IMG/VR virus record: IMGVR_UViG_3300025151_008277
Coordinates: 1 to 64,000 of that record
Length of the DNA: 64,000 nt
Strand: one strand, 5' to 3'
DNA from: a virus
The notes below the pieces were generated by a model, which did no database searches, was not told the origin of the DNA, and was given only the letters and a program-made list of their open reading frames with translations. Of the stretch, positions 1-64,000 are shown in pieces (the stretch's first letter is position 1; each line of letters starts with the position of its first letter). Made by a program: the position numbers and the translations under genes.

Positions 1-175
1 GCAGCATACCATAGAGATTATGAGCGGTGAGCTGCATCGTTATAAATTTCCAGAAGGTCATGAAAAGCGCTGGAATCATAAAATTGATCAGCATCGTCCT
101 GATGATAACAGCACGTTCGAATTCAAGTATGAACGTTATGAAGATAGAGTAAAAGCGCGTGAAGCACGCGCTTAA
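1..175 (+). CDS. Partial hypothetical protein (C-terminal end only)
   Basis: An open frame enters from the left edge (first full codon at base 2) and stops with TAA at 173-175, giving the last 57 residues of a protein. The tail is charged and ends KAREARA. Base composition is more GC-rich than the rest of the window, as in the small genes just downstream. No family is recognised. It is a likely real gene because codon use matches its neighbours and the frame is free of stops, but 57 residues are too few to be sure. Confidence 0.6.
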   Translation, partial: QHTIEIMSGELHRYKFPEGHEKRWNHKIDQHRPDDNSTFEFKYERYEDRVKAREARA

Positions 176-239
176 CGCTCGGTTATAGTTTATATCGCGA
201 AAATTAACTGAAAAAAATCAGCTGCGGATCGCTAAACCA

Positions 240-269
240 TTGTAGCTACAAGGCAACAAAGTTGTTGCC
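240..269. promoter_or_regulatory. Perfect 12-bp palindrome followed by a 7-bp stem hairpin
   Basis: TTGTAGCTACAA (240-251) is a perfect palindrome. It abuts GGCAACA-AAGT-TGTTGCC (252-269), a perfect 7-bp stem with a 4-nt loop. The hairpin's right arm contains the TTGCCG that begins the first early-promoter-like repeat. The arrangement would suit an operator or attenuator controlling the small early genes; that role is inference. Confidence 0.4.
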
Positions 270-295
270 GAAACCCGCAAAAGCCGCCATAATAT
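265..295 (+). promoter_or_regulatory. Early promoter-like repeat, copy 1
   Basis: TTGCCG (265-270), 19 bases, then TAATAT (290-295). The same module with an identical 19-base spacer recurs at 574 and 826, each time before a small gene. The -10-like box fits a host sigma70 element; the TTGCCG -35 and 19-base spacer are not canonical. The leader to the ATG at 325 would be about 20 nt. Confidence 0.5.
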
Positions 296-324
296 TGGTG
301 TTGTTGATAGAACGATAGAGAAAC

Positions 325-549
325 ATGATAACGATAGATACTAAGACGATAGAGATGACGATTGATAATCATAAAGAAGCGCATGATGATAACAATATGG
401 ATGTCATCGCAGAGCTTGATTCTAATCTGCATGAGATTAGAGAATTATTGAATAAGATTCAATACATGAGTGATTATAAAGCTAGCGCTGCAAGTGAATT
501 GATTATTGAAGCGGTAGAAGATGTTTACGATTACATCCGCGAGCGGTAA
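325..549 (+). CDS. Small acidic hypothetical protein (early region)
   Basis: A 74-residue, Asp/Glu-rich, mostly helical-looking protein (ELDSNLHEIRELLNKIQ in the middle) with no recognised family. It follows promoter-like repeat copy 1. The motif ACGATAGA occurs just before the start and twice within the first 20 codons, and again in the next gene. Small acidic early proteins of this kind in T4-like phages often bind host proteins, but nothing here shows a target. Confidence 0.55.
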   Translation: MITIDTKTIEMTIDNHKEAHDDNNMDVIAELDSNLHEIRELLNKIQYMSDYKASAASELIIEAVEDVYDYIRER

Positions 550-573
550 AGTAAAAGTAAAGTAAAAAAACAG

Positions 574-604
574 TTGCCGAAATCCGAGCTAGAGCCGATA
601 ATAT
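574..604 (+). promoter_or_regulatory. Early promoter-like repeat, copy 2
   Basis: TTGCCG (574-579), 19 bases, TAATAT (599-604). It aligns with copies 1 and 3 along its whole length. If it is a promoter, transcription would begin near 611, only about 5 nt before the ATG at 616. An alternative reading is that TTG at 574 is a start codon and the repeat encodes a conserved peptide beginning with residues PKSELEPIIFE. Confidence 0.5.
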
Positions 605-615
605 TCGAAGTTGAT

Positions 616-822
616 ATGACAAAGCAAACCGAAACGATAGAGAATGTGCTGTGCGAGATGGAAGATATTGGTCTCGTTGATAATGATAATAGCAAATACA
701 ATCTTGCAAATGAATTGCGCTGCTATATGGGAGAAGATGATTTTTATAAATTTCTAGAGTGGTCGTGCCAAGTGTGGGGCTTTGATAATCTGAGCCAGCA
801 CTTCGCATCAGCCGAAAAATAA
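616..822 (+). CDS. Small acidic hypothetical protein (early region)
   Basis: A 68-residue acidic protein beginning MTKQTETIENVLCEMEDIG, with a C-terminal part rich in aromatic residues (YKFLEWSCQVWGFDNL). The frame stays open back to a TTG at 574, but that codon lies in the promoter-like repeat, so ATG 616 is preferred. Family unknown. It sits between two copies of the repeat and looks like an independent transcription unit. Confidence 0.55.
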   Translation: MTKQTETIENVLCEMEDIGLVDNDNSKYNLANELRCYMGEDDFYKFLEWSCQVWGFDNLSQHFASAEK

Positions 823-825
823 CAG

Positions 826-856
826 TTGCCTAAAACCGCAGAATATCCGATAATAT
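826..856 (+). promoter_or_regulatory. Early promoter-like repeat, copy 3
   Basis: TTGCCT (826-831), 19 bases, TAATAT (851-856). Predicted initiation near 863 falls on the ATGATG at 862-867, implying a leaderless or near-leaderless message. In the TTG-initiated alternative frame it reads PKTAEYPIIFE, close to the translation of copy 2. Confidence 0.5.
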
Positions 857-861
857 TTGAG

Positions 862-1023
862 ATGATGAAAGAGATCAAACTAACAGAAAAAGAACGAGAT
901 AACTTGAACAACTGGTACCGTTGGGGCCAGAGAATGAGCTTCCTGAAAGCTATCCATCGTGAACTTGAACCTAAGAAAGCTGCTATGGAAGAAGCTCGCA
1001 AGTTCATCGGCATTACTAACTAA
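862..1023 (+). CDS. Small charged hypothetical protein
   Basis: A 53-residue protein starting MMKEIKLTEKERDNL, rich in Lys, Glu and Arg and predicted to be helical, with no recognised family. Either ATG 862 or ATG 865 may be used; both lie directly after the -10-like box of repeat copy 3. A longer frame from TTG 826 is less likely because it covers the promoter-like repeat. Confidence 0.55.
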   Translation: MMKEIKLTEKERDNLNNWYRWGQRMSFLKAIHRELEPKKAAMEEARKFIGITN

Positions 1024-1063
1024 TCTAACTTAACCTTTAAATCTAAACTTACTTAATAATAAT

Positions 1064-1531
1064 ATGAAAGCACCTAAACTTACATGTGTCATTACCGGTC
1101 AGAGTCGCGTTACTTCTGAGAACTACCTGAAGCAAAAAGCTGATCGTCTTGGTAAGAGCGTTAGCTGGCTTCTTGAGAACTATATTAGCAAGCACGTATG
1201 CAGCCGTCTTCGTAAGGGAGTTAAGCTCAGCGAGATTACTGATAACGTTATTGCTGATCATCGCCTTACTGACCTCGTCAAGAATAACAGTAAGTGCCGT
1301 GAAGAGTTCTCTTTCGTAGATGGTGTCTATACTCCATCTAAAACCAAAGCCCCTAAGGTAGCTAAAGCCCCTAAGGCTGATACTGCTACTGAAAGCAAAG
1401 TAACCACGTTAGAAGAGGTCGTTGCTAAAGCTACTGATTCTTATATTCAAAAGAAAGTAGAAGAGCCTGTTAACCATAAAAGCACTGACGAAGTGATGAA
1501 CGATATGGTTAATAACAGCAACCCGTTCTAA
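1064..1531 (+). CDS. Hypothetical protein with Lys/Ala/Pro-rich linker
   Basis: A 155-residue protein. Residues 1-80 look folded (MKAPKLTCVITGQSR, then KADRLGKSVSWLLENYISK), followed by a repetitive Lys-Ala-Pro linker (KTKAPKVAKAPKAD, about 95-107) and an acidic tail. The first part resembles small conserved proteins of marine T4-like phages, but I cannot assign a function. The basic linker suggests nucleic acid or protein binding (inference). No clear ribosome binding site is visible. A strong hairpin follows 9 nt after the stop. Confidence 0.75.
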   Translation: MKAPKLTCVITGQSRVTSENYLKQKADRLGKSVSWLLENYISKHVCSRLRKGVKLSEITDNVIADHRLTDLVKNNSKCREEFSFVDGVYTPSKTKAPKVAKAPKADTATESKVTTLEEVVAKATDSYIQKKVEEPVNHKSTDEVMNDMVNNSNPF

Positions 1532-1540
1532 TAACACTCG

Positions 1541-1580
1541 GAGAGCGCTACACTAGAGAGATCTAGACTGTAGCGCTCTC
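1541..1580 (+). terminator. Long structured hairpin with GNRA-type loop
   Basis: GAGAGCGCTACA (1541-1552) and TGTAGCGCTCTC (1569-1580) form a perfect 12-bp stem. Inside, CTAGA and TCTAG pair around a GAGA tetraloop, with AC bulged on the 3' side. There is no U-run after the stem, so it may be a 3'-end stabiliser or factor-dependent stop for the early transcript rather than a classical terminator. Confidence 0.6.
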
Positions 1581-1699
1581 TAGAGACTCTTAAGTACGAG
1601 AATCTGCTATATATAGAAACCCAAAAAAAGGGTATAGAAATCCCATGGGAAAAATTTTTTTGCAAAATTTAGGTGGTTTTTGGTATTAGGATTTGATAT

Positions 1700-1707
1700 A
1701 ATAAATA
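1700..1707 (+). promoter_or_regulatory. Late promoter AATAAATA
   Basis: AATAAATA ends 5 nt before the ATG at 1713. With T4 late-promoter geometry (motif at -13 to -6), transcription would start on the A of that ATG. Confidence 0.65.
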
Positions 1708-1712
1708 ATGTT

Positions 1713-1814
1713 ATGAGTAAAAGACAAACTGTAAGAGAGACAACTAAGAATGGAATCAGAACACGTAAGACGGTAACTGTTACTAAGAAGCGTGTTGGTA
1801 AGAGGAAGAAGTGA
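1713..1814 (+). CDS. Very basic 33-residue peptide
   Basis: ATG at 1713, TGA at 1812-1814. The peptide has about 14 Lys/Arg among 33 residues and ends RVGKRKK, so it probably binds nucleic acid (inference). A late promoter ends 5 nt before the ATG, and the stop overlaps the next gene's ATG by one base (TGATG), which supports real translation. No family is recognised. Confidence 0.6.
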   Translation: MSKRQTVRETTKNGIRTRKTVTVTKKRVGKRKK

Positions 1815-2104
1815 TGGAAGTACAAGAAATTATTAAACAAGCATCTGGAGTACTGTTATCTGTATGTTTCGCTATTGCATACTTTCCACAGATTATCAGA
1901 ATGATTAGGAATAAGAGCTCACGAGATGTATCATTAGGTATGCTGATTCTCAACCTTGTGGGTTATTCTTCAGGATTAATCTATGTTACATCCAATGAGA
2001 TTGCTAGATTCTGGGTAGTGGTTAACTATACGTCTGGTATTGTGATGACTATACTGACTGTATTTTTCTGGAAGTACTATATTAGAAAGGAAATTGACCG
2101 ATAG
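1814..2104 (+). CDS. PQ-loop / SemiSWEET-like membrane protein
   Basis: A 96-residue protein with three hydrophobic segments (about 8-27, 41-60 and 66-87). The first carries YFPQIIRMIRNKSSRDVS, the Pro-Gln loop signature of PQ-loop (MtN3/SemiSWEET) proteins, followed by small polar residues typical of the family. SemiSWEETs are about 90-100 residues with three helices and dimerise to move sugars, so the length fits one complete unit. The ATG overlaps the upstream TGA; AGGAAG just upstream is a good ribosome binding site. It probably sits in the host inner membrane. The substrate is unknown. Confidence 0.75.
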   Translation: MEVQEIIKQASGVLLSVCFAIAYFPQIIRMIRNKSSRDVSLGMLILNLVGYSSGLIYVTSNEIARFWVVVNYTSGIVMTILTVFFWKYYIRKEIDR

Positions 2105-2105
2105 G

Positions 2106-2243
2106 ATGGCGAAGATGGTGATTAGAATTAGGAGCCGCCGGGTAAATATAATTTGCGTGCCGGAGAGGAAGAAGAGATATGAACGAGAAAGTGAGGAAGA
2201 TACGGGTTGTTATACCGTGGAATACAGGGACAAGGCGACATAA
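2106..2243 (+). CDS. Small basic hypothetical peptide (45 residues)
   Basis: ATG 2106 lies one base after the PQ-loop gene's stop; TAA at 2241-2243. It begins MAKMVIRIRSRRVNIICV and has many Arg and Lys residues. Tight coupling to the upstream gene supports it, but it overlaps the next small frame by 65 nt, so one of the two may not be translated. Confidence 0.4.
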   Translation: MAKMVIRIRSRRVNIICVPERKKRYERESEEDTGCYTVEYRDKAT

Positions 2244-2310
2244 GCCAAAGAAGGGTAAGGGATCTTATAATCGAAAGAAAAAAGGTGGTTTCGGCCGCCT
2301 TTTTTTATAA
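2179..2310 (+). CDS. Small basic hypothetical peptide (43 residues)
   Basis: Starts at ATG 2179 after a strong purine-rich ribosome binding site (GGAAGAAGAG). Reads MNEKVRKIRVVIPWNTGTRR followed by a run rich in Lys and Gly, and its last codons pass through the terminator hairpin. The composition resembles small ribosomal or RNA-binding proteins. The ribosome site makes it more convincing than the overlapping frame at 2106. Confidence 0.5.
   Translation: MNEKVRKIRVVIPWNTGTRRHKPKKGKGSYNRKKKGGFGRLFL
2278..2306 (+). terminator. Rho-independent terminator with UUCG loop
   Basis: Stem GGTGGT (2284-2289) with GCCGCC (2294-2299), loop TTCG, preceded by an A-run and followed by seven T. It closes the small-peptide operon. 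The next late promoter starts on the last T of the U-run. Confidence 0.85.
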
Positions 2311-2313
2311 ATA
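2306..2313 (+). promoter_or_regulatory. Late promoter TATAAATA
   Basis: Perfect T4-type late promoter box, ending 5 nt before the ATG at 2319, directly abutting the preceding terminator. Confidence 0.8.
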
Positions 2314-2318
2314 TTTTT

Positions 2319-2747
2319 ATGCAAAACCCTCGAAGGCGACGACCTGTCGCAAGAAGATCCCCGGTAAGGACATTAATTACTAATTTACAGAAGTCCTTAA
2401 GAGAAATTGAAGAACGTCTACAAGCAGTAGAAGAAGAATTATACGACAGAGATGAGTATGATATTGAGTTTGAACTAGAGGAAGAGGATGCAGGGATAGG
2501 GATTGGTTCAAGTGCTCAAGTAGAAGAGCTTGGTCAACAGCTTATTAATATATTAGCTGCACAACAGTGTCAATGTACTGGTAATATAGGTATAGGTAGT
2601 TCAGTACCAGCATGTTCTGTAGTAGAAGACTTTTCTGCATGTTGTAGCCAACCAACCGGTATTGGAAGTAGTTCGGTTGGAGTCGGTAGTAGTTCCGCGG
2701 ATACTTGTAGTTTCTGTGGATCTTATTGTGATTGTTGCGGTTGTTAA
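2319..2747 (+). CDS. Arg-rich, GIGSS-repeat, Cys-rich protein
   Basis: A 142-residue mosaic. Residues 1-18 are Arg-rich (MQNPRRRRPVARRSPVR); about 20-42 form a likely coiled coil; about 43-57 are acidic. The C-terminal 85 residues carry repeated GIGSS or GVGSS motifs (about 60-64, 93-97, 115-119 and 122-126), and the protein ends with eight Cys in about 20 residues. A protein at 38586 shares the GVGSS motif, Cys-rich context and a basic patch. Late promoter with a 5-nt gap. Probably a virion or virion-assembly protein; the fold is not recognised. Confidence 0.75.
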   Translation: MQNPRRRRPVARRSPVRTLITNLQKSLREIEERLQAVEEELYDRDEYDIEFELEEEDAGIGIGSSAQVEELGQQLINILAAQQCQCTGNIGIGSSVPACSVVEDFSACCSQPTGIGSSSVGVGSSSADTCSFCGSYCDCCGC

Positions 2748-2778
2748 ATAAATAGCTTGCAAAATACAAAACATATAC

Positions 2779-2786
2779 TATAAATA
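2779..2786 (+). promoter_or_regulatory. Late promoter TATAAATA
   Basis: Perfect late promoter box 7 nt before the ATG at 2794. A short AAGG lies between box and start, and the expected transcript start is about 2 nt before the ATG. Confidence 0.8.
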
Positions 2787-2793
2787 TTAAGGT

Positions 2794-3513
2794 ATGAAGA
2801 AAACATTACTATTGATTGGTGCAATGGTCGTTAGTCTTAACGTCTTTGCGCAGACAAATGAGCTAAAGATTGCTAAGCCTAGCATCTCATTGGAAGCAGG
2901 CTATGTGGATCGTTTATTTAGCAAAGGTGTATCCTACACTAGTACTGCATCACAGTATCTCGGTTTAAACTTAGCTTCTCCAGCGGAGAACAACTTTATC
3001 CCAGTAGATATCTATGGTGGAGGATTGCTTCTCACTGAGAACACAGATTCCTTTTGGACTGTAGGTCTTGGTAAGGATATCAAGCTAGGAGGGTCTGATA
3101 AGTATAAACTACGTATTGACACAGCATATGCTACTCGTAAGACTGATTTAGACGAGCCAGCTAACAACGAAGTATCAGGAACCATTGCTCTTGTTAATCC
3201 ATTTGTGACACCATATATTGGTTATACTAGGGATTGGAAGATTGAGCAGAACGGTTTCACGCTAGGTGTTAAACGTGATTTTACTGTTAGTGATTGGCTA
3301 ACAATCTCACCTAATGCTGCATATCATACGTTTGACGACTATGAGTCTATTGAGTTATCTACTCGTCTTTCTGTAACTAAGTGGAGACAATTGACTCCGT
3401 TTATTGAAGGTCGTTATGTTGATAACAATTTCGACAAAGCATCGTTTAACTGGGCTTCTTATGAGGCTTCAGGAGACACAACTTGGTTAGCAGGTTTATC
3501 TTTAAACTTCTAA
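2794..3513 (+). CDS. Secreted outer-membrane beta-barrel-like protein
   Basis: A 239-residue protein with a clear Sec signal peptide: MKK, hydrophobic core LLLIGAMVVSLNVF, and likely cleavage after VFA before QTNE. The mature part has alternating polar and hydrophobic strands with many Tyr, Trp and Gly residues and ends in Phe (LSLNF), the usual C-terminal signature recognised by the outer-membrane assembly machinery. It is a single-gene late unit with its own promoter and terminator. A phage product placed in the host outer membrane late in infection could block superinfection or change permeability (inference). No specific family is recognised. Confidence 0.8.
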   Translation: MKKTLLLIGAMVVSLNVFAQTNELKIAKPSISLEAGYVDRLFSKGVSYTSTASQYLGLNLASPAENNFIPVDIYGGGLLLTENTDSFWTVGLGKDIKLGGSDKYKLRIDTAYATRKTDLDEPANNEVSGTIALVNPFVTPYIGYTRDWKIEQNGFTLGVKRDFTVSDWLTISPNAAYHTFDDYESIELSTRLSVTKWRQLTPFIEGRYVDNNFDKASFNWASYEASGDTTWLAGLSLNF

Positions 3514-3533
3514 TCTATTATAAATGAAATCGG

Positions 3534-3561
3534 AAAGAGCGGCTTCGGTCGCTCTTTTTTT
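3534..3561 (+). terminator. Rho-independent terminator with cUUCGg loop
   Basis: AAAGAGCG (3534-3541) pairs with CGCTCTTT (3550-3557), extended by a G.T wobble pair and a C-G pair around loop TTCG, followed by T through 3561. It ends the outer-membrane protein transcript. Confidence 0.9.
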
Positions 3562-3590
3562 GTGGACTGTATTCGGAAACGCTATATAAT
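3560..3590 (+). promoter_or_regulatory. Sigma70-like promoter, 19-base spacer
   Basis: TTGTGG (3560-3565), 19 bases, TATAAT (3585-3590), directly after a terminator and 8 nt before the ATG at 3599. The 19-base spacing equals that of the three early repeats at 265, 574 and 826. Confidence 0.45.
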
Positions 3591-3598
3591 ATTGTTAT

Positions 3599-3841
3599 AT
3601 GAAATGTTCTTGTGGTAATGAAGTAGAGGCTGCTAGGGTTGAATTTGGCTTTAAGAATTGTAAGTCATGTGCTTTTTCTAACCCTGTATCTAAATATAAA
3701 GGAACTATGAACTGGTCGCATAAGACTGCTCCTACTATTCAGGTGATGACTGCTGAGTGCTTTGCTGAGCAGAAGAAATACTATATGCCTAATGGAGCAC
3801 GTAGCGCAGTTAAGAACTTCAGCAAGCATGTATGTGCGTAA
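3599..3841 (+). CDS. Small zinc-finger-like protein
   Basis: An 80-residue protein starting MKCSCGNEVEAARVEFGFKN and continuing CKSC, so CxC and CxxC pairs are 14 residues apart, as in a small zinc ribbon. The rest is basic (KNFSKHV at the end). Similar small zinc-binding proteins are common in T4-like phages and are usually of unknown function. Start chosen at the ATG 8 nt after the TATAAT box. Confidence 0.75.
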   Translation: MKCSCGNEVEAARVEFGFKNCKSCAFSNPVSKYKGTMNWSHKTAPTIQVMTAECFAEQKKYYMPNGARSAVKNFSKHVCA

Positions 3842-3847
3842 ATAATT

Positions 3848-4066
3848 ATGAGTATGAATATCAGTGAATTCGAACGAGCTAAACCAACGTTAACTTATCA
3901 AGCGATAGAGAGTGCTATCAATAAGTATCAAACCTTATTAGAAAAATATCAGTATGGTAATCAGCAATTGATTATGGAGAATGCTGATGCTGTGACTATA
4001 CAATGTTATAGGGAGTTTATTGCTGACCTAAACAATATTAAAAGTCATTTTCTATCTGGACGTTAA
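3848..4066 (+). CDS. Small hypothetical helical protein
   Basis: A 72-residue, mostly helical-looking protein (MSMNISEFERAKPTLTYQAI). It follows the zinc-finger gene by 6 nt and was probably co-transcribed. Its stop region overlaps the end of the convergent 1144-residue tail gene by 4 bases. ATG 3854 is an alternative start. No family is recognised. Confidence 0.6.
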   Translation: MSMNISEFERAKPTLTYQAIESAINKYQTLLEKYQYGNQQLIMENADAVTIQCYREFIADLNNIKSHFLSGR

Positions 4067-7000
4067 TTACAAGTACAGCAGGTCTGTGCGCTAGTTGTAC
4101 CTGCACCCACAACAACAGGAGCTGGTAATACTTCTTCAGGTTCTACCTTTCCTAAGTTGACTGTTTTTAGCGTATCATAATAAGGGGTTACTTTCGGTAG
4201 CTCCTTTTTAATTTCATCTCTCAATTTTTGTTTTAACGTCTCATCTGTTATACCGAGATTTTTAATATCAACATCATACGTGTTGGTATTTTTTTCTGGT
4301 AATCCAAATTTGTAGACCTGATCTATCGTGTCAATGTAGGTTCTCTGACCAATTGGCAGTGACCACACCGTGTCTCTGTCAAAACTATGGTAATTATAGT
4401 GAGACCTGATTTCATAGTAGTCTAGCACGCGCCCATACATTTTAAACCCTTTGAGCTTTAGGTCTCTCAATAGATACTTACCTAATTGCTGTAATCTACT
4501 TGAAAAGTTCAGATAGTAGGGAGTGCTTAAGGCTCCTATGAAGACTCCAGTCCCCAGTGGATTGTCGAGTAAAAAGGTACCAGGACTGAAGGTTTCACGT
4601 TGATACTTGTGTCCGTTCACATAAAGGTCCATCCAACCCTGTTTCATGCTAACATTTATCGCGAAATGATTGTATCCGCCATTGAGTTGAGTTATGTCAT
4701 ACTCTATATGAGCTTCAGTTTTCTTAAATCCACCTGTCTTAGTAAATTTAGGTTTCGCCTTTAATACAATCTTGAAAGTATTTTTACATGCGTTATATTT
4801 TTTGAGGAAATAATAACTTGTTATCGTCTTAGTAAGATTGAGATTATTTATAACTCTTGATCCTAAGCTTCTTGTTTTTGATAAATTGAAGTCTTTATCG
4901 ACTTTATGTAATACTGTCTTATTAGAAAACGTTTCTACGATCAAATAATACTTAACATAATTTTTACCTTCAAAGTCTAAAATGACATCAATATACTTTT
5001 TAGAGTCTCTATCTAAGAAAGTTAAGTCTTTAAATGTTACTAACTCTCTAGAATTTTTAAATTTAGAAATTCTAATACCATCATGTATTGTTATAATAAA
5101 ATCCTCATCATCTACAATTACATTACTAATAAAAGACTCCGTACTACCGCCAGATACTTTCACAGTATTTTTAGTATTGTTAGCGTATTTGTTTTTATAT
5201 AATAAATTATATCTTATATTTCTTTCAGTAGGGGATTGCTGTCTAATAGTAAATGTATTTTTATTACTATCTATAGCGATTTCATTTCCTGTATCAAGTT
5301 GCGAATCTGCTTTGAAGAAATTAACATTATTAGTTTCTTTATTATCACCATCTGGCCCGACATACAGCTTATGTTTGTCTCCCAGGCTATCAGCGCTTAC
5401 AGTGCGTTTGAGATGAGTACTATTATTTGTAGAATCATAAAAGAAGTATCCTTTACTTCCTGATGGATTAAATGCCGCATAGAATCTATCTTTAGTAACG
5501 TCAATGTCGTCAATTACTAAACTACTGTAACCTGATAAGTCTACGACTTTACTAACTAAGTTGGGATTACTATTATAAATGTATATTACGTTGTTTTCAC
5601 CTAAAACATAAAACTCGCTGAAGTTATCTTTTCTCGCTATGCCTTTAATTTTTACTGGTTCATTATTTTCTAAAACCTCTATTTCATCGTAGATTTCTAA
5701 GTCGTTATTTAATAGAAGTATTTTATTACCTTGCGGTAAGAATATATTAGGTGTAACGAAATCTGTATTAAATATACCAAAGCCTTCTTCAAAGTAATTA
5801 CCTAACAGCTTATAACCTAAAGGTAAGGAAAAGTCTTGAGCGCTTAACCAGAAAGATAATGACATATCACCGTTGTGATCTGTTTTAAACTTACTAAATC
5901 TATTACCATCAAAATCTATTTCAATATCATTCTTAACATTATTAAATGTAGCAACAGAGCCTTTCTTAGTTAGTATCTCCATATCTCTTGACAGCTCAAA
6001 GCTACTTAAAGAGTTTATATGGTTAGCATAATCCAACTCTCCTATATGATAATAAGCATAGTCATTATTTTTTTCAAATGTCAAACTAGAGCTTAAATCA
6101 AATACATAAGTAGATTGAGCTCCTGCTGCAGTTACTGTATTTGTAAATGATGTACCTGATATTGTAGATAATGCTGTGTTAAAATCTTTCGCATCTGGAT
6201 TATAGTATCTATCCATCCAAAGTTTATCACCGCTAGTATTACCTGATAACCAACTACAAAGATATGTAGCGTTTATATCATCTGTAAAATTATTATTTTT
6301 AAAATCAATTCTGCGTTTAAAAACTTTATCTGATATTAAAGGGTGGTTACCTGCTACTGCTCCTAAGTGATCAATTTTTGAATCATTGATATTCAATTTT
6401 GTATAAGGAGATAGACTAGACGGTGTTGTAAAGTAAGTTAATTTAGATGGTGGAAAATGGACATCTTTCGTACCTATATTATATGATAGATATACTTTGT
6501 CATATCCTTGATTCTGTACATTACCAGTAAATAACTTTTCGTATTGTCTGTTTAAATTAGTGGGTTGAGAGTTATAATGATTATTGTTCGAGTAAAACTC
6601 TTCTACCGTAGCTTGGTTTTTCAACGGTAAAACATCTAAACCAACTTCCCAGTTATCATTATACTTTAATGTATAATTATTAGAAAAACCTAGGTAGTTA
6701 TTACTTACACTATTTGTAGTTGTATTTAAATTTAAACCAATATTGTCTTTGTTATAACTTGATAAGTAAAAACTAAAAGTATTATTAAGAGCTCCTTTGA
6801 GTCTAGTAAGAGTATTTCTTTTTATTTCAAACACAGAACTTACAGCATTACCAGCTGATGTTCCGGTTAACTCTACACTACCAGAGTTGAAAATTAATTG
6901 ATATTTTTCTAAAGGTTTGTCTAGGTCTTTTACAGGAAAAAGTTTTACCTTTTCATCTTCAATAACGTATTCAAATAGATGAGAACTTAATGTAGGTACT

Positions 7001-7497
7001 TCTCCTGATAACTTTATTGTTTCGGCAGAACAGTAACCGTAATAAGTTTTATCATTTATCTCTTTTGTAATATATAAGTATCTATTAGTACTAATATTAA
7101 GAGTAAAAAAGTATTGAGAACTTAAAGTACTAAAACTACTATCAGCAGACAGCTTTGACGATGTAATAGCGGTAACAGCTGTAGATGTTGTAGACTTAGC
7201 GTAAAATGTTCCTGCGTTAGAAATATTTTTTATGTAGGTAGTAAACTTAGAATCACTCTGCAACGTATACGGAGTTTTTAAGCTCATAACAGAGCTCAAG
7301 CTATATAAGTCAGACAAGTAGTAAGATGTATTATAGTTAGTAGTTCTATCGCTAATATTTTCAAACAAGTTATATGTTTGTAAACGTAAACCGAAGTTGT
7401 AGTTTTCTACGTTACCTTTGAACAGTAAATTTTTATCCGATGTGTGTTTCATCGTTACCGGTTTTACTGACTCTGTATCAAAGGTAAATATTTTCAT
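4063..7497 (-). CDS. Giant tail adhesin with LamG-like C-terminal domain
   Basis: At 1144 residues this is the largest protein in the window. It is Asn-, Ser- and Thr-rich with beta-strand patterning throughout. A stretch near residues 930-1060 (YNHFAINVSMKQGWMDLYVNG, then RDLKLKGFKMYGRVL) looks like a laminin-G/concanavalin-type lectin jelly roll. The chain ends with a short Cys cluster (TCCTCN). It is the last gene of the baseplate and appendage operon and starts in a TAATG overlap with the upstream fibre-like gene. The position and lectin-like fold suggest a receptor-binding or long tail-fibre protein. The N-terminal part matches no family I know. Confidence 0.7.
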   Translation of the reverse strand: MKIFTFDTESVKPVTMKHTSDKNLLFKGNVENYNFGLRLQTYNLFENISDRTTNYNTSYYLSDLYSLSSVMSLKTPYTLQSDSKFTTYIKNISNAGTFYAKSTTSTAVTAITSSKLSADSSFSTLSSQYFFTLNISTNRYLYITKEINDKTYYGYCSAETIKLSGEVPTLSSHLFEYVIEDEKVKLFPVKDLDKPLEKYQLIFNSGSVELTGTSAGNAVSSVFEIKRNTLTRLKGALNNTFSFYLSSYNKDNIGLNLNTTTNSVSNNYLGFSNNYTLKYNDNWEVGLDVLPLKNQATVEEFYSNNNHYNSQPTNLNRQYEKLFTGNVQNQGYDKVYLSYNIGTKDVHFPPSKLTYFTTPSSLSPYTKLNINDSKIDHLGAVAGNHPLISDKVFKRRIDFKNNNFTDDINATYLCSWLSGNTSGDKLWMDRYYNPDAKDFNTALSTISGTSFTNTVTAAGAQSTYVFDLSSSLTFEKNNDYAYYHIGELDYANHINSLSSFELSRDMEILTKKGSVATFNNVKNDIEIDFDGNRFSKFKTDHNGDMSLSFWLSAQDFSLPLGYKLLGNYFEEGFGIFNTDFVTPNIFLPQGNKILLLNNDLEIYDEIEVLENNEPVKIKGIARKDNFSEFYVLGENNVIYIYNSNPNLVSKVVDLSGYSSLVIDDIDVTKDRFYAAFNPSGSKGYFFYDSTNNSTHLKRTVSADSLGDKHKLYVGPDGDNKETNNVNFFKADSQLDTGNEIAIDSNKNTFTIRQQSPTERNIRYNLLYKNKYANNTKNTVKVSGGSTESFISNVIVDDEDFIITIHDGIRISKFKNSRELVTFKDLTFLDRDSKKYIDVILDFEGKNYVKYYLIVETFSNKTVLHKVDKDFNLSKTRSLGSRVINNLNLTKTITSYYFLKKYNACKNTFKIVLKAKPKFTKTGGFKKTEAHIEYDITQLNGGYNHFAINVSMKQGWMDLYVNGHKYQRETFSPGTFLLDNPLGTGVFIGALSTPYYLNFSSRLQQLGKYLLRDLKLKGFKMYGRVLDYYEIRSHYNYHSFDRDTVWSLPIGQRTYIDTIDQVYKFGLPEKNTNTYDVDIKNLGITDETLKQKLRDEIKKELPKVTPYYDTLKTVNLGKVEPEEVLPAPVVVGAGTTSAQTCCTCN

Positions 7498-8336
7498 TAC
7501 ATTATTCTGATGCCTGAGAATGTGGAAGCTTCAATACCGCTAAATTTTGTAAGATGTAGTGTTACTTTATCTCCTTTTTTCAAATTCATATATACAGAGA
7601 AGTTATATGTACCATGACTAAAAGTATTTGACGGAAAGCTATTAGTGGGTGCATTTGCAAACATTTGTAAAGGTTGTCGCGCGTAAAATACTGCGTTTTT
7701 ATGTATAGTCAAAAACCGCTTGTCATTGCCTATAGATCTAGGTACTCGAACCCCTATCATACCGTTGAATAACATTCCGTAATCGTCTTTTGCTTTATAG
7801 AAAAAACTGTTATTATCGATATCAGTAGTGCCGTCACCGAGTTGAACATCTGTACCTTCGACAAGACCTGTTCCTTTGAAATCGAACCTCTCAAAAAGTA
7901 GAGAACCGTTTGTATTATTTAAAGCCTTATCTACTGTGTTAGATACTGTAAAACCTACTTTTGAATTAGTGTTAGATGATATATCAGACGCGTCAATAGT
8001 AGATGTAGAAATACTATCTACAAATGTAGCTAAAGAACTAAACGCATCATTAATTCGCGACGCATTATTATTTATATCAGCTGTCACTGAGCTTAGAGTT
8101 GTTAAGATAGCATGATTAGTCTCGGCTTTAGCACTTACAGCTGAAATATCAGATGTCTTTAGATACGTACCCGAAATTCTATCAAAGAAGGTAATATTAT
8201 CGACCCCGATAATAAAATCTTTAAAATCTAATAACCGTGTACCATCAGTCGTTTCTAACAATACATAGTCCCCTATCTTGACTTCGGTGGCAATCTCTAA
8301 GTCTTCTATGTTTACTATTTCATCTTCTAAAGCCAT
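7497..8336 (-). CDS. Tail-fibre-like protein with C1q/TNF-like tip
   Basis: A 279-residue protein. Residues 15-45 (VKIGDYVLLETTDGTRLLDF) resemble attachment regions at the base of phage fibres. Residues about 80-120 look like a trimeric coiled stretch. The C-terminal 55 residues (KKGDKVTLHLTKFSG, then STFSGIRIM) match the GD-V-L ... STFSG pattern of C1q/TNF-type trimeric jelly rolls. A late promoter ends 5 nt before the ATG, so it heads its own transcript into the 1144-residue adhesin. Likely a short fibre or adhesin component; the C1q call is by motif only. Confidence 0.65.
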   Translation of the reverse strand: MALEDEIVNIEDLEIATEVKIGDYVLLETTDGTRLLDFKDFIIGVDNITFFDRISGTYLKTSDISAVSAKAETNHAILTTLSSVTADINNNASRINDAFSSLATFVDSISTSTIDASDISSNTNSKVGFTVSNTVDKALNNTNGSLLFERFDFKGTGLVEGTDVQLGDGTTDIDNNSFFYKAKDDYGMLFNGMIGVRVPRSIGNDKRFLTIHKNAVFYARQPLQMFANAPTNSFPSNTFSHGTYNFSVYMNLKKGDKVTLHLTKFSGIEASTFSGIRIM

Positions 8337-8341
8337 ATGAT

Positions 8342-8349
8342 TATTTATT
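8342..8349 (-). promoter_or_regulatory. Late promoter AATAAATA (minus)
   Basis: Read on the minus strand, AATAAATA ends 5 nt before the ATG at 8336, the same spacing seen on many plus-strand late genes. Confidence 0.75.
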
Positions 8350-8367
8350 CCTTTTTTTAATTATAAG

Positions 8368-9363
8368 TTAGTATGTTATATACGCTGTTAAAGTACTTGT
8401 TCCTAAAGTTACAGTTTCACATCCATCTACATCAAATAAATCTACAAAGAAATAACCTCTATTTAACGCAGAATAGGATGTACCTATACCTGTTGTTACA
8501 TTCTCTAGTTGATATGTAAGACCTGGTTTGAGATTAGCGCCATGAATATCTATTAATGGTACGTTAATATCTTTTACTCTCGTGCCTTCATGAGGATGGA
8601 AATTTAAAAAGCCAGTAACATGTATAAATTGAGAATTAGGTATAGCGGGATCAAAGTTACCTACACCCGGATAGTTTGCAGTTCCAATACCTGTTCTAGT
8701 TCTAAATTTTAATTTAAAACCTCCATCAGCACATCCTTCAGCATTCACATTAAATGTAGCATGGCTTAAAGCGGCCGCAACAAAGTCATATTCATCTTCA
8801 AATCCAACCTCTGTAGAGCAAGAACTTGTTGCAGTAGTACCTGAGTCATAAAAGAAATAATCATCAGTATTAGTACTTAGCAAACTTGTTCCAACTAACC
8901 CTGGGTTATCAGCTTCAAACGTTAGTAGTACGTTATCCTGAGTAGTATCTGTATCTATGAAATCTCCTTTAACGAGATTTACGTCTAAATAGTCATCTAA
9001 TCTACTTGCGTACATTCTAAACGAAATAGTATACAAATCAGTTATACCATCATCTCTATGTAGCAGTATTTCTACTTCATTAGGTCTACCAAGATCAATA
9101 ACATCATTATCTAGTACTTCTGTAAACGTAGTAGCACTTAAAGATTTTGTATCTGTTGTTGAACTCAAATCTCTGTTAAAAACTACCTCTTTGTCGTTCT
9201 CAGTAAACGTGACAATTACTTTGTCTACAGGTGATTGAGCTTGATCAATATCATTAAGATTGAAAGTAACTTCTGTAGTACCGGTTAAGTTTTGAGTTAA
9301 CGTACTTACAGTAGCAGTCGAAGTCTGCTGAGTTGTACTTAATGTATAAGTAAATGTCTTCAT
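8368..9363 (-). CDS. Hypothetical tail appendage protein
   Basis: A 331-residue, Thr- and Ser-rich, beta-patterned protein starting MKTFTYTLSTTQQTSTATVS. It contains GIGT motifs (RTGIGTANY and VTTGIGTSY) reminiscent of the GIGSS motifs elsewhere in the window. Its ATG overlaps the previous gene's stop (ATGA). It lies in the baseplate/fibre operon between two unknown tail proteins. No family is recognised; structural protein by context. Confidence 0.6.
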   Translation of the reverse strand: MKTFTYTLSTTQQTSTATVSTLTQNLTGTTEVTFNLNDIDQAQSPVDKVIVTFTENDKEVVFNRDLSSTTDTKSLSATTFTEVLDNDVIDLGRPNEVEILLHRDDGITDLYTISFRMYASRLDDYLDVNLVKGDFIDTDTTQDNVLLTFEADNPGLVGTSLLSTNTDDYFFYDSGTTATSSCSTEVGFEDEYDFVAAALSHATFNVNAEGCADGGFKLKFRTRTGIGTANYPGVGNFDPAIPNSQFIHVTGFLNFHPHEGTRVKDINVPLIDIHGANLKPGLTYQLENVTTGIGTSYSALNRGYFFVDLFDVDGCETVTLGTSTLTAYITY

Positions 9364-10844
9364 TTGTCTGCTACTCCTTGTACTCTAAAACTCTTAAGCT
9401 CAAAATTAAAAACGCTAGTGGATGTCGTACTTGTTAAACCTGCTTTGAGTACCCTCGGAGTAGTAAAATTAAAATTAGGTTTATTTAAATTTATTCTATA
9501 AAGTTCTGTATAAGTAGAATCAGTAGAAAGTTTTCCTGATACAATAACTGTTTTACTTTTCTTGGTCAGCTCGACTCTAAAGTCTTTATATACTGCAGCT
9601 GAAGCTGCTGATACTGTTTCATGTAAGGGTATAGATGTAATTGCGCTAGATTGGCCTAATGTTTTGTAATCATTATCAGCTCCTGCTCTAACGCCTATAC
9701 TACATGGTACTTGTGTGAATGTTGTACCATCATATGACCCAGGTTTATCTTCATAAGTAGTAGTAAAGTTACCTGCAAGATCAAATGCTATTCCTACGTA
9801 ACCGCTTAAATTTATACCTTTAGTAGAAAATGCAGGATAACCGTTAACCTCAAACGCGTTCATCCCAGCTGGGCAATATCCCAAAGAGCTATTAACACCA
9901 TCAAGTTCTACTTCGTCGGTGTCGCTCGGTGTATAGAAAAACACACAAAAACCTTCTGCTGGACCAGCACTCAGAGTGTATTGTTTAATTGATCTAGTAG
10001 CAGACGGAGGTGTAGATGTTAGGTTATCAGATCTCGTACTTATGAGACCTAATTGTGAAGTACTAGATAATGAATACGATTTGCAAGTGAAATCCACTCT
10101 AATATAATCATCAGTCTTATAACTAGGTGTTTCTTTTTTCTTTGCTATAAAACCACCGCTATGGCCAAAAGGTAGAGATGAAGTAGCAGTAAGATCGGTT
10201 GACGTGAGAGTAAATAGAGCTGTATTAAAGAGGATATCATTCCCTTTATGCATTGGTCTCAATTTGTAGTTTGGCGGTCTTTCATCAACATTTAAACCGT
10301 AAAAAGAATCTACACCTTCTGTAGAGTTGCCTTGTATAAAATAGTCTTTATGTAAGTTACTACCTGTATAATTAAATACTGAACTTGTATGCTTACTTTC
10401 TGGTACAATAGCTCTACTGTACACCGGATACATAAATTCATCTACATATTGAAAAGTATATGTAAAGATTGTGAAACCGTCCGTAGAATCTGTATATCTA
10501 CCTAAGTATGTAATATTATAAAAGTCGGTCTTTTCGTTGTAAGTGATTACTGGCTTACTTATCTCGCTTAAATTTATATCTGCACTAACTTCAGGTACAA
10601 AGGAATAAACATAGCCTGGTGCATCCTCATCGGTAAGTTGAGCTCCTGAAATACTATCTACATCATTAGGAAATACTAATCTTTTAACATTAGTCTTTTT
10701 ATCTATACTATATATAGCAGGGTAATGAGCGATTAATGGGCCTTTACAAGTAGGACCGTCTGCAGACACTGAAGTAATAGCACATACAAGAAACTCTCTT
10801 GTATCTTCTTTAAACCAATAATCTGACTGCTTACTTAGGAACAT
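9360..10844 (-). CDS. Hypothetical tail/baseplate-associated protein
   Basis: A 494-residue, beta-rich protein with many Thr, Ser and Tyr residues. No domain is recognised; a stretch near residues 415-450 (VYKDFRVELTKKSKTVIVSG) looks like strands of a carbohydrate-binding or lectin-like sandwich, but this is weak. It starts after a short AT-rich gap with TTAAATA-like elements and is translationally coupled to the next gene by ATGA. Probably a virion protein. Confidence 0.6.
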   Translation of the reverse strand: MFLSKQSDYWFKEDTREFLVCAITSVSADGPTCKGPLIAHYPAIYSIDKKTNVKRLVFPNDVDSISGAQLTDEDAPGYVYSFVPEVSADINLSEISKPVITYNEKTDFYNITYLGRYTDSTDGFTIFTYTFQYVDEFMYPVYSRAIVPESKHTSSVFNYTGSNLHKDYFIQGNSTEGVDSFYGLNVDERPPNYKLRPMHKGNDILFNTALFTLTSTDLTATSSLPFGHSGGFIAKKKETPSYKTDDYIRVDFTCKSYSLSSTSQLGLISTRSDNLTSTPPSATRSIKQYTLSAGPAEGFCVFFYTPSDTDEVELDGVNSSLGYCPAGMNAFEVNGYPAFSTKGINLSGYVGIAFDLAGNFTTTYEDKPGSYDGTTFTQVPCSIGVRAGADNDYKTLGQSSAITSIPLHETVSAASAAVYKDFRVELTKKSKTVIVSGKLSTDSTYTELYRINLNKPNFNFTTPRVLKAGLTSTTSTSVFNFELKSFRVQGVADK

Positions 10845-10862
10845 TTATTTAAATATTTACTA

Positions 10863-13031
10863 CTAAATCAAAGAATTCGACGGTAAGGATAAAGTGAAAT
10901 CAGTACCATCGTAGGTATAGCTTTCTGTGAAAGTATCCGCAGATGTTTGTATAAAGATTGTATTACCTATAACATCAAAACTTATAATTTCATTAGAACT
11001 TATAGAACTCTTTAATGATGTTGATTGTTTACCTAAAACACTGCTTAATTTTTCATAAAATGTAGATACTTTCTGAGAGCTTATATCTCTCACAAAAACT
11101 GTACCATGATTTATATATTTTTGTTTGTATAAAGATATAGTACTTACTGATGGCACGTTCAATCCAGTAGCTTCATATGTTGTTGTGAAACCAGCTGGAA
11201 CAGCTAAGCTATTAAAAGAAGTAGCTTCATATTTATTAAGATAAATTTGCGCAAAATGAGCGCCAGCGCACGGATGACCTTCGAATAGATACGCGTCTAC
11301 AAGATCATTACCACTAACAGCACTACAAGCTACCGTGCTTAATGGCGCAAAAAAACCTCCTTGGCCTTCGCATGTACTTACATCGTTAGTTAATACGGTG
11401 TCATACATACCAGTGAGACTAGTGTAATTCGAATGTGTATCTCCTGCGGTTATAGCACTAAGTACACTATTAAAATATAATCCGTCATACAACTCGCAAC
11501 TAGTAATATCTTGAGTAGAGGAAGATGTATCCTCATTATATAATGTATAGGACGTACCTGCGAATCGTTTAGGTGATACATTTTTATACACTATAAATTC
11601 ATTACCGTATATATCATTTTTTAATACAACTGCAGTTTCATTTTTTATTAATAAGTCCTCTAGTCGTTCATTCTCAGGCCATTGATTGAGAGATTCTCTT
11701 TTATATGCATCGGGATTTTTCCAAATATTTTGATTCTCTCCTGACCAGAAACTTATTTCATCTTCCTTATGATTTATACCTGTATGAGAATATTTTAATG
11801 AATTTTCTTTAGATTGGTATCCATATGACTTTAAGGATTCTGTATCATATACTTTTATACTATCAGAGTCATTATTCTTAATCCATCTATTATCACATGA
11901 AAAATTAACAGGTGTAACTACCTTAGAATCTTTATTCTTTAAACCTATACCACTTTGTACTCGTTTAGGGTCAGGTAAAAAGAATTCACCATTTACAGCG
12001 GACACGTCAATATTGAATGTTAAATTTTTTGATAAAGCTTGAGCTAGTCCAGCATTCTCAAAACTTAATTGAAAAGGTATAGTGTTGTTTCTTATAATAG
12101 TACCATAACTGTTTGATACTATCGGATTGTATCTATTCAAATAAGAATTACTATTTTCCGCAGTAAGTACTTTTTTAAGTTCGTAGCTTTTCGAATCTCC
12201 AGATAAGTAAAAAACATCACAACTTAAATATTTTTCTAAAACTTTATTCTTTAAATTTACATTTAGATTTTCTTCACTTTTAACTTCATTAGCAAAAAAA
12301 CGATCAGTAAGCTTATTATAGTCAGTATATAATTTGTTTATAGATATTCGTTTTTTTGTATTAGAGGTAAGTATATATTTTTTACCTTTTGATTTTATTC
12401 TGAGAGATTGTATTAACTTTTTTGATTCATTTTTAACTTTAGTATGTAAATCTTCTTTTACCGAACTTGGTAATGTTTTTGAATCGTCTGTGATACCTAC
12501 TTCAGTTGTACAATAGCGTACAAATTGAATAGATATTTTATTCATGATTTCACTTACATTAACTGACGTAACATCTGTATTATTTTTTACAAAACTATCT
12601 TGAGTTAATAGTCTCGCAATTAAGTTCTTTAGATATATTTCTATACCTTTTTTAGAGGATTTAAGATTGTTTTTTGTTTTTACAAACTTAAGTTCGTCCC
12701 TATAATCTTTTAGTCTAGAAAATTCTCTTTTAAGATTGTCTGATACGTAATGAGCAGCAATATCTAATTCGTAAGGGTTATTATAATTAAGTTGCTTTAA
12801 ATAATCCTTTACTTCTTCATTGAGATCTGAATGATCTATATTCTTTAATAACTCCTTATAACTATCAGAGATATAATTGTTATCAGTTACTGTATTTGCA
12901 TCCTTGTTAACTTTATAATCTGTTAAGTATGTACTATACAGGTCTTTTAATTCGTTGAAATTATTATAGTTGTTATAGTAACTTCTAAACTCTTCAAATG
13001 TTAATGGTGATACAGTATCAAGACTTATCAT
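10863..13031 (-). CDS. Large hypothetical baseplate-associated protein
   Basis: A 722-residue protein. Residues 1-260 are Lys/Asn/Glu-rich and helical-looking (LTFEEFRSYYNNYNNFNELK), and the rest is beta-rich with Ser and Thr. It follows the gp7-like gene with an ATGA overlap, the slot filled in T4 by wedge components gp8-gp10, but I see no sequence signature of those proteins. Called a structural protein by position only. Confidence 0.6.
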   Translation of the reverse strand: MISLDTVSPLTFEEFRSYYNNYNNFNELKDLYSTYLTDYKVNKDANTVTDNNYISDSYKELLKNIDHSDLNEEVKDYLKQLNYNNPYELDIAAHYVSDNLKREFSRLKDYRDELKFVKTKNNLKSSKKGIEIYLKNLIARLLTQDSFVKNNTDVTSVNVSEIMNKISIQFVRYCTTEVGITDDSKTLPSSVKEDLHTKVKNESKKLIQSLRIKSKGKKYILTSNTKKRISINKLYTDYNKLTDRFFANEVKSEENLNVNLKNKVLEKYLSCDVFYLSGDSKSYELKKVLTAENSNSYLNRYNPIVSNSYGTIIRNNTIPFQLSFENAGLAQALSKNLTFNIDVSAVNGEFFLPDPKRVQSGIGLKNKDSKVVTPVNFSCDNRWIKNNDSDSIKVYDTESLKSYGYQSKENSLKYSHTGINHKEDEISFWSGENQNIWKNPDAYKRESLNQWPENERLEDLLIKNETAVVLKNDIYGNEFIVYKNVSPKRFAGTSYTLYNEDTSSSTQDITSCELYDGLYFNSVLSAITAGDTHSNYTSLTGMYDTVLTNDVSTCEGQGGFFAPLSTVACSAVSGNDLVDAYLFEGHPCAGAHFAQIYLNKYEATSFNSLAVPAGFTTTYEATGLNVPSVSTISLYKQKYINHGTVFVRDISSQKVSTFYEKLSSVLGKQSTSLKSSISSNEIISFDVIGNTIFIQTSADTFTESYTYDGTDFTLSLPSNSLI

Positions 13032-15175
13032 AAACTTAATCCCTTTCTAACTTGGAAGTCTATATTTTTATATACTTCAGTATTCCATGCTGATACACTA
13101 GTCAATGTGGCAGTTAAGCTATTATGACTATAAGTTGTGTAATCCAAAATATTATTTTTTCTTTTATTATTATAATTTTCAACGTATGGATAAAAATCGT
13201 AAAAATGTTTTAAACCACTTGCTCCTGATACCGTACTATCTAAATTCCATCCCCAAGTAGCTCCTGCTTTTTTATTATAAGCAGATAAAGGATATGAAGT
13301 TAATTCCGAAGTACCTGATGTTATAGTACCTGAAGAGACTTTTTGAGGTTTGATACGTATAAATTCATTATTAAATTTTTGTACTGCAACAAAATCTGTA
13401 TAAGCAGTAACAGTATATGTGGTAGCATCAATAGGATTATTATAATCTATATTTTTACCATATGCAGAATTTGATGAATAAAAGGTCTCAAAACTTTCAT
13501 CAAACTTTTCATCCATACCCATTAGACGTCTAAATCTTATAGTATATAAATTGAATAACCTTTTTAAATCAGGAGGTGATTGAGTTATATTAAAATTAGC
13601 TTCTTCGTTGAATAAATCATAAAGCTTACGTAATACATCAATATTACAAGTGTCTACATCTGAAGTATTCAACACAAAGTTACTAATCTTTTCAAAAACA
13701 GATTTACCGAATGTATTAGGATTACTTGATAACGTACCAACGATTGAACCTAGCACACCATCAAATAAACTATCATATTCATGTAAGAAATTTTGAAATC
13801 TATAACTCTTTAAAGTTTCTTTATAATCAAAATCTAACTCGTTTACTTTATAATATTCTTCTCCAGCTGATGGAAGTACTGTAAACGTATAAGAACCTGA
13901 TAGTTCAGCTTGACCTGATTTTGGTATACCTCTTACATATAAAGTATGTGTACCAGTAACGCTAGGAGTATAGTTAAAGTAAAAGAACGAACTCAAATCA
14001 CTACTACTCAAAGAGGTGTTATATGAAAAGTCCGCAGAACTTACACTTGATATAGCAGTACTAGTTACACTCCCCGATAATGTACTACCTACTGTAACTT
14101 TAAATCTACCCGCTGTACTGCTATTATACCCTGCGTTATCATAATTAAACTTACCGAAAATTTTAGCAGGATTATTATTTTTATCTGCAGCACACACAAA
14201 TACTTGAAAAGGGTCACCTTGTCTTTTATATACTGGTAAGGTCATGTTTTTATTACCAGTACTTGTAAGGGATAGTTTAGTTCTAGGATTATAAACAACA
14301 TCAATAATCATAGAATCTACTGCACTTTCTAAGTGATTTAAACCTGATAGATTCAAATTAGTATCTACATTGTTTATGAAGTAATCAGCTATAGTGTGCT
14401 TATGAGTATCAATTGCAGCAAATACTTTTACAGTCTCTTGTTGATCATCAAAGTAAAATATTTCACCGAGTCCAGATGCACCTAATATATGTGAAGACGC
14501 TGTCGGTGTAGTTACCTTTACAGGTGTGTTACCACTTAATTCATAGTATATAGGAGTTAAGTTTATTTTTTGTTTATTATTTTTTATACGGGTAAACTTT
14601 TTATTTTGTCTAGTATAAAAAGCTCTATAAGGTAACAAAAAAGCATACTTATAAGAATCGTCATACAAATCTGACCTACTTCCTGAAGCTGCGAAAAATA
14701 TAGTATTACCATTAGGGTCGTAATCTTGCCATGTTACGTTGACGTTATATCTTATATTTTTCTTAATGTTAAGCTCACCTGCACGGATAGTTGTATCAAC
14801 ACCTGTATCAGCAAGACTAAATCTATTTGTTAAAAAATTATCTACTGAAACTGTTTGGGTTAAAGTATTGAGTAACGCTTTGCCTTCATTATCATAAAAG
14901 TAACACGTCACAGTATACTGACCAGGGTATTCGTATTTATGAGAAGCTTGATATGTATCAGCAGCACTTAAAGTATAACCATCACCGAAATCCCATGATA
15001 CTTTAACTTGACTAATATCTGTATGATATGCATCAGCGAAAGCTCCTGTAAGACCAGGTGTAAATGTAAACTCAGTAATTCTAGTGTACCCTGTAAGCGC
15101 TGGAGTAATCGTCAAAGGTACAGCTATAATGCTCGGGCATTGCGGTGTATATGATATAGGTGTACAATCAGCCAT
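13028..15175 (-). CDS. PKD-containing baseplate wedge protein, gp7-like by position
   Basis: A 715-residue protein. Residues about 30-112 form a PKD domain, shown by VSWDFGDG and HKYEYPGQYTVTCYF. Further beta domains follow to about residue 440. A helical block at about 450-590 (FLHEYDSLFDGVLGSIVGTL, then FNLYTIRFRRLMGMDEKF) resembles the anchoring part of wedge proteins. The gene is 2 nt downstream of gp6, the place of gene 7 in T4. T4 gp7 has no PKD domain, so a binding module has probably been added here. Confidence 0.6.
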   Translation of the reverse strand: MADCTPISYTPQCPSIIAVPLTITPALTGYTRITEFTFTPGLTGAFADAYHTDISQVKVSWDFGDGYTLSAADTYQASHKYEYPGQYTVTCYFYDNEGKALLNTLTQTVSVDNFLTNRFSLADTGVDTTIRAGELNIKKNIRYNVNVTWQDYDPNGNTIFFAASGSRSDLYDDSYKYAFLLPYRAFYTRQNKKFTRIKNNKQKINLTPIYYELSGNTPVKVTTPTASSHILGASGLGEIFYFDDQQETVKVFAAIDTHKHTIADYFINNVDTNLNLSGLNHLESAVDSMIIDVVYNPRTKLSLTSTGNKNMTLPVYKRQGDPFQVFVCAADKNNNPAKIFGKFNYDNAGYNSSTAGRFKVTVGSTLSGSVTSTAISSVSSADFSYNTSLSSSDLSSFFYFNYTPSVTGTHTLYVRGIPKSGQAELSGSYTFTVLPSAGEEYYKVNELDFDYKETLKSYRFQNFLHEYDSLFDGVLGSIVGTLSSNPNTFGKSVFEKISNFVLNTSDVDTCNIDVLRKLYDLFNEEANFNITQSPPDLKRLFNLYTIRFRRLMGMDEKFDESFETFYSSNSAYGKNIDYNNPIDATTYTVTAYTDFVAVQKFNNEFIRIKPQKVSSGTITSGTSELTSYPLSAYNKKAGATWGWNLDSTVSGASGLKHFYDFYPYVENYNNKRKNNILDYTTYSHNSLTATLTSVSAWNTEVYKNIDFQVRKGLSL

Positions 15176-15177
15176 TA

Positions 15178-17010
15178 TTAGTATTCTATAACTGTTTTAG
15201 ATTTTGTTACTGTTTCAACGATAATTTTGCTTTTCAAGTCTTCTAGATTCTCAATATAAGGTATTTGGAAATATTTTAATTTTAAATTTGTATCAATAAT
15301 ATTTAAATCAGTACCAGAATGAATCGGGTTGTAAATACCTAAACTCAAGCCGTTAGATTTTAAATCAATATCTGTTCTGTATGTATAAAAGCTGTCAACT
15401 CCTTCTATACTCGTTATATCAGTATTAAGTTGTTTTACATCAATAATTTGACCTAATTTAGCTTTATCGAAATAATCTTTTAATATTGTAAAGACTTTAT
15501 TTTTCAAAGTGTCATCGTTAGCAATAGTGGAAGAATTTCTTACGATCCTTAATTGAGTATAATCTTTATAACTCACCTTTTTACCTTCGTTAGCTTGTTT
15601 TAGCAGTAAGTCTACTGTTAAGTAAACCGGGTCGATAAAACTAACTTCACCATTTAAGAGTTTGTAATCTCTTATAGTATATAAAATTTCATTTTTAAGA
15701 TTAGTAGAAATATAATTAGATCTTTTAACTACAGAATTACTCTTTTTAAATTTAGGTACTATAGTAACAAAAATATTATTAACATCAAAACTATCACTAA
15801 AATTATACTGGTTGTATAATGCGTTGTTATAATCAGTATAGGAATCTAATTTTAAATCGTCTTTCAAATATTTTTTAAAGATGTTGAGATAATCAGAATT
15901 GTTACTTACTTTAATATCGTATACAAAGTTTTTAAAATTACGATCAATAAAGTTTTCATAATCTTGTTTAGTAATTAATTTGTATTCTGAATTAAAGAAC
16001 TTAGGTGCATTCGATCGAATATTTTCTACTGTTTCAGGCTCGCTGTACAGCGTACTATCTTCAGTATTTGATGCATTTACATCTAAACTATTACCTACTG
16101 TAATATAAGATAGAGTATTATCTTTTGTATCTGTATATATTGCGTTATATCTTGTAGTATTGTAGATATTAACCGATGTTTCTGAAAATGCGTTTTTAGT
16201 AATCTGTCCTTCTTTACCTGTAGAAGCAATATAATAAATTCCAATAGTTTCATTTGCTTCTAATTGTCTACCATTAACATTATTACCAAAAGTAATTTCG
16301 TAGTTCTTATTTTGATTTAATCTGCATTCGAAAGACCTATCTCCAGGTTTAGCGAGATATAATGAAGGTGTTCTTTTATACTCTTTCCATTTACCGGAAG
16401 CATTTTCTTTTACATAAACATATATACTAAAATGATCTACTTCATTATTATCACCGGGTAACAAAGTAATTGATTCGAACTTTTCTCCAATAGCAATAAC
16501 ATCTGGATACTCATTTACGCTTCCTTCGTAAAACAAAGAATTTTGTACTGCTGATAAAGTTTCAGCTACTGAGCTATTAACCTTTTGGAATGTTAAGTCT
16601 TTTGTAGTAGAATAAGTTTTACCATTACTACTTACATATGAAAATTTAGGTAATGTATGATAACCAGTTGATAGATTAGCTGAACCTTTCATTGTCATCG
16701 GCACAATAGATGTTTGAGAACCTAGAGGCTTATAATCAATAAGCTTAACTATACGATTCATATTTTCATATAGTTGCGCATCGGTAAATACTGCTTCTGA
16801 GCTGGTCTGGTTCAAATAGAATAATAATGTATGAAACGAGTATGAAACTATGTCGATTACAGCATTTAAGTTACTACCCTCAAAATTCTGATCAGTAAAA
16901 GAGATAGACGAGTCGTTATTGAGTCTCTCAATAATAAGGTCGCGCATACTTTGCGCATCAAACGATGCGTAACTATTCAACGGTAAATCAAATTCTGTTA
17001 TGTTATCCAT
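15178..17010 (-). CDS. gp6: Baseplate wedge protein gp6 (baseplate J-like)
   Basis: At 610 residues it is close to T4 gp6 (660). The N-terminus FDLPLNSYASFDAQSMRDLI and the stretch LNAVIDIVSYSFHTLLFYLNQTSSEAVFTD are typical of gp6/baseplate J proteins. The middle has the sandwich-like region (YEITFGNNVNGRQL, then EGQITKNAFSETS) and a later KLITKQDYENFIDRNF segment, also conserved in this family. It dimerises to form the inner ring of the baseplate wedge. It lies directly after gp25, as expected for a T4-like baseplate operon. Confidence 0.88.
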   Translation of the reverse strand: MDNITEFDLPLNSYASFDAQSMRDLIIERLNNDSSISFTDQNFEGSNLNAVIDIVSYSFHTLLFYLNQTSSEAVFTDAQLYENMNRIVKLIDYKPLGSQTSIVPMTMKGSANLSTGYHTLPKFSYVSSNGKTYSTTKDLTFQKVNSSVAETLSAVQNSLFYEGSVNEYPDVIAIGEKFESITLLPGDNNEVDHFSIYVYVKENASGKWKEYKRTPSLYLAKPGDRSFECRLNQNKNYEITFGNNVNGRQLEANETIGIYYIASTGKEGQITKNAFSETSVNIYNTTRYNAIYTDTKDNTLSYITVGNSLDVNASNTEDSTLYSEPETVENIRSNAPKFFNSEYKLITKQDYENFIDRNFKNFVYDIKVSNNSDYLNIFKKYLKDDLKLDSYTDYNNALYNQYNFSDSFDVNNIFVTIVPKFKKSNSVVKRSNYISTNLKNEILYTIRDYKLLNGEVSFIDPVYLTVDLLLKQANEGKKVSYKDYTQLRIVRNSSTIANDDTLKNKVFTILKDYFDKAKLGQIIDVKQLNTDITSIEGVDSFYTYRTDIDLKSNGLSLGIYNPIHSGTDLNIIDTNLKLKYFQIPYIENLEDLKSKIIVETVTKSKTVIEY

Positions 17011-17012
17011 AA

Positions 17013-17492
17013 TTATTCGTATCTAAATCCTTGCGTATCTAAAACACCTTTCACTATCTGGTCTTTATTATTTAATGTAGGAATGGTGATGCTTAGTTCT
17101 ATAAAGTACTCATTCTGACTGGGTCTACCTACTATATTAACCTCGTTTACTATAACTCTAGGTTCATATAATGGTAGTCTTTGTATAGCTTCACCGATTA
17201 ATGTACCAGTGTTTTCACTAACTGATTCAAATAAGTACTGTCTCAGATCTAAACCAAATTCTGGATTTAAAATTTTCTGACCAGGTATTGTGTTAAAAAC
17301 ATTCTTAACACTTTGATAAATAGCGTCCTCATCATATAACAATTTAACATCTTTTTTACTGTCAGTTCTATTGACAGGAGTATTGTTAATATCTGAGCTT
17401 AGCTCAAAATCTAAAGACAAATCACTATAAGAAAAGGTTGTTGTTTTATCCTTTACTTTGTTTTCATCTAAGAAATCTAAGTTAATAGCCAT
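17013..17492 (-). CDS. gp25: Baseplate wedge protein gp25
   Basis: A 159-residue protein. The conserved gp25/W core is clear: TIPGQKILNPEFGLDLRQYL, then IGEAIQRLPLYEPRVIV, with the EPR motif that contacts gp6 and the sheath. Family proteins are about 130 residues, and the extra length is an N-terminal extension. A variant late box TTAAATA (17499-17505, minus) lies 6 nt before the ATG, so this gene probably heads the gp25-gp6-gp7-like transcript. Confidence 0.92.
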   Translation of the reverse strand: MAINLDFLDENKVKDKTTTFSYSDLSLDFELSSDINNTPVNRTDSKKDVKLLYDEDAIYQSVKNVFNTIPGQKILNPEFGLDLRQYLFESVSENTGTLIGEAIQRLPLYEPRVIVNEVNIVGRPSQNEYFIELSITIPTLNNKDQIVKGVLDTQGFRYE

Positions 17493-17520
17493 TTTAATTA
17501 TTTAATAATAAAACAAAAAG

Positions 17521-17528
17521 CATAAATA
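17521..17528 (+). promoter_or_regulatory. Late promoter CATAAATA
   Basis: ATAAATA ends 6 nt before the ATG at 17535. A divergent variant box for gp25 (TTAAATA on the minus strand, 17499-17505) lies 20 bp away, so this 42-bp gap serves both directions. Confidence 0.7.
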
Positions 17529-17534
17529 ATTAAA

Positions 17535-18041
17535 ATGGGAAAATTTAACGAAATATACGAAGAGGTATACCAGCGTTATGAGAAAACATGCGCGATCCCA
17601 GGAGATTACGTCAAAATACGTTCTAACGTAAAAGGCTCTGACTGGTATAAAAACTTAGATGAAACCAGGAAGACTTACGTTGATGGTATTATTCAACTCC
17701 AAGAATCTGGTAAGTACATTCTTTTTAGTGCTATTAAATCTACACAATATGAGACTAACGCGCTTGGATCTAAAGAATATATTGCTGATATTACTGTTGA
17801 AGAAGCTCCAGGTTTCTATACTAATCCATTATCAATTCCTATGGAGTTAGTAGAATTCGATATGTCTAGTTCAGATCATAGAGGTACTCGAACTGATAAG
17901 ACCAACGAAAAGGAAGAAAAAATTAACCACAAGCCTGAGCCTGTCGCTGATCAAGATGTTTTAGTTGGTAATAAAACTAAACATGATAACGGTAGTTACA
18001 AGCTTGCAGGTGAGAGTTACACTTCAAAGTATTTGTCTTGA
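17535..18041 (+). CDS. Late hypothetical protein with CTS-like N-terminus
   Basis: A 168-residue protein starting MGKFNEIYEEVYQRYEKT, whose first residues fit the F-acidic-x-[LI]-[YF] pattern shared by several small late proteins here. Residues 20-110 look globular with a GDYVKI beta segment reminiscent of SH3-like folds; the last 50 residues are charged and probably disordered. It has its own late promoter with a 6-nt gap. Its 3' end overlaps the convergent gp44 gene by 18 nt. Function unknown; possibly packaged in the capsid. Confidence 0.65.
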   Translation: MGKFNEIYEEVYQRYEKTCAIPGDYVKIRSNVKGSDWYKNLDETRKTYVDGIIQLQESGKYILFSAIKSTQYETNALGSKEYIADITVEEAPGFYTNPLSIPMELVEFDMSSSDHRGTRTDKTNEKEEKINHKPEPVADQDVLVGNKTKHDNGSYKLAGESYTSKYLS

Positions 18042-18947
18042 TAGCTCGATCAGACAAGTATAGAAGTTAATTTCTTTGTCAATAACTATATTATTACGAT
18101 AATAATACTCAGAGACTGTAATCATGCAGTCTCTGTTTTTTTGTTCTGATACCTCTAATTCGTTGCTATATAGCTTATCAAATAATACTTTGAATAGAGT
18201 ATCATAGTCATTACTAAAAGCACTTTCATTCTCTATAATGAACTTCCTTACTTTATAGAGTTCCTTTTTCTTCAATAGCTCGAGACTTTTAGTAATAACG
18301 TTATCTGCTCCATTTACTACATTGGAGTTCTTTCCTGAAATTACATACTTTTGAATACTATTAATACATCTGCGTAAGTCAGGGTAAGATCTATTGATTA
18401 ATTCAGAAAGATTCGATTGCTCAATAGATACCTTTTCTTCATTTATTACATGTAGAACTCTCTTAACATATTCCTCTTTCGGTGGAGTGAGTACGAATGT
18501 GTGACATCTTGATTGTAGAGCTGGAATAATTTTATGCTGATAATTTGCGGTGAGAACGAAACGAGCAATATCATGATATTCTTCAATACTATTACGTAAA
18601 GCTTTTTGTGCGTCTAAGCTTAGCCCGTCACACTCATCTAATACGATAACTTTAATAGTACCAAACAAGCTCTGCGTTTGAGCAAAGTTTAATACTTTAG
18701 TTCTAATAGTATCAATACCATTCTCGTCTGATGCGTTGATATAGAGATATTGAGTCTTTAGTAGATCATTAATAATAATCTTCGCTAAAGTAGTTTTACC
18801 AACACCTGGACTACCTACTAAAAGTAGATTAGGTAAGTGCCCAGATTGTTGAACTGTCTCAAAATATTCTCGAGCATCTTGAGTTAGTACGATATCGTCT
18901 AACGTACTCGGCCGATATTTCTCTACCCAAATATCAGATATTTCCAT
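18024..18947 (-). CDS. gp44: Sliding-clamp loader large subunit gp44
   Basis: A 307-residue AAA+ ATPase (T4 gp44 is 319). Walker A GSPGVGKTT at about 45-53, Walker B VIVLDECDG at about 100-108, sensor 1 RFVLTANYQHKI at about 129-140, and the SRC arginine-finger motif (LQSRCHTF) follow in the right order for the RFC/gp44 family. It opens the gp45 clamp around primed DNA for the polymerase. No gp62 small-subunit gene follows; the next gene is convergent. The ATG overlaps the dUTPase stop (TAATG). Confidence 0.95.
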   Translation of the reverse strand: MEISDIWVEKYRPSTLDDIVLTQDAREYFETVQQSGHLPNLLLVGSPGVGKTTLAKIIINDLLKTQYLYINASDENGIDTIRTKVLNFAQTQSLFGTIKVIVLDECDGLSLDAQKALRNSIEEYHDIARFVLTANYQHKIIPALQSRCHTFVLTPPKEEYVKRVLHVINEEKVSIEQSNLSELINRSYPDLRRCINSIQKYVISGKNSNVVNGADNVITKSLELLKKKELYKVRKFIIENESAFSNDYDTLFKVLFDKLYSNELEVSEQKNRDCMITVSEYYYRNNIVIDKEINFYTCLIELSRQIL

Positions 18948-19435
18948 TACTTATCTTTCTTATCTGAAGAACCGAATCCTTGATCTCCGCGATTAGTATC
19001 AGTCACTTCTTCAGACCATTCACATGAAACCTGCACTAGCGGATATACTACAAATTGAGCTACAGCTTTACCTTTCTCAATCTTAACATCCACATTACTG
19101 AAGTTATATAGCTTTACTGCAAGGTCTCCTCTATATTGGTTATCAATAACACCAAGGTGAGGTTGAATGTTATGCTTAAATCCAAGACCAGACCGTGGTT
19201 CAATTTTAAACCAATAACCAGGTGAGATATCAGCAACTGTTACACCTACTGGGGCGATGCAAGATCCGCCACCAGGGACAGTAACATCTTCAACACAAAA
19301 AAGATCATACCCTGAATCACCAGTAGCCCAACCATCATTATTAACTTTAGGTAGAATGGCATCTTCATGAGTCTTTAAAAATTTTACTTTTATAGCAGGT
19401 TTATCTACAATATTCCAATTCACATTTTCGCTCAT
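18947..19435 (-). CDS. dut: Trimeric dUTPase
   Basis: A 162-residue protein with all five dUTPase motifs in order: TGDSGYDLF, EPRSGLGFK, GVIDNQYRGDL, KAVAQFVVYP and the C-terminal RGDQGFGSS. It hydrolyses dUTP to dUMP and pyrophosphate, keeping uracil out of DNA and feeding dTMP synthesis. An N-terminal extension of about 15 residues is slightly unusual. T4 itself uses a different dCTP/dUTPase (gp56), so this is a bacterial-type replacement common in marine T4-like phages. Confidence 0.97.
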   Translation of the reverse strand: MSENVNWNIVDKPAIKVKFLKTHEDAILPKVNNDGWATGDSGYDLFCVEDVTVPGGGSCIAPVGVTVADISPGYWFKIEPRSGLGFKHNIQPHLGVIDNQYRGDLAVKLYNFSNVDVKIEKGKAVAQFVVYPLVQVSCEWSEEVTDTNRGDQGFGSSDKKDK

Positions 19436-19490
19436 ACCCGTATGATATATCTATTCCGATTTTAATCAAGGTTTAATTATCGGAAACATT

Positions 19491-19498
19491 GATAAATA
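19491..19498 (+). promoter_or_regulatory. Late promoter GATAAATA
   Basis: ATAAATA ends 5 nt before the ATG at 19504. This favours the ATG over the in-frame TTG at 19489, which lies upstream of the box. Confidence 0.72.
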
Positions 19499-19503
19499 AT
19501 CCT

Positions 19504-19956
19504 ATGGAAGAAGCTAATGATATTATAGAGCAGCTTAAAAATATTCCAAAAGAAGCTAAGCAAGCTACAGCTAAGCCGCAAATGGAGCCGTTAGAGAAAG
19601 AAGAAGTCGAGCAATTTATTATTGACAAATCTTCTAAACTAATTAGCGATAGTATGGAAATGATCGAGAATATGAAAGAAGTTGTCTTTCATGTGCCTGA
19701 TGCAGATAATGTTTCTTCTTTAGCTGAATTAATAAAAGCATCAACAGGTGCTATTGAAACTCTAAACAAATTAGTTACTCAGGATAAAAAATCTCAAACT
19801 CAAATACAAGTTAAACAATTAGATATACAATCTAAAAAAATGCTTCAAGATAGTGAGCAAGATCATAAGCTTAAATTATCTAGAGAAGATATACTAAAAA
19901 ACTTAATTGATGGAAAAGATGTAATTGAAGTTCCTGGAGAGGAATTAACTGAGTAG
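19504..19956 (+). CDS. Small terminase subunit gp16-like protein
   Basis: A 150-residue helical protein, close to gp16 of T4 relatives (about 140-165). The centre LAELIKASTGAIETLNKLVT followed by a Lys/Gln-rich helix (IQVKQLDIQSKKM) matches the two-helix coiled-coil core typical of gp16, with acidic ends. gp16 rings bind packaging DNA and regulate gp17. Unusually, the gene lies on the opposite strand and 12 kb from gp17. It has a late promoter with a 5-nt gap. The assignment rests on pattern recognition alone. Confidence 0.5.
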   Translation: MEEANDIIEQLKNIPKEAKQATAKPQMEPLEKEEVEQFIIDKSSKLISDSMEMIENMKEVVFHVPDADNVSSLAELIKASTGAIETLNKLVTQDKKSQTQIQVKQLDIQSKKMLQDSEQDHKLKLSREDILKNLIDGKDVIEVPGEELTE

Positions 19957-20775
19957 ATTTTTAGTAGAAGCCTTTTTAGATTTTTGAATCTTGTCTCCTT
20001 TAAGGTCAACTTTAATTGTTGTACCTTCTACATCTTTATCAAATTCTACCTTAATAACTTCTTGTAAATTGTTTAGTTTATAATTAGATAAGAACAAAAA
20101 CGACTCGAATGCTCCATCTAATTTATCAGCTACAATTTCATATAGGGTAGTTTTGTTTTCTGCTATTCTATTTATATGAGTAAAATCAGTTACTAAATCC
20201 CCGCCATGAGCAACTCCAGGAGAAGATGGTTGTACTATCTGTGATATATTTTGATTGAACAAGCTATTCACTTTAGTGCTCAGTTGAGATACATTAGCTT
20301 TATAATTTAAATTTAATTTAGCATCAAGTATATGATTGTAAGGTAGAGGTGTGTTACTCTCTAACTCAACATCAAACATTGGAGTATATCTACTATCTAC
20401 AACTAAGTCTTGATCTAAAATATTCGCTAAACTATCACTTAAAGTCTGTAATGATGTTTCTTCTATATTGACGCTACCTTTTAAATCTTCTAATACTTTA
20501 GGGTTTGCATTAGCTAACCTACGCATCCAAAATAAAACAAACTCAGGTTCTAAATCTTCAAACTTAGATATATTATTTTTCCAAAAGTTTACTTCACTTG
20601 TAATAGGATCATTTTTTGTTTTAGTGTTTTCATACTCTACATATAATTCAAAATGATCTTTATATACATTGAAAGGATTATTAGTCGCAACATTAGCTAA
20701 TTGAGCACTAGCAGTACTTTCTAGTTTTGTACTTACTAGTTCTTCTTTTAATGTTTTTGCTGGTGTTAAGCTCAT
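19945..20775 (-). CDS. Hypothetical tail/baseplate hub-associated protein
   Basis: A 276-residue protein with no recognised domain, starting MSLTPAKTLKEELVSTKLES and ending in a Lys-rich tail (GDKIQKSKKASTKN). It is coupled by ATGA to the upstream hub-like gene and is the last gene of the tail operon, overlapping the convergent gp16-like gene by 12 nt. It probably takes part in baseplate hub assembly; this rests on position only. Confidence 0.6.
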   Translation of the reverse strand: MSLTPAKTLKEELVSTKLESTASAQLANVATNNPFNVYKDHFELYVEYENTKTKNDPITSEVNFWKNNISKFEDLEPEFVLFWMRRLANANPKVLEDLKGSVNIEETSLQTLSDSLANILDQDLVVDSRYTPMFDVELESNTPLPYNHILDAKLNLNYKANVSQLSTKVNSLFNQNISQIVQPSSPGVAHGGDLVTDFTHINRIAENKTTLYEIVADKLDGAFESFLFLSNYKLNNLQEVIKVEFDKDVEGTTIKVDLKGDKIQKSKKASTKNLLS

Positions 20776-22214
20776 ACTGTATATGGTTTAGTTGCGATTA
20801 CGTTACTGATATATTCTGTATTATTAATTATATGTTGAGTGTCAAGAATAAAATAACATCCTTGTAATTTTCTTTCAAATTTAGAATCTATATTAGTCTC
20901 TCTAATTACATTTATAAATTTACCAGATCTTAAATTTATATTACCGTTAGTTTCTAATTCTATATTACTAGAAAGATACAACATGTTCTTGATTAATTCA
21001 TTCCTACCTTCATAACGAGCTATACTCTCATCAGAAGTACTATACATTGTAGTAAATAAATTTCTGTTTAGTACATTTTCTCCAGGTTCAAAAGATATGT
21101 GAGCATTTTTAGCTGGTACATTAGTTAAAAAGTTTTTATTAAAATAATCTATACTGTTTTTTATATCTCCTTCTTTTTTATAGAAGTTGAATTTTTTATC
21201 TTTAAAACTGTAGTTAACTACATTAGTGGATCTCAAGCGCTCTAAACTACTTGTAGCAGAAAAGTTAAGATAATTAAATTTACGTACTGGGAAATTAGAA
21301 ATTAACGGAGATATATTTTTATTAGGTTTTCTATAATCATTACCAGCTTCGTTTTGTTCAGTAGGAAGTTCATAGCTACCTACTAACTCTGACCCAATAG
21401 CTTTGTTTCTTTGTATACCGTTAAAAATATCTTTTATACTTAAAAAGTTAAGCTTACCGAATTTATCTTCTCTCAATAAACACATATCACTATTTTTTTC
21501 AGATACGTGATTTTCAATAATATAATCTATGATATGCATTGGTGTGGTATCAATAGATGAAGAATAAAATAGTTTTGATAGGCCTCTATCCCATCGATCA
21601 GGATTAATTACGCTTTTACTTACGAATGTTTCTATAACGTTTTTTAAAGCATCGCCTGTGTAAACCGCTCTTTCGTCATCGCTTAACTGTGAAAAATCTC
21701 CTTTATCAGATAAAACTTGATTAGTACTCCATTGTTTTGTAGGGTATGATAATTCGCGGAATTTAACATCCATTAACTCAAATAGTTTATACTTAACACC
21801 ATCCTCTTCAAACTCTTCTTCGTCTTTTATAAAACAAGGAAGCTCTAAGAGATAAGGAAATTGATCTTTTTCGGACAACGGACCTGTTTGTAAATCAGGT
21901 TTGAACTTTATTAAAACAAATTCATCACTATTTCCCTTAAATTCAAACTGTAAATTATCAGGGTTTACATCGGTAGGTGTTGTAACTAAGTTACTTTCAA
22001 TTTGATTGTTATTATTTTTTAATACAAGAGTAATAGAGAGAAATGGGTTGTAGATGCTATCTCTAAACTCTAGTTGTTTGAAAACATTAGGCTGTACTTT
22101 AAAAAATCCATCAGAGTTTACAAAGAAGATATCCAGGACATACTTAGACCCGCCAACCTCTATTGTAACATCTCTGTTTTCAACACTTGGATTTTTTGAT
22201 ATATTAGGTTGCAT
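20772..22214 (-). CDS. Baseplate hub protein, gp27-like
   Basis: A 480-residue protein (T4 gp27 is 391). The N-terminus has strands and a loop like hub domain 1 (IEVGGSKYVLDIFFVNSDGF). The C-terminus GCYFILDTQHIINNTEYISN resembles the last strand-turn of gp27 and gpD hub proteins, where the ring domain ends with a -H-x-Y-x-s-x-i pattern. It is followed in the transcript by an unknown gene and preceded by gp53, fitting a hub position. No lysozyme domain (gp5) is seen in this window. Medium confidence. Confidence 0.55.
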   Translation of the reverse strand: MQPNISKNPSVENRDVTIEVGGSKYVLDIFFVNSDGFFKVQPNVFKQLEFRDSIYNPFLSITLVLKNNNNQIESNLVTTPTDVNPDNLQFEFKGNSDEFVLIKFKPDLQTGPLSEKDQFPYLLELPCFIKDEEEFEEDGVKYKLFELMDVKFRELSYPTKQWSTNQVLSDKGDFSQLSDDERAVYTGDALKNVIETFVSKSVINPDRWDRGLSKLFYSSSIDTTPMHIIDYIIENHVSEKNSDMCLLREDKFGKLNFLSIKDIFNGIQRNKAIGSELVGSYELPTEQNEAGNDYRKPNKNISPLISNFPVRKFNYLNFSATSSLERLRSTNVVNYSFKDKKFNFYKKEGDIKNSIDYFNKNFLTNVPAKNAHISFEPGENVLNRNLFTTMYSTSDESIARYEGRNELIKNMLYLSSNIELETNGNINLRSGKFINVIRETNIDSKFERKLQGCYFILDTQHIINNTEYISNVIATKPYTV

Positions 22215-22585
22215 TATTGTTTAAGATTTTCTTCAATCGCAGCTAATACCTTATTCACAGCATCACTAGTTAAAATTTTTAATTTTGTACCAGGAGTAAT
22301 ATTGGTAATAGGGTTTTTAATTTCATTAACTAAACAAATCAACCACCATAAATCCTGAGTACCATAATACTGATTACTCAACGTAGTGTATGGTATGTTT
22401 ATAGAAACTATTACTTCATGAAATAGTCTACTATCAATATTTTCCGGAATGTTTATTTTCTTTAAAATATTATAAAAATAATAATTATTATTTTTTGCTA
22501 CCTGAAAAATATTTTCATAACGAGTATATTTTATATTAACTAACTCGTCAATTTCATTACGATATTTTTGTAAGTCTTCTATCAT
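22214..22585 (-). CDS. gp53: Baseplate wedge protein gp53-like
   Basis: A 123-residue protein whose C-terminal half, YTTLSNQYYGTQDLWWLICL then NPITNITPGTKLKIL, has the LysM-like turn (aromatic YG-T-D-LWWLI, then P-G-x-x-L-x-I) found in T4 gp53 and related baseplate proteins. gp53 clamps gp25 and gp6 of neighbouring wedges at the baseplate ring. It is shorter than T4 gp53 (196). TAATG overlap with the downstream hub-like gene. Confidence 0.7.
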   Translation of the reverse strand: MIEDLQKYRNEIDELVNIKYTRYENIFQVAKNNNYYFYNILKKINIPENIDSRLFHEVIVSINIPYTTLSNQYYGTQDLWWLICLVNEIKNPITNITPGTKLKILTSDAVNKVLAAIEENLKQ

Positions 22586-22591
22586 ATTATT

Positions 22592-23638
22592 TTAATCTGT
22601 TTCAAGAGTAAAACTTACTTTAGGATCATAACTCTCATAAAATAAGTTTTTTGACTCTGGTAGTAATGAAGTTATCTTTAAATTTAATTCAAATACTTCA
22701 GGTATTAAAGTTTTTACTGATTTAGTTTCACTGTTAAGTTGAAAGGTTACTATCTTTTCCTTTCTTACTCCGTGACATTTAACCTGTAGCTCTGGAATAT
22801 AGCAATACGGTAAGTAATGAAGACCTTCCATTCTCAATTCATACAAAGCTGATGGCTGAGCTAAAAACCTGTTAAATCTATTAGGTAGATTTTGATATAC
22901 TAATAAAAATATAAGCTGCCAGTTTTGCTGCCAGCTTGGTGCTTGACCGTCTTGATTTACATCTTTAGTATTATCAAGAAATATTGTAGTACTAATCGTC
23001 GGACCGACTTCTGGGTACTTATAGCTTTTTGCGGCCTCCATACTAAATCCTTCGACAATTGCTTTAGTGAAAGAGAAAAAATTCTTAGCTAAACCTTCAA
23101 GCATGCCTTCGCCCCATTGAGATTGTGTAGCCTTCCATTCATCTTGTAGGTAAGGTATACTATATATAAACCCTGAATCTTTAGTTCCGTATATATTATA
23201 ATAACTTTGCAGATGCTTCGGTGTTGGATTCTTTGCATCACTGTTACGTAAGTCTACAGCTTTCGCACCTTTGTCTAATGCATCTTGAAAGCTATCAGCA
23301 CCTCTTTTAATATAATCTCCTACGATAGGTATATTAGCACCAACATTACCTATAGCTTTTGTAGCTATTTCAGTAGTATCAACATAAACATTAGCAGCAT
23401 ACGCTAAATTGCTTATAAAAGAACTTCTGTTTACATATCGTTCTCTTAATCGCATTTTAGGTACATTTACTCTACCCTCTTTCAATGTTTTAGTCCATTT
23501 AAAATCATTAACTACATCTATAGTTTTTTCTTTACCATTAATAGGCTTAGCTAATGGAGCGTTATTAATCGCAGTTTTAAACGTCATACCATCAGGGTAT
23601 GAAAGAGGCTGTTCATCATCTAATTTAAAAATATTCAT
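22592..23638 (-). CDS. Tail tube cap / baseplate protein gp48- or gp54-like
   Basis: A 348-residue protein (T4 gp48 364, gp54 320). Its C-terminal 110 residues resemble the tube-protein fold used for tube initiation: LPYCYIPELQVKCHGVRKEK, then PEVFELNLKITSLLPESKN. The preceding WQQNWQLIFLLVYQNLPNRF is hydrophobic and helical. These proteins sit on the hub and start tube polymerisation around the tape measure. The gene directly follows the tape measure, as genes 48 and 54 follow 29 in T4. I cannot tell which of the two it matches best. Confidence 0.65.
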   Translation of the reverse strand: MNIFKLDDEQPLSYPDGMTFKTAINNAPLAKPINGKEKTIDVVNDFKWTKTLKEGRVNVPKMRLRERYVNRSSFISNLAYAANVYVDTTEIATKAIGNVGANIPIVGDYIKRGADSFQDALDKGAKAVDLRNSDAKNPTPKHLQSYYNIYGTKDSGFIYSIPYLQDEWKATQSQWGEGMLEGLAKNFFSFTKAIVEGFSMEAAKSYKYPEVGPTISTTIFLDNTKDVNQDGQAPSWQQNWQLIFLLVYQNLPNRFNRFLAQPSALYELRMEGLHYLPYCYIPELQVKCHGVRKEKIVTFQLNSETKSVKTLIPEVFELNLKITSLLPESKNLFYESYDPKVSFTLETD

Positions 23639-23641
23639 ATA

Positions 23642-25114
23642 TTACTTTCTTACTTTGCCTCCGTTGCTATAGCTTTGGGTCGGAGCTGGTTCAGTATTAT
23701 TGATAACAGTAGTACCGAGATCTTTCTTATCTATTGTATTAATAAGAAGCTCGAAGCTTTGATTTAGTTTTTGACTTTGTTGATTATTTTCCTCTAAAGA
23801 TTTATTATGGCGTTCCAACATTTCATCGCTTACTACGCCTTCAATTTTTACCGGTGGTAAATTATTATAAATTGTACCGCCTTGGAAATCATAAGGAGTG
23901 AGTTCTTTAATTTCAACAGGTAGAGGTTGTTCTTCCTCTCCACCAAAAAAACCTGTTACTCCATCCCAAATACTACCAGCTGTTTCTTTTACAGTATCAG
24001 CGACTCCTCCAGCGAAGTCCAAAACAGCAGTTATTTTTTCTTTTATAAAATCAATAACACCACCGAACATCTCGACGAGAGATTCTTTTATACCATCAGT
24101 AACAATTTTAAATCCTTCTTTAGTATCTTCCCACCACACAGACGGTGTGGGAGGATCACCCCAGTAGTTTGATACCTCTGTAGATAGATTAGCTATTTCG
24201 TCAGTATATTTTTTTAATCCCGGAAATAACTCTCCTATATAATTCGAACTCTCTGCTATTTTACCTGCAAAATCACTTGCTGATGTAGATATAATATACC
24301 ACCAGTCATCCGGTTGAGGCGGGTTATTCCAAAAATCTATTACAGCTTGTTTAGTATTATTAAATGCGGTTTTGAGCTCTCCGACTAATATGTTAAAACC
24401 TTCTTTGGTATCAGCCCACCATTGTTTTACAACACCTGTAAGGTCTTTAAACATTTCTATCATGGCGAACAGACGAACACCCAGAAATGCAATTGCTCCT
24501 GAGATTAAAAATCCTATAGCTCCTTGTAATAATTTAAATGCCTTGAGTAATATATTTGCTGCTATACCAATCGGTCCAAGAGCTCTCATTATTATTGGCA
24601 TGAATTTAGCAATCTTACCCACCAGACCTCCAAGGCCGCCAAGTGCTCTTCCCATACCACCGGTAGCTTTGGCACGTAACCCTGTTTGAGTAGCTGCCTT
24701 CGCTGCATATTGTTGAGATTTAGCTTGTAGATTAGCCATGACAGGAGCAAGACCAGCAGCTATACTTTTACCTGTTTCTCCTCTTTCGCGATCATCTTTT
24801 AAAAATTTACCTATGATAGGAATACTTTCTTGTCCTTTGGTAATCGCGTCAGCTTTTTGTTTCGCCTCTTGTGCCTTGGCATCTTCGGCTTTCTTTTGCT
24901 CAAGACCAGATTGTCTTTTTTTAGCTGCTTTTTCAGCATCTTCAGCTAGTTTAAGTTGAGCAGACTGAACATTAACTATACTCTTAAGAGAATCTGTGAG
25001 TTGTTGAGTCAGAGACTCCTGTCTCTTAGAGCTTTCGCTTACGTTATCACTAAGAGCAGTAAAATTCTTCCCAAGTATGTTTAAAACATTTACAATTGCA
25101 GCGTCGTCAGCCAT
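23642..25114 (-). CDS. Tape measure protein (gp29-like)
   Basis: A 490-residue protein. Residues 1-110 are coiled coil (Lys/Ala/Gln/Glu-rich); about 150-230 are hydrophobic, Gly/Ala-rich and membrane-like (MRALGPIGIAANILLKAFKL). A tandem region with PP-x-P-x-x-WW and WWxDTKEGF motifs occurs at about 235-370, then a second coiled coil and a Gly/Lys C-terminus. This layout and the position between the chaperone-like pair and the tube-cap gene are typical of tape measures. It sets tail length and may help DNA cross the inner membrane. A late promoter ends 6 nt before the ATG. Confidence 0.75.
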   Translation of the reverse strand: MADDAAIVNVLNILGKNFTALSDNVSESSKRQESLTQQLTDSLKSIVNVQSAQLKLAEDAEKAAKKRQSGLEQKKAEDAKAQEAKQKADAITKGQESIPIIGKFLKDDRERGETGKSIAAGLAPVMANLQAKSQQYAAKAATQTGLRAKATGGMGRALGGLGGLVGKIAKFMPIIMRALGPIGIAANILLKAFKLLQGAIGFLISGAIAFLGVRLFAMIEMFKDLTGVVKQWWADTKEGFNILVGELKTAFNNTKQAVIDFWNNPPQPDDWWYIISTSASDFAGKIAESSNYIGELFPGLKKYTDEIANLSTEVSNYWGDPPTPSVWWEDTKEGFKIVTDGIKESLVEMFGGVIDFIKEKITAVLDFAGGVADTVKETAGSIWDGVTGFFGGEEEQPLPVEIKELTPYDFQGGTIYNNLPPVKIEGVVSDEMLERHNKSLEENNQQSQKLNQSFELLINTIDKKDLGTTVINNTEPAPTQSYSNGGKVRK

Positions 25115-25120
25115 TGTAAT

Positions 25121-25128
25121 TATTTATC
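25121..25128 (-). promoter_or_regulatory. Late promoter GATAAATA (minus)
   Basis: On the minus strand ATAAATA ends 6 nt before the tape measure ATG at 25114; the box overlaps the upstream gene's last codon. Confidence 0.65.
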
Positions 25129-25816
25129 AAATACTCACAAATATAGTCGGGTCTTGCTCAATATCGTTATCTTTTTGTGTGTCCTTAATCTTAGAAGAAA
25201 TATTAGAGTTTATATAGTCTATTAATTTACTGCACGTAGACACTGGGAGAGAAGTGTAGACCTTATATATAGAGTTAATATCTGTATCAGATACATCTAT
25301 AGATAAACTTTCATCGTTATTAATAGTAATTGTCTTTACAAACCTAAAAATATCACAGAAAGCATACTCTACAATTTTGAGTTCTTTCTTATTATTAAAG
25401 AACTTAATAAATGAGTTTTCAGTTTTTACAGAAGGAGCATCTAGAGCAAATTTAAAATCAAAACCATCTTCACTATTCTCAAAAGCACTAGGGATGTCTA
25501 GCTTTGGTATATCATTTAAAATATCAGTATATTTGTCTTCGTTATTTAATTTATTAGCTACACTGTACAAATAAAAGTGTTTGTCTAAAATATTGATCTC
25601 ATTGCCGATGCTAGAAGTGATATAATTATTAATATATTTTCTATATGAAAGTATAGCTGCTTGTTCTGAGTCATACTTTTCGAATAACTGAATTATCTCT
25701 TCTTGAAATTTGAACTTTGGTTTGGATAATTTAACTTCTTTTTTACTAAAAGGAAGAGTAATTGTATCTTCTTGTTTTTTAGATAATTCGGTTAAAATTA
25801 AATTTACATTACTCAT
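25127..25816 (-). CDS. gp26-like baseplate/tail assembly protein
   Basis: A 229-residue protein (T4 gp26 is 208). It is acidic and helical with an N-terminal KKEVKLSKPKFKFQEEIIQL and GFDFKFALDAPSV in the middle, similar in layout to the T4 gp26-type baseplate family. It lies directly before the tape measure and overlaps the upstream gene by 8 nt, the place of tail assembly chaperones in most contractile phages. Both readings (hub assembly or tape-measure chaperone) fit. Confidence 0.5.
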   Translation of the reverse strand: MSNVNLILTELSKKQEDTITLPFSKKEVKLSKPKFKFQEEIIQLFEKYDSEQAAILSYRKYINNYITSSIGNEINILDKHFYLYSVANKLNNEDKYTDILNDIPKLDIPSAFENSEDGFDFKFALDAPSVKTENSFIKFFNNKKELKIVEYAFCDIFRFVKTITINNDESLSIDVSDTDINSIYKVYTSLPVSTCSKLIDYINSNISSKIKDTQKDNDIEQDPTIFVSI

Positions 25817-26528
25817 TTTTATTATTTACTTCGTTTTCTTCATTTACAATCTTGTTACCAATTTTAATTAATTTTAATACATCGAAGAATTCTATATTTT
25901 TAAAATCAGTATATGTAAAGTGGAAATGTCTCATTAACGATAGAAGTATTTCATTTAAGTTCTCTGTATTATAATGAAAGTTATCTATAATAAATTTTAC
26001 TAAATTTTCAAAAGTAAGTTTTTCGTCTATTACATTAAACTTTATATACTGAAAAGAACATATCTTATTAATATACCTATCAAAAGCTATCTTGAGTTTG
26101 TTAAAGTCTTGTAAATCTATAACCTCAAGTATTTGTTCTACATCTCTTATATTATAAGAATTAACATCTATCCATTCCTCTTTAACTTGTATTTGTTTAA
26201 TAATACTAGCAACATTAACGTTATTATTCTTAATAGATAGAACATTAGGATAGTTTATTTTGTAACTATTATTACCATGTAGAACATCATCCTTTTCAGG
26301 TCGTACTACGAGAAAGTTTTCTGGTTCAAGATTTAAATTATAAGTTCTACCTTTTAGAGTTCGTGTGACTTTGTATACTGGATCAGAGAGAAATATTTCG
26401 TACTTAATTTTTTCTATTAAATCTATACAACAATAGGGTTTGTATTCATTATTAATAGTATAAAATACGTTATCAAAATCTTGTAATGTTATTTGTTTTG
26501 ATAAATTTAAAACACTAAGAAAATTCAT
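25809..26528 (-). CDS. Tail assembly chaperone-like / hub assembly protein
   Basis: A 239-residue, Asn/Ile/Lys-rich, helical protein with no clear domain signature. It sits between a tube-like gene (4-nt overlap) and the gp26-like gene (8-nt overlap), in the order tube, chaperone pair, tape measure. T4 places genes 26 and 51 near the hub genes, and this protein could be the gp51 counterpart. It ends in a charged tail (NEENEVNNKNE). The two genes are in different frames, but the downstream one has its own ATG, so no frameshift is needed. Confidence 0.45.
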   Translation of the reverse strand: MNFLSVLNLSKQITLQDFDNVFYTINNEYKPYCCIDLIEKIKYEIFLSDPVYKVTRTLKGRTYNLNLEPENFLVVRPEKDDVLHGNNSYKINYPNVLSIKNNNVNVASIIKQIQVKEEWIDVNSYNIRDVEQILEVIDLQDFNKLKIAFDRYINKICSFQYIKFNVIDEKLTFENLVKFIIDNFHYNTENLNEILLSLMRHFHFTYTDFKNIEFFDVLKLIKIGNKIVNEENEVNNKNE

Positions 26529-27232
26529 TTCTTAGGTAATTTTATATCATACCTATCAAAAGTCCATCTAATTTCTTTATTAATTAAAGATGGTTCGTCT
26601 GCATATGTTTGTATACCCTCTGCGGCTACATCATATGGAAGGCAGTTATAAAAAGTATATACTTTGCGTATAGAAGGAGTACCTGTATTACTAAAGAAGT
26701 TAAAAAATCCTGACTTAGAGGATCTTTCAAGATATAATATTTCTAAGTTAGTATGTAGATTAGTATCTGAAAAACCACCATCTCGAGCTACCATTCTAAC
26801 CCATGGCTTAAAAATAAAATCAGCTACACTTACTACGTTCTCTATAAACTGAGTACTTAGATCTGTGGGATCAAAATTTCTATTTTTATTAAAAGAAATA
26901 GGTAGGTAACCGTTTACTTGATTACCTACCTTATCTACAGCTATTGTTTCTGTATTTACATTAATACCGTTACAAACTGCGAATCCAGTATTGGTACTTA
27001 TTTTTGCATCTTTAAATAAGTTCGCAGCTGCATTAATATTAGTTTTTCCATCACTGGGTGACTCGCCTAGAGTATCATGAACTTCATCTGAGATTGCCGA
27101 TGGAATATCAAACTTAACTATAAACAGGTTGGGTATGGGTATGGTAGTCTCCAGCTGGTTTAGCAGCTGAAAGAAGTTACCTGTCAACGACCCGCCATTC
27201 TGCAAATCAAGTTCTGATAGCTCTATAGGCAT
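26525..27232 (-). CDS. Second gp19-like tube-fold protein
   Basis: A 235-residue protein. LPYDVAAEGIQTYADEPSLI and the closing EIRWTFDRYDIKLP match the final strands of gp19-like tube proteins, in which a loop precedes the last strand. It is longer than the main tube candidate (192) and follows it by 3 nt. In related phages a second tube-fold protein often forms the tube start, terminator or a hub ring. Probably one of these rather than the main tube. Confidence 0.6.
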   Translation of the reverse strand: MPIELSELDLQNGGSLTGNFFQLLNQLETTIPIPNLFIVKFDIPSAISDEVHDTLGESPSDGKTNINAAANLFKDAKISTNTGFAVCNGINVNTETIAVDKVGNQVNGYLPISFNKNRNFDPTDLSTQFIENVVSVADFIFKPWVRMVARDGGFSDTNLHTNLEILYLERSSKSGFFNFFSNTGTPSIRKVYTFYNCLPYDVAAEGIQTYADEPSLINKEIRWTFDRYDIKLPKK

Positions 27233-27235
27233 ACA

Positions 27236-27814
27236 TTATGAGAAAAGCGCGCCGACTTTATTAACTACTTGACCAATCTCGTTATCTCTGCGGAAGAACT
27301 GATAAGCGAACCCAGCTTGGAAAGTAACAATCTCTCCTGCATTTGTCATATCATATTCTAAGTCACCAGCAGTAACAGGGAATACACCAAATAGTTTATA
27401 AGTACGTAACACTTCAAATTGAGTATCTAATTGAGCTAATGTAATTGTACTATTGTTATGTAATATACCATCACCAGTAGTAGTTGCATCACTGAATGTT
27501 TCTTCAATCCAGTTTTCCATTTTAATTCTTGTAGAGTTCTGAGCGTCTGCATAGAACTGAATATTAAATGCTTCTGAATTGTTGTAAGAAACAGTACTAG
27601 GTACTCTAAAGGTAAATCCGTTATATGGAACTTCTTGAGCTCCGATAGTTTTACCTGGTAGAGTTGCTGTTGTTGCGTACACTAACTCTGTCTCATCGAA
27701 TACTGATGCGCCTTTATTAGAAACATCAAGAATCCTAAACTGATACTTTCTTGCAAAATCTCTCGATTGAGCTACTTTGTAGAAGTCCTGTATTGTTTGT
27801 TTGATATCTGCCAT
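27236..27814 (-). CDS. gp19: Tail tube protein gp19
   Basis: A 192-residue protein (T4 gp19 is 163). It begins MADIKQTIQDFYKVAQSRDF; TATLPGKTIGAQEVPYNGFT and LFGVFPVTAGDLEYDMTNAG match the conserved tube strands and the closing -F-P-x-x-x-x-l-x-y motif. It polymerises as hexameric rings inside the sheath. ATG 27814 is preferred over an upstream in-frame codon at 27844 because a perfect late promoter lies between them. The gene follows the sheath, as 19 follows 18 in T4, but a terminator separates them. Confidence 0.85.
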   Translation of the reverse strand: MADIKQTIQDFYKVAQSRDFARKYQFRILDVSNKGASVFDETELVYATTATLPGKTIGAQEVPYNGFTFRVPSTVSYNNSEAFNIQFYADAQNSTRIKMENWIEETFSDATTTGDGILHNNSTITLAQLDTQFEVLRTYKLFGVFPVTAGDLEYDMTNAGEIVTFQAGFAYQFFRRDNEIGQVVNKVGALFS

Positions 27815-27822
27815 ACTGTAAA

Positions 27823-27830
27823 TATTTATA
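27823..27830 (-). promoter_or_regulatory. Late promoter TATAAATA (minus) for the tail tube
   Basis: Perfect TATAAATA on the minus strand, 8 nt before the ATG at 27814. It lies downstream of the sheath terminator and gives the abundant tube protein its own transcript. Confidence 0.8.
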
Positions 27831-27850
27831 TCTAAAACACGCAATTAAGT

Positions 27851-27880
27851 AAAAAAAAGAGCCCGAAATACATCGGGCTC
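27851..27880 (-). terminator. Rho-independent terminator after the sheath gene
   Basis: On the minus strand an 8-bp stem (GAGCCCGA with TCGGGCTC, loop of 6) is followed by a run of eight T. It lies about 20 nt after the sheath stop and before the tube promoter. Confidence 0.9.
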
Positions 27881-27901
27881 CGTGTTTATGAATACTATAA
27901 C

Positions 27902-30517
27902 TTACTGTCCTACAATCTCTTCAAAGTTAACATCATTGTTAACAGCGTAGAAATTAACCAAGATGAACTCAGCAGCACGTACTGGTTTCAAGTAGATATC
28001 TACTATCAACTCATTATTTTCAATAGTAGCTGATGTGTTATTACGTTCATCACATACAATCAAGTAATCGTAAACACCTTCTGTTTGCTTACAATTCTCA
28101 AAAATAGGTGTTAAAGTATTAACAACCTTAGTGCGAGTTAAGAATGTATTTGGCTCGAAAATGAAGAACTTAAGAGTTTCTCTTGTACGTTTCTCAAGAT
28201 CCAAGAACAATCTACGAACATTAACTCGATCAAATGCTGTTGGCTTACGTTGTAGCGTCTTCTGACCAAATACAATAATTCCTTCACTAGGGAATTGAGT
28301 TACAGGGTTAACTGCAATTCTGTATAATTGATCTCTCTGACGTTGAGTTGGACTAATAGCAATATCAGTTGCTCCTGTTACAACTCCTCTTGTATAACCA
28401 GCTGGTGCGTACCAAGGAGCGAAGTTAGCATCGTTTCTTGCATACAATCCAGCAGCGTTACCGGAGAAAGGAATCCAGACTTGAGTATCGGAATTACCAT
28501 CATAAGTTTTAATCCAGTTACCGTAAACTGTAGCATAGTTACTATTAGCTGTTCCAAACTGATGTCTAATCGGCCAATATACATGCTGGCTAAAGTTCTT
28601 ATCCTTATCGTCTAATACCTTAGCGTTTTCTCCTTGAACAACAATGTTACGCAAGATATCTGCAATAAAGATATGATCTTTACGAGTCTCTCTAGCAAAT
28701 TGCTCAAACTCATTGAATACTGTTCTATATGCATCTCTTATTTTAATTTCATTGCCGTTGGCTACCATGTTTTCATTAATAGTATAGAAGCCGGTATTGC
28801 TTGCAGGAGAGCCTAAATTGATACCAGCAGTATCGTCAAAGCTTTCAAGACCAACAAGAGCGCTATCTCTTGAGTATTGTTGGTTCACCCAAATTGTACC
28901 CAAACCAGCTTCAATAGTTACATCAATATTGAACCTGTCTACATTAGAAGCAATATCAAATATTCTATTCAACTTTGTTGGAATAGAACCTAACTTCTTA
29001 CCAGTAATTTTACTTTCTGCAAAAGCTCCTAATCCTACAAGAGATTGTACTCCGCTATAATTTGATTTAGCAGACAGTACTTCAGACTGAGCAACATGAG
29101 CTACTTCAGAAGAATTGTTATCTGAAGTTCTGTGAACTCTCACAAATTTTGTAGGGGCTTCTGTAATACCAGACGTCCAATCTCCTGCATACTTGCTAAT
29201 ATAAGGATTAACAAGAACTTTAATATTAGGAGAATTGTTTTCTACATCAGGTAAGAAAAACGACTTCTTATTACCACCGTTTTGATTTAATACCCTTCTA
29301 TAAGAGTTAAGAGAACCAGTATACCCTTCTGCGAGGAAGTAACTTAATTTGCGATCAGTATTGCTGAAAGGTGTGTTACGTACCTTAAACAACCCTAAAC
29401 TAATAGTATCAACAAAATCCGCTCCTTGAATATTAAATTCAGAGAGATTCTCTAAAGTCTTACTTACATTAGTCTTTTCTGAAGTACTTGTCGCGCTTAA
29501 AGAATACTCTAACCTAGATGCAGGCACTGCAGTAAACGCTGAAGGGATTTTATCACCTGATGTTGAAGGAGCTAACTGTGATCCAAGTACATCAAAATCT
29601 GTAGCAGGGTTAACGTTAACACCATCTGTCAAACCAACATAATAACCTTCATAATCAGAATTAATTGTTGTTTTTGCAGTATTAAGAACAACAAGGCCAG
29701 TTCCTGATGCGTTTGTAGTAATCGTAGATGCGCTAAATAGTTGAGTATCTCCTGCAGAGGCATTGTCACTCCAAGTGAATTCTCCGTTCAACGCAGCGTT
29801 ATACTGAGTAGGAGTTAATTCTACTAATGTTGGATTACCAATAACAAAGTAATCAGATCCTGATAAAGAAGCATTTAAACCAGAAAGACCATCTACACTC
29901 TTAGTACCATCACCGCCAGTGTGAGCTACTGCCTTTACGAATGTATGACCGGAAAGATCTCCAATAGATGATGCAATATTTGCGCCTGTTAGCACTTTCT
30001 GGTCACTACCACCAGATAGACCCAAACCTGTTAAGGACTTAGTGGTATAAACTGATTCACCATTAGCATCTTTGGAAATAATTTCAACGCTTAAATCAAT
30101 TTCATTACCTGCATTAGTACCGATATTTTCGGAAAACTCAATTCGGGTTCCACTAGTTGTAAGAGTGAATGTTTTAGTATTAAGACCCACAACTGGATAT
30201 ATTAAGGCTGTATATTTGTTTTCGGTCGAGTTGAGGCCGCCACCAGAACCGTAAGGTAACCTGGAGACATAAACATTGGCGTCGCTATTAAAGACTTGTT
30301 TAACGCTGTGATAAAAATATCGCTCGGCAGCATTTGTTGGCTTACCGTAGATTTCCTCGAAATCAGAAAAGGTACCAACATTCAACACTTCATCTGTAGG
30401 GCCTTGATTCGAAAAACCAGGTACAAATACACTGGTTCCTAGTGGCGCTGCAGGACGTTGCGTTAGATCAATTTCTCTAATTTCTACACCTGGAGATTGT
30501 ATAGTTCTTCTAGACAT
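27902..30517 (-). CDS. gp18: Tail sheath protein gp18
   Basis: An 871-residue protein, longer than T4 gp18 (659). The N-terminus IQSPGVEIREIDLTQRPA and ERYFYHSVKQVFNSDANVYV are characteristic of contractile sheaths. The C-terminal domain is also typical: YRIAVNPVTQFPSEGIIVFG, then RVNVRRLFLDLEKRTRETLK and PVRAAEFILVNFYA. The extra length is a Ser/Thr/Gly-rich insertion (about residues 100-420), which should project outward. It contracts to drive the tube through the envelope. It has its own late promoter, a 14-nt leader with AAAGAAAG, and a strong terminator. Confidence 0.95.
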   Translation of the reverse strand: MSRRTIQSPGVEIREIDLTQRPAAPLGTSVFVPGFSNQGPTDEVLNVGTFSDFEEIYGKPTNAAERYFYHSVKQVFNSDANVYVSRLPYGSGGGLNSTENKYTALIYPVVGLNTKTFTLTTSGTRIEFSENIGTNAGNEIDLSVEIISKDANGESVYTTKSLTGLGLSGGSDQKVLTGANIASSIGDLSGHTFVKAVAHTGGDGTKSVDGLSGLNASLSGSDYFVIGNPTLVELTPTQYNAALNGEFTWSDNASAGDTQLFSASTITTNASGTGLVVLNTAKTTINSDYEGYYVGLTDGVNVNPATDFDVLGSQLAPSTSGDKIPSAFTAVPASRLEYSLSATSTSEKTNVSKTLENLSEFNIQGADFVDTISLGLFKVRNTPFSNTDRKLSYFLAEGYTGSLNSYRRVLNQNGGNKKSFFLPDVENNSPNIKVLVNPYISKYAGDWTSGITEAPTKFVRVHRTSDNNSSEVAHVAQSEVLSAKSNYSGVQSLVGLGAFAESKITGKKLGSIPTKLNRIFDIASNVDRFNIDVTIEAGLGTIWVNQQYSRDSALVGLESFDDTAGINLGSPASNTGFYTINENMVANGNEIKIRDAYRTVFNEFEQFARETRKDHIFIADILRNIVVQGENAKVLDDKDKNFSQHVYWPIRHQFGTANSNYATVYGNWIKTYDGNSDTQVWIPFSGNAAGLYARNDANFAPWYAPAGYTRGVVTGATDIAISPTQRQRDQLYRIAVNPVTQFPSEGIIVFGQKTLQRKPTAFDRVNVRRLFLDLEKRTRETLKFFIFEPNTFLTRTKVVNTLTPIFENCKQTEGVYDYLIVCDERNNTSATIENNELIVDIYLKPVRAAEFILVNFYAVNNDVNFEEIVGQ

Positions 30518-30536
30518 AGTTATAACTTTCTTTAAT

Positions 30537-30544
30537 TATTTATT
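30537..30544 (-). promoter_or_regulatory. Late promoter AATAAATA (minus) for the sheath
   Basis: AATAAATA lies 19 nt before the sheath ATG, so the transcript should have a leader of about 14 nt containing the purine-rich AAAGAAAG. This contrasts with the 5-6 nt spacing of many other late genes. Confidence 0.7.
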
Positions 30545-30567
30545 GTATTTCAGGTGAAAAATATAAA

Positions 30568-30575
30568 AATAAATA
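30568..30575 (+). promoter_or_regulatory. Late promoter AATAAATA for rmlA
   Basis: AATAAATA on the plus strand, 40 nt before the rmlA ATG. A second, perfect TATAAATA at 30607-30614 ends one base before the ATG and would start transcription inside the gene, so the upstream box is the more likely promoter. Confidence 0.45.
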
Positions 30576-30615
30576 TCCCTGGATTTTTTTAGAAAATTGA
30601 ATACAATATAAATAT

Positions 30616-31470
30616 ATGAAAGGCATTATACTCGCAGGTGGTTCAGGTACAAGAGTTTACCCGAACACTAAGGTTTTATCTAAACAAATCTTACCAGTAT
30701 ATGATAAGCCTACTATTTATTACCCTCTGTCAACTCTCCTCAAATTAGGTATTAAAGACATACTTATTATATCTAATAAAGTACATTCTTTTCTAGATCT
30801 ACTCGGAGATGGACACGATTTAGGTATCAATATTTCATATAAAGAACAAAAACAACCTCGCGGTATAGCAGAAGCGTTAATTATTGGAGAAAAATTCATA
30901 GGAGACGATAATGTAGTGTTAGCTCTAGGTGATAATATATTCACAGGTATAGATTATGGATATGTTCCTGGAGCAGCTATTGTAGGTTATAAAGTAAGTA
31001 ATCCTAAAGATTACGGAGTTGTAGAGTTTGATACCAACGGATTAAACGAAAGAGTAGTTACTGGTATTGAAGAAAAGCCGGAGAGTCCTAAAAGTGATAT
31101 TGCTGTAACTGGGCTATATTTTTATGATGATACTGCTTCTGCTCGTGCAAAAACTCTAACTCCTTCAGATAGAAACGAGTTAGAAATTACAGACTTAAAT
31201 AAAAGTTATTTAAAAACAGGAGATTTGAGTTTAGCAATACTAGATCCTGAGCATGCTTGGTTTGATACTGGGGACCATGATCAAATGTTCGAAGCTTCTA
31301 TGTTTGTAAAGAGTATACAAAATAGAACTAATAGTATGATTGGTTGTATTGAATTAGAATCTTATAAAGCGGGTAATATTACAAAAGAGGAAGTATGTAA
31401 ATTAGTATATAAGATGCCAAGTTGTAAGTATAAAGATAATATTATTAGATCAGCTTCGCTTCCATCCTAG
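30616..31470 (+). CDS. rmlA: Glucose-1-phosphate thymidylyltransferase (RmlA-like)
   Basis: A 284-residue protein, about the usual length (290). The nucleotide-binding start MKGIILAGGSGTRVYPNTKV, then KQILPVYDKPTIYYPLS, LGDNIF, EEKPESPKSD and HAWFDTGDHDQMFEAS are all classic RmlA motifs. It joins glucose-1-phosphate and dTTP to give dTDP-glucose, the substrate of the RmlB enzyme encoded at 40935. It is the only plus-strand gene inside the minus-strand tail operon, and its 3' end overlaps the convergent tube-like gene by 26 nt. Late promoter boxes upstream suggest late expression, unlike rmlB. Confidence 0.95.
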   Translation: MKGIILAGGSGTRVYPNTKVLSKQILPVYDKPTIYYPLSTLLKLGIKDILIISNKVHSFLDLLGDGHDLGINISYKEQKQPRGIAEALIIGEKFIGDDNVVLALGDNIFTGIDYGYVPGAAIVGYKVSNPKDYGVVEFDTNGLNERVVTGIEEKPESPKSDIAVTGLYFYDDTASARAKTLTPSDRNELEITDLNKSYLKTGDLSLAILDPEHAWFDTGDHDQMFEASMFVKSIQNRTNSMIGCIELESYKAGNITKEEVCKLVYKMPSCKYKDNIIRSASLPS

Positions 31471-32011
31471 TAAAACTAAACGTTGCCGCAGCAGTAATTT
31501 CTGAACTATCACCGTAACTCCATTTAATTTCAGTTAAACTAGTCGGGAAAGCTCCTACATAATCAAACTGAATCTTTCTATTTTCATATTCATCTAACCC
31601 GTAAACAGTAAATGTAGAGGAATAATTCTTTAGAGCTTCATGTCTTTGTATATTGATAAGATCATCGCTGTTAAATATACCAGACTTTACATCATTGAGA
31701 ATATCTAACCATTTATATATTACCCAATAGTTTTTATATTCGTTATCGATTTTAAAATCAAAAGTAATATCTTCGTATGCTTCTCTTGCATGAGATGAAA
31801 TCTTAATAGACTGGGTGCCGTATGGAACAGTAGTAGAGTTAATTTTTACAGACGGTGTTAGCGTGCCGTATACACTCATTTCAAGACTATCAGCGTTTAC
31901 TCTATTATTATTACGAGATACATTATCGTTAATTTCTTTAACAATATCAGGTAAGTTTAAAACTAATATAAACTTATCGTTTCTATTTTTATTCAGCGGT
32001 GCTTGATTCAT
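31445..32011 (-). CDS. Third gp19-like tail tube-fold protein
   Basis: A 188-residue protein. SVYGTLTPSVKINSTTVPYG, HAREAYEDITFDFKID and the closing FDYVGAFPTSLTEIKWSYGD match the gp19 tube fold. ATG 32011 overlaps the gp17 stop (ATGA) and is preceded by GGGAG, so it is chosen over an in-frame TTG at 32026. Lying directly after the terminase, it could be the tail terminator, a tube variant or a neck ring. Confidence 0.7.
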   Translation of the reverse strand: MNQAPLNKNRNDKFILVLNLPDIVKEINDNVSRNNNRVNADSLEMSVYGTLTPSVKINSTTVPYGTQSIKISSHAREAYEDITFDFKIDNEYKNYWVIYKWLDILNDVKSGIFNSDDLINIQRHEALKNYSSTFTVYGLDEYENRKIQFDYVGAFPTSLTEIKWSYGDSSEITAAATFSFTRMEAKLI

Positions 32012-33705
32012 TGTAATATCTCCCAACCTTGTTCTACAAGATCATCTATTTCATCACGTCTCTCACCAATATTTATATCTTGAAACACTACGTTAGGTGG
32101 TTCCCATGTATCTGAAATATTTTGAGTCTTGTAGTCATTTAGAAAGCTTTTAAAATTTTGATGTACAAATTCCGATAAGATAATATTTTTTGGTTTACCG
32201 TTATCATCTGTCTCTACAACATCATAGTATCTTTGTACTAACGTATTATCAAGAATCATTAACGCCCAAATCATAGCCATAACTCTATCATCCTCGTAGC
32301 CTGGTTTTGCACTCCATGTACCGTTAGGTTTTCTTTGAAAATTACGTAACTCTTGTACTAATTGTTCACTTCTAAAACTAATACATTTAAGTTCATGAAC
32401 CCAATATCTCATATTAATAACACCTTTATATTTGGTATTAGTATGAGCATATACTCCTAATCTATCAAACTTTTGTTTACCAGTTCGAGGACTATAACTT
32501 ACTATATTAGGGTATCTATATGTTTGGTATAATAGATCTACAACCTGAGCTCCACAGTTGTTACGTTCTATTAGAATAGGAGGAGCACCCCAATGATGAC
32601 ATATCTCATGAACTTTGGAAGTGAATTCAAACGGATTGATTGTGTTGCTTGCATACTCTGCTACTTGTTTAATTTCTGCTAAATCTGAAATATCGAATAC
32701 TTGTATAACTGAATAGTTTTTATTAACACCTTCTGCAACATCTACTCCAATTGTGTATATACAATCTACATCAGGCTCTTCCCATACTTTATACGCACCA
32801 TCATCAAATACATGTTTTGGTTCTATAATTAATGATTCAAGCTTAGCATAATATTCTTCATCAATAAAAGAGTCTCCTGTTTCTATAAACTCACAATCAA
32901 ATTCTTGTCTAAAAGCTTCTTCGCTTCCAATAGACTGAATTGTCTCTTGTTTCCATTTTTCGTCTCGACCTGGTATTTCATACCACATCATCTTCTCAGC
33001 ATACCAATTACTCTTTTTATTTTGACCATCAATGTATAGTTTATAAAATAAGTTATCAGTGCCATTAGGAGTAGAAGCGATAAAAATTTTAGATTTTTTA
33101 GAAGAAGAAATAATTGGATAAACTGATTTCCAAAATGCATCTACTAAGTTATTAGGAATAAAAGCTAACTCATCCAGGATAAGAACGTTACAAGAATCAC
33201 CACGACCAGCGTCTGAGCTTGTAGTACTAATACCAATACTACTTCCGTTAGCTAGTTTCATAGATGTTTTTCCGTATTCTACAACCCCTGGTTTTAGATA
33301 GTTAGGTAACATCTCGTATGCTGTTCTGATACGAGAGAAAATATTGATAGCTGTTTGTTCTTTGTTAGCTACAACAAGTATGCGTTGATCTTCTTGAAAG
33401 CATGCAATCCATAGCGCATAGATTGTCATCATAGTAGTCTTACCAGTCTGTCTAGATGCTAAGCACGCTACAAAACGATTATCTCTCAAAGATCTAAGAA
33501 CGCGCTTTTGACTAGAGTATAAAGGTATTTTCATTTTACCTTTATCTAGATTGACTATATAAAAGAAGTTTTCTGCGAAGTATAAAATATTTTGCTTAGC
33601 TTTTTTAAGCTCTCGAACCATCTTAGGAGTCCATTCAAACTCCATGTTCGCAGAAGGTAGATTACTATTACCTAAGTAAAATTTGTCATCAGTCTTTTTT
33701 GGCAT
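32008..33705 (-). CDS. gp17: Terminase large subunit gp17
   Basis: A 565-residue protein (T4 gp17 is 610). ATPase domain: Walker A SRQTGKTT at about 84-91 and Walker B with catalytic Glu ILDELAF at about 174-180, plus coupling motif IASTPNGTDN. Nuclease domain: TIGVDVAEGVNKNYS (first acidic residue) and ILIERNNCG further on. It translocates DNA into the prohead and cuts the concatemer. No late box lies directly upstream. The 3' end is coupled to the tube-like gene by ATGA. Confidence 0.97.
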   Translation of the reverse strand: MPKKTDDKFYLGNSNLPSANMEFEWTPKMVRELKKAKQNILYFAENFFYIVNLDKGKMKIPLYSSQKRVLRSLRDNRFVACLASRQTGKTTMMTIYALWIACFQEDQRILVVANKEQTAINIFSRIRTAYEMLPNYLKPGVVEYGKTSMKLANGSSIGISTTSSDAGRGDSCNVLILDELAFIPNNLVDAFWKSVYPIISSSKKSKIFIASTPNGTDNLFYKLYIDGQNKKSNWYAEKMMWYEIPGRDEKWKQETIQSIGSEEAFRQEFDCEFIETGDSFIDEEYYAKLESLIIEPKHVFDDGAYKVWEEPDVDCIYTIGVDVAEGVNKNYSVIQVFDISDLAEIKQVAEYASNTINPFEFTSKVHEICHHWGAPPILIERNNCGAQVVDLLYQTYRYPNIVSYSPRTGKQKFDRLGVYAHTNTKYKGVINMRYWVHELKCISFRSEQLVQELRNFQRKPNGTWSAKPGYEDDRVMAMIWALMILDNTLVQRYYDVVETDDNGKPKNIILSEFVHQNFKSFLNDYKTQNISDTWEPPNVVFQDINIGERRDEIDDLVEQGWEILQ

Positions 33706-33726
33706 AATGTAGCCGGTACAGGCCTT

Positions 33727-33942
33727 TTATTTTTCTTTGGGTGGGTTATACCTACGCTCAATCATGTCTCTGACTTGCTTGAATTGATTCATTAAATCTT
33801 CAGCAATATCTTTATGATTAAGATCCCAATTATATCCTATAATATTTTTATCAATATGATCGTATACTCCCGCGAGTACCCAATCTTCCATTTTGAAATT
33901 AGGTCTCCGACTTTCTTCGGAGTATTGTTTGAAGCTCTTCAT
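33727..33942 (-). CDS. Small late protein with CTS-like N-terminus
   Basis: A 71-residue protein starting MKSFKQYSEES, strikingly like the T4 capsid-targeting sequence MKTYQEFIAEA found on internal proteins. The rest is charged with aromatic residues and ends in PPKEK. A late promoter lies 6 nt before the ATG. It is followed by gp17, so it also occupies a place where gp16 might be expected, but it is far too short. A packaged internal protein is the best guess. Confidence 0.6.
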   Translation of the reverse strand: MKSFKQYSEESRRPNFKMEDWVLAGVYDHIDKNIIGYNWDLNHKDIAEDLMNQFKQVRDMIERRYNPPKEK

Positions 33943-33948
33943 TATAGT

Positions 33949-33956
33949 TATTTATT
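33949..33956 (-). promoter_or_regulatory. Late promoter AATAAATA (minus)
   Basis: ATAAATA on the minus strand ends 6 nt before the ATG at 33942. It probably drives the small protein and then gp17. Confidence 0.7.
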
Positions 33957-33957
33957 A

Positions 33958-34161
33958 TTACTTAAAGCTTTTCATAGTTTTCTTTATATTTTCTATTTGT
34001 AGTTTTGCTTCTTTATACTCTTGCAAGAGTTCATTGTTTACTGGGAATTTCATTACTGAACTACAATTAGGGCAAGCTGCAATAGGGTTTTCAATTATAA
34101 AGTCCATATTTACATTGAGTTTAACCCCACAGCAAGGGCAAGGGATACCAGAACCGATCAT
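33958..34161 (-). CDS. Zinc-ribbon protein of the DUF2589 cassette
   Basis: A 67-residue protein with two CxxC knuckles, CPCC (residues 8-11) and CPNC (about 30-33), giving a small zinc ribbon, followed by a helix (LLQEYKEAKLQIENIKK). Its ATG overlaps the stop of the upstream DUF2589 companion gene (ATGA), so the three genes form one unit. Function unknown. Confidence 0.7.
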   Translation of the reverse strand: MIGSGIPCPCCGVKLNVNMDFIIENPIAACPNCSSVMKFPVNNELLQEYKEAKLQIENIKKTMKSFK

Positions 34162-34628
34162 TTCGGATTAATGTTTTGAATAAGCTGATCTTCTATACGA
34201 CAAACTTCTTCTGGTTTATCTGTAACTTTGAATTTCAGTTTTACTTCTGCGAACCCTGCTGCATCTTCTTTTGTTTTTCTCATATCAACTTGTATGTCTT
34301 TATGTATAAAAGGATTGAGAGGATTCTTTTTTATTTGATGTACCAAACCATATTTTTCTTCTGTATTTTTATCTTCATCAGAATCATAAATTTTAGCCTT
34401 AAATGACATTTCAAGTTCATCCAAGGCTAATGTTTGGTGATTAACGAGAGTATATAACGGTACTTGAGTTTCTTTACCGTTAAAGTTTAGAGTCCTACAA
34501 ATAGGAGTTCCGTCATCGTTGAAGTACTCAGATATTTTTTGGATATGACTCTTTTCAAGTATATCTGTCGATTTAACAATAGAGAGCTTAATCGACTTTA
34601 TCAGGTTTTCCAACGAGACGGACTTCAT
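34158..34628 (-). CDS. DUF2589-companion protein
   Basis: A 156-residue protein. The N-terminal helix SLENLIKSIKLSIVKSTDIL and the strand segment TQVPLYTLVNHQTLALDELE followed by MSFKAKI are typical of the smaller partner found beside DUF2589 proteins in bacteria. It ends with a helix (EVCRIEDQLIQNI). The family has no known function. It lies 14 nt after the DUF2589 gene and overlaps the zinc-ribbon gene by 4 nt. Confidence 0.65.
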   Translation of the reverse strand: MKSVSLENLIKSIKLSIVKSTDILEKSHIQKISEYFNDDGTPICRTLNFNGKETQVPLYTLVNHQTLALDELEMSFKAKIYDSDEDKNTEEKYGLVHQIKKNPLNPFIHKDIQVDMRKTKEDAAGFAEVKLKFKVTDKPEEVCRIEDQLIQNINPK

Positions 34629-34642
34629 GTATCAATAATAAC

Positions 34643-35227
34643 TTACTTCCCAGGATTTGCAACTACAGGCTCAATCATGGTGATGAGACTGTCACTGAGC
34701 TTTTTCATTCCTTCAGTTTCAGGAAGTTGCTCTGCGTGTACTTTAACATCGTACTTCGCTGTATTATCTGTCTTTCTCGTGTTTTCCGAGTGAGTAGATA
34801 CTTTACCGTGTAGTTTAGATTCTACACTTAATCCCCACCAAGACTTATACTTAACATCTACATCAACAGTAGTTTCAGTATCTTTGCTATCAGTATGAGA
34901 ATCATGCTGCTGTACTTCCATAGTGAATTCAATATCAGCTTGAGTAACTGCTAATGAAGGTAATGGAATTAAAGGCAACAATGGTACCTTACTTTGCAAA
35001 GTTTGAAGATCTGGTTTATCTGATCCTTCTACTTTTACATATCTATTGATCTCTACGTCAAGAGCTCTTGGTTTGAATTTTCCGTCTTTTTGTTCAAAAC
35101 CAACTTCTTGGATATACTTCCAAGTAACGTCGTTGAGTTTTGCTTGTCCTTTTGAAATACCTACCAAGGGAGAAACAATTAGTTCTTCAATTGGTAGCCC
35201 TCTGAATTGATCTGCAATGCTTGCCAT
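34643..35227 (-). CDS. DUF2589 family protein
   Basis: A 194-residue protein. RGLPIEELIVSPLVGISKGQ followed by VTWKYIQEVGFE, then VPLLPLIPLPSLAVTQADIE, match the DUF2589 family closely, including the hydrophobic PLL-P-PSL strand and the C-terminal helix. The family occurs in Gram-negative bacteria as small paralogous clusters and has no established role. Here it is followed by a companion and a zinc ribbon in one operon immediately upstream of the packaging genes, an unusual place for it. Confidence 0.75.
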   Translation of the reverse strand: MASIADQFRGLPIEELIVSPLVGISKGQAKLNDVTWKYIQEVGFEQKDGKFKPRALDVEINRYVKVEGSDKPDLQTLQSKVPLLPLIPLPSLAVTQADIEFTMEVQQHDSHTDSKDTETTVDVDVKYKSWWGLSVESKLHGKVSTHSENTRKTDNTAKYDVKVHAEQLPETEGMKKLSDSLITMIEPVVANPGK

Positions 35228-35280
35228 AATAAAACTTTCGAGAATATTTAGCTTGAAAGTATAAAAATACTACCTATAGT

Positions 35281-35288
35281 AATAAATA
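35281..35288 (+). promoter_or_regulatory. Late promoter AATAAATA
   Basis: ATAAATA ends 5 nt before the ATG at 35294. It lies in the 66-bp divergent gap between the DUF2589 gene and the acidic protein. Confidence 0.75.
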
Positions 35289-35293
35289 ATTAC

Positions 35294-36178
35294 ATGAATC
35301 AGTCAGACATTAAAGACTTAAACAATCTTTATTCTACAAAAATTATCAATGAGAGTACCGAACAACAAGATATGCGTAAGGATATCGAGGACCTCAAAAA
35401 ACTATATGATAATCCAGATGAAGCTTTCGCTGTAAAAAATTACGGCAGTGTTGAAGCCTACAAGAAGATGCTAAGAAATAAAATCGAAGATATTGTATCT
35501 AAATTAGACGCCCCATATCCAGTATATCTTGAAGCAGAACAAAGACCAAAGGATGAAGTTAGCGCAGAAGAGATAGACGGAGATGGTGCCGATGTTGAAG
35601 GAGTAGAAGACGCCACTGAAGAGTCTGAAAAAAATACAGAGAAAAAGGTAAAAGAAAACATAAATAATTTAACGAAAGATAAAGTCATGACTGAAGATAA
35701 ATCTATTTTCGATAAATTATTCGAACAAGTAATGGGCGAAGCCGACGATGAGGAGTTGGAACTCGGTATTGATCTAGACGGTGCCGAAGACGAAACACCC
35801 GCTGGCGACGATGAAGGTAGTGTAACAATTACCTTAGACAAAGAACTAGCAGCTAAACTTCATGAAATTTTGATGGACGTTTTAGGTGATGAAGAAGGAG
35901 AAGAAGAGCCTTCTGATGAAACCGAAGAAGGTGAACATGGTTATGGAGAAGATGTTGAGCCATTTGAGGAAGAAAACCAGCACACTAATGACGGAGCTCA
36001 ACCTGGTGTTGATCCTTCTGATGGTGGCGGTAAAGCAACAGAGCCTGATGCAGATAGCTTAGGCGGAAAGTCTGCTGGTACAGGAGATGCTTCTGCGACA
36101 GACGAAGTCGGTAGTAAAGACACAGGTGAAGGTAAGAAGCCTGGTCATTCTTCTGCAAAGAATTCACCCACAGTTTAA
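35294..36178 (+). CDS. Acidic prohead-core-like protein
   Basis: A 294-residue, very acidic protein. Residues 1-25 include NLYSTKIINES, with an I-x-E site like those cut by T4 prohead protease. Residues 132-225 contain MTEDKSIFDKLFEQVMGEAD and a long Asp/Glu-rich helix; the last 70 residues are low-complexity Gly, Asp and Ser. The composition is like prohead core or scaffold proteins. A late-promoter box and in-frame ATG inside it (35660, 35687) could yield a separate shorter product. Its own late promoter has a 5-nt gap and a perfect terminator follows. Confidence 0.65.
   Translation: MNQSDIKDLNNLYSTKIINESTEQQDMRKDIEDLKKLYDNPDEAFAVKNYGSVEAYKKMLRNKIEDIVSKLDAPYPVYLEAEQRPKDEVSAEEIDGDGADVEGVEDATEESEKNTEKKVKENINNLTKDKVMTEDKSIFDKLFEQVMGEADDEELELGIDLDGAEDETPAGDDEGSVTITLDKELAAKLHEILMDVLGDEEGEEEPSDETEEGEHGYGEDVEPFEEENQHTNDGAQPGVDPSDGGGKATEPDADSLGGKSAGTGDASATDEVGSKDTGEGKKPGHSSAKNSPTV
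35659..35666 (+). promoter_or_regulatory. Internal late-promoter-like box CATAAATA
   Basis: ATAAATA (35660-35666) lies within the acidic protein gene, 20 nt before an in-frame ATG at 35687 whose product would start MTEDKSIFDKLFEQVMGE. AACGAAAGAT lies between them. A nested 163-residue product is possible. Confidence 0.35.
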
Positions 36179-36200
36179 TTAACAGTAAACAAATATTTGT

Positions 36201-36230
36201 AAGAGCCTCTGTAATAGAGGCTCTTTTTTT
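36201..36230 (+). terminator. Rho-independent terminator
   Basis: A perfect 10-bp stem AAGAGCCTCT / AGAGGCTCTT with a 5-nt loop (GTAAT), followed by T through 36230. The last T is also the first base of the next late promoter. Confidence 0.95.
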
Positions 36231-36237
36231 ATAAATA
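36230..36237 (+). promoter_or_regulatory. Late promoter TATAAATA
   Basis: Perfect box ending 5 nt before the ATG at 36243, abutting the preceding terminator. Confidence 0.82.
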
Positions 36238-36242
36238 ATTAT

Positions 36243-36545
36243 ATGTTATTTGAGAAGCTATTCTACGAAGCTTTAAAGCCTATGAAACTTCAAGGGTCAA
36301 CTGGTTCTTATAGAAAGAGACAAAACCTTGTAGCTGATTATGATAAAACTAATCCATCTTATCCTCAAGTTTTAGAAAGGCTTAAAAAACTAAATGCAGG
36401 TACATTTAAAATACCAGTAGAAACAGCTAAGAAAATAATTAGTATTTTTAAAATTACCGATCTTACTGAATCTAATCCTAGGAAGCTAGGTAATACTGGT
36501 ATATCTTTATCAGTTAACAACGGAAAATATGTTATAAGTAAATGA
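36243..36545 (+). CDS. Small late protein upstream of gp14
   Basis: A 100-residue basic protein starting MLFEKLFYEALKP, which fits the shared F-E-K-L-F N-terminal motif. The remainder is Lys-rich with alternating helix and strand (RLKKLNAGTFKIPVETAKKI). Late promoter with a 5-nt gap. It is coupled by ATGA to the gp14-like gene, so it may act with the neck or be packaged. No family is recognised. Confidence 0.65.
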   Translation: MLFEKLFYEALKPMKLQGSTGSYRKRQNLVADYDKTNPSYPQVLERLKKLNAGTFKIPVETAKKIISIFKITDLTESNPRKLGNTGISLSVNNGKYVISK

Positions 36546-37264
36546 GCTGTTACTCAACATCTAACATTACAGGAATTAATTACTATACTAGTACCGGTAG
36601 GTTTACTGATAAAAGTAATAATTCTAATGAAAGAGATAATCTTTTCAAAGTATGGTGGAAAGATCAAATAGCTCAGTATGGTACAAGTACTACGTACTTT
36701 GTGAGAGATTTTACTTTATCTGCTGCTGATAAATTCTACGGGGAGAATACAGTATCAGGGTTTAAATCTGGTACTACATTAGTAATGGTTATGAACCTTA
36801 GCGATAATTCCATTACGTTTTCTAAATTTGGATTAACATCAGACGATGAGGTTGAAGCATATATTGATATAAGCACGTACCAATCTACATTATCCTCTTC
36901 TTATGTATCAGGAGAAGTTATAGAACCTAAAGCAGGAGATGTATTTCAATTAACTGAGTTTGGTAATGACAGACCAGGAGGACGCGATGGTAAATACTTT
37001 GAAATTACTGAAAGAGTTGATGAAAGTATTAATACAATAAATCCTTTACAAGGTCATTATTTATATAAAATTAAAGCAAGACGCTTCGACTTCTCATACA
37101 CTGATAATGATGTTGAAGAAGGGGCTTCAGAACAAATCACTGATGATGCGTTGAGTGGTAAGACTACAGATACCATACAAGATTATATTAATGATTTAGA
37201 TACTGAACAAGCGACTTACTTTAATTACGGTGATAATGATGATGTCTATGGTGATTACTCTTGA
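36542..37264 (+). CDS. gp14: Neck protein gp14-like
   Basis: A 240-residue protein (T4 gp14 is 256). The run IAQYGTSTTYFVRDFTLSAA followed by DKFYGENTVSGF, then FSKFGLTSDDEVEAYIDIS, PKAGDVFQLTEFG and YFEITERVDES, follows the gp14 pattern of cyanophage and T4 neck proteins. gp14 forms the collar ring connecting head and tail. It is on the plus strand, opposite the other tail genes, and its end overlaps the convergent small gene by 10 nt. Confidence 0.75.
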   Translation: MSCYSTSNITGINYYTSTGRFTDKSNNSNERDNLFKVWWKDQIAQYGTSTTYFVRDFTLSAADKFYGENTVSGFKSGTTLVMVMNLSDNSITFSKFGLTSDDEVEAYIDISTYQSTLSSSYVSGEVIEPKAGDVFQLTEFGNDRPGGRDGKYFEITERVDESINTINPLQGHYLYKIKARRFDFSYTDNDVEEGASEQITDDALSGKTTDTIQDYINDLDTEQATYFNYGDNDDVYGDYS

Positions 37265-37452
37265 TGAGCTTTTTCGTATTCCAAGTCTTTGAATACCGCA
37301 GGATATCTCTCCTTTACATACTTCTCAATAGGTAGAGGCTTAAGAAACGTATCACTCTTAACTCCAATATCTTCTGCTTTTGCTGCAATGATGTTCACTG
37401 CTTCAAATAAGCATAACCATCTTGCTTCTTGTTCATTATTTAGTATACTCAT
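37255..37452 (-). CDS. Small hypothetical protein
   Basis: A 65-residue protein starting MSILNNEQEARWLCLFEAVN and ending with a charged helix. It is coupled by ATGA to the upstream membrane protein. No recognised family. Confidence 0.5.
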   Translation of the reverse strand: MSILNNEQEARWLCLFEAVNIIAAKAEDIGVKSDTFLKPLPIEKYVKERYPAVFKDLEYEKAHQE

Positions 37453-37823
37453 AAAATGTTAGTTTTTGTAATAGTTTTAAACTCGATGTTAAGTATATTA
37501 TCAGTCCCACAGTGAGTGCAAGTAAATTCATTACTACCTGATAAATCTACCCGTACACTATTTGTTTTTTTACAAGAACTACATTCTAATATAACATTAT
37601 TAGTATTGATGAGCTGAATTGTTTCGAGGTTTTCTCTCTCTAGTTTTAACCTTGTAAAATATGAGATAAGACTATTATAGAAATAAAAGAAAACAAGCTG
37701 TAAAACCGTAGCGAATAAAAATATCTCAATGAATGACTTTGAGGTATACTCCCAACCAATATAAGCTGCTAATCCGCTAACCGAGCATAGTAAAATTATA
37801 CTTTTAAGAATCTGAAGAATCAT
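37449..37823 (-). CDS. Membrane protein with C-terminal zinc ribbon
   Basis: A 124-residue protein with two transmembrane segments (about 5-22 and 30-50), a short coil (RLKLERENLETIQL), then CSSC and CTHC pairs about 20 residues apart that form a zinc ribbon facing the cytoplasm (inference). It overlaps the upstream gene by 20 nt and the downstream one by 4 nt. A membrane-anchored zinc ribbon could recruit a host or phage protein. Family unknown. Confidence 0.65.
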   Translation of the reverse strand: MILQILKSIILLCSVSGLAAYIGWEYTSKSFIEIFLFATVLQLVFFYFYNSLISYFTRLKLERENLETIQLINTNNVILECSSCKKTNSVRVDLSGSNEFTCTHCGTDNILNIEFKTITKTNIL

Positions 37824-38169
37824 TTTTATCTAAATCTTTCGATATAGATTGTATAGTCTCCATAACTTTTTGCAACTTCTTTTTTACTAAAGTTTTAGTT
37901 TCATCGCTATAATTTAATGTAGGATTATCAAACAATTGACCGATAAGATAAGATGCATCACTAGTTTTAGTATATACAGCTCCTAACGCTTCTACAACAG
38001 CATCACCAGGGTAAGGTACCATATTAGATGTTTGTTTATTATACTGATCTGGACTATTTTTAACAATATCAGCTAATGTTTTAGTTACTGGTCTTGCTGA
38101 CCGAGCAGCTACGTCCTTATAATATTTGTTGGTATATGTATATAAGTCCTCGAAAAGTATGTCATTCAT
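37804..38169 (-). CDS. Late hypothetical protein with FEDLY N-terminus
   Basis: A 121-residue protein starting MNDILFEDLYTYTNKYYKD, which carries the shared F-[DE]-x-L-[FY] motif. Most of the rest is helical and basic, with an acidic end (DLDKNDSSDS). It is transcribed from a TATAAATA box that is part of a palindromic, bidirectional late promoter. No recognised family; possibly virion-associated. Confidence 0.6.
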   Translation of the reverse strand: MNDILFEDLYTYTNKYYKDVAARSARPVTKTLADIVKNSPDQYNKQTSNMVPYPGDAVVEALGAVYTKTSDASYLIGQLFDNPTLNYSDETKTLVKKKLQKVMETIQSISKDLDKNDSSDS

Positions 38170-38183
38170 AATAAATATTTATA
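38170..38183. promoter_or_regulatory. Palindromic bidirectional late promoter
   Basis: AATAAATA on the plus strand (38170-38177; ATAAATA ends 5 nt before ATG 38183) and TATAAATA on the minus strand (38183-38176; 6 nt before ATG 38169) overlap within 14 bp. The two start codons are only 13 bp apart, so both genes should have essentially leaderless messages, and the two polymerases cannot load at once. Confidence 0.75.
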
Positions 38184-38578
38184 TGAGTAAGTTCGAAAAA
38201 CAGTTTTTTTCTTTATTAAAAGAGCAAGAAGATGTCGATGCTTTAGCGGCTACACCAGAAGATGATGCTGATTCTTTTGACGGTTCCTTAGATGAACCAG
38301 GTACTAGCGGAGATTTTGAAGAGGTACAAGAGCCTAATGTTGACTATCAACAAGACCTCGAAACCTTAAAAGGTTGGATTAATACTATAGAATCGTTTAA
38401 AGATTATCTCAACGGAGAAGCTGGTAGTATTTTAGGCAAACTTAAAGCAGAAGCTAAAGTAGGTACATTATTTGATGACGTAAGTGATGCTACGAAGGCT
38501 AATGTACTTGATATCGCCGAGCGATTAGCATCTTTAAACGAGCAATTCAAGAATTTATATACCGAAAAGCATAAATAA
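38183..38578 (+). CDS. Late acidic protein with CTS-like N-terminus
   Basis: A 131-residue acidic protein starting MSKFEKQFFSLLKEQEDVDA. It carries the shared F-x-K-x-F motif, with L-K-E at residues 12-14 resembling a prohead protease site. The rest is acidic and helical. ATG 38183 is chosen over codon 38126 because of the promoter position. Function unknown; a packaged or core protein is plausible. Confidence 0.65.
   Translation: MSKFEKQFFSLLKEQEDVDALAATPEDDADSFDGSLDEPGTSGDFEEVQEPNVDYQQDLETLKGWINTIESFKDYLNGEAGSILGKLKAEAKVGTLFDDVSDATKANVLDIAERLASLNEQFKNLYTEKHK
38570..38577 (+). promoter_or_regulatory. Late promoter CATAAATA
   Basis: ATAAATA at 38571-38577, 8 nt before the ATG at 38586, overlapping the previous gene's last codons. 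Confidence 0.6.
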
Positions 38579-38585
38579 TCTTATT

Positions 38586-38837
38586 ATGGGACTATTTGAT
38601 CAAATGACATGTGGTTGTTCAAACGAAAATACATCTTGTACAACCGATAACAAACCAGCAGAAGCTCCTAAAGCTCCAGAGCCAGCTCCAGCTCAATCTT
38701 GTAGTTGTAACGTGGGTGTTGGAAGTTCATCTTCCAATACATGTTGTAGTGTAGGTGTTGGAAGTAGCTCTCCTTCAGGAAGCTCTTGCGTAAATAAAAA
38801 AGCTGCAGCTAAACGCCGCAGAGTTTTAGGTAGATAA
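38586..38837 (+). CDS. GVGSS-motif, Cys-rich small protein
   Basis: An 83-residue protein. It has eight Cys in CxC, CC and single patterns, a Pro/Ala linker (APKAPEPAPAQ, about 28-38), two VGVGSSS repeats (about 44-49 and 57-63), and a basic C-terminus (KKAAAKRRRVLGR). The motif, Cys richness and basic patch repeat the features of the protein at 2319 in a different order. Late promoter 8 nt upstream. Its end overlaps the convergent primase gene by 12 nt. Family unknown. Confidence 0.65.
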   Translation: MGLFDQMTCGCSNENTSCTTDNKPAEAPKAPEPAPAQSCSCNVGVGSSSSNTCCSVGVGSSSPSGSSCVNKKAAAKRRRVLGR

Positions 38838-39845
38838 ATTTAATTTTACAATACCTTCTACTCCTTCAAACGTATTACTCAGAATAAAAGGCGAGGTGAT
38901 TTCATCTCGCCTTCCTTTTGTACATATGTCATTAAAGTCTTTAAACATTTTAAGCTCTTTAGGCCATATAAAACATTTGTGACCTTCTTTTAATAGAATT
39001 TTAGTTTTTAATTTTGCGGATTCATCTACAAACTGATTATCTAAAACCCATACTTTATCGTAAAACGGATACTTATTGATTTGAGTTTCTTGACTAGGGG
39101 TAAAAGTATTCTTAGATGTACTTTGAATTCCTCCTACAGCTACGCCATTTTGAACAAAAAAGGAATCTATAGGTCCTTCAAATATAAAAATATTATTAGT
39201 TACAGAAGATATATTATCGAAATTGAATATTGTTTTTTCTGTACTGACCTTAGAGAGATACTTAGGTTTTTTATCACTAGATAAAAGTTTCCTGCTTTGA
39301 TAGAAAACTATATTTTTATCCTCATAAAAAGGTATAATTATTCTATTCTTATGAATATAATCTTCTTTACAATACCATAAGGTCTTAGGCTTGTTTATCG
39401 CTGTATCTAAACGACGCTCTCTTATGTATTCTAATGCCTTTACTACATTTGTATCTTTAGAATAGAAAGCTGTCTGAGCTTTATCATAAAGGTTTATGCA
39501 GTCCCCGGGTAAAGAAGCTAAATTCTTTTCTTTTTCTATTTCTACATCTTGCGGGATAAATTCATGTTCGATATTTTTAGCTTCTTGTAAGATATCAAAC
39601 TGACTAACTCCTTCAACCTCGGAAACCCATCGAAGAGGTGAACCTGACCAGCCACAGTTATGGCAGAATATACTCGACTCTTTTACAATATAATAAAGTC
39701 GGCGCTTTCTACCCCAAGATTTACCTTCTCGACATAAAGGACAACCACCTTCGTAAACGTTAGTGGTTTTTTTATATCGCGGATAGCCCGCATGCTCATA
39801 GAATTTTTCTATGATGAAGCTTTCAGGTATTACTTTATCCAGCAT
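38826..39845 (-). CDS. gp61: DNA primase gp61
   Basis: A 339-residue protein (T4 gp61 is 342). The zinc-binding domain is CPLC ... CHNC (about 34-37 and 62-65). The TOPRIM fold is indicated by IFEGPIDSFFV (about 220-230) and VWVLDNQFVD. It makes short RNA primers on the lagging strand with helicase gp41. ATG 39845 is used; the frame extends one codon further to a TTG. Its start overlaps a 58-residue gene by 11 nt. Confidence 0.93.
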   Translation of the reverse strand: MLDKVIPESFIIEKFYEHAGYPRYKKTTNVYEGGCPLCREGKSWGRKRRLYYIVKESSIFCHNCGWSGSPLRWVSEVEGVSQFDILQEAKNIEHEFIPQDVEIEKEKNLASLPGDCINLYDKAQTAFYSKDTNVVKALEYIRERRLDTAINKPKTLWYCKEDYIHKNRIIIPFYEDKNIVFYQSRKLLSSDKKPKYLSKVSTEKTIFNFDNISSVTNNIFIFEGPIDSFFVQNGVAVGGIQSTSKNTFTPSQETQINKYPFYDKVWVLDNQFVDESAKLKTKILLKEGHKCFIWPKELKMFKDFNDICTKGRRDEITSPFILSNTFEGVEGIVKLNLST

Positions 39846-40011
39846 CAACTTTTCTGGTTTCTACTACAACTTTAGTAATAAATCTACCAGTGTCTGGGCA
39901 TACGTAATGAGCTTCCGTACGGATTTCATTACCAATTCTTACTTCTCTTATTTGAGGTCTTACTGTAGCCCCTGTATGAGGTGATTGAATATTTCTAGGT
40001 TGATTTAACAT
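39835..40011 (-). CDS. Small conserved-looking hypothetical protein (58 residues)
   Basis: An open frame from ATG 40011 to TAA 39835, filling the gap between the exonuclease and primase genes and overlapping both (17 and 11 nt). It begins MLNQPRNIQSPHTGATVRP and contains HYVCPDTGRF, half of a possible zinc-binding site. Overlaps at both ends and position in a dense operon support it. No function is assigned. Confidence 0.6.
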   Translation of the reverse strand: MLNQPRNIQSPHTGATVRPQIREVRIGNEIRTEAHYVCPDTGRFITKVVVETRKVDAG

Positions 40012-40942
40012 TATTTGTTATCCTTTCTTTAATTATATTTATACTTTTATGTAATCCACTATCTTGGCTAGTTTGGAATGAATTTTGCCAGTCATGCGCG
40101 TTTCTTACAATTGAATGGAAATTTAAACTTTTGCAGTGCTCTATAAATACTTCCATAAATATATTTCTCTTCCAGTTTTGCATATATTGAGCTCTATAAG
40201 TTACAGTTTCTTCAGGGTAATAGTTATAACCGATATTAAGATCCATTAACTGCTGATTACGTTCAACAATTAATTTTTGATCCTTATTGAGATTGAGCTC
40301 TTCAATATTTTTTAAGTTCCAAGCTTGAGTTAGTTTTTGATAAGTCTTAAGACCGAAGCGTTTTATACCATCTATATTATCAGATTTATCCCCAGTAAAG
40401 CACCTATACCAAAAATAGTCTTTAGGGTTTCTAAGTCCTGTTATCTCTTGAAAATTATCTTCTTCAATTATCTTTTTAGATATGGGATTAAAAATCTTTA
40501 CATTAGAGTTTACTAACTGTAACATATCTTTATCGGTAGATATGATTATTTTTTCTCCTTCAATCGTATTTGCTAACCAAGAAATAGCATCATCAGCTTC
40601 CATGCGCCAAGGATAAAAATTATGAACCCCTAGGTGTTTCAGTATATCAATTATTTGATCGAGAGAGTCGAATACGTTTTTAAATTTTTCTTTATTACGA
40701 CCTCCTTTATATTCAGTCTCGCATACTTCTGAACGGAAGTTTTTTTGAGGATAGGCTAAGCGTTTATCCCAAACACAGTAAATATTTTGCCATGGAGCAA
40801 ATTTATCTGCATATGATTTTACTGCTTTGAGAAAAATATAAATACCGCGGTTAGGGTCTTCACCGTCAGTCTTATAATTTGCAGCCCAGAAGGTACGATA
40901 AAGTAAATTATTACCGTCTATTAGAATTGTTTTATCATCCAT
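39995..40942 (-). CDS. rnh: 5'-3' exonuclease / RNase H (FEN family)
   Basis: A 315-residue protein (T4 RNase H is 305). Conserved acidic motifs of the FEN nuclease family: ILIDGNNLLYRTF, VWDKR, MEADDAISWLA, STDKDMLQLV and FTGDKSDNIDG. It removes RNA primers and adjacent DNA from Okazaki fragments. It lies between primase and rmlB, overlapping the latter by 8 nt. Confidence 0.93.
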   Translation of the reverse strand: MDDKTILIDGNNLLYRTFWAANYKTDGEDPNRGIYIFLKAVKSYADKFAPWQNIYCVWDKRLAYPQKNFRSEVCETEYKGGRNKEKFKNVFDSLDQIIDILKHLGVHNFYPWRMEADDAISWLANTIEGEKIIISTDKDMLQLVNSNVKIFNPISKKIIEEDNFQEITGLRNPKDYFWYRCFTGDKSDNIDGIKRFGLKTYQKLTQAWNLKNIEELNLNKDQKLIVERNQQLMDLNIGYNYYPEETVTYRAQYMQNWKRNIFMEVFIEHCKSLNFHSIVRNAHDWQNSFQTSQDSGLHKSINIIKERITNNVKST

Positions 40943-41966
40943 TGTTCCACCAATCTTGGTTTTTTACATACCACATTATAGTATCATCCAAATCTCTTTC
41001 AAATGTTTTTTGCAGATGTGGTAGTTCGTATTGGTGGGGTCTAGATCGATCAGCTAGATGTCTTAGTTTTTTACCATCTAAGCGATATCTCAAATCATGG
41101 CCTTTTCGATCCGTAACATATTCAATATACTCATCATAGCTATCCGGGTTATATAAGCTTCCGATGATTTTATGAACTAAATTAATATTATTAATTTCGT
41201 TGGGAAGGATTTTATGCTGTAAGTCTCTATAGGATGGAGCTATGTTATATATTTCTCCTGCTTTTCCATAAAGCATAGCATCATAAACTTGTTTACAGTG
41301 ATCCTTTACATATATCCATTGACGCATATTAGTACCAGAACCGTAAACAGGAATTTTTTCATTTTTAAGTAACTTATTTACTGCTACAGGTATTAGTTTT
41401 TCTGGATATTGTCTAGGTCCGAAGTTATTACAGCATCTAGTTACTATAACATCTGTTTTATGCGTCTTATGAAAAGAAAGAGCAATTAGATCGGCTGATG
41501 CTTTAGTAGAAGAATAAACTGAAGAAGGTTCTAAATTATCTTTTTCTTTACTTGGTTGAGCATTAAAGCTTAAACTACCGTAAACTTCATCAGTACCAAT
41601 TTGTATAAATCGAGTTCCTTCATTTACCTGTTTTAAGAGACTGTACATCCCGTTGACGTTAGTCTTAAGAAATTCATCTCCTGAAGAAATACTCCTGTCA
41701 ACATGAGATTGAGCTGCGAAATTTACAACGTAGTCATATTTTTTTTCAAATATAAAATCATTAATATCTGCTTCAAATACTTCTAAGCTATTGGAAGTAT
41801 CTCTCTCTTTATCTAATAAAAAATCTTCAGTCTTATCTGATACACAATAGTCTAAAATATCTACAACATGAATATCACACTCGTTGCATCTTTTTAATAG
41901 TAGTTCTACAAAGTGACTACCAATAAAACCTAAACCACCAGTAACCAATATACTTTTATTTTTCAT
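40935..41966 (-). CDS. rmlB: dTDP-glucose 4,6-dehydratase (RmlB-like)
   Basis: A 343-residue short-chain dehydrogenase family protein. It has the NAD-binding GGLGFIGSHFV, GTDEVYG active-site motif, catalytic YSSTKASAD (YxxxK) and NNFGPRQYPEKLIP plus YGSGTNMRQWIYV substrate motifs. It converts dTDP-glucose to dTDP-4-keto-6-deoxyglucose. ATG 41966 is preferred to an in-frame TTG at 41972. The start overlaps the upstream reductase gene by 11 nt, indicating co-expression of two successive pathway steps. Confidence 0.95.
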   Translation of the reverse strand: MKNKSILVTGGLGFIGSHFVELLLKRCNECDIHVVDILDYCVSDKTEDFLLDKERDTSNSLEVFEADINDFIFEKKYDYVVNFAAQSHVDRSISSGDEFLKTNVNGMYSLLKQVNEGTRFIQIGTDEVYGSLSFNAQPSKEKDNLEPSSVYSSTKASADLIALSFHKTHKTDVIVTRCCNNFGPRQYPEKLIPVAVNKLLKNEKIPVYGSGTNMRQWIYVKDHCKQVYDAMLYGKAGEIYNIAPSYRDLQHKILPNEINNINLVHKIIGSLYNPDSYDEYIEYVTDRKGHDLRYRLDGKKLRHLADRSRPHQYELPHLQKTFERDLDDTIMWYVKNQDWWNNG

Positions 41967-42837
41967 TATCAAGAGCTTTTATAATAGATTCTTTCTCAGT
42001 TGGTAAGCTAATACCTGTTATTTCTGTTGTATATTCGTTATCTAATACACAATTTGATCTACCACATTTAGTTGATTCATATAACTTCTCTAAATCAATC
42101 CATTGCCAATTAGGATTCCAAAATTCATAACCATCAAGAATTTCTACAACTTCTTTAGTTGTTAATGGCTCCGGATTTACAACATTATAATTACCGCTAG
42201 GTAAAATATTTGTTTTGTTACGTACGATAAAATTATAAGTAAAGGATAATAAGTCGTTAATTACTGTTTTGGAGTTCTTATAATCTATAAGATTATTGTA
42301 TTTGAGAATCTTTGTAAGATAGTTTTTCTTTTCGTTTAAATTACCAGTGACAGGCATTCGTATACGAAAGTTAAATACATTTTCATAGTTAGCAAAACTC
42401 ATTTCGCAAGCGTGCTTTGATTTACTATACCAACTACTTTCAGGGGTCCATAAACCGAAGTTTGGTTTACATTTCTCGGTAAATGCTTTTTGATAACCTG
42501 TATAAATACAACCTGAGCTAATATTAATAAGATTAGATCCGTATCTATTACAAATATTTGCTAACATGGATGGAAAGGTTACATTTAGATACCATGTATC
42601 TTGTTTATTGTCCTCGCACCCGTCAACATTAGGACTACCGGTATATCCTACACAATTAATTACCCAATCAATTTTACTATTAACTATCTTATTCTCTATA
42701 GAATTTTGGATTTGCTTTGGATCAAAGTAGTTAAGACTGAATACATGATGAACATTAACGTCTTGTACTTCAGATAAATATTTTTTTAATTTACTTCCTA
42801 CAAATCCATTACCAATAATAAGTACATTACTCTTCAT
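41956..42837 (-). CDS. NRS/ER-like nucleotide-sugar 3,5-epimerase/4-reductase
   Basis: A 293-residue protein. IIGNGFVGSKL (8-18) binds NADPH. VGYTGSPNVDGCEDNK, SSGCIYTG, SSWYSKSK and RIRMPVTGNLNEKKNYLTKI follow closely the eukaryotic and giant-virus NRS/ER (UER) family, not bacterial RmlD. Cys110, Tyr137, Lys141 and Lys176 line up with the known epimerase Cys/Lys and reductase Tyr/Lys residues. It could alone convert 4-keto-6-deoxyglucose to NDP-L-rhamnose, explaining the absence of rmlC. The upstream neighbour is an unknown small gene; downstream is rmlB. Substrate specificity is inferred. Confidence 0.8.
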   Translation of the reverse strand: MKSNVLIIGNGFVGSKLKKYLSEVQDVNVHHVFSLNYFDPKQIQNSIENKIVNSKIDWVINCVGYTGSPNVDGCEDNKQDTWYLNVTFPSMLANICNRYGSNLINISSGCIYTGYQKAFTEKCKPNFGLWTPESSWYSKSKHACEMSFANYENVFNFRIRMPVTGNLNEKKNYLTKILKYNNLIDYKNSKTVINDLLSFTYNFIVRNKTNILPSGNYNVVNPEPLTTKEVVEILDGYEFWNPNWQWIDLEKLYESTKCGRSNCVLDNEYTTEITGISLPTEKESIIKALDNEK

Positions 42838-43093
42838 TATTTTCGCTATCTTCTAATTTACTTAAATTTAATTTCATGTTTGTAAACCTATTAATTAGAC
42901 ATTCTAAAGAATCAAAATCTTGTTCTGTTTTTCCGTTAACCATAAGAACACTTCCTTCATCATTATCATACCCTACCAAAAAATAAGCTTTGAGGTATTC
43001 TCCTAGATAGTTTTGCAACATGTTTAAGTTGACATCATTGCTTTTATTCTCCATTGCATTTAGGAGATCGTTTAGTTCACTTTTTTTGACCAT
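42827..43093 (-). CDS. Small acidic hypothetical protein
   Basis: An 88-residue acidic protein starting MVKKSELNDLLNAMENK, with a central FLVGYDNDEGSVLMVNGKT. It overlaps both neighbours (17 and 11 nt). No recognised family. It lies downstream of the clamp in the place where T4 has gp44, gp62 and regA, but does not resemble them. Confidence 0.6.
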   Translation of the reverse strand: MVKKSELNDLLNAMENKSNDVNLNMLQNYLGEYLKAYFLVGYDNDEGSVLMVNGKTEQDFDSLECLINRFTNMKLNLSKLEDSENNEE

Positions 43094-43394
43094 GCTCAGT
43101 AGGTAATATTTTTCTTTCTATTAGATGGGTAATTATAACTTCCATGCTATCGGTTTTCAATTGAAAGTTTTTAGGAAAAAGGTTACCACCGTCATTAAAT
43201 TCAAACATTAAATCATTATTAAAATCTTTATTGAAAAAGCATGTTATTAATACCGATTGTACACCTGGATTGACGATAATAGTCCACCTTCTAGGGTCGG
43301 TCTGCCCGTAATCATTGAATAATCTAAAAGAATAAAAACCGTTATCTCTTATCCTTTTCAAAAAATAACCGCATGTAGTTACTTTGTTTTTCAT
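43077..43394 (-). CDS. Small hypothetical protein next to the clamp
   Basis: A 105-residue protein starting MKNKVTTCGYFLKRIRDNGF. It has strand patterning, several aromatic residues and a basic C-terminus, and overlaps the gp45 stop by one base. Its length is near that of the T4 translational repressor RegA (122), but the sequence does not show RegA motifs. Function unknown. Confidence 0.6.
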   Translation of the reverse strand: MKNKVTTCGYFLKRIRDNGFYSFRLFNDYGQTDPRRWTIIVNPGVQSVLITCFFNKDFNNDLMFEFNDGGNLFPKNFQLKTDSMEVIITHLIERKILPTEHGQKK

Positions 43395-44167
43395 TAACCC
43401 TTGTGACTTGAAACAACGTAGTTAAGAGTAGCGCTTTCTACTTCACACTTAATATTAACTACTTTAAATTTACTATTAATATATACTTGCGCGGTTTCGA
43501 AATTCAAGGAATTAATCATTCTAAATAATTCAAGATTAAGAATAATAGTATCTTGTTCTACGGGATCTCCTTCAAAACTTTCACTAATAACAGAAGTAAA
43601 TACATCTGTATTTTGAAGCTTTTTATCACATAGATCCCCGTAAACAAAATTATGAGGTACGTTACTCTCTAAGTTACGAGGCTTAGGCGCAGTATAAAGA
43701 TATAGCTTACTAGACTCTGTAAGTAAAGGTAAAGTCTTTAAAACTCTGCGAAGATCATCTTTAGTAATCTCGAATTTAGTATTGTACGAATCTTCAAGTT
43801 GCTTTAGATGATCAAATATATGAGAATTATCTTTCTTAATTGAACGATCAAAAAGAAAATATTTAAACTTGAAACTTTTATTACGATACTTAATATAATT
43901 ATCTTCTATAAGAAGACCGATCTGATCACCATCAGAGCATTGTAGAGCTTTAATTAATTTATTTGCGTCAGGTAGAACAAAATTATCAATATCTCTATCT
44001 TCAATTTTGCAATCATATCTTGCAAATAAAAATACATCTGAGCCTCTGTCTACAAAACATGAAAGCTGGTTATCTTCAACTTTAATATCTGGAGTATTAT
44101 CAATTTTTGATAAAGGAGATAAAAACGTACGAATAAAGTTACTCTTGTTCGGTATTTGTATTTTCAT
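43394..44167 (-). CDS. gp45: Sliding clamp gp45
   Basis: A 257-residue protein (T4 gp45 is 228). The pattern of two alpha/beta repeats fits the clamp fold: an opening strand-helix (MKIQIPNKSNFIRTFLSPLS), a DGDQIGLLIEDNYIKYRN-like hairpin, then the second repeat starting TKFEITKDDLRRVLKTLPLL and a final strand pair. Trimer forming around DNA; also the activator of gp55 late transcription in T4. Called by pattern and by its place beside gp32; not by a single diagnostic motif. Confidence 0.65.
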   Translation of the reverse strand: MKIQIPNKSNFIRTFLSPLSKIDNTPDIKVEDNQLSCFVDRGSDVFLFARYDCKIEDRDIDNFVLPDANKLIKALQCSDGDQIGLLIEDNYIKYRNKSFKFKYFLFDRSIKKDNSHIFDHLKQLEDSYNTKFEITKDDLRRVLKTLPLLTESSKLYLYTAPKPRNLESNVPHNFVYGDLCDKKLQNTDVFTSVISESFEGDPVEQDTIILNLELFRMINSLNFETAQVYINSKFKVVNIKCEVESATLNYVVSSHKG

Positions 44168-44531
44168 TCAACTTTATTCTTATGTTAATCTCTTTTGCGT
44201 TTTTTACAACTCTTCTCTCAATTAGATTAAAAAATCTATCAATCTTTTTTTCAACACTAGTTAGTCGCTCAATAAAATCTTTAGCTGTATTCTCATCAAT
44301 ATTATTTTGAGGTACATTAGGTGGAGGTATATTAGGTACTTGCGGTTGAGCAACAGCCTGAGGGTTCAATGGTTGTTGCGGTACAGGGACTTTTGACGCG
44401 GGGTTGCCTGAATAAATTTGTTTATTCAAAGGAACTTTTTTCATACCTGCGGTCTCATTTATTATATTTTTATTAAGTAAATGAGTCTGCTTATTAATAT
44501 CATGTATAAATTGAGCTGCTGGGTCTTGCAT
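44139..44531 (-). CDS. Pro/Gln-linker hypothetical protein between gp32 and gp45
   Basis: A 130-residue protein. Its N-terminal segment MQDPAAQFIHDINKQTHLL is helical, about 45-80 is a Pro/Gln/Val-rich flexible linker (VPVPQQPLNPQAVAQPQVPN), and the C-terminal part is a coiled coil (IERLTSVEKKIDRFFNLIER). ATG 44531 was chosen because the upstream extension runs through the hairpin and gp32. A two-ended linker protein in the replication operon may bridge partners such as gp32 and the clamp (inference). Confidence 0.6.
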   Translation of the reverse strand: MQDPAAQFIHDINKQTHLLNKNIINETAGMKKVPLNKQIYSGNPASKVPVPQQPLNPQAVAQPQVPNIPPPNVPQNNIDENTAKDFIERLTSVEKKIDRFFNLIERRVVKNAKEINIRIKLNENTNTEQE

Positions 44532-44547
44532 TTTTTTATTAAAGTTG

Positions 44548-44571
44548 AAGGCGCGACCTAAGCCGCGCCTT
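44548..44571 (-). terminator. Strong hairpin after gp32
   Basis: AAGGCGCG / CGCGCCTT is a perfect 8-bp GC-rich stem with an 8-nt loop, 16 nt after the gp32 stop. There is no U-run on the minus strand, so it may protect the gp32 message 3' end or act as an attenuator instead of a full terminator. Confidence 0.6.
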
Positions 44572-44586
44572 ATTTGATTGTATGTG

Positions 44587-45477
44587 TTAGAGATCCATTG
44601 AGGCAAGAATCTCTTTGACTTTAGTTTCGTCATCTTCGCTCTCCGCTTTAGTAGTGCTAGATGATGGACCGTAGTCAATATCATCATCATCTTCTACTTT
44701 AGAAGCAGTAGGTGCGCTTGCAGTAGCGACTGACTCTGGTACAGCAGGTACAGCTGGTTCATCAGGATCAGAGCAGTAAAAATGCTCATTAAGCATTTCC
44801 TTAAGCTCATCGTAGCTCTTTACAGAGAATACAGATTCAAGATCATAATTCGATTTATATACCTCGTTAATAGCTTCGTCGTTAACTAATCCAGGAACAG
44901 CTTTCGGAGATTCAAACCGAGAACTAACGTAAGTCGGAAAACCTCCTTGCTCTTCGATCTTAATCTTCAAACTACATCCTTCGCTAGAAAGATCAAACAC
45001 TCGATGACCGAATTCTTCAGCATCTTCTCCTTCAATTGCACTCATAATGATCTTATGAAGTTGCTTGCCAAAGCGTAGAATTTTCACCTTACCATTATTT
45101 TCACCATTAGTAGGATCGCTTACTACATACACATTAATGAGCCAGTTTTCACGTCGAGTGAGCATCTTAGAATCTTCTTTTTCTTGTTCAGATCCATGCT
45201 TTGCAAGACGGAACTTAGCTTCATCGATTGGGTCTCTTTCACCCCAAGTACTAGGACTGATAGCACTTACATACTGACCAGTTGCGAGACTATTCCAACC
45301 ATGTGAATAGTAATGAAACAAGGTCTTATTCGGTGCTTTCACGTTAGGTAGCAAACGTACAGAGTACGTATTACCTGGCTTCAATCGAAGAATGTTACCA
45401 ATATTCGATTGCTGACTGTTGTTGCTTTTCATTGCTTCGCTAATTTTAGCGAACATCTCTTGATTATATGCTGCCAT
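44587..45477 (-). CDS. gp32: Single-stranded DNA-binding protein gp32
   Basis: A 296-residue protein (T4 gp32 is 301). LRLKPGNTYSVRLLPN opens the OB fold; FHYYSHGWNS, RRENWLINVYVVSDP and GKVKILRFGKQL are conserved gp32 strands. The C-terminus is acidic and disordered and ends VKEILASMDL, the partner-binding tail. The zinc-binding Cys/His set of T4 gp32 is not obvious here. It coats single-stranded DNA during replication and recombination. Confidence 0.93.
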   Translation of the reverse strand: MAAYNQEMFAKISEAMKSNNSQQSNIGNILRLKPGNTYSVRLLPNVKAPNKTLFHYYSHGWNSLATGQYVSAISPSTWGERDPIDEAKFRLAKHGSEQEKEDSKMLTRRENWLINVYVVSDPTNGENNGKVKILRFGKQLHKIIMSAIEGEDAEEFGHRVFDLSSEGCSLKIKIEEQGGFPTYVSSRFESPKAVPGLVNDEAINEVYKSNYDLESVFSVKSYDELKEMLNEHFYCSDPDEPAVPAVPESVATASAPTASKVEDDDDIDYGPSSSTTKAESEDDETKVKEILASMDL

Positions 45478-46120
45478 ATCTTTTTAGTATTTCGTTTAGT
45501 TTAGTTATTATTTTTTCGTTTAGTTTTTTCAGTTTAACTGATCTATAATATCTCGCTCTTAACGAGTCGACAGTATTATAGAATCCAGTCACGATAAAAT
45601 CAACATCTTCTTTCGGGAAAGTTTTGAGAATTTTATCATAATTATTTATCGCTAAAATATTATAATAATTAATATCACGCTCACTTAAAGCGATGAGAAA
45701 ATCTGGATAATATGTTTTAAGGGTGAAGTATTCTTCTACGGTTTTCAGTTTATTTTCTTTACATTTTTCAAAGATAAAAAGGAAACCATCCTTCACCATA
45801 TTAATAACAATTTCATTATCAGGTTCTTCAATAAATAGTTTTTCTATCCATAAATTATAAGCTTTGATTGCTTTAAATTTGGAAAAATAATCTAACGGAT
45901 AATATTTTTTGTCCTGCCATAGCTCATAAGGAGCTCGGAAATAATCATCCGGTTTTATATTTTTTGTGTTGAGTATTGAGTTAATCTTTTTAATTAACTC
46001 CTCCTCTACTAATGGAAGCTTTTCAAAATTCTCTCTTGGTCTCCAAGGTTTATTTTGATACGATCTAGAAGTTTTTAGATGCGCGTTGTAGATATATTTT
46101 TCAGTATATGAAAGACTCAT
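45464..46120 (-). CDS. Hypothetical protein in the gp59 helicase-loader position
   Basis: A 218-residue, helical, basic protein with many aromatic residues (DYFRAPYELWQDKKYYPLDY). T4 gp59 is 217 residues and lies immediately upstream of gene 32, exactly as here (14-nt overlap with gp32). Sequence similarity is not evident to me, so the helicase-loader role is inferred from length and synteny only. Confidence 0.35.
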   Translation of the reverse strand: MSLSYTEKYIYNAHLKTSRSYQNKPWRPRENFEKLPLVEEELIKKINSILNTKNIKPDDYFRAPYELWQDKKYYPLDYFSKFKAIKAYNLWIEKLFIEEPDNEIVINMVKDGFLFIFEKCKENKLKTVEEYFTLKTYYPDFLIALSERDINYYNILAINNYDKILKTFPKEDVDFIVTGFYNTVDSLRARYYRSVKLKKLNEKIITKLNEILKRYGSI

Positions 46121-46395
46121 TTTCTATATTTGTCGTAAGTTTTGAAAAACTTTGTTATATACTTACTTTTATATAAAAACGGGTCATATTGCAAGAACAT
46201 TTTTACCAGCTCAAATTCATTTTCTATTTCTAAAATATTTAAAAATAACCATTTGTATTGTTTCTCCTTAAGAGATAACAATAAAATGTTAGCTAGATTC
46301 ATTTTTTTGTTTTCGCAAATAGAAACGTAGGTACATAAACATAAAAATTTATGATCATTATCTTTTTTTTCTAAAATTGAAAACGGGTCGTTCAT
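46117..46395 (-). CDS. Small helical protein, possible gp33 position
   Basis: A 92-residue helical protein starting MNDPFSILEKKDNDHKF. In T4 the order is 33-59-32, so position alone would suggest the late-transcription co-activator gp33 (112 residues). It lacks the hydrophobic clamp-binding C-terminus (LDFL-type) of T4 gp33, ending KTYDKYRK. Overlaps both neighbours by 4 nt. Function uncertain. Confidence 0.4.
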   Translation of the reverse strand: MNDPFSILEKKDNDHKFLCLCTYVSICENKKMNLANILLLSLKEKQYKWLFLNILEIENEFELVKMFLQYDPFLYKSKYITKFFKTYDKYRK

Positions 46396-47282
46396 AAAGG
46401 TTGAAATTCTTTGCTCAAAGTTTTTACAGCTTCGGTTAGTTTGCCGCCAGCAGCGTATTTATGACCACCACCATCACATATCTTTTCTGCAAATGTACCT
46501 AAATTAATATCAGAACTCTTTTGTCTTCTTAAATATACTCTTTTATTATTTGCGTTAATTAATAATACTACATCGCAATTATCTTTATTGTTCTGTAATA
46601 TATGATGAGCTACATCATTTACATACTTGTCAACAAAAGCGCTAATAAATTTATATTCTCTATTTTTCATAGGAATATTAGCGGAATACATCCTCAAATT
46701 TTTATAGTATTTCTGAAACTTACGATTGTACGAATTAATTAAATTAGCCTCTTCTTTAGTAAAACCATAAAAACCGTTATTAAACCTTTTTGCAAAATAC
46801 TCTAATCGATTCGAATTATAATACCAAAATAAAATATTAAGATTATAAGTGTCTTTATATTTTAAAGTATAGCTATCATAATCATCGATTAAAGAAAGTA
46901 ATCTTATTTTTTCGAGACTTAAACTATCTTTATTATCATTAAGATTATTGAGTATAAGTTTTGTACAAGAAGTCGTTATGACTATGTCAGCTTTTGCTTG
47001 CTTATATTCATATGTATTAGTCTCATGATGATCAAAAATATATACGTTAGGCTTATCAATTAAATCTCCAACCGCGGTAGTGTCGAGATCGAAAAAATAA
47101 ATTTTATCGTATTTTTCAAATGAATTATTTCCTAACCAACTAAGAAGCTTTTCTCTAAGATTACTCACCTTAAGCGGAATTACCTCCGTGTTATCATTAT
47201 TTGTTAACCACTTGTATGCGAGGTAACAACCAACACCATCGAGGTCGTAATCCGTAAAAACAATGCACCGATCCATGTCCAT
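46392..47282 (-). CDS. DHH-DHHA1 phosphoesterase
   Basis: A 296-residue protein. Metal-binding motifs of the DHH family: TDYDLDGVG (9-17), FFDLDTT, the FDHHETN signature (about 83-89) and DDYD; the C-terminal DHHA1 substrate site is CDGGGHKYAAGGKL. The two-domain size matches NrnA-type oligoribonucleases and related phosphodiesterases rather than full RecJ. Possible substrates are nanoRNA, pAp or linear products of cyclic nucleotides. It lies between gp41 and the gp59-position gene in the replication block. Confidence 0.85.
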   Translation of the reverse strand: MDMDRCIVFTDYDLDGVGCYLAYKWLTNNDNTEVIPLKVSNLREKLLSWLGNNSFEKYDKIYFFDLDTTAVGDLIDKPNVYIFDHHETNTYEYKQAKADIVITTSCTKLILNNLNDNKDSLSLEKIRLLSLIDDYDSYTLKYKDTYNLNILFWYYNSNRLEYFAKRFNNGFYGFTKEEANLINSYNRKFQKYYKNLRMYSANIPMKNREYKFISAFVDKYVNDVAHHILQNNKDNCDVVLLINANNKRVYLRRQKSSDINLGTFAEKICDGGGHKYAAGGKLTEAVKTLSKEFQPL

Positions 47283-47286
47283 TTAT

Positions 47287-48672
47287 TTATGCCCTTTCCC
47301 CGTATTCTCCAGCGGATAGCTCTATATCATCAATCTCATCATTCTCGTTCAAGGACTCATCCTCGTATACGGTCATTGTACGATAATCTACTCCAAGTCT
47401 GGTTACACCGTTGTTTCTACCAAAGCGGTTTTTCATAACGTTAAGATGAATAGCATTATCTTCTTTATCTTGATCAGTACGAAATATACCAAACACAGCA
47501 TCGGCTGTTGCTCCAGTACCATAACTCTCACTCACAGAAGACATCCCCGGGCCGTTTCTATCATAGATTTGAGTTTGACTGGTAGAACCTGCGCCACTAT
47601 AACCAGTACGATTTAATTGCGTAGCTGTTATGACAGGGCACTGAAACTCGTAAGAAAGCGCTCTCAACTGCTCACTTATATTCTTTATTTTTTCATATGA
47701 ATTATTACCATCTCCTGCAAGAAGATTAAGATAATCCACAACAATCATATCTGGATTAAATTTTTTAGTAGATACAATCTGCTTAATATAAGTTTTAAGT
47801 ACAGAAGGTGTTACGGTATTAGGTGGGTATTCTTTAACAATAAGACCAGTATCTGGTCTTAACATTCTAAAGTTATCAGCTCCTTTTTTAATCTCACTAA
47901 CTTTAGTTTTAAGCTCTCTGTTATCAATTTGGGATATAGTAGATGTAATTCGAATGTTATACATTTGCTCGGACATTTCGAGACTAAACAATATAACTTT
48001 TTTATTTTGCTTCATTGCATTGATAGCCATATTATGCAAAAATATAGACTTACCAACATTAGTTTCACCAGCAAAGATATACATTGATCTACCTTCTTGT
48101 AAGAAACCTCCTTGAAGTATCTCATCCATCCAATCTAAACCAGTTTTAATATGATTAGTTTCAGTAAGTAGATCATCAATATGCTTTTGTATATCGTCAA
48201 AATAATTATGACCTTCGCTGCTACGTAAACTATAACCAATAATTTTTTCTACTGAATTATAAAACGTAATTAGATCATCTTTATCAGAAACAGAATCCCA
48301 TTTTTCCGCAATTCGAAGTAAGGTGTTTTGAAAACTTTGTAGCTTAAGAAACTTCTCGGCGTGGTCTAAAAGAGTGTTATACTCTACTTCTTCATCAATT
48401 TCATCGGAAGATTTTTTTACTACAGAATAAGCTTCCTTGAGTTTATCACTACTAAGGAATGCAGATAATTCCGCGCTTGTAGGTCTTTTGTTAAATTTAG
48501 AAAAATACTTCTGTAGTAACTCAATAAGTTTTTTATTATGCTTATTGCTAAATAAATCGGAATTAAGATAAGGTATAACTACAGAAAGAAACTGCTCATT
48601 TTCTAAGCAGTTTTTCATAATTAACCTTTCTATGTATTCAAAATCTTCTTTAAGATTGCTATCTTTTGTCAT
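47287..48672 (-). CDS. gp41: Replicative DNA helicase gp41 (DnaB-like)
   Basis: A 461-residue protein (T4 gp41 is 475). The N-terminal helical domain is followed by a RecA-type core: Walker A FAGETNVGKSIFLHNMAIN (about 204-222), then VILFSLEMSE, Walker B DMIVVDYLNLL, and VITATQLNRTGY (H3/H4 loop). It ends acidic. It unwinds DNA as a hexamer with gp61. ATG 48672. Confidence 0.95.
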   Translation of the reverse strand: MTKDSNLKEDFEYIERLIMKNCLENEQFLSVVIPYLNSDLFSNKHNKKLIELLQKYFSKFNKRPTSAELSAFLSSDKLKEAYSVVKKSSDEIDEEVEYNTLLDHAEKFLKLQSFQNTLLRIAEKWDSVSDKDDLITFYNSVEKIIGYSLRSSEGHNYFDDIQKHIDDLLTETNHIKTGLDWMDEILQGGFLQEGRSMYIFAGETNVGKSIFLHNMAINAMKQNKKVILFSLEMSEQMYNIRITSTISQIDNRELKTKVSEIKKGADNFRMLRPDTGLIVKEYPPNTVTPSVLKTYIKQIVSTKKFNPDMIVVDYLNLLAGDGNNSYEKIKNISEQLRALSYEFQCPVITATQLNRTGYSGAGSTSQTQIYDRNGPGMSSVSESYGTGATADAVFGIFRTDQDKEDNAIHLNVMKNRFGRNNGVTRLGVDYRTMTVYEDESLNENDEIDDIELSAGEYGERA

Positions 48673-49366
48673 ATATTGTTTTTAAGGATTCGTAAAAGTA
48701 TTGCTCTGATTCACGAAATTCATCAGTAAACTTAGTTAGTCCTGGTGAACCATGAACAACATGAACAGGTACAGTACCTAGTATAATGCCAGCTTGAAAA
48801 CAATCAACAGAAAATTTTAGATCATAATGATGAAAGCCTTTTATGTTTTCATCAAACGTAATATTTTTTTCAATAAGTTTTTTTGGTTGTATAGCGAGAA
48901 ATAAACCGTCAAGAAGAATCACCCTTTTACCTATCTCACCGAATATAGTAGGCATATAATTATCTCCGTGCTTGTGACTCACGACTCCTGACCACGAGGT
49001 TTTATCAGACATTAGATGCCACAATAACGGTTTTTTTATCTTAAGACGAGAACCACCAGCAAGCCCACAAACATCAAACTTTTTAAAACCATCAAAAACC
49101 TTTTCTACGAAACTACTGCTATCAATATATACATCATCGTGAGCAAAAATAACACAATCCCACTTATCATCTATATTTTCATTGTATAGCTCGCATAAAC
49201 CTTTTTTATTGTTATTGTAGAATCTTACGTAGCCATCATACTTTAAATCATCTAAGCTCTTGTATAAAAGAGTATCAGTATAATCTTCTTTTTGAGTAGC
49301 GCTAACTACTAAAACCTTATCATATGAAAAATCCCGTCGAGGCTTGAAACGTATCATATTGCTCAT
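48659..49366 (-). CDS. GT-A type glycosyltransferase
   Basis: A 235-residue protein. The GT-A nucleotide-sugar fold is indicated by VLVVSATQKEDY, the DxD-type metal motif FAHDDVYID (about 74-82), and a later HHYDLKFSVDCFQAG acceptor/catalytic segment. It resembles family-2-like transferases that modify glycans. The gene overlaps the Gat gene by 47 nt and the helicase by 14. With the dTDP-sugar genes it could modify virion glycoproteins or modified DNA bases (inference). Confidence 0.75.
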   Translation of the reverse strand: MSNMIRFKPRRDFSYDKVLVVSATQKEDYTDTLLYKSLDDLKYDGYVRFYNNNKKGLCELYNENIDDKWDCVIFAHDDVYIDSSSFVEKVFDGFKKFDVCGLAGGSRLKIKKPLLWHLMSDKTSWSGVVSHKHGDNYMPTIFGEIGKRVILLDGLFLAIQPKKLIEKNITFDENIKGFHHYDLKFSVDCFQAGIILGTVPVHVVHGSPGLTKFTDEFRESEQYFYESLKTIYDKR

Positions 49367-49952
49367 ATTTTTGCTTAGTGAAATTAAATCTATAAATTAT
49401 ACCCTCATCTAATAATTTCCAATCATATACAGGTTTAGAGCTAATATTTCTCCCATCAGTATAGACTGTACTACCAGATCGAAAAACAAATAACTCAGAA
49501 GTTTTTGAATCATACAACCAACAACCAAACGTACCTTCTAGTTCTTGTAAAGTTTGTTTAAGACCTATTTTATCTATCATAGGTAGTATAATACTACTAT
49601 CGACTTCGTTAACAGTACCGTCAGGTAGATACTTATCATATTTTGATTTCAGTTTATCAAAATTACTAAGCACTCCATTATGAGCTAAATATTTTTCTTT
49701 ATATTCGAAAGGGTGAGTTGTAGCTTCTGAAAAGTCTCTCTTAGATGAAGTAGGGGATTGTAGATGACCGAGATAAAATACAGTATCGTCTTCGAAGTCT
49801 ATTTTTTTATCGAAGTCAGTATCTTTAATAACCTTAATAGTGTTACTTATATTAAATTTAATAACCCCATACGCGAAGTTACCTCTCTCTTTATTGAGGT
49901 GAAATAAATGATCGAAGCCGTGTCTATCAGGAGATCCTATTATACCGCACAT
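49320..49952 (-). CDS. Class II glutamine amidotransferase (Gat of preQ0/archaeosine pathway)
   Basis: A 210-residue protein. MCGIIGSPDR exposes the catalytic N-terminal Cys after Met removal; GHLQSPTS, HNGVLSNFDKLKSKY and VDSSIILPMI match the glutaminase fold of GlmS/PurF type. No synthetase domain is attached. It follows QueC by 2 nt; in other phages the two are fused as Gat-QueC and thought to give the amidine of archaeosine from preQ0. Here they are separate genes in the order queC then gat. Confidence 0.85.
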   Translation of the reverse strand: MCGIIGSPDRHGFDHLFHLNKERGNFAYGVIKFNISNTIKVIKDTDFDKKIDFEDDTVFYLGHLQSPTSSKRDFSEATTHPFEYKEKYLAHNGVLSNFDKLKSKYDKYLPDGTVNEVDSSIILPMIDKIGLKQTLQELEGTFGCWLYDSKTSELFVFRSGSTVYTDGRNISSKPVYDWKLLDEGIIYRFNFTKQKYEQYDTFQASTGFFI

Positions 49953-49954
49953 AA

Positions 49955-50644
49955 TTACTCATTCCATGGTATATCATTTCTTTCATATTGCAACGGATCT
50001 TTAATACCAGCATCTAAAAATCCCTTGATACGAGAACTACAAGCAGTACAGTGACCACACGCTTTATCTCTACCTTCATAACAAGTCCATGTATCAACAA
50101 AGGATACATCATGTTCTACCCCTTTGAGAATAATGTCTCTCTTAGTTAGAGTAATTAAAGGTGCTAATATATTAATCTTATTCTTCCTATTGAGAGCGAT
50201 AAGATTATTAATACTATCAAGAAATTCAGTACTACCATCCCAGTATCCTGCTTGACTATCAATTAAAGCTGCGCCGTGATAAACAGTATCTGCGCCTACG
50301 CTTTCTGCATATGCGCACGCAATAGATAATAACATTTGATTTCTAAAAGGCACATAATTAACAGTTTGCGCATCTCCAAGAACATCTTTTGTCTTAGCAA
50401 CATCAATACCGTTATTAGTTAAAGAAGAAGTTGAAGCAATATCTCTAAAAAAAGATAAATTTATCTCTTTATAAGCTTCTCCAGATTGCTTTTTTGCACA
50501 GTCAATTTCTTTTATATGTCTTTGACCGTAATTAAATGTAATAGGAAATACTTGCGTATGTTTACTTCTAGCATAACTTCTAGCATACGCAAGTATGACA
50601 CTACTGTCTATTCCCCCACTTACTGGAACTACTGCTTTACTCAT
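49955..50644 (-). CDS. queC: 7-cyano-7-deazaguanine synthase QueC
   Basis: A 229-residue protein, the normal QueC length. The ATP-pyrophosphatase P-loop VPVSGGIDSSVILAYA (7-22), ITFNYGQRH, VPFRNQMLL and the zinc site CYEGRDKACGHCTACSSR near the C-terminus are diagnostic. It makes preQ0 from 7-carboxy-7-deazaguanine, ATP and ammonia. It overlaps uvsX by 8 nt, so it is expressed with replication genes. With FolE2 and Gat it suggests 7-deazaguanine DNA modification. Confidence 0.96.
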   Translation of the reverse strand: MSKAVVPVSGGIDSSVILAYARSYARSKHTQVFPITFNYGQRHIKEIDCAKKQSGEAYKEINLSFFRDIASTSSLTNNGIDVAKTKDVLGDAQTVNYVPFRNQMLLSIACAYAESVGADTVYHGAALIDSQAGYWDGSTEFLDSINNLIALNRKNKINILAPLITLTKRDIILKGVEHDVSFVDTWTCYEGRDKACGHCTACSSRIKGFLDAGIKDPLQYERNDIPWNE

Positions 50645-51737
50645 CTTCGTCTATTATATCAGGTATTGCGTTTTCGTTCAACTCTTTACCGTAACGATAT
50701 TTTTCTTTAATAGACTCTTCTAGTTTAACTAGAATCTTATCCCAGAGTTCCTCGTCGTTTCTCCAGTTTTTATAATACCCTAATTTTTTATCATCCATAA
50801 CGAACGTTGAACCAGTTTGCTCAATTACTCCATGAGAAACAGCAACATCGCGTAGACCTGAAAATTTATCTAATCCAGTTTTAAAATTAAGATATGACTC
50901 GCATTGCAAAAATGCAGGTACGAACCTATTTTTGACGGTTAACATTCTTAATGTGACACCGCTGTAGTTTCGAGATTCTGAAATAGCAACATCATTGTCA
51001 TTACTCGAATCTGTTTTTTCTTTCTTGGCAGCCATTTGTACGAGAATTGACGCCATATAAATAGGTCCTGAACCACCTGCTTGTTGTTTTACTAAAGTAG
51101 GGTGCAATGCACCAGGATCAGCATATGTATGATTACTAGCAATAATGGTAGTACCAGTTACTGCTGCCTTGTATGTAATCATACGCATCATGGATTTGAG
51201 CTGCTTTGCACGTAGACCCATATCCATTGCACCCTTTCCAGCACCAGCGTCGTTAATTTCCTTTTCTGATGCTAAATTACCTAATGAATCAATAGAAATA
51301 ATAAACTTACCGTGTAACTCAGGCTCCTTTTCTACATTATCAAGAAATGTCATAATTTGATTACGACAAGTCTCTACAGTATCAACAGGTACATACTTTA
51401 CGTTTTTGCTATCAAGTCCGACACCCTCTGCGCTAGCTTTATCAACAGCCACCTCAGTATCAAAAATGACAGGAATCAGATTCATTTTTTGAGCATTAGC
51501 AAGAATTTTATTTAGAATAAAAGTCTTACCACAACCTGATTCACCTGCAAAGATAGTAATTCTACCTTTAGGTACGCCACCGTATAAAGAACCTGATAGA
51601 ATTGTATTCAAGGCCATGCAACCAGTATCAATCCAATCAGTTACGTTACTCAAAGTATTATCTTCAAGTACTGTAGCATTCGCGTTTAGTTTTTGTAAAC
51701 TAGCAAAAGCTTTATCGGCAAGTTTATTAATATCCAT
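50637..51737 (-). CDS. uvsX: RecA-like recombinase UvsX
   Basis: A 366-residue protein (T4 UvsX is 391). Walker A FAGESGCGKTFILNKIL (about 63-79), IISIDSLGNLASEKE (Walker B) and TIIASNHTYADPGALHP (strand-exchange loop) match the RecA/UvsX core; the C-terminus is acidic (IPDIIDEDE). It forms filaments for recombination-dependent replication with UvsY and gp32. Confidence 0.95.
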   Translation of the reverse strand: MDINKLADKAFASLQKLNANATVLEDNTLSNVTDWIDTGCMALNTILSGSLYGGVPKGRITIFAGESGCGKTFILNKILANAQKMNLIPVIFDTEVAVDKASAEGVGLDSKNVKYVPVDTVETCRNQIMTFLDNVEKEPELHGKFIISIDSLGNLASEKEINDAGAGKGAMDMGLRAKQLKSMMRMITYKAAVTGTTIIASNHTYADPGALHPTLVKQQAGGSGPIYMASILVQMAAKKEKTDSSNDNDVAISESRNYSGVTLRMLTVKNRFVPAFLQCESYLNFKTGLDKFSGLRDVAVSHGVIEQTGSTFVMDDKKLGYYKNWRNDEELWDKILVKLEESIKEKYRYGKELNENAIPDIIDEDE

Positions 51738-51739
51738 AA

Positions 51740-52105
51740 TTATTTCTCGAATAGTTCAACTACTGGCTCTTCTTCAGTAGCTTGAGGTACTTCTTCAGCT
51801 TTAAAATTAATCTTAGTAAAATAATGCTCTAAGATTTTATCAGTGAGAGTAACATCTACAGGTGTAATATTACTCTTGCTAAAGTGAAATAAGCTTACCC
51901 TATCTCCATTTTCAGCTGGAGTAATAAACTCATTAAAGAAAAGAGGAATAACATCTACTTTCATTTGATGAGCTTCATTCGGAGAAACCATAATCATAGC
52001 AGGATTCTTTAGTACATATGTACTATCAGTCTCTTCTGCTAGTTCACCGAAACACGTTCGGCCGATGCCATCATTAAAAACTACTAACTTATAATTTTCG
52101 TACAT
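51740..52105 (-). CDS. Small Sm-like beta-barrel hypothetical protein
   Basis: A 121-residue protein. The first 80 residues have short strands (GRTCFGELAEETDSTYVLKN) spaced as in an Sm/SH3-like barrel, followed by an acidic, Pro-rich tail. It lies between the polymerase and uvsX, 2 nt from the latter. Small proteins of this kind occur near DNA metabolism genes in marine T4-like phages. Fold assignment is weak. Confidence 0.6.
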   Translation of the reverse strand: MYENYKLVVFNDGIGRTCFGELAEETDSTYVLKNPAMIMVSPNEAHQMKVDVIPLFFNEFITPAENGDRVSLFHFSKSNITPVDVTLTDKILEHYFTKINFKAEEVPQATEEEPVVELFEK

Positions 52106-52135
52106 ACAACAATAATAACATATGGTTTTTATTAA

Positions 52136-54814
52136 TCAACGGTCTATTTTAAAGAAATCAAATAAATCTGTTTGATATGCTTCACCAGGCTTATACGGTC
52201 GCCATTTGACTGAATCATAAAATCTTTCTATTACTTGAAACAGAATTTTTTCAAACATCTTTTCGTAGTCTACTAAGAATAAACTCTTAAATTCATCAGG
52301 AAAGTTATACTTAAACGCTAAGCTGTTGCACCCATATTTGTTAGGTTGTTGTACGTAGAAGTATCTTACCTTATCTCCAGAACCAATAGTTTCGTACTTA
52401 CCGCTAAGATTAAACTCTTCTAATAATTCATTGTAAAATATAGATGACTTAACGTGTATAGGTGTACCTTTACCAATGGTAAAATTATCAGCTTTAATAG
52501 CATACTTATCGTAATCTTTTATACCCATTACAAATGCTATATCTTCTACAGGTAAGCTAGAAAACAATTGGTATACCTTATCAAACATCTCATTAGTCTT
52601 AGCTTGATCCCGTGTCATGATCATATTTTCAATAATACCTCTCACATGAGGCTTGATAGGTTCTGGCATAGTAGTGCGCACTACTTCTACTCCAGTATAC
52701 TTGAAAGTATTACAAGGGTCTCCTTCATCATCTAGTTTATGAAGTACGTATCTTTTCTTCTGCAAAAACATACCCTTATCGCAAATAGATTCTCTCTTAA
52801 AGACGAACCTCGGGTCGATGGTATTAAGTGTATTTCTAGCCCAAGTCTCAATATGCTTATTGAGATAGTCTTCTATATTTTGAACTAAATCATACACCTC
52901 AGGTTTAACGACAATATTTTTCGTTGCAGGAGAATGCGCTTCGATAAAAAGAGGTATATTCATATGCTCAAGTAAAGGTGATATAGTAACATAACTTGAG
53001 TCAGTATCATTGTATATAACCGGGTCATTATTTTTAAGATCTTCATCAGAGAGATTAGTATGCTCTTTAATGTAGTTTCTTAGTATAACATTACTTTGTT
53101 TAATTACATCCTGTCCTGTAAGTGTAATAGACCTTGCAATATCACCATCACCCATTTGAGAGTGTTTATTACCAAAGTAGCCATATATTCGATTGATAAG
53201 AATTTTTAGAGTAAGCTGATAAATTTTAGCTTGGTTAATCTTAGTAGGTAATTCCCCAATACGTTTATTAATTTTCTCCTTTTCTTTTGTATCAGTAATA
53301 TCATCTACTTTATTTTTAAGATCAGTTAACTCTTTTTTAAGTTCGATCATTAAGTCTTTCTTCTCTCTTCTAATCTTATAGAAGTGTTCTGATATGGTAG
53401 GGAAAATACCTTTAGGTTCTTGAAAGAATAGTTTCTTTGCTCTTGTAACAGCTATTTTATTCTTTTTAATCCACTTAACAAAATTAGGTTTTGAGAACTT
53501 GAAGTCTTCGTTATTGATTGACTTTACATAAACAGTATCATCATCAGTAAAGGTAATTTCTCCAAACTTAGTTTCAGGACTAAGATTAAGAGTAATCATA
53601 GTAGAAGGGTATAGAGAGTTAGCATCAAATGATATAATATTGTCTTGAAATCCTCGCTGTGGTTCACTTACGTAAGCTCCTTCATACTTCTCTGTACGAG
53701 ATTTATCTTTAATGAATGTAGGGATAACTCGAGGGTCTTCACCTCTACGAGCTTGAATTATAGCTCTTCCATTTACAGTACTAATGGTGCCTAGAGCAGC
53801 ATTAAATGGAGTTAAACCAATATAAGATAACATTCTTACAAGATCTAAGAATTGTAATTTTTCATCAAGTTTGCAGAGAAGAGTAACGTCTTGAATATTG
53901 TAATCTACGAATGTCTTCCAGTCTTTTTTAGCAAGAGTAGCTAAGTTAGTATTATTAGTATCTATCTTTCTACCTACTCCTTCGTATTCACCAATTGAGT
54001 CAAGCTTATAACTATCTCTCATACCCATTGAGAATGTTTTGTAGATATCAAGATAGTCAAGCATACTAATACCTTCTACTACATACTTTGTTTGCTCTTT
54101 ACCAAACGTACCTCTGAATTGTCTAGCATAAACAGGTTGTTTAAGTTCTTCACTCATCGGAGAGATCATATTCCGAACATCTTCTCCAAAAACATTTTGT
54201 AAGCGATTTATGATATATGGAATATCAAATGTCTCACTATTCCATCCAGATAAGATATCAGGAGGGTCTTTACGATAGAAGTTGAGGAAGTTCCATAAGA
54301 GGTCTTTTTCTGTCTTACAGTTTACATAAACAACATTATCTAGCTCGGGTTTGTATTCTCCTAGTCCCCATGAATAGTATGTTTTATCTAAAGTATCATA
54401 TACCGTAATAATGTTGATAGGAAACTTAGCATCTTCAGGTTTAGGGAATTCATCAGGAGAATAAACCTCAATATCAAAAAACCAATTCTTTAACGGGAAT
54501 TGATCAAACGTATCACTCTCATTTTCATTCCAATATGAGTCTATAAGAAATTGTTGATAGGGAGTAATGTTCTCAAAAATACGATCAATACCTAGATCTT
54601 GAATTCGAGTTCTTCTATCCTTTTCAGACTTACAAACAATACGTCTGAGCTTCGTACCATACAGAGAGGTAGCAACTTGAAGTCTAGGATTAGAGGTTTC
54701 GTAATAGAAGTAAGGTCGATAATCAACATCAGTAGTTATTCTACCACCGTCTTCCGACCAAGTAAATAACCGCATTTTACGCTCATGCGGCATATATGAT
54801 AAACCTCTATACAT
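52136..54814 (-). CDS. gp43: DNA polymerase gp43 (family B)
   Basis: An 892-residue protein (T4 gp43 is 898). Exonuclease motif I WFFDIEVYSP (112-121) and II DILSGWNSETFDIPYI; polymerase motif A FDANSLYPSTM, motif B KILINRIYGYFGNK and motif C YNDTDSSY are all intact. The C-terminus ends TDLFDFFKIDR, a likely clamp-binding tail. It replicates the genome with proofreading. No inteins or insertions were seen. Confidence 0.98.
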   Translation of the reverse strand: MYRGLSYMPHERKMRLFTWSEDGGRITTDVDYRPYFYYETSNPRLQVATSLYGTKLRRIVCKSEKDRRTRIQDLGIDRIFENITPYQQFLIDSYWNENESDTFDQFPLKNWFFDIEVYSPDEFPKPEDAKFPINIITVYDTLDKTYYSWGLGEYKPELDNVVYVNCKTEKDLLWNFLNFYRKDPPDILSGWNSETFDIPYIINRLQNVFGEDVRNMISPMSEELKQPVYARQFRGTFGKEQTKYVVEGISMLDYLDIYKTFSMGMRDSYKLDSIGEYEGVGRKIDTNNTNLATLAKKDWKTFVDYNIQDVTLLCKLDEKLQFLDLVRMLSYIGLTPFNAALGTISTVNGRAIIQARRGEDPRVIPTFIKDKSRTEKYEGAYVSEPQRGFQDNIISFDANSLYPSTMITLNLSPETKFGEITFTDDDTVYVKSINNEDFKFSKPNFVKWIKKNKIAVTRAKKLFFQEPKGIFPTISEHFYKIRREKKDLMIELKKELTDLKNKVDDITDTKEKEKINKRIGELPTKINQAKIYQLTLKILINRIYGYFGNKHSQMGDGDIARSITLTGQDVIKQSNVILRNYIKEHTNLSDEDLKNNDPVIYNDTDSSYVTISPLLEHMNIPLFIEAHSPATKNIVVKPEVYDLVQNIEDYLNKHIETWARNTLNTIDPRFVFKRESICDKGMFLQKKRYVLHKLDDEGDPCNTFKYTGVEVVRTTMPEPIKPHVRGIIENMIMTRDQAKTNEMFDKVYQLFSSLPVEDIAFVMGIKDYDKYAIKADNFTIGKGTPIHVKSSIFYNELLEEFNLSGKYETIGSGDKVRYFYVQQPNKYGCNSLAFKYNFPDEFKSLFLVDYEKMFEKILFQVIERFYDSVKWRPYKPGEAYQTDLFDFFKIDR

Positions 54815-54838
54815 AAAAGATAGTATAGAGGTTTTCCG

Positions 54839-56068
54839 TTAGTTTACAACTACTTTATTTAGCTTGTTTATATTTTTACGATCCGGATGTCCGTACGGAT
54901 ACTTATATAGCTCTTCGTAAAAACCTATGTTGTCTTCTAACCAACGATTGTTACTGAAAATTTTAGCCTTCTTACTAGCTGACATATAACGCTTACGATC
55001 TGAAACCAAAGCTTTAATTTGATCAATTAGTTCATCCCCAGTTTTAAATTTATAAGGAGCGTTTTTGTATGTAACTAAATCCTGACAAATAGTAGGAATA
55101 CCCATACAGCAACCTTCAATAAATTTGAGATCACTCTTAGCTTTATTAAAGGTATTATCAGCTAAAGGTGCATACATTAACTGACATTTAAGTTCATGAA
55201 TTTTGTATGGATATCTCATTAATCCTTCCCAACCGTGAAATTCGACTTTTCTTTCTCTTACCAAGTCTGCTAGTGGCCCTGGAAAACCTCCAAAAAATAC
55301 CCATTGAAAGTCTTTTACAGTCTTTCTGATCGCATCGTTAACTAAAAAGAAATCATCTTGATGCTTTACCCTTTGGTCAACATCAAAATGAGCTCCAGAA
55401 CCGCAATACAAGATCCTAGGCTTCTTTTTATTATTTTCATAATTTGTAGAGATTTCTGTTCTATCGTAAAAACGATCCATCCAAAACTTAGGTACAAAAT
55501 TAGGAATAACAGTAATTTGTTCATGACCAGTTTTCTCCTGAAAGTATTCTTTCATAAACTGATTGGTGACAGTCATTTCATCTGCCATTTGCATAATCTC
55601 CATTGATGTTTTTCTTATTTCTGGATCTGCAAATGCAGTTTTAAATTTATTATATTCTGGTATATCCTCATGAAAAATAATATCGTCAATCTCGTATATA
55701 AGATTCATATTATTTTGTTTTTGTATATCTTTTAAAAAGCTAAAGTATTCTTTTTGCTGTAATGTAGCTTGACGTTGCACGCGTATGGTTTTTACATTAT
55801 GGAAGAAATTACCCTCTCCTACCATTACAGTACTTCCTGCAATATTAAATTTTTGATTAGCTTTTAGAACTTGTTCAGGCCAAATCATACGCCAGTGACC
55901 ACAACCAGAATAGTCTGCATAAAAATTTAATACTCGATCAAGGTCGTCTTTTTTCTTTTTAGCTTCTTCTTCTTTTAGAGTAGCTTGCGCTAAAGCAGCT
56001 AAACTACCTACCGTTGGTTCTACTGTACTAAATGGTCTTCTTGTTACGTTATTGAAAGGGGATAACAT
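54839..56068 (-). CDS. GT-B type glycosyltransferase (GT4-like)
   Basis: A 409-residue protein. YEIDDIIFHEDIP, KKPRILYCGSGAHFDVD, VFFGGFPGPLADL and SDLKFIEGCCMGIPTIC are typical of GT4-like glycosyltransferases of the GT-B fold, the last being the nucleotide-sugar binding region. It lies between gp46 and gp43 in the replication block. The target could be DNA bases, virion proteins or host glycans. Its presence beside two dTDP-sugar enzymes suggests a shared product. Confidence 0.8.
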   Translation of the reverse strand: MLSPFNNVTRRPFSTVEPTVGSLAALAQATLKEEEAKKKKDDLDRVLNFYADYSGCGHWRMIWPEQVLKANQKFNIAGSTVMVGEGNFFHNVKTIRVQRQATLQQKEYFSFLKDIQKQNNMNLIYEIDDIIFHEDIPEYNKFKTAFADPEIRKTSMEIMQMADEMTVTNQFMKEYFQEKTGHEQITVIPNFVPKFWMDRFYDRTEISTNYENNKKKPRILYCGSGAHFDVDQRVKHQDDFFLVNDAIRKTVKDFQWVFFGGFPGPLADLVRERKVEFHGWEGLMRYPYKIHELKCQLMYAPLADNTFNKAKSDLKFIEGCCMGIPTICQDLVTYKNAPYKFKTGDELIDQIKALVSDRKRYMSASKKAKIFSNNRWLEDNIGFYEELYKYPYGHPDRKNINKLNKVVVN

Positions 56069-56069
56069 A

Positions 56070-57881
56070 TTAATTGTTGTATTTTAATTTTCTAGTTATG
56101 CCGTTAGTTTTTTCTAAGTAAATAACTTCCCCAGAACTTTCCTTGGCTGATTCTTTTCTATGCGATATTATATATATCGACTCATTGTAAGTTTCAACTC
56201 TTTCTTTAAGAATATTGAGTACTAACTCAACTCCCTTTTCATCAAGAGAAGAGTCTAGAAGTTCGTCAAACATAACAAGGTTATAAGAAACATCACCTTG
56301 CATTCTTCTAATATCCATAAAAGTAAACAAGCAAGCTAAATCAATATTCTTTCTTTCTGCACCAGAGAAATTAAAGTAAGAACATTCTTGTCCTTTGTCA
56401 TTTTTAATCTCTTCTTCAAAAAATTCATTAAACTTACAAACACAATTTGCGTCCATCTTTTTAAGATAGTATAAAAGTCTACCGTTTAAAATATTAAGAA
56501 TTTTCTTTACAATAAACGACTTAACTCCTTCTTCAGATAGAATAAATTTTACAAACTCTAATACTTTGTTATTCTTAGAAAGAGATTCAACTTGTTCTTC
56601 AAGCATATCTACCTTAGTAGTATAATCTTTAATCTGATTTTCTAGATCCAAATCATTATCATTACTACTTTCAGCATCTTTAATCTCTTTTTCGATATCT
56701 AGAATTTCTTCTTTAATTTCGGTTATACTTGCTCTTACTCGCTTATTAGACTCTATCGCAGTTAAACAATCTTTAAGATAAGATTTACATTTATCAGATT
56801 CTAATCTATAATCGTTTTTATAATTCTTTAGTTTGTCAACTTGTAATAAAATCTCATCAATATCACTTTCTCTATCAGCAATATCATTACTAATTTTATT
56901 TTTTTCATCTTCTATATGAGCGAGATCCTCAGAAGAAATTTCATGCAAGCAAACTGGACACGAGCTTTTATCAGTACCGATTTGTTTAAATGTTCTCTCA
57001 AACATTTTAATCTCAGTCTCATACTGCATTTTTTTATAATGCTCTCTTTCGATAGCAGTATCTATGTCGGATATTTTATTATCAAAGTTACTTTTCTTTT
57101 CTTTAATATCGCTGACGAGTTTTAAATTAGGTTCAGTAATTTGATCTTCAAGTAAAATTAGTTTGTTTTTCTTTTTATTGATATCTGAATTATATCGACT
57201 AATTCTATTTTTAATATCAGACTTTTTATCTTCTAATTGCTTAGAAACTATATCTTTATAATTCTTTTGATGATTAAGTTCTTTATTTGTAGAATCATAA
57301 TCTCTTAACACATCATTATGCTCGTTCCGAGCTGCTTGTAGCATTTGAGAAAACACCTCAAGTTTAAGAATACCTTCAATAAACTTTCTCTTCTCTACTT
57401 TTTTCTGAGCCATAAAAGGTAGAGTGGTATTAATAGACATAATAACACAATTCTGAAATATCTCTTGAGACGCGTAAAGTATCTCTTTGATTCTGTTTGT
57501 TGTGTTAATTATGGTACTTTCAGTTTTATCTTCATCATTTATATAAAGGAAACATTTTGTAGGTTTAAGAGATCTAATTATTTTATACTCAGTTACCTTA
57601 TTACTTTCAGTGACAGAAAATGAGAGCTCTACGTATGTACCCTTTTTAGTAATATTATTAACAATATTACTCTTAGGTATTTCTCTTATTGTCTCCCCAA
57701 AGATAGCAAAGTGTATACTATCAGCAATAGTACTTTTACCTACTCCATTACGCCTATCAACCTTATCTTTATTATTACCTGTGATAACATTGATACCTTT
57801 CTTAAAGACAACTTCAACCTCTTCATCACCTATTGATAAAAAGTTTCTAGCTTTGATATAATTAAAGTTAACGAACTTCAT
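56070..57881 (-). CDS. gp46: Recombination endonuclease subunit gp46 (Rad50-like)
   Basis: A 603-residue SMC-type ATPase (T4 gp46 is 560). Walker A RRNGVGKSTIADSIH (about 43-57), long coiled coils around a CPVC zinc hook (about 300), the signature FNFSGAERKNIDLA near 500, and Walker B/D-loop FDELLDSSLD. With gp47 it resects DNA ends and degrades host DNA. A 4-bp overlap with gp47 preserves their coupling. Confidence 0.95.
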   Translation of the reverse strand: MKFVNFNYIKARNFLSIGDEEVEVVFKKGINVITGNNKDKVDRRNGVGKSTIADSIHFAIFGETIREIPKSNIVNNITKKGTYVELSFSVTESNKVTEYKIIRSLKPTKCFLYINDEDKTESTIINTTNRIKEILYASQEIFQNCVIMSINTTLPFMAQKKVEKRKFIEGILKLEVFSQMLQAARNEHNDVLRDYDSTNKELNHQKNYKDIVSKQLEDKKSDIKNRISRYNSDINKKKNKLILLEDQITEPNLKLVSDIKEKKSNFDNKISDIDTAIEREHYKKMQYETEIKMFERTFKQIGTDKSSCPVCLHEISSEDLAHIEDEKNKISNDIADRESDIDEILLQVDKLKNYKNDYRLESDKCKSYLKDCLTAIESNKRVRASITEIKEEILDIEKEIKDAESSNDNDLDLENQIKDYTTKVDMLEEQVESLSKNNKVLEFVKFILSEEGVKSFIVKKILNILNGRLLYYLKKMDANCVCKFNEFFEEEIKNDKGQECSYFNFSGAERKNIDLACLFTFMDIRRMQGDVSYNLVMFDELLDSSLDEKGVELVLNILKERVETYNESIYIISHRKESAKESSGEVIYLEKTNGITRKLKYNN

Positions 57882-58900
57882 ACAAACTGCTTATAGATTT
57901 CTATGGTTTTTTTAATGACATCAACTTTGTATTCGTCATCAATCGTATTATCAATATATTCTATAATGCATTCCCTAGTATTCAAGTCAGCTAATTCATT
58001 AGTAAACGGCGTATCTCCAGGATTAAATTTGTGAAGATAATCTACTGTAAGGTCAACTGGGTTATAAGAGTTAACTTTAGAAACAATATTATCTAGATCT
58101 TTAATCTTAATATCATTATCTACTAGAAGTTTTAGAATTATATTATGTAGTCTATCTTTATATTGAGGTAGTGTTGCAATATCGCTGGTTTTTATTTTAA
58201 CATGATTAGGTGAATAATTATTCTCAATAAACTCATACGATAAATCTTCCAGATCAATAATATAAAATCCCTTTTTATCTCCTAGATCACTAAAGTCCAT
58301 TTCAAAAGTGTTACCCGCATATACTACTACACCATTATCATAATTTCTTTCTTCTCTCTTATGAAAGTGGCCTGAGAATACTCTCGTAGTTTTATTTAAA
58401 AGTTCTCTAGAATTAAAACCATGTTCACAAACTTTAAAATTATTATACTTAAAGTTCTGAATCTCAAAATGACCAAATATGATATCAGCAGGCTCAATCT
58501 CACTCATATCAATACCCCAAGGACACATCATTAAGTCTCTGCCTTTTTTCCTAATTACTTTAGGAACATCAATGACGTCAATATTATTTTTAGTATTAAG
58601 AATTGATAAAGAATTTACTGTAGAATGATCCTTATAATAAGAATCATGATTACCAGTAATCATAGTAATATTGAAATCTTTAAATGTATCCAATATTAGA
58701 TTAGCTGCATGTAAGCATTTTACATTTACTTCATCTCTATAATGGAAAAAATCCCCTCCAAAAATTAGTTCATGTATATTACGATCCTTTAGCTCTTTTT
58801 GAAACCAATTAGACCATTCTAAAGCAATAGTTAACCAGCGTTCGCTATTTTGATGAACACCGAGATGAAGATCTGTAAAAAACGCAATCTTAGAATTCAT
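57878..58900 (-). CDS. gp47: Recombination endonuclease subunit gp47 (Mre11-like)
   Basis: A 340-residue protein (T4 gp47 is 339). Metallophosphoesterase motifs in order: FFTDLHLGVH, FGGDFFHYRDE, TGNHDSYYKD, FGHFEIQ and FSGHFHKREE. It is the nuclease partner of gp46. Confidence 0.96.
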   Translation of the reverse strand: MNSKIAFFTDLHLGVHQNSERWLTIALEWSNWFQKELKDRNIHELIFGGDFFHYRDEVNVKCLHAANLILDTFKDFNITMITGNHDSYYKDHSTVNSLSILNTKNNIDVIDVPKVIRKKGRDLMMCPWGIDMSEIEPADIIFGHFEIQNFKYNNFKVCEHGFNSRELLNKTTRVFSGHFHKREERNYDNGVVVYAGNTFEMDFSDLGDKKGFYIIDLEDLSYEFIENNYSPNHVKIKTSDIATLPQYKDRLHNIILKLLVDNDIKIKDLDNIVSKVNSYNPVDLTVDYLHKFNPGDTPFTNELADLNTRECIIEYIDNTIDDEYKVDVIKKTIEIYKQFV

Positions 58901-59361
58901 TAGTCGTTGTAATTAATCATACCATCTTCATCGGAGTTTTTTACATACACTCTCCCGTTTCCTTCAGCGCACATAATTTCTTCGTAGATGGTTTCTTGAT
59001 ATTCATTAATAGTCTGTTTGTATCGCTTTTCTTTCTTAATTCGATTTATAAATGCATGATAAGCTATTGTTGTAAAATAAGAGAAAGGATTTGAATGTGA
59101 TTCAATATTAAATTTCTTATGTTTCAAAGCTGTAAACATTTTAACTACTGCATCCCCGACCATTTCATCTTTATAGGTGTAATTGATAAAATTAGTTGCA
59201 TAGCTTAGTCCAATTGCAATCTTATGAACCGACTCGGCAAGAGTATCACATAAATCATCTGTCTCGTAATAAGTTTTAATCTGATTATAAAACTCTTTAG
59301 GATTTACGTAATATTCAGTCTTCTTACCCTTTTTATTTTTCGAAGTAGTTTTTTTGTTCAT
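58900..59361 (-). CDS. gp55: Late sigma factor gp55
   Basis: A 153-residue protein (T4 gp55 is 185). NPFSYFTTIAYHAFINRIKK is the diagnostic region 2-like motif; the preceding KDEMVGDAVVKMFTALKHKK also fits. It directs host RNA polymerase to TATAAATA late promoters, many of which are present here. It ends EDGMINYND and lacks the hydrophobic clamp-binding tail of T4 gp55. Overlaps UvsW by 29 nt and touches gp47 (TAATG). Confidence 0.9.
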   Translation of the reverse strand: MNKKTTSKNKKGKKTEYYVNPKEFYNQIKTYYETDDLCDTLAESVHKIAIGLSYATNFINYTYKDEMVGDAVVKMFTALKHKKFNIESHSNPFSYFTTIAYHAFINRIKKEKRYKQTINEYQETIYEEIMCAEGNGRVYVKNSDEDGMINYND

Positions 59362-60763
59362 ATTTTATATTTTCTGAATCATAAAGTTTTTTTCGCTCAT
59401 CTATATGTCTTTGACCATATATCAAGTTGTCAGCGATATCGAATATTATAAGCTGCTTCTTATCTTTATGCAAGCGTAAGCCTCTACCTATACTCTGAAT
59501 AATTCTAACCTTAGCTTTGCCGCCGTTAGCGAACATAATATAGTGAAGGTTTTTAATATTAATACCAGTTGAGAATATTTTCGAAATAGCAATAACAACA
59601 ATATTGGTTTCGGTTTCCATTAACTTTTGGATATTACGTCTTTCCTCAACTTCAACATCTCCCCTTATAAAGAAAACCTTTTTATCCTTACAAGCACGAG
59701 TTACATAATCTAATAAAATCTCTCCATGCTCAATATAATCAATTAGTATAAGTGTATTATTATCTAAAGCAGAAGAGATTTTACTTATTACATTGTTTCT
59801 GTAGTTGTTGTTTTTTATAAATTCTCCTTCTTGTAAATAAAAATTTACAGAAGATTTTTTATCATAGATATCAGATTCTTTAGCTTTATAATTAAGCTCT
59901 AAAATATGAACCTTTGCAGGGGTAACATAATTATCTTCTCTGAGTTGATATGCTTTTCTTTCATATAACTGAGGCCCGATCTTACCAAAAATATTCCATC
60001 TATCTAAAGGTTCATCAGGAAGAGTACCAGTGAATCCAAACTTATGTTTAGTATCAATAGTTTTAATAATATTGTTTATTTTATTGTCTTTTCGTAGCTT
60101 GTGAGTTTCGTCAACTATGAGTATATCGATATTTTTTATCCAACTAGTATCACTTTTTTCGCTTTGTAGTATTCCCATATTAGCAATAACTACATGTGTA
60201 TTCATATCTAATTGATTATTACCAGACCATATAGAATGAGAATAGTTAACTTCATACTCGATAAAATCATTATGTGTTTGATTAACCAGGCCTAGATCAG
60301 GTACAATAATTAAACCTTTAAAAAATTTATTGACGTTTTGATAATAATATTCTATCAAGCTAGCCATGGTGAGAGTTTTACCGCCAGCTGTTGCTAACAC
60401 TACTGTACCTCTGCCAGCTCGAATACATCTCTCAACTATATCTTTTTGATAATCTCTTAAATCAAATTTAAGATCATATTTTATTGTAGGAGGCGGTAAT
60501 GTGGGTACGAGTATATCTGTAACTCCTTTTTCAAATTTATATTCAATATCTTTAGATTGACAAAATTTAATTATTTCATGTACTAATCCAATATCACATC
60601 TACCTTTAGGTGTTATTGCATATATTCTATCTTTAGTAAATCTCCGGAGTCGTCGTTGAAAGTTAGCCGCTTTATTTTCTACACTAAAATGTTCTCTGAT
60701 TAAATTTAACTCAGTACCACATACGTAAACAAGCTTATCATTATGGAATTTAAATTCTATCAT
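59333..60763 (-). CDS. uvsW: Recombination helicase UvsW
   Basis: A 476-residue superfamily-2 helicase (T4 UvsW is 503). Q/motif I region LRDYQKDIVERC and VLATAGGKTLTMASL, motif II LIVDETHKL, motif III FTGTLPDEP, and motif VI IQSIGRGLRLHKDKK. It remodels R-loops and recombination forks and turns off origin replication in T4. Coupled by a 4-nt overlap to UvsY. Confidence 0.95.
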   Translation of the reverse strand: MIEFKFHNDKLVYVCGTELNLIREHFSVENKAANFQRRLRRFTKDRIYAITPKGRCDIGLVHEIIKFCQSKDIEYKFEKGVTDILVPTLPPPTIKYDLKFDLRDYQKDIVERCIRAGRGTVVLATAGGKTLTMASLIEYYYQNVNKFFKGLIIVPDLGLVNQTHNDFIEYEVNYSHSIWSGNNQLDMNTHVVIANMGILQSEKSDTSWIKNIDILIVDETHKLRKDNKINNIIKTIDTKHKFGFTGTLPDEPLDRWNIFGKIGPQLYERKAYQLREDNYVTPAKVHILELNYKAKESDIYDKKSSVNFYLQEGEFIKNNNYRNNVISKISSALDNNTLILIDYIEHGEILLDYVTRACKDKKVFFIRGDVEVEERRNIQKLMETETNIVVIAISKIFSTGINIKNLHYIMFANGGKAKVRIIQSIGRGLRLHKDKKQLIIFDIADNLIYGQRHIDERKKLYDSENIKYEQKNYFEK

Positions 60764-61164
60764 TGAAGCTCTAACTTTTCTAATTCAATTAAGTTTTTAA
60801 TATCCCATTGTATATTATTCACAATGTTTTGTATTTTTTCTAAATACTCTAAAATTAGTTCTTCTTCTTGAATTTTAATATCTATCTCTACTAATTCTTT
60901 TCTATTAGTTACAGATTTTTCAGCAATGGATATGTTAACTTTTACAGGAGATTGATCAATATATTCTGATACCAATTCTCTATATAATTCTTTTTTAGCT
61001 ACTTTTAATTTAATTAATCTTCTTTTATGATTAATATAACGACCAGCCCATTTATGCTTTAAAGAAGGTAATTTAGTTTGATGATTATCGAGGTTTAACT
61101 TATTAATATTGATCTCTGGTTTGAGCTCATTACTATAGTCCTCTAATATCTGATCAACATCCAT
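60760..61164 (-). CDS. uvsY: Recombination mediator UvsY-like protein
   Basis: A 134-residue protein (T4 UvsY is 137), lysine-rich and helical: LKHKWAGRYINHKRRLIKLK in the middle and LEYLEKIQNIVNNIQWDIKN near the end follow the UvsY pattern of marine T4-like phages. It lies next to UvsW, as in T4. It loads UvsX onto gp32-covered DNA. ATG 61164 is preferred to an in-frame TTG at 61197, which lies inside the promoter. Confidence 0.75.
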   Translation of the reverse strand: MDVDQILEDYSNELKPEININKLNLDNHQTKLPSLKHKWAGRYINHKRRLIKLKVAKKELYRELVSEYIDQSPVKVNISIAEKSVTNRKELVEIDIKIQEEELILEYLEKIQNIVNNIQWDIKNLIELEKLELQ

Positions 61165-61170
61165 AGATTT

Positions 61171-61197
61171 ATTATAACTATAAATCACAGAAGTCAA
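61171..61197 (-). promoter_or_regulatory. Sigma70-like promoter for the uvsY-uvsW-gp55 operon
   Basis: On the minus strand TTGACT (61197-61192), 15 bases, TATAAT (61176-61171), then 6 nt to the uvsY ATG. Initiation would fall on or next to the ATG. The spacer is shorter than ideal. It probably starts the recombination operon early in infection. Confidence 0.55.
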
Positions 61198-61219
61198 CTA
61201 TAGAAATTTAGACTATAGT
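61197..61219. repeat. Inverted repeat in the divergent promoter region
   Basis: ACTATAG (61197-61203) and CTATAGT (61213-61219) with a 9-nt loop. The left arm touches the -35 box of the uvsY promoter, a place suited to an operator; as RNA it would be a small hairpin followed by four T. Confidence 0.4.
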
Positions 61220-61273
61220 TTTTCGTTCCCTCCGTAATTCATTTATTTTGGCACTGTAAAATTGCAACTGTAT

Positions 61274-61281
61274 GATAAATA
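61274..61281 (+). promoter_or_regulatory. Late promoter GATAAATA
   Basis: ATAAATA (61275-61281) ends 5 nt before the ATG at 61287, favouring that start over the ATG at 61272. Confidence 0.75.
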
Positions 61282-61286
61282 CTTAT

Positions 61287-61883
61287 ATGGATTTTGATAA
61301 TCTATACAAATCTTACTTAGCTGAATTTACTGTAGCTGATGCTGGACTCGCTGGTGATGCAGAGTTCGCGTATAATAGTGATGATACGTATGCTCCTGGG
61401 GACGTGAGAACTCCTAAAGCTTTAGGAGCTACTATTTCACGAAAAGGTAAAGTAAAGAAAAAGAAAAAGAAAAAAAAGCTTAACGAAGATACAATATACG
61501 ACTATTTACTTTTCCCTCCTGAAGGAGAAGATCAAGAAAAAATTACTACTTACATAGCTACTTTAAAATCTGATTCAGATGAAGTATACAGGGGTATGTC
61601 TTCTGCGGAATATAAAAACTTAATCAAAGATGGTAGTGTTGTATCTAGAGGCGCTGGTAATACTAGAAAGGGTATTAGCGGTAGTTATGTTTCTGACAGT
61701 ATACAACTCGCGGGTAGATTTGCTTTTGCAGAATATAAAGATAAAGGTAGAGCTTATTTGGTAGCTTTTGATAAAGATAAATTACCAGAATTAAATCCTG
61801 CTGATGAAGGTAATTATTGGACTTCAAATCTCTTTAAAGATGCTATCACCGCAGCTTATTATTTGCCAGATCTGGCTAAGTAG
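61287..61883 (+). CDS. ADP-ribosyltransferase-like protein with CTS-like N-terminus
   Basis: A 198-residue protein in three parts. 1-20: MDFDNLYKSYLAEFTVADAG, a capsid-targeting-like helix with L-A-E at 11-13. 20-66: linker with an unusual Lys run (57-64). 95-198: EVYRGMSSAEYKNLIKDGSV, SRG, GSYVSDS, AGRFAFAEY, AYLVAFDKDKLP and ADEGNYW, the order of R-S-E type ADP-ribosyltransferases (Arg at YRG 102, Ser/Thr strand 132-137, candidate Glu at 174). T4 packages Alt, an ADP-ribosyltransferase, in its head; this could be an analogue. Strong by pattern, unproven. Confidence 0.6.
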   Translation: MDFDNLYKSYLAEFTVADAGLAGDAEFAYNSDDTYAPGDVRTPKALGATISRKGKVKKKKKKKKLNEDTIYDYLLFPPEGEDQEKITTYIATLKSDSDEVYRGMSSAEYKNLIKDGSVVSRGAGNTRKGISGSYVSDSIQLAGRFAFAEYKDKGRAYLVAFDKDKLPELNPADEGNYWTSNLFKDAITAAYYLPDLAK

Positions 61884-61896
61884 TATATATTAGTAC

Positions 61897-62427
61897 ATGC
61901 CTAGTAGAGCTAAAGCAAAAGGTAACGCATGGGAAAGAGACGTTGCTAAACATCTAAGTGAAGTTTTTAATGAGAACTTTATGCGTGTACCTAATTCTGG
62001 TGCATATACCGGAGGAGCTAATGTATTTCGTGTAGATAACTTAACCGAAACTCAAAAAAGAATGATGGACGGTGATATTATTGTACCAGAATCTATCAGT
62101 AATTGGAAAATTGAGTGTAAAAACTATAAAGATCTTGATTTTCATGGTTTTTTTACCAAATCCCGCCAGTTAGATGAGTGGATTAAACAAGCTGAGAGTG
62201 GCACAAAGTGGTTTTTAGTTGTAAAAATTTCTAGAAAATGTAGATTTGTTTGTTTCTCAGAATATTACCGTAGAATTTTTCATTATTTAAATTATACTTA
62301 CTATAAGAAATATATCTTAACTGATTATACTGATTTTTTCGAAAATAATTTTTGGAAAATGCGTGAGTTAAATGAAGAAACTATACAACACATTTGTATT
62401 ACCGAAAAGTCGGTACAAACTAGTTGA
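61897..62427 (+). CDS. PD-(D/E)XK nuclease-like protein
   Basis: A 176-residue protein. KAKGNAWERDVAKHLSEVF, GDIIVPESISNWKIECKNYK (Asp, then Glu-x-Lys) and an acceptor helix before residue 90 form the PD-(D/E)XK active site; the N-terminal Arg/Lys-rich part resembles Holliday-junction resolvases. T4 gp49 (a different fold) was not found in this window, so a resolvase role is possible. The following gene starts within its last 56 nt. Confidence 0.7.
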   Translation: MPSRAKAKGNAWERDVAKHLSEVFNENFMRVPNSGAYTGGANVFRVDNLTETQKRMMDGDIIVPESISNWKIECKNYKDLDFHGFFTKSRQLDEWIKQAESGTKWFLVVKISRKCRFVCFSEYYRRIFHYLNYTYYKKYILTDYTDFFENNFWKMRELNEETIQHICITEKSVQTS

Positions 62428-62890
62428 CTTGAATGATGTCTTTGTTAATTCTAACATAGAGCATGTAAAAAATATCTTTGAAAATCAGCTCACAAATAAA
62501 CCTATCATAAGAAAATACTTCTATCATACATATATTTTTAATATATGTAAATCTGTAATTGATAACAATAAAAAGCATGTTCCAGTATTAATTTTTAATA
62601 CAGAAGATGAGAGTTTATCTAATGATGAATCAAAAATTTTTGATAAGTTTTTAAGAATGTTCCCTGTTATTAATATTAAAACTAAAATTAGTTTTAATTA
62701 CTTTATAAAATCATTATCTGACGCTGGAATGAGAGAAGAGATATCTAACGTAATATATTGTAGTCAAGATAAAATATCGCGTAAGCGTTTTTACTTCTCA
62801 AAGATAGAAAACTTTTGTAAGAGATACGAATTAACGTTTTTAGACAAAAAATTCTTTGGGGACATAAAAAATAAAATGCTTATGATATAA
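62372..62890 (+). CDS. Hypothetical basic protein
   Basis: A 172-residue protein, Lys/Phe/Ile-rich, starting MKKLYNTFVLPKSRYKLVDL. Predicted alpha/beta with an acidic loop (NTEDESLSNDES, about 75-86). It overlaps the nuclease gene by 56 nt in another frame. No recognised family; it may act with the nuclease. Confidence 0.55.
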   Translation: MKKLYNTFVLPKSRYKLVDLNDVFVNSNIEHVKNIFENQLTNKPIIRKYFYHTYIFNICKSVIDNNKKHVPVLIFNTEDESLSNDESKIFDKFLRMFPVINIKTKISFNYFIKSLSDAGMREEISNVIYCSQDKISRKRFYFSKIENFCKRYELTFLDKKFFGDIKNKMLMI

Positions 62891-62893
62891 ATA
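62886..62893 (+). promoter_or_regulatory. Late promoter TATAAATA
   Basis: Perfect box ending 6 nt before the ATG at 62900, overlapping the previous gene's stop. Confidence 0.78.
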
Positions 62894-62899
62894 ATTATA

Positions 62900-63340
62900 A
62901 TGAGCAAGTTCCTATCTGTTATTGAAAATTTAGCGTCTAAGAAAAAGTTAGCTTTACCTCCTGAAGATGAAGCTCTCAAGGATATCGACCGTAAAAAGAA
63001 GAACAAGGAAATTCTTTCTCCTCAAGAAAAGGAATTAGATAGGCTTAATAGTTTAGTTTTAAAGAAAGCTAAAGACAGGCTCAAAAAACAATTAGCTACT
63101 GAGGAAGAAGATCAAGTAGCTCAAGAACCCTCTACCGAACCAGAAACAGCTACCCAGGTATTATCCCCTGAAGGAGAAGTGTTTTATGTTGATCAAATAA
63201 AGAAGGCCTTATTTGTAGACTTAGATAACGTTGAGTTAACTTCTTCAGAAAAAGAGGCTATAACTCACGACGTTACACCCGAAAACGCAAAAAAAGTCGC
63301 TGAAGTACTACAAAAGATCATCAGCGACTTTGGTTTGTGA
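62900..63340 (+). CDS. Late acidic/basic hypothetical protein
   Basis: A 146-residue protein starting MSKFLSVIENLASKKKLALP. The first 75 residues are basic and helical, followed by a Glu/Pro/Thr linker and a helical C-terminus (ENAKKVAEVLQKIISDFGL). The opening MSKF resembles other small late proteins here. Probably virion-associated; no family is recognised. Confidence 0.6.
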   Translation: MSKFLSVIENLASKKKLALPPEDEALKDIDRKKKNKEILSPQEKELDRLNSLVLKKAKDRLKKQLATEEEDQVAQEPSTEPETATQVLSPEGEVFYVDQIKKALFVDLDNVELTSSEKEAITHDVTPENAKKVAEVLQKIISDFGL

Positions 63341-63349
63341 GCTTAAATT

Positions 63350-64000
63350 TTATCTCAATCCAGTAGATTCAAATACGTCTCTTGCTACCCCAGCGGTAAA
63401 GCCTCCTGGTACACCTTTAACTATAACTGACACTGCATTATGACTATGTAGGCTCTCGTTATGAGATGCTACAATCTTAAAGTCTGTAATGCGGGATTCA
63501 TTAGTTAGTTTATCATATAACAATCTTACTGCATCTTCTACGAATTTAAGATAAGCACCATTCTTTTCTGCGAATGCTTGCTCATCTTCTCTCTTTACCA
63601 TTACTTGAGTTTCAGTTTGTAGAGCCTCTAAACATAATTCTTGAAGATCTTCTACCCATAGCATTTCATCGAACTTAACACTAACACGGGCCACGCTTCG
63701 TTGACTATGAGGAACAGTTGCTCTATTTCTGTATTTCTCTGCATGTTCACTTAACTCAAAACTGCAAGGACATGCTGAGGAATAAACAAAATCAAAGTGA
63801 ATATATTTTTTGAACTCACCGTCTTTAGTTAAGTCACCTTCAAATACCACATCGTAGTATTGATAACCTTCTAAACCACTTCGTAAACTTTTTTGTTTAA
63901 TAGGATAAGATATTTTCAACATAATACGAGAGTCAAAACTCTTAAGATTATTTTTATATGTTTCTAAAACATCTTTAATTTTACTGATACTGAATACCTC
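63350..64000 (-). CDS. folE2: GTP cyclohydrolase FolE2 (partial at right edge)
   Basis: The frame stays open from the internal Met at 63922 to the window edge at 64000, and the added residues (LKSFDSRIM then LKISYPIKQ) continue the FolE2 alignment, so the true start is outside. [23 protein letters not shown] and [12 protein letters not shown] give the metal-binding Cys and His residues of type IB GTP cyclohydrolase. It makes 7,8-dihydroneopterin triphosphate from GTP, the first step of preQ0 synthesis, which QueC completes here. About the first 85 residues are outside the window. Confidence 0.9.

Follow-up and report, generated by a model that had tools for sequence, protein, structure and literature searches.

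The 64,000-nt stretch analysed here (the window) is half of G000, a 127-kb record (GC 33%) of an uncultured, aquatic, T4-like virus. PHROG matches to T4 core genes comprised the terminase, sheath, tube, major head protein, DNA polymerase, a gp46-type nuclease subunit, UvsX and UvsY, and a gp55-type late sigma factor is encoded on the minus strand (58900–59361; phrog_234, E = 2.1 × 10−26), with gp55 matches in 7 of the 10 contigs of the phage group. The PF02916 model of the gp45 clamp found no match in G000 and also missed the Pelagibacter myophage HTVC008M, and no tRNAs were detected in either half of G000. T4-type late promoters carry a box at −13 to −6 and no conserved −35 element. G000 has the TATAAATA-like box and the encoded gp55 expected of this system.

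Late boxes lie directly before many start codons in the window. The gap between box and ATG is 5 nt on the plus strand at ORF 1713–1814 (feature 1701–1715; ATAAATA) and at ORFs 2319–2747 (2307–2321), 19504–19956 (19492–19506), 35294–36178 (35282–35296), 36243–36545 (36231–36245), 38183–38578 (38171–38185) and 61287–61883 (61275–61289), and on the minus strand at ORF 7497–8336 (8334–8348). It is 6 nt at ORFs 17535–18041 (17522–17537) and 62900–63340 (62887–62902) on the plus strand, and at ORFs 23642–25114 (25112–25127; weak tape-measure similarity), 33727–33942 (33940–33955) and 37804–38169 (38167–38182) on the minus strand, and every one of these 5- and 6-nt gaps had been listed in a preliminary description of this DNA. 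A variant box, TTAAATA, stands 6 nt before ORF 17013–17492 (17490–17505, minus). Wider gaps were found at ORF 2794–3513 (7 nt, predicted 2-nt leader; 2780–2796, plus), at ORF 38586–38837 (8 nt; 38571–38588, plus), at the tail tube gene 27236–27814 (8 nt; 27812–27829, minus) and at the tail sheath gene 27902–30517 (19 nt, with AAAGAAAG; 30515–30543, minus), where a 14-nt leader is predicted; sheath and tube had been named beforehand as exceptions with these same distances. The boxes of the divergent pair 38169 (minus) and 38183 (plus) overlap, their start codons being just 13 bp apart. The ORF opened by the ATG at 1713 has only 33 codons.

Across the whole record we counted 66 ATAAATA boxes, and with ORFs counted from 40 aa upwards the gap to the ATG was 5 nt in 10 cases, 6 nt in 7, 7 nt in 5 and 8 nt in 2. 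The genome-wide distance scan bore out the preliminary claim of a fixed spacing, since the 5-nt peak was far above the expectation from words in which the same five A and two T stand in a different order (10 seen vs 0.53 expected, Poisson P ~ 3 × 10−10). The low GC content, the short intergenic gaps and the number of boxes leave some room for an artefact of composition in a T/A-rich genome, an explanation to which we attach practically no weight: same-base arrangements yielded 0.5 against the 10 seen, the reversed pattern occurred 0 times against 11 for the real one in G000 and, over 13 further records, 4 times against 65, and T4, of similar GC content, had none at 5 nt with the same 40-aa minimum. 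The explanation is refuted by these controls, in which the box was permuted, the pattern reversed and the distance varied. The ATAAATA word is rarer in the window than in shuffles (41 vs 55.6), so the enrichment is positional.

Box occurrence depended on gene context. A late box lay no more than 12 nt before the start at 0 of 76 tightly coupled genes in G000 compared with 21 of 77 others, and 2 of 380 compared with 103 of 499 in the pooled contigs, which indicates that it acts as a promoter and not as a ribosome signal. The alternative that the AT-rich box serves translation, as the A/T-rich or Kozak-like start contexts of Bacteroidota do, with transcription starting further upstream, draws on the start codons of G000, which sit in A/T-rich sequence and are preceded by a Shine-Dalgarno motif in only 8% of cases (5–6% in controls, 56% in T4), and on Flavobacterium, in which Shine-Dalgarno sequences are lacking, start contexts are Kozak-like and most mRNAs carry leaders (PMC6847099). 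Tightly coupled genes would need a start signal too, yet none of the 76 has the box, and on this operon-position test we rejected a translation context, which we consider quite unlikely also in view of the match of the box to the T4 late promoter alongside an encoded gp55, the abrupt edge in box position described below, unlike a diffuse context, and the Flavobacterium phage immuto, which has neither the pattern, nor a detectable gp55, nor a 5-nt peak. The packed downstream genes have no box and no Shine-Dalgarno motif, and the spacing rule covers genes with an adjoining promoter but not these.

Related contigs showed the same spacing. Pooled over eight of them, late-box gaps of 4, 5, 6, 7 and 8 nt numbered 1, 42, 31, 12 and 18, and box variants other than ATAAATA gave 1, 39, 28, 15 and 7 at the same distances, with a cliff one base wide between 4 and 5 nt for ATAAATA and variants alike. 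Start codons at the 5-nt gap in the pooled clade were ATG in 42 cases, GTG in 5 and TTG in none. Box and gap were often kept between orthologs with 25–58% protein identity: the TAAATA core 5 nt before the ATG of ORF 7497–8336 recurred in three orthologs, ORF 17535–18041 had a box at 5–6 nt in seven, ORF 62900–63340 had one at 6 nt in two, and for ORF 35294–36178 a box lay 5 nt from the assigned start in two relatives. A purine was present at position 6 after the box in 78% of cases in T4, 87% in cyanophage and 85% in the 6–12-nt set of the clade.

These data also bear on the possibility that the late box is an ordinary one and that polymerase starts elsewhere, or that the true start codons lie downstream, leaving normal leaders. 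The annotated start is open to doubt in a few cases (38183 and 61287), which are not longest-ORF starts and have in-frame ATGs at 38159 and 61272; ortholog starts at the box support 38183 well and 61287 in one relative only (G006). Against normal leaders, which we judge highly unlikely, stand the purine signature shared with T4, ortholog alignments that often begin at residue 1, a sigma70-like promoter class that points the same way, and the absence of any downstream start with a Shine-Dalgarno motif within 50 codons in 23 box genes, so that this outcome, which would have counted against the preliminary claim, was not seen.

The second promoter class, TTGATT/TATAAT, is also predicted to place +1 on the ATG, at a gap of 6 nt. 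Gaps from TATAAT to ATG peaked at 6 nt in G000 (n = 7), and gaps of 5 vs 6 nt numbered 1 vs 35 in the pooled related contigs and 2 vs 58 in G003 and G004 together. With the A of the ATG as reference, eight genes of G000 have a −35 element at −34 or −33 and a −10 element at −12, including 19435 (TTGATT at −34, TATCAT at −12; 19433–19469), 52105 (TTGATT at −34, TATTAT at −12; 52103–52139) and uvsY at 61164 (TTGACT at −33, TATAAT at −12; 61162–61197), all on the minus strand. TATAAT boxes at similarly short distances had been proposed before uvsY and 3599; the gap is 6 nt at uvsY and 8 nt at 3599. In the register used (late box −13 to −6, −10 box −12 to −7) the preferred gaps of 5 and 6 nt differ by one base, which is what a +1 on the A for both boxes would predict. 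As the sigma70-like promoters follow the same spacing rule, the rule is not only a late-gene feature, and a long middle-type promoter would likewise land +1 on the ATG at dozens of genes in two distant relatives.

In the absence of transcript data, that late mRNAs begin at the AUG or immediately ahead of it is a strong inference and not proof, their 5′ ends being inferred. Leaderless mRNAs are defined by a 5′ UTR of 0–5 nt. A 5-nt gap predicts no leader, and gaps of 6 to 11 nt predict leaders of 1 to 6 nt; because the gap exceeds 5 nt at roughly half of the box genes, a strict 5′-AUG is not universal, and at several late genes (sheath, 40011 and 93053) a leader of some 14 to 19 nt remains. The leaderless reading draws support from the geometry, the cliff, the +1 purine, the absence of the box at tightly coupled genes, its conservation among orthologs, gp55 and the lack of Shine-Dalgarno motifs, but the phage-wide use envisaged in the preliminary description does not fully hold. 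Recognition of a 5′-terminal AUG by 70S ribosomes is known, and therefore the very unusual start mechanism raised there as the alternative is not required.

We propose that gp55-type TATAAATA-like promoters and sigma70-type promoters (TTGATT, TATAAT) would set the polymerase start at the A of the ATG or at most 6 nt upstream, giving messages that begin with AUG or nearly so and carry no Shine-Dalgarno sequence. Ribosomes would then bind the 5′-terminal AUG in an inferred 70S-type leaderless initiation, coupling would serve for translation of the packed genes downstream, and the unidentified host would presumably have ribosomes good at leaderless initiation. It is very probable, judging from sequence and with 5′ ends, 70S initiation and host ability all inferred, that promoters also act as the signal for starting translation in a lineage-wide leaderless programme. 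With more reserve, we lean towards an aquatic T4-like lineage in which promoters of every temporal class are in register with the start codon across the genome and ribosome-binding sites have given way to leaderless mRNAs, box placement being under selection down to one base and different phages reaching the same register with different activator boxes. A phage bS21 was discarded as a common helper, being present in HTVC008M, Mosig and G005 but absent from G000.

Searches for the host identified none. The terminase had no match among GTDB contigs, an RfbA-like phage gene matched scattered taxa at 45–55% identity, TATAAT-6-ATG showed no clear general excess in a Bacteroidota sample, and a longer promoter pattern came up nearly empty when scanned over the class of one Acidimicrobiia genome.

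Late promoters of T4 share with those of G000 a TATAAATA-type box roughly a helical turn upstream of +1, AT-rich sequence after the box, a gp55 homolog and a purine at the same +1 position. They differ in that 12–29 nt separate the box from the ATG in T4, usually with a Shine-Dalgarno leader in between, whereas the G000-type ATG lies mostly 5–11 nt after the box without one. The phage lambda cI mRNA from PRM is a leaderless phage message, but it represents one gene compared with dozens in two promoter classes here. Lambda is credited with the first leaderless case (PMC3160421). In TA-led leaderless genes of Actinobacteria and Deinococcus-Thermus, a −10 box likewise sets the transcript start at the start codon (PMC3160421, PMC12340547), although those are cellular sigma70-type promoters, whereas in these T4-like phages the rule is followed by a late sigma and a middle-type promoter of the phage. 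The giant phage AR9 has leaders of 26–491 nt. In the open-licence literature we found no earlier description of T4-like phages with leaderless late mRNAs.

T4 late transcription is a textbook system of leadered, Shine-Dalgarno messages. Across a group of uncultured aquatic phages, its box and sigma factor seem to produce messages that lack leaders, and two promoter classes are involved. If this is true, transcription starts and start codons could be read straight from phage DNA and gene starts corrected. Some genes of cultured Pelagibacter phages appear to share the leaderless late layout. The finding may account in part for the failure of the cyanophage method to predict late promoters in pelagimyophages (PMC7029224), and lytic-phage translation without Shine-Dalgarno sequences becomes testable in a cultured phage-host pair. 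The Pelagibacter myophages HTVC008M and Mosig have the exact 5-nt late-box class, at 9 and 7 genes, respectively. They differ from G000 in that this class stands beside leadered late genes, with Shine-Dalgarno motifs at 46–47% of all starts, and their gap counts gave no clear TATAAT peak at 6 nt. In the first 50 kb of HTVC008M, 7 of 7 5-nt boxes lie at annotated CDS starts, including those of the tape measure, baseplate and DNA-end protector.

Box-to-ATG distances were scanned with controls across the whole record (G000; 127,116 bases, GC 33%, the window covering 1–64,000), and the comparison set comprised the rest of G000, nine related contigs with terminases 46–73% identical, and six reference T4-like phages. 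G000 is itself T4-like, with recognisable terminase, sheath, tube, major head protein, DNA polymerase, gp46-type nuclease subunit, UvsX, UvsY and gp55-type late sigma factor; gp55 was detected in 7 of the 10 contigs of the group. The late-promoter word ATAAATA stood exactly 5 nt before ATG at 10 genes in G000, versus 0.53 predicted when the five A and two T are ordered differently (ORFs ≥40 aa only; p ~ 3 × 10−10). This excess agrees with the preliminary description, which inferred leaderless late mRNAs from short, fixed box-to-start gaps, and each gap it listed was found in the sequence. Read backwards, the exact pattern occurred 0 times versus 11 forward in G000, and 4 versus 65 across thirteen other records. 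ATAAATA is less frequent than in shuffled sequences, so selection acts on the position of the word.

Across eight related contigs, G000 included (terminase identity 57–100%), ATAAATA had gaps of 4, 5, 6, 7, 8, 9 and 10 nt in 1, 42, 31, 12, 18, 14 and 7 cases, and a separate set of variant boxes (CTAAATA, TTAAATA, GTAAATA and TAAGTA forms) in 1, 39, 28, 15, 7, 10 and 7. The cliff between 4 and 5 nt has the shape expected if +1 is placed 6 nt after the box, because a shorter gap would lose the start codon while a longer one merely gives a short leader. Start codons at gap 5 were ATG (42), GTG (5) and TTG (0). ORF starts were assigned by rule, contigs may be fragments and related contigs share ancestry, so pooled counts are not independent events, although the gap peaks of individual genomes stand on their own. 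At 38167–38185, divergent late promoters overlap within the 13 bp that separate start codons 38169 (−) and 38183 (+), and would produce two back-to-back near-leaderless transcripts.

The T4 late box is numbered −13 to −6, the figure used in the preliminary description. It lies about one helical turn upstream of +1 (PMC2988020). Position 6 after the box was a purine in 78% of cases in T4, 87% in cyanophages and 85% in genes of G000 and its relatives with gaps of 6–12 nt, where ATG imposes no A at that position. Genes with 5-nt gaps had a pyrimidine directly before ATG in 98% of cases, which is the usual pyrimidine–purine start signature, though no 5′ ends have been mapped.

TATAAT-to-ATG distances peaked at exactly 6 nt (7 versus ~0.9 expected in G000; 26 versus 2.8 and 32 versus 1.2 in relatives G003 and G004). 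Because the sigma70 −10 box spans −12 to −7, a 6-nt gap does for it what a 5-nt gap does for the late box, and +1 would fall on the A of ATG in either promoter class. In G000, TTGA at −34 accompanied a −10 box at −12 at genes 64456 and 84546 (+) and 99172, 64384, 52105 and 19435 (−), and TTGA at −33 did so at gene 67516 and uvsY (61164, −). A long element in G003 and G004, ATTAAAACCGAA-N-TATAAT or ATTAAAAACTARAA-TATAAT, at one constant distance from ATG in ~50 genes each, resembles a middle promoter carrying a phage activator box.

The late box could instead be a translation signal, which would be needed in uncoupled and tightly coupled genes alike, but it was all but absent from the latter. 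Among the 77 uncoupled genes of G000 (divergent, or with an upstream gap >3 nt), 21 have the box 5–12 nt ahead of the start codon, whereas none of the 76 tightly coupled ones do; over G000 and its relatives pooled, the values were 103/499 and 2/380. The Flavobacterium phage immuto had no detectable gp55, and the 5-nt peak was also absent. In immuto a different fixed-position element, TATCAATAATTAAAAC, begins ~26 nt upstream of roughly ten starts. Box and gap were often retained in orthologs with low protein identity, as in seven relatives of gene 17535 (gaps 6, 6, 5, 6, 6, 6 and 6 nt; identity 25–48%); some orthologs had lost the exact ATAAATA and kept a TAAATA core, and others had neither.

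Boxes in G000 and its relatives peak at 5 nt, whereas in T4 the ATG count was zero at gaps <12 nt and 25 at 15–30 nt; S-PM2 and Syn9 had T4-like distributions. RB49, KVP40, Aeh1, phiM9, Atu_ph04, Cr30, P-SSM2 and RM378 gave 0–3 forward pattern matches each, mostly no more than the control. Among cultured Pelagibacter myophages, the box stood exactly 5 nt from the ATG 9 times in HTVC008M (0 times at 6 nt) and 7 times in Mosig, which had a further 23 starts at 15–30 nt, so cultured phages have this layout too, alongside leadered genes. Seven 5-nt cases in the first 50 kb of HTVC008M match annotated starts. Leaderless genes are widespread in Actinobacteria and Deinococcus-Thermus (PMC3160421, PMC12340547); for T4-like phages, the open-licence literature yielded no report of leaderless late mRNAs.

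AGGA, GGAG or GAGG occurred at 8% of starts in G000 versus 5–6% in controls (T4, 56%; HTVC008M, 46%; Mosig, 47%), and the figure for the relative G002 was 19%. Downstream start codons with good ribosome binding sites, which the preliminary description held would refute leaderless transcripts, did not emerge: in 23 box genes, the 50 codons downstream of the start held no Shine-Dalgarno start. Initiation at a 5′-terminal AUG is established elsewhere for leaderless mRNAs; in this phage such initiation, with tightly packed genes translated by coupling, is inferred and not shown here.

Several further features were observed. QueC-like, QueD-like and amidotransferase-like genes at 49320–50644 and 64456–64896 of G000 suggest 7-deazaguanine DNA modification (DpdA was not among the genes searched), and an ORF at 65044 resembles QueE by eye. 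The tail sheath (27902–30517, −; 871 aa) matches sheath families in its C-terminal part only, leaving ~600 residues unmatched. The ORF at 2794–3513 (+) has an N-terminus, MKKTLLLIGAMVVSLNVFAQ, resembling a Bacteroidota-type signal peptide, while early promoters resemble ordinary sigma70 promoters; the host is not settled. ATAAATA lies 1 nt before the ATG of an RfbA-like gene (30616–31470, +), whose matches in GTDB genomes spread across many phyla at 45–55% identity.
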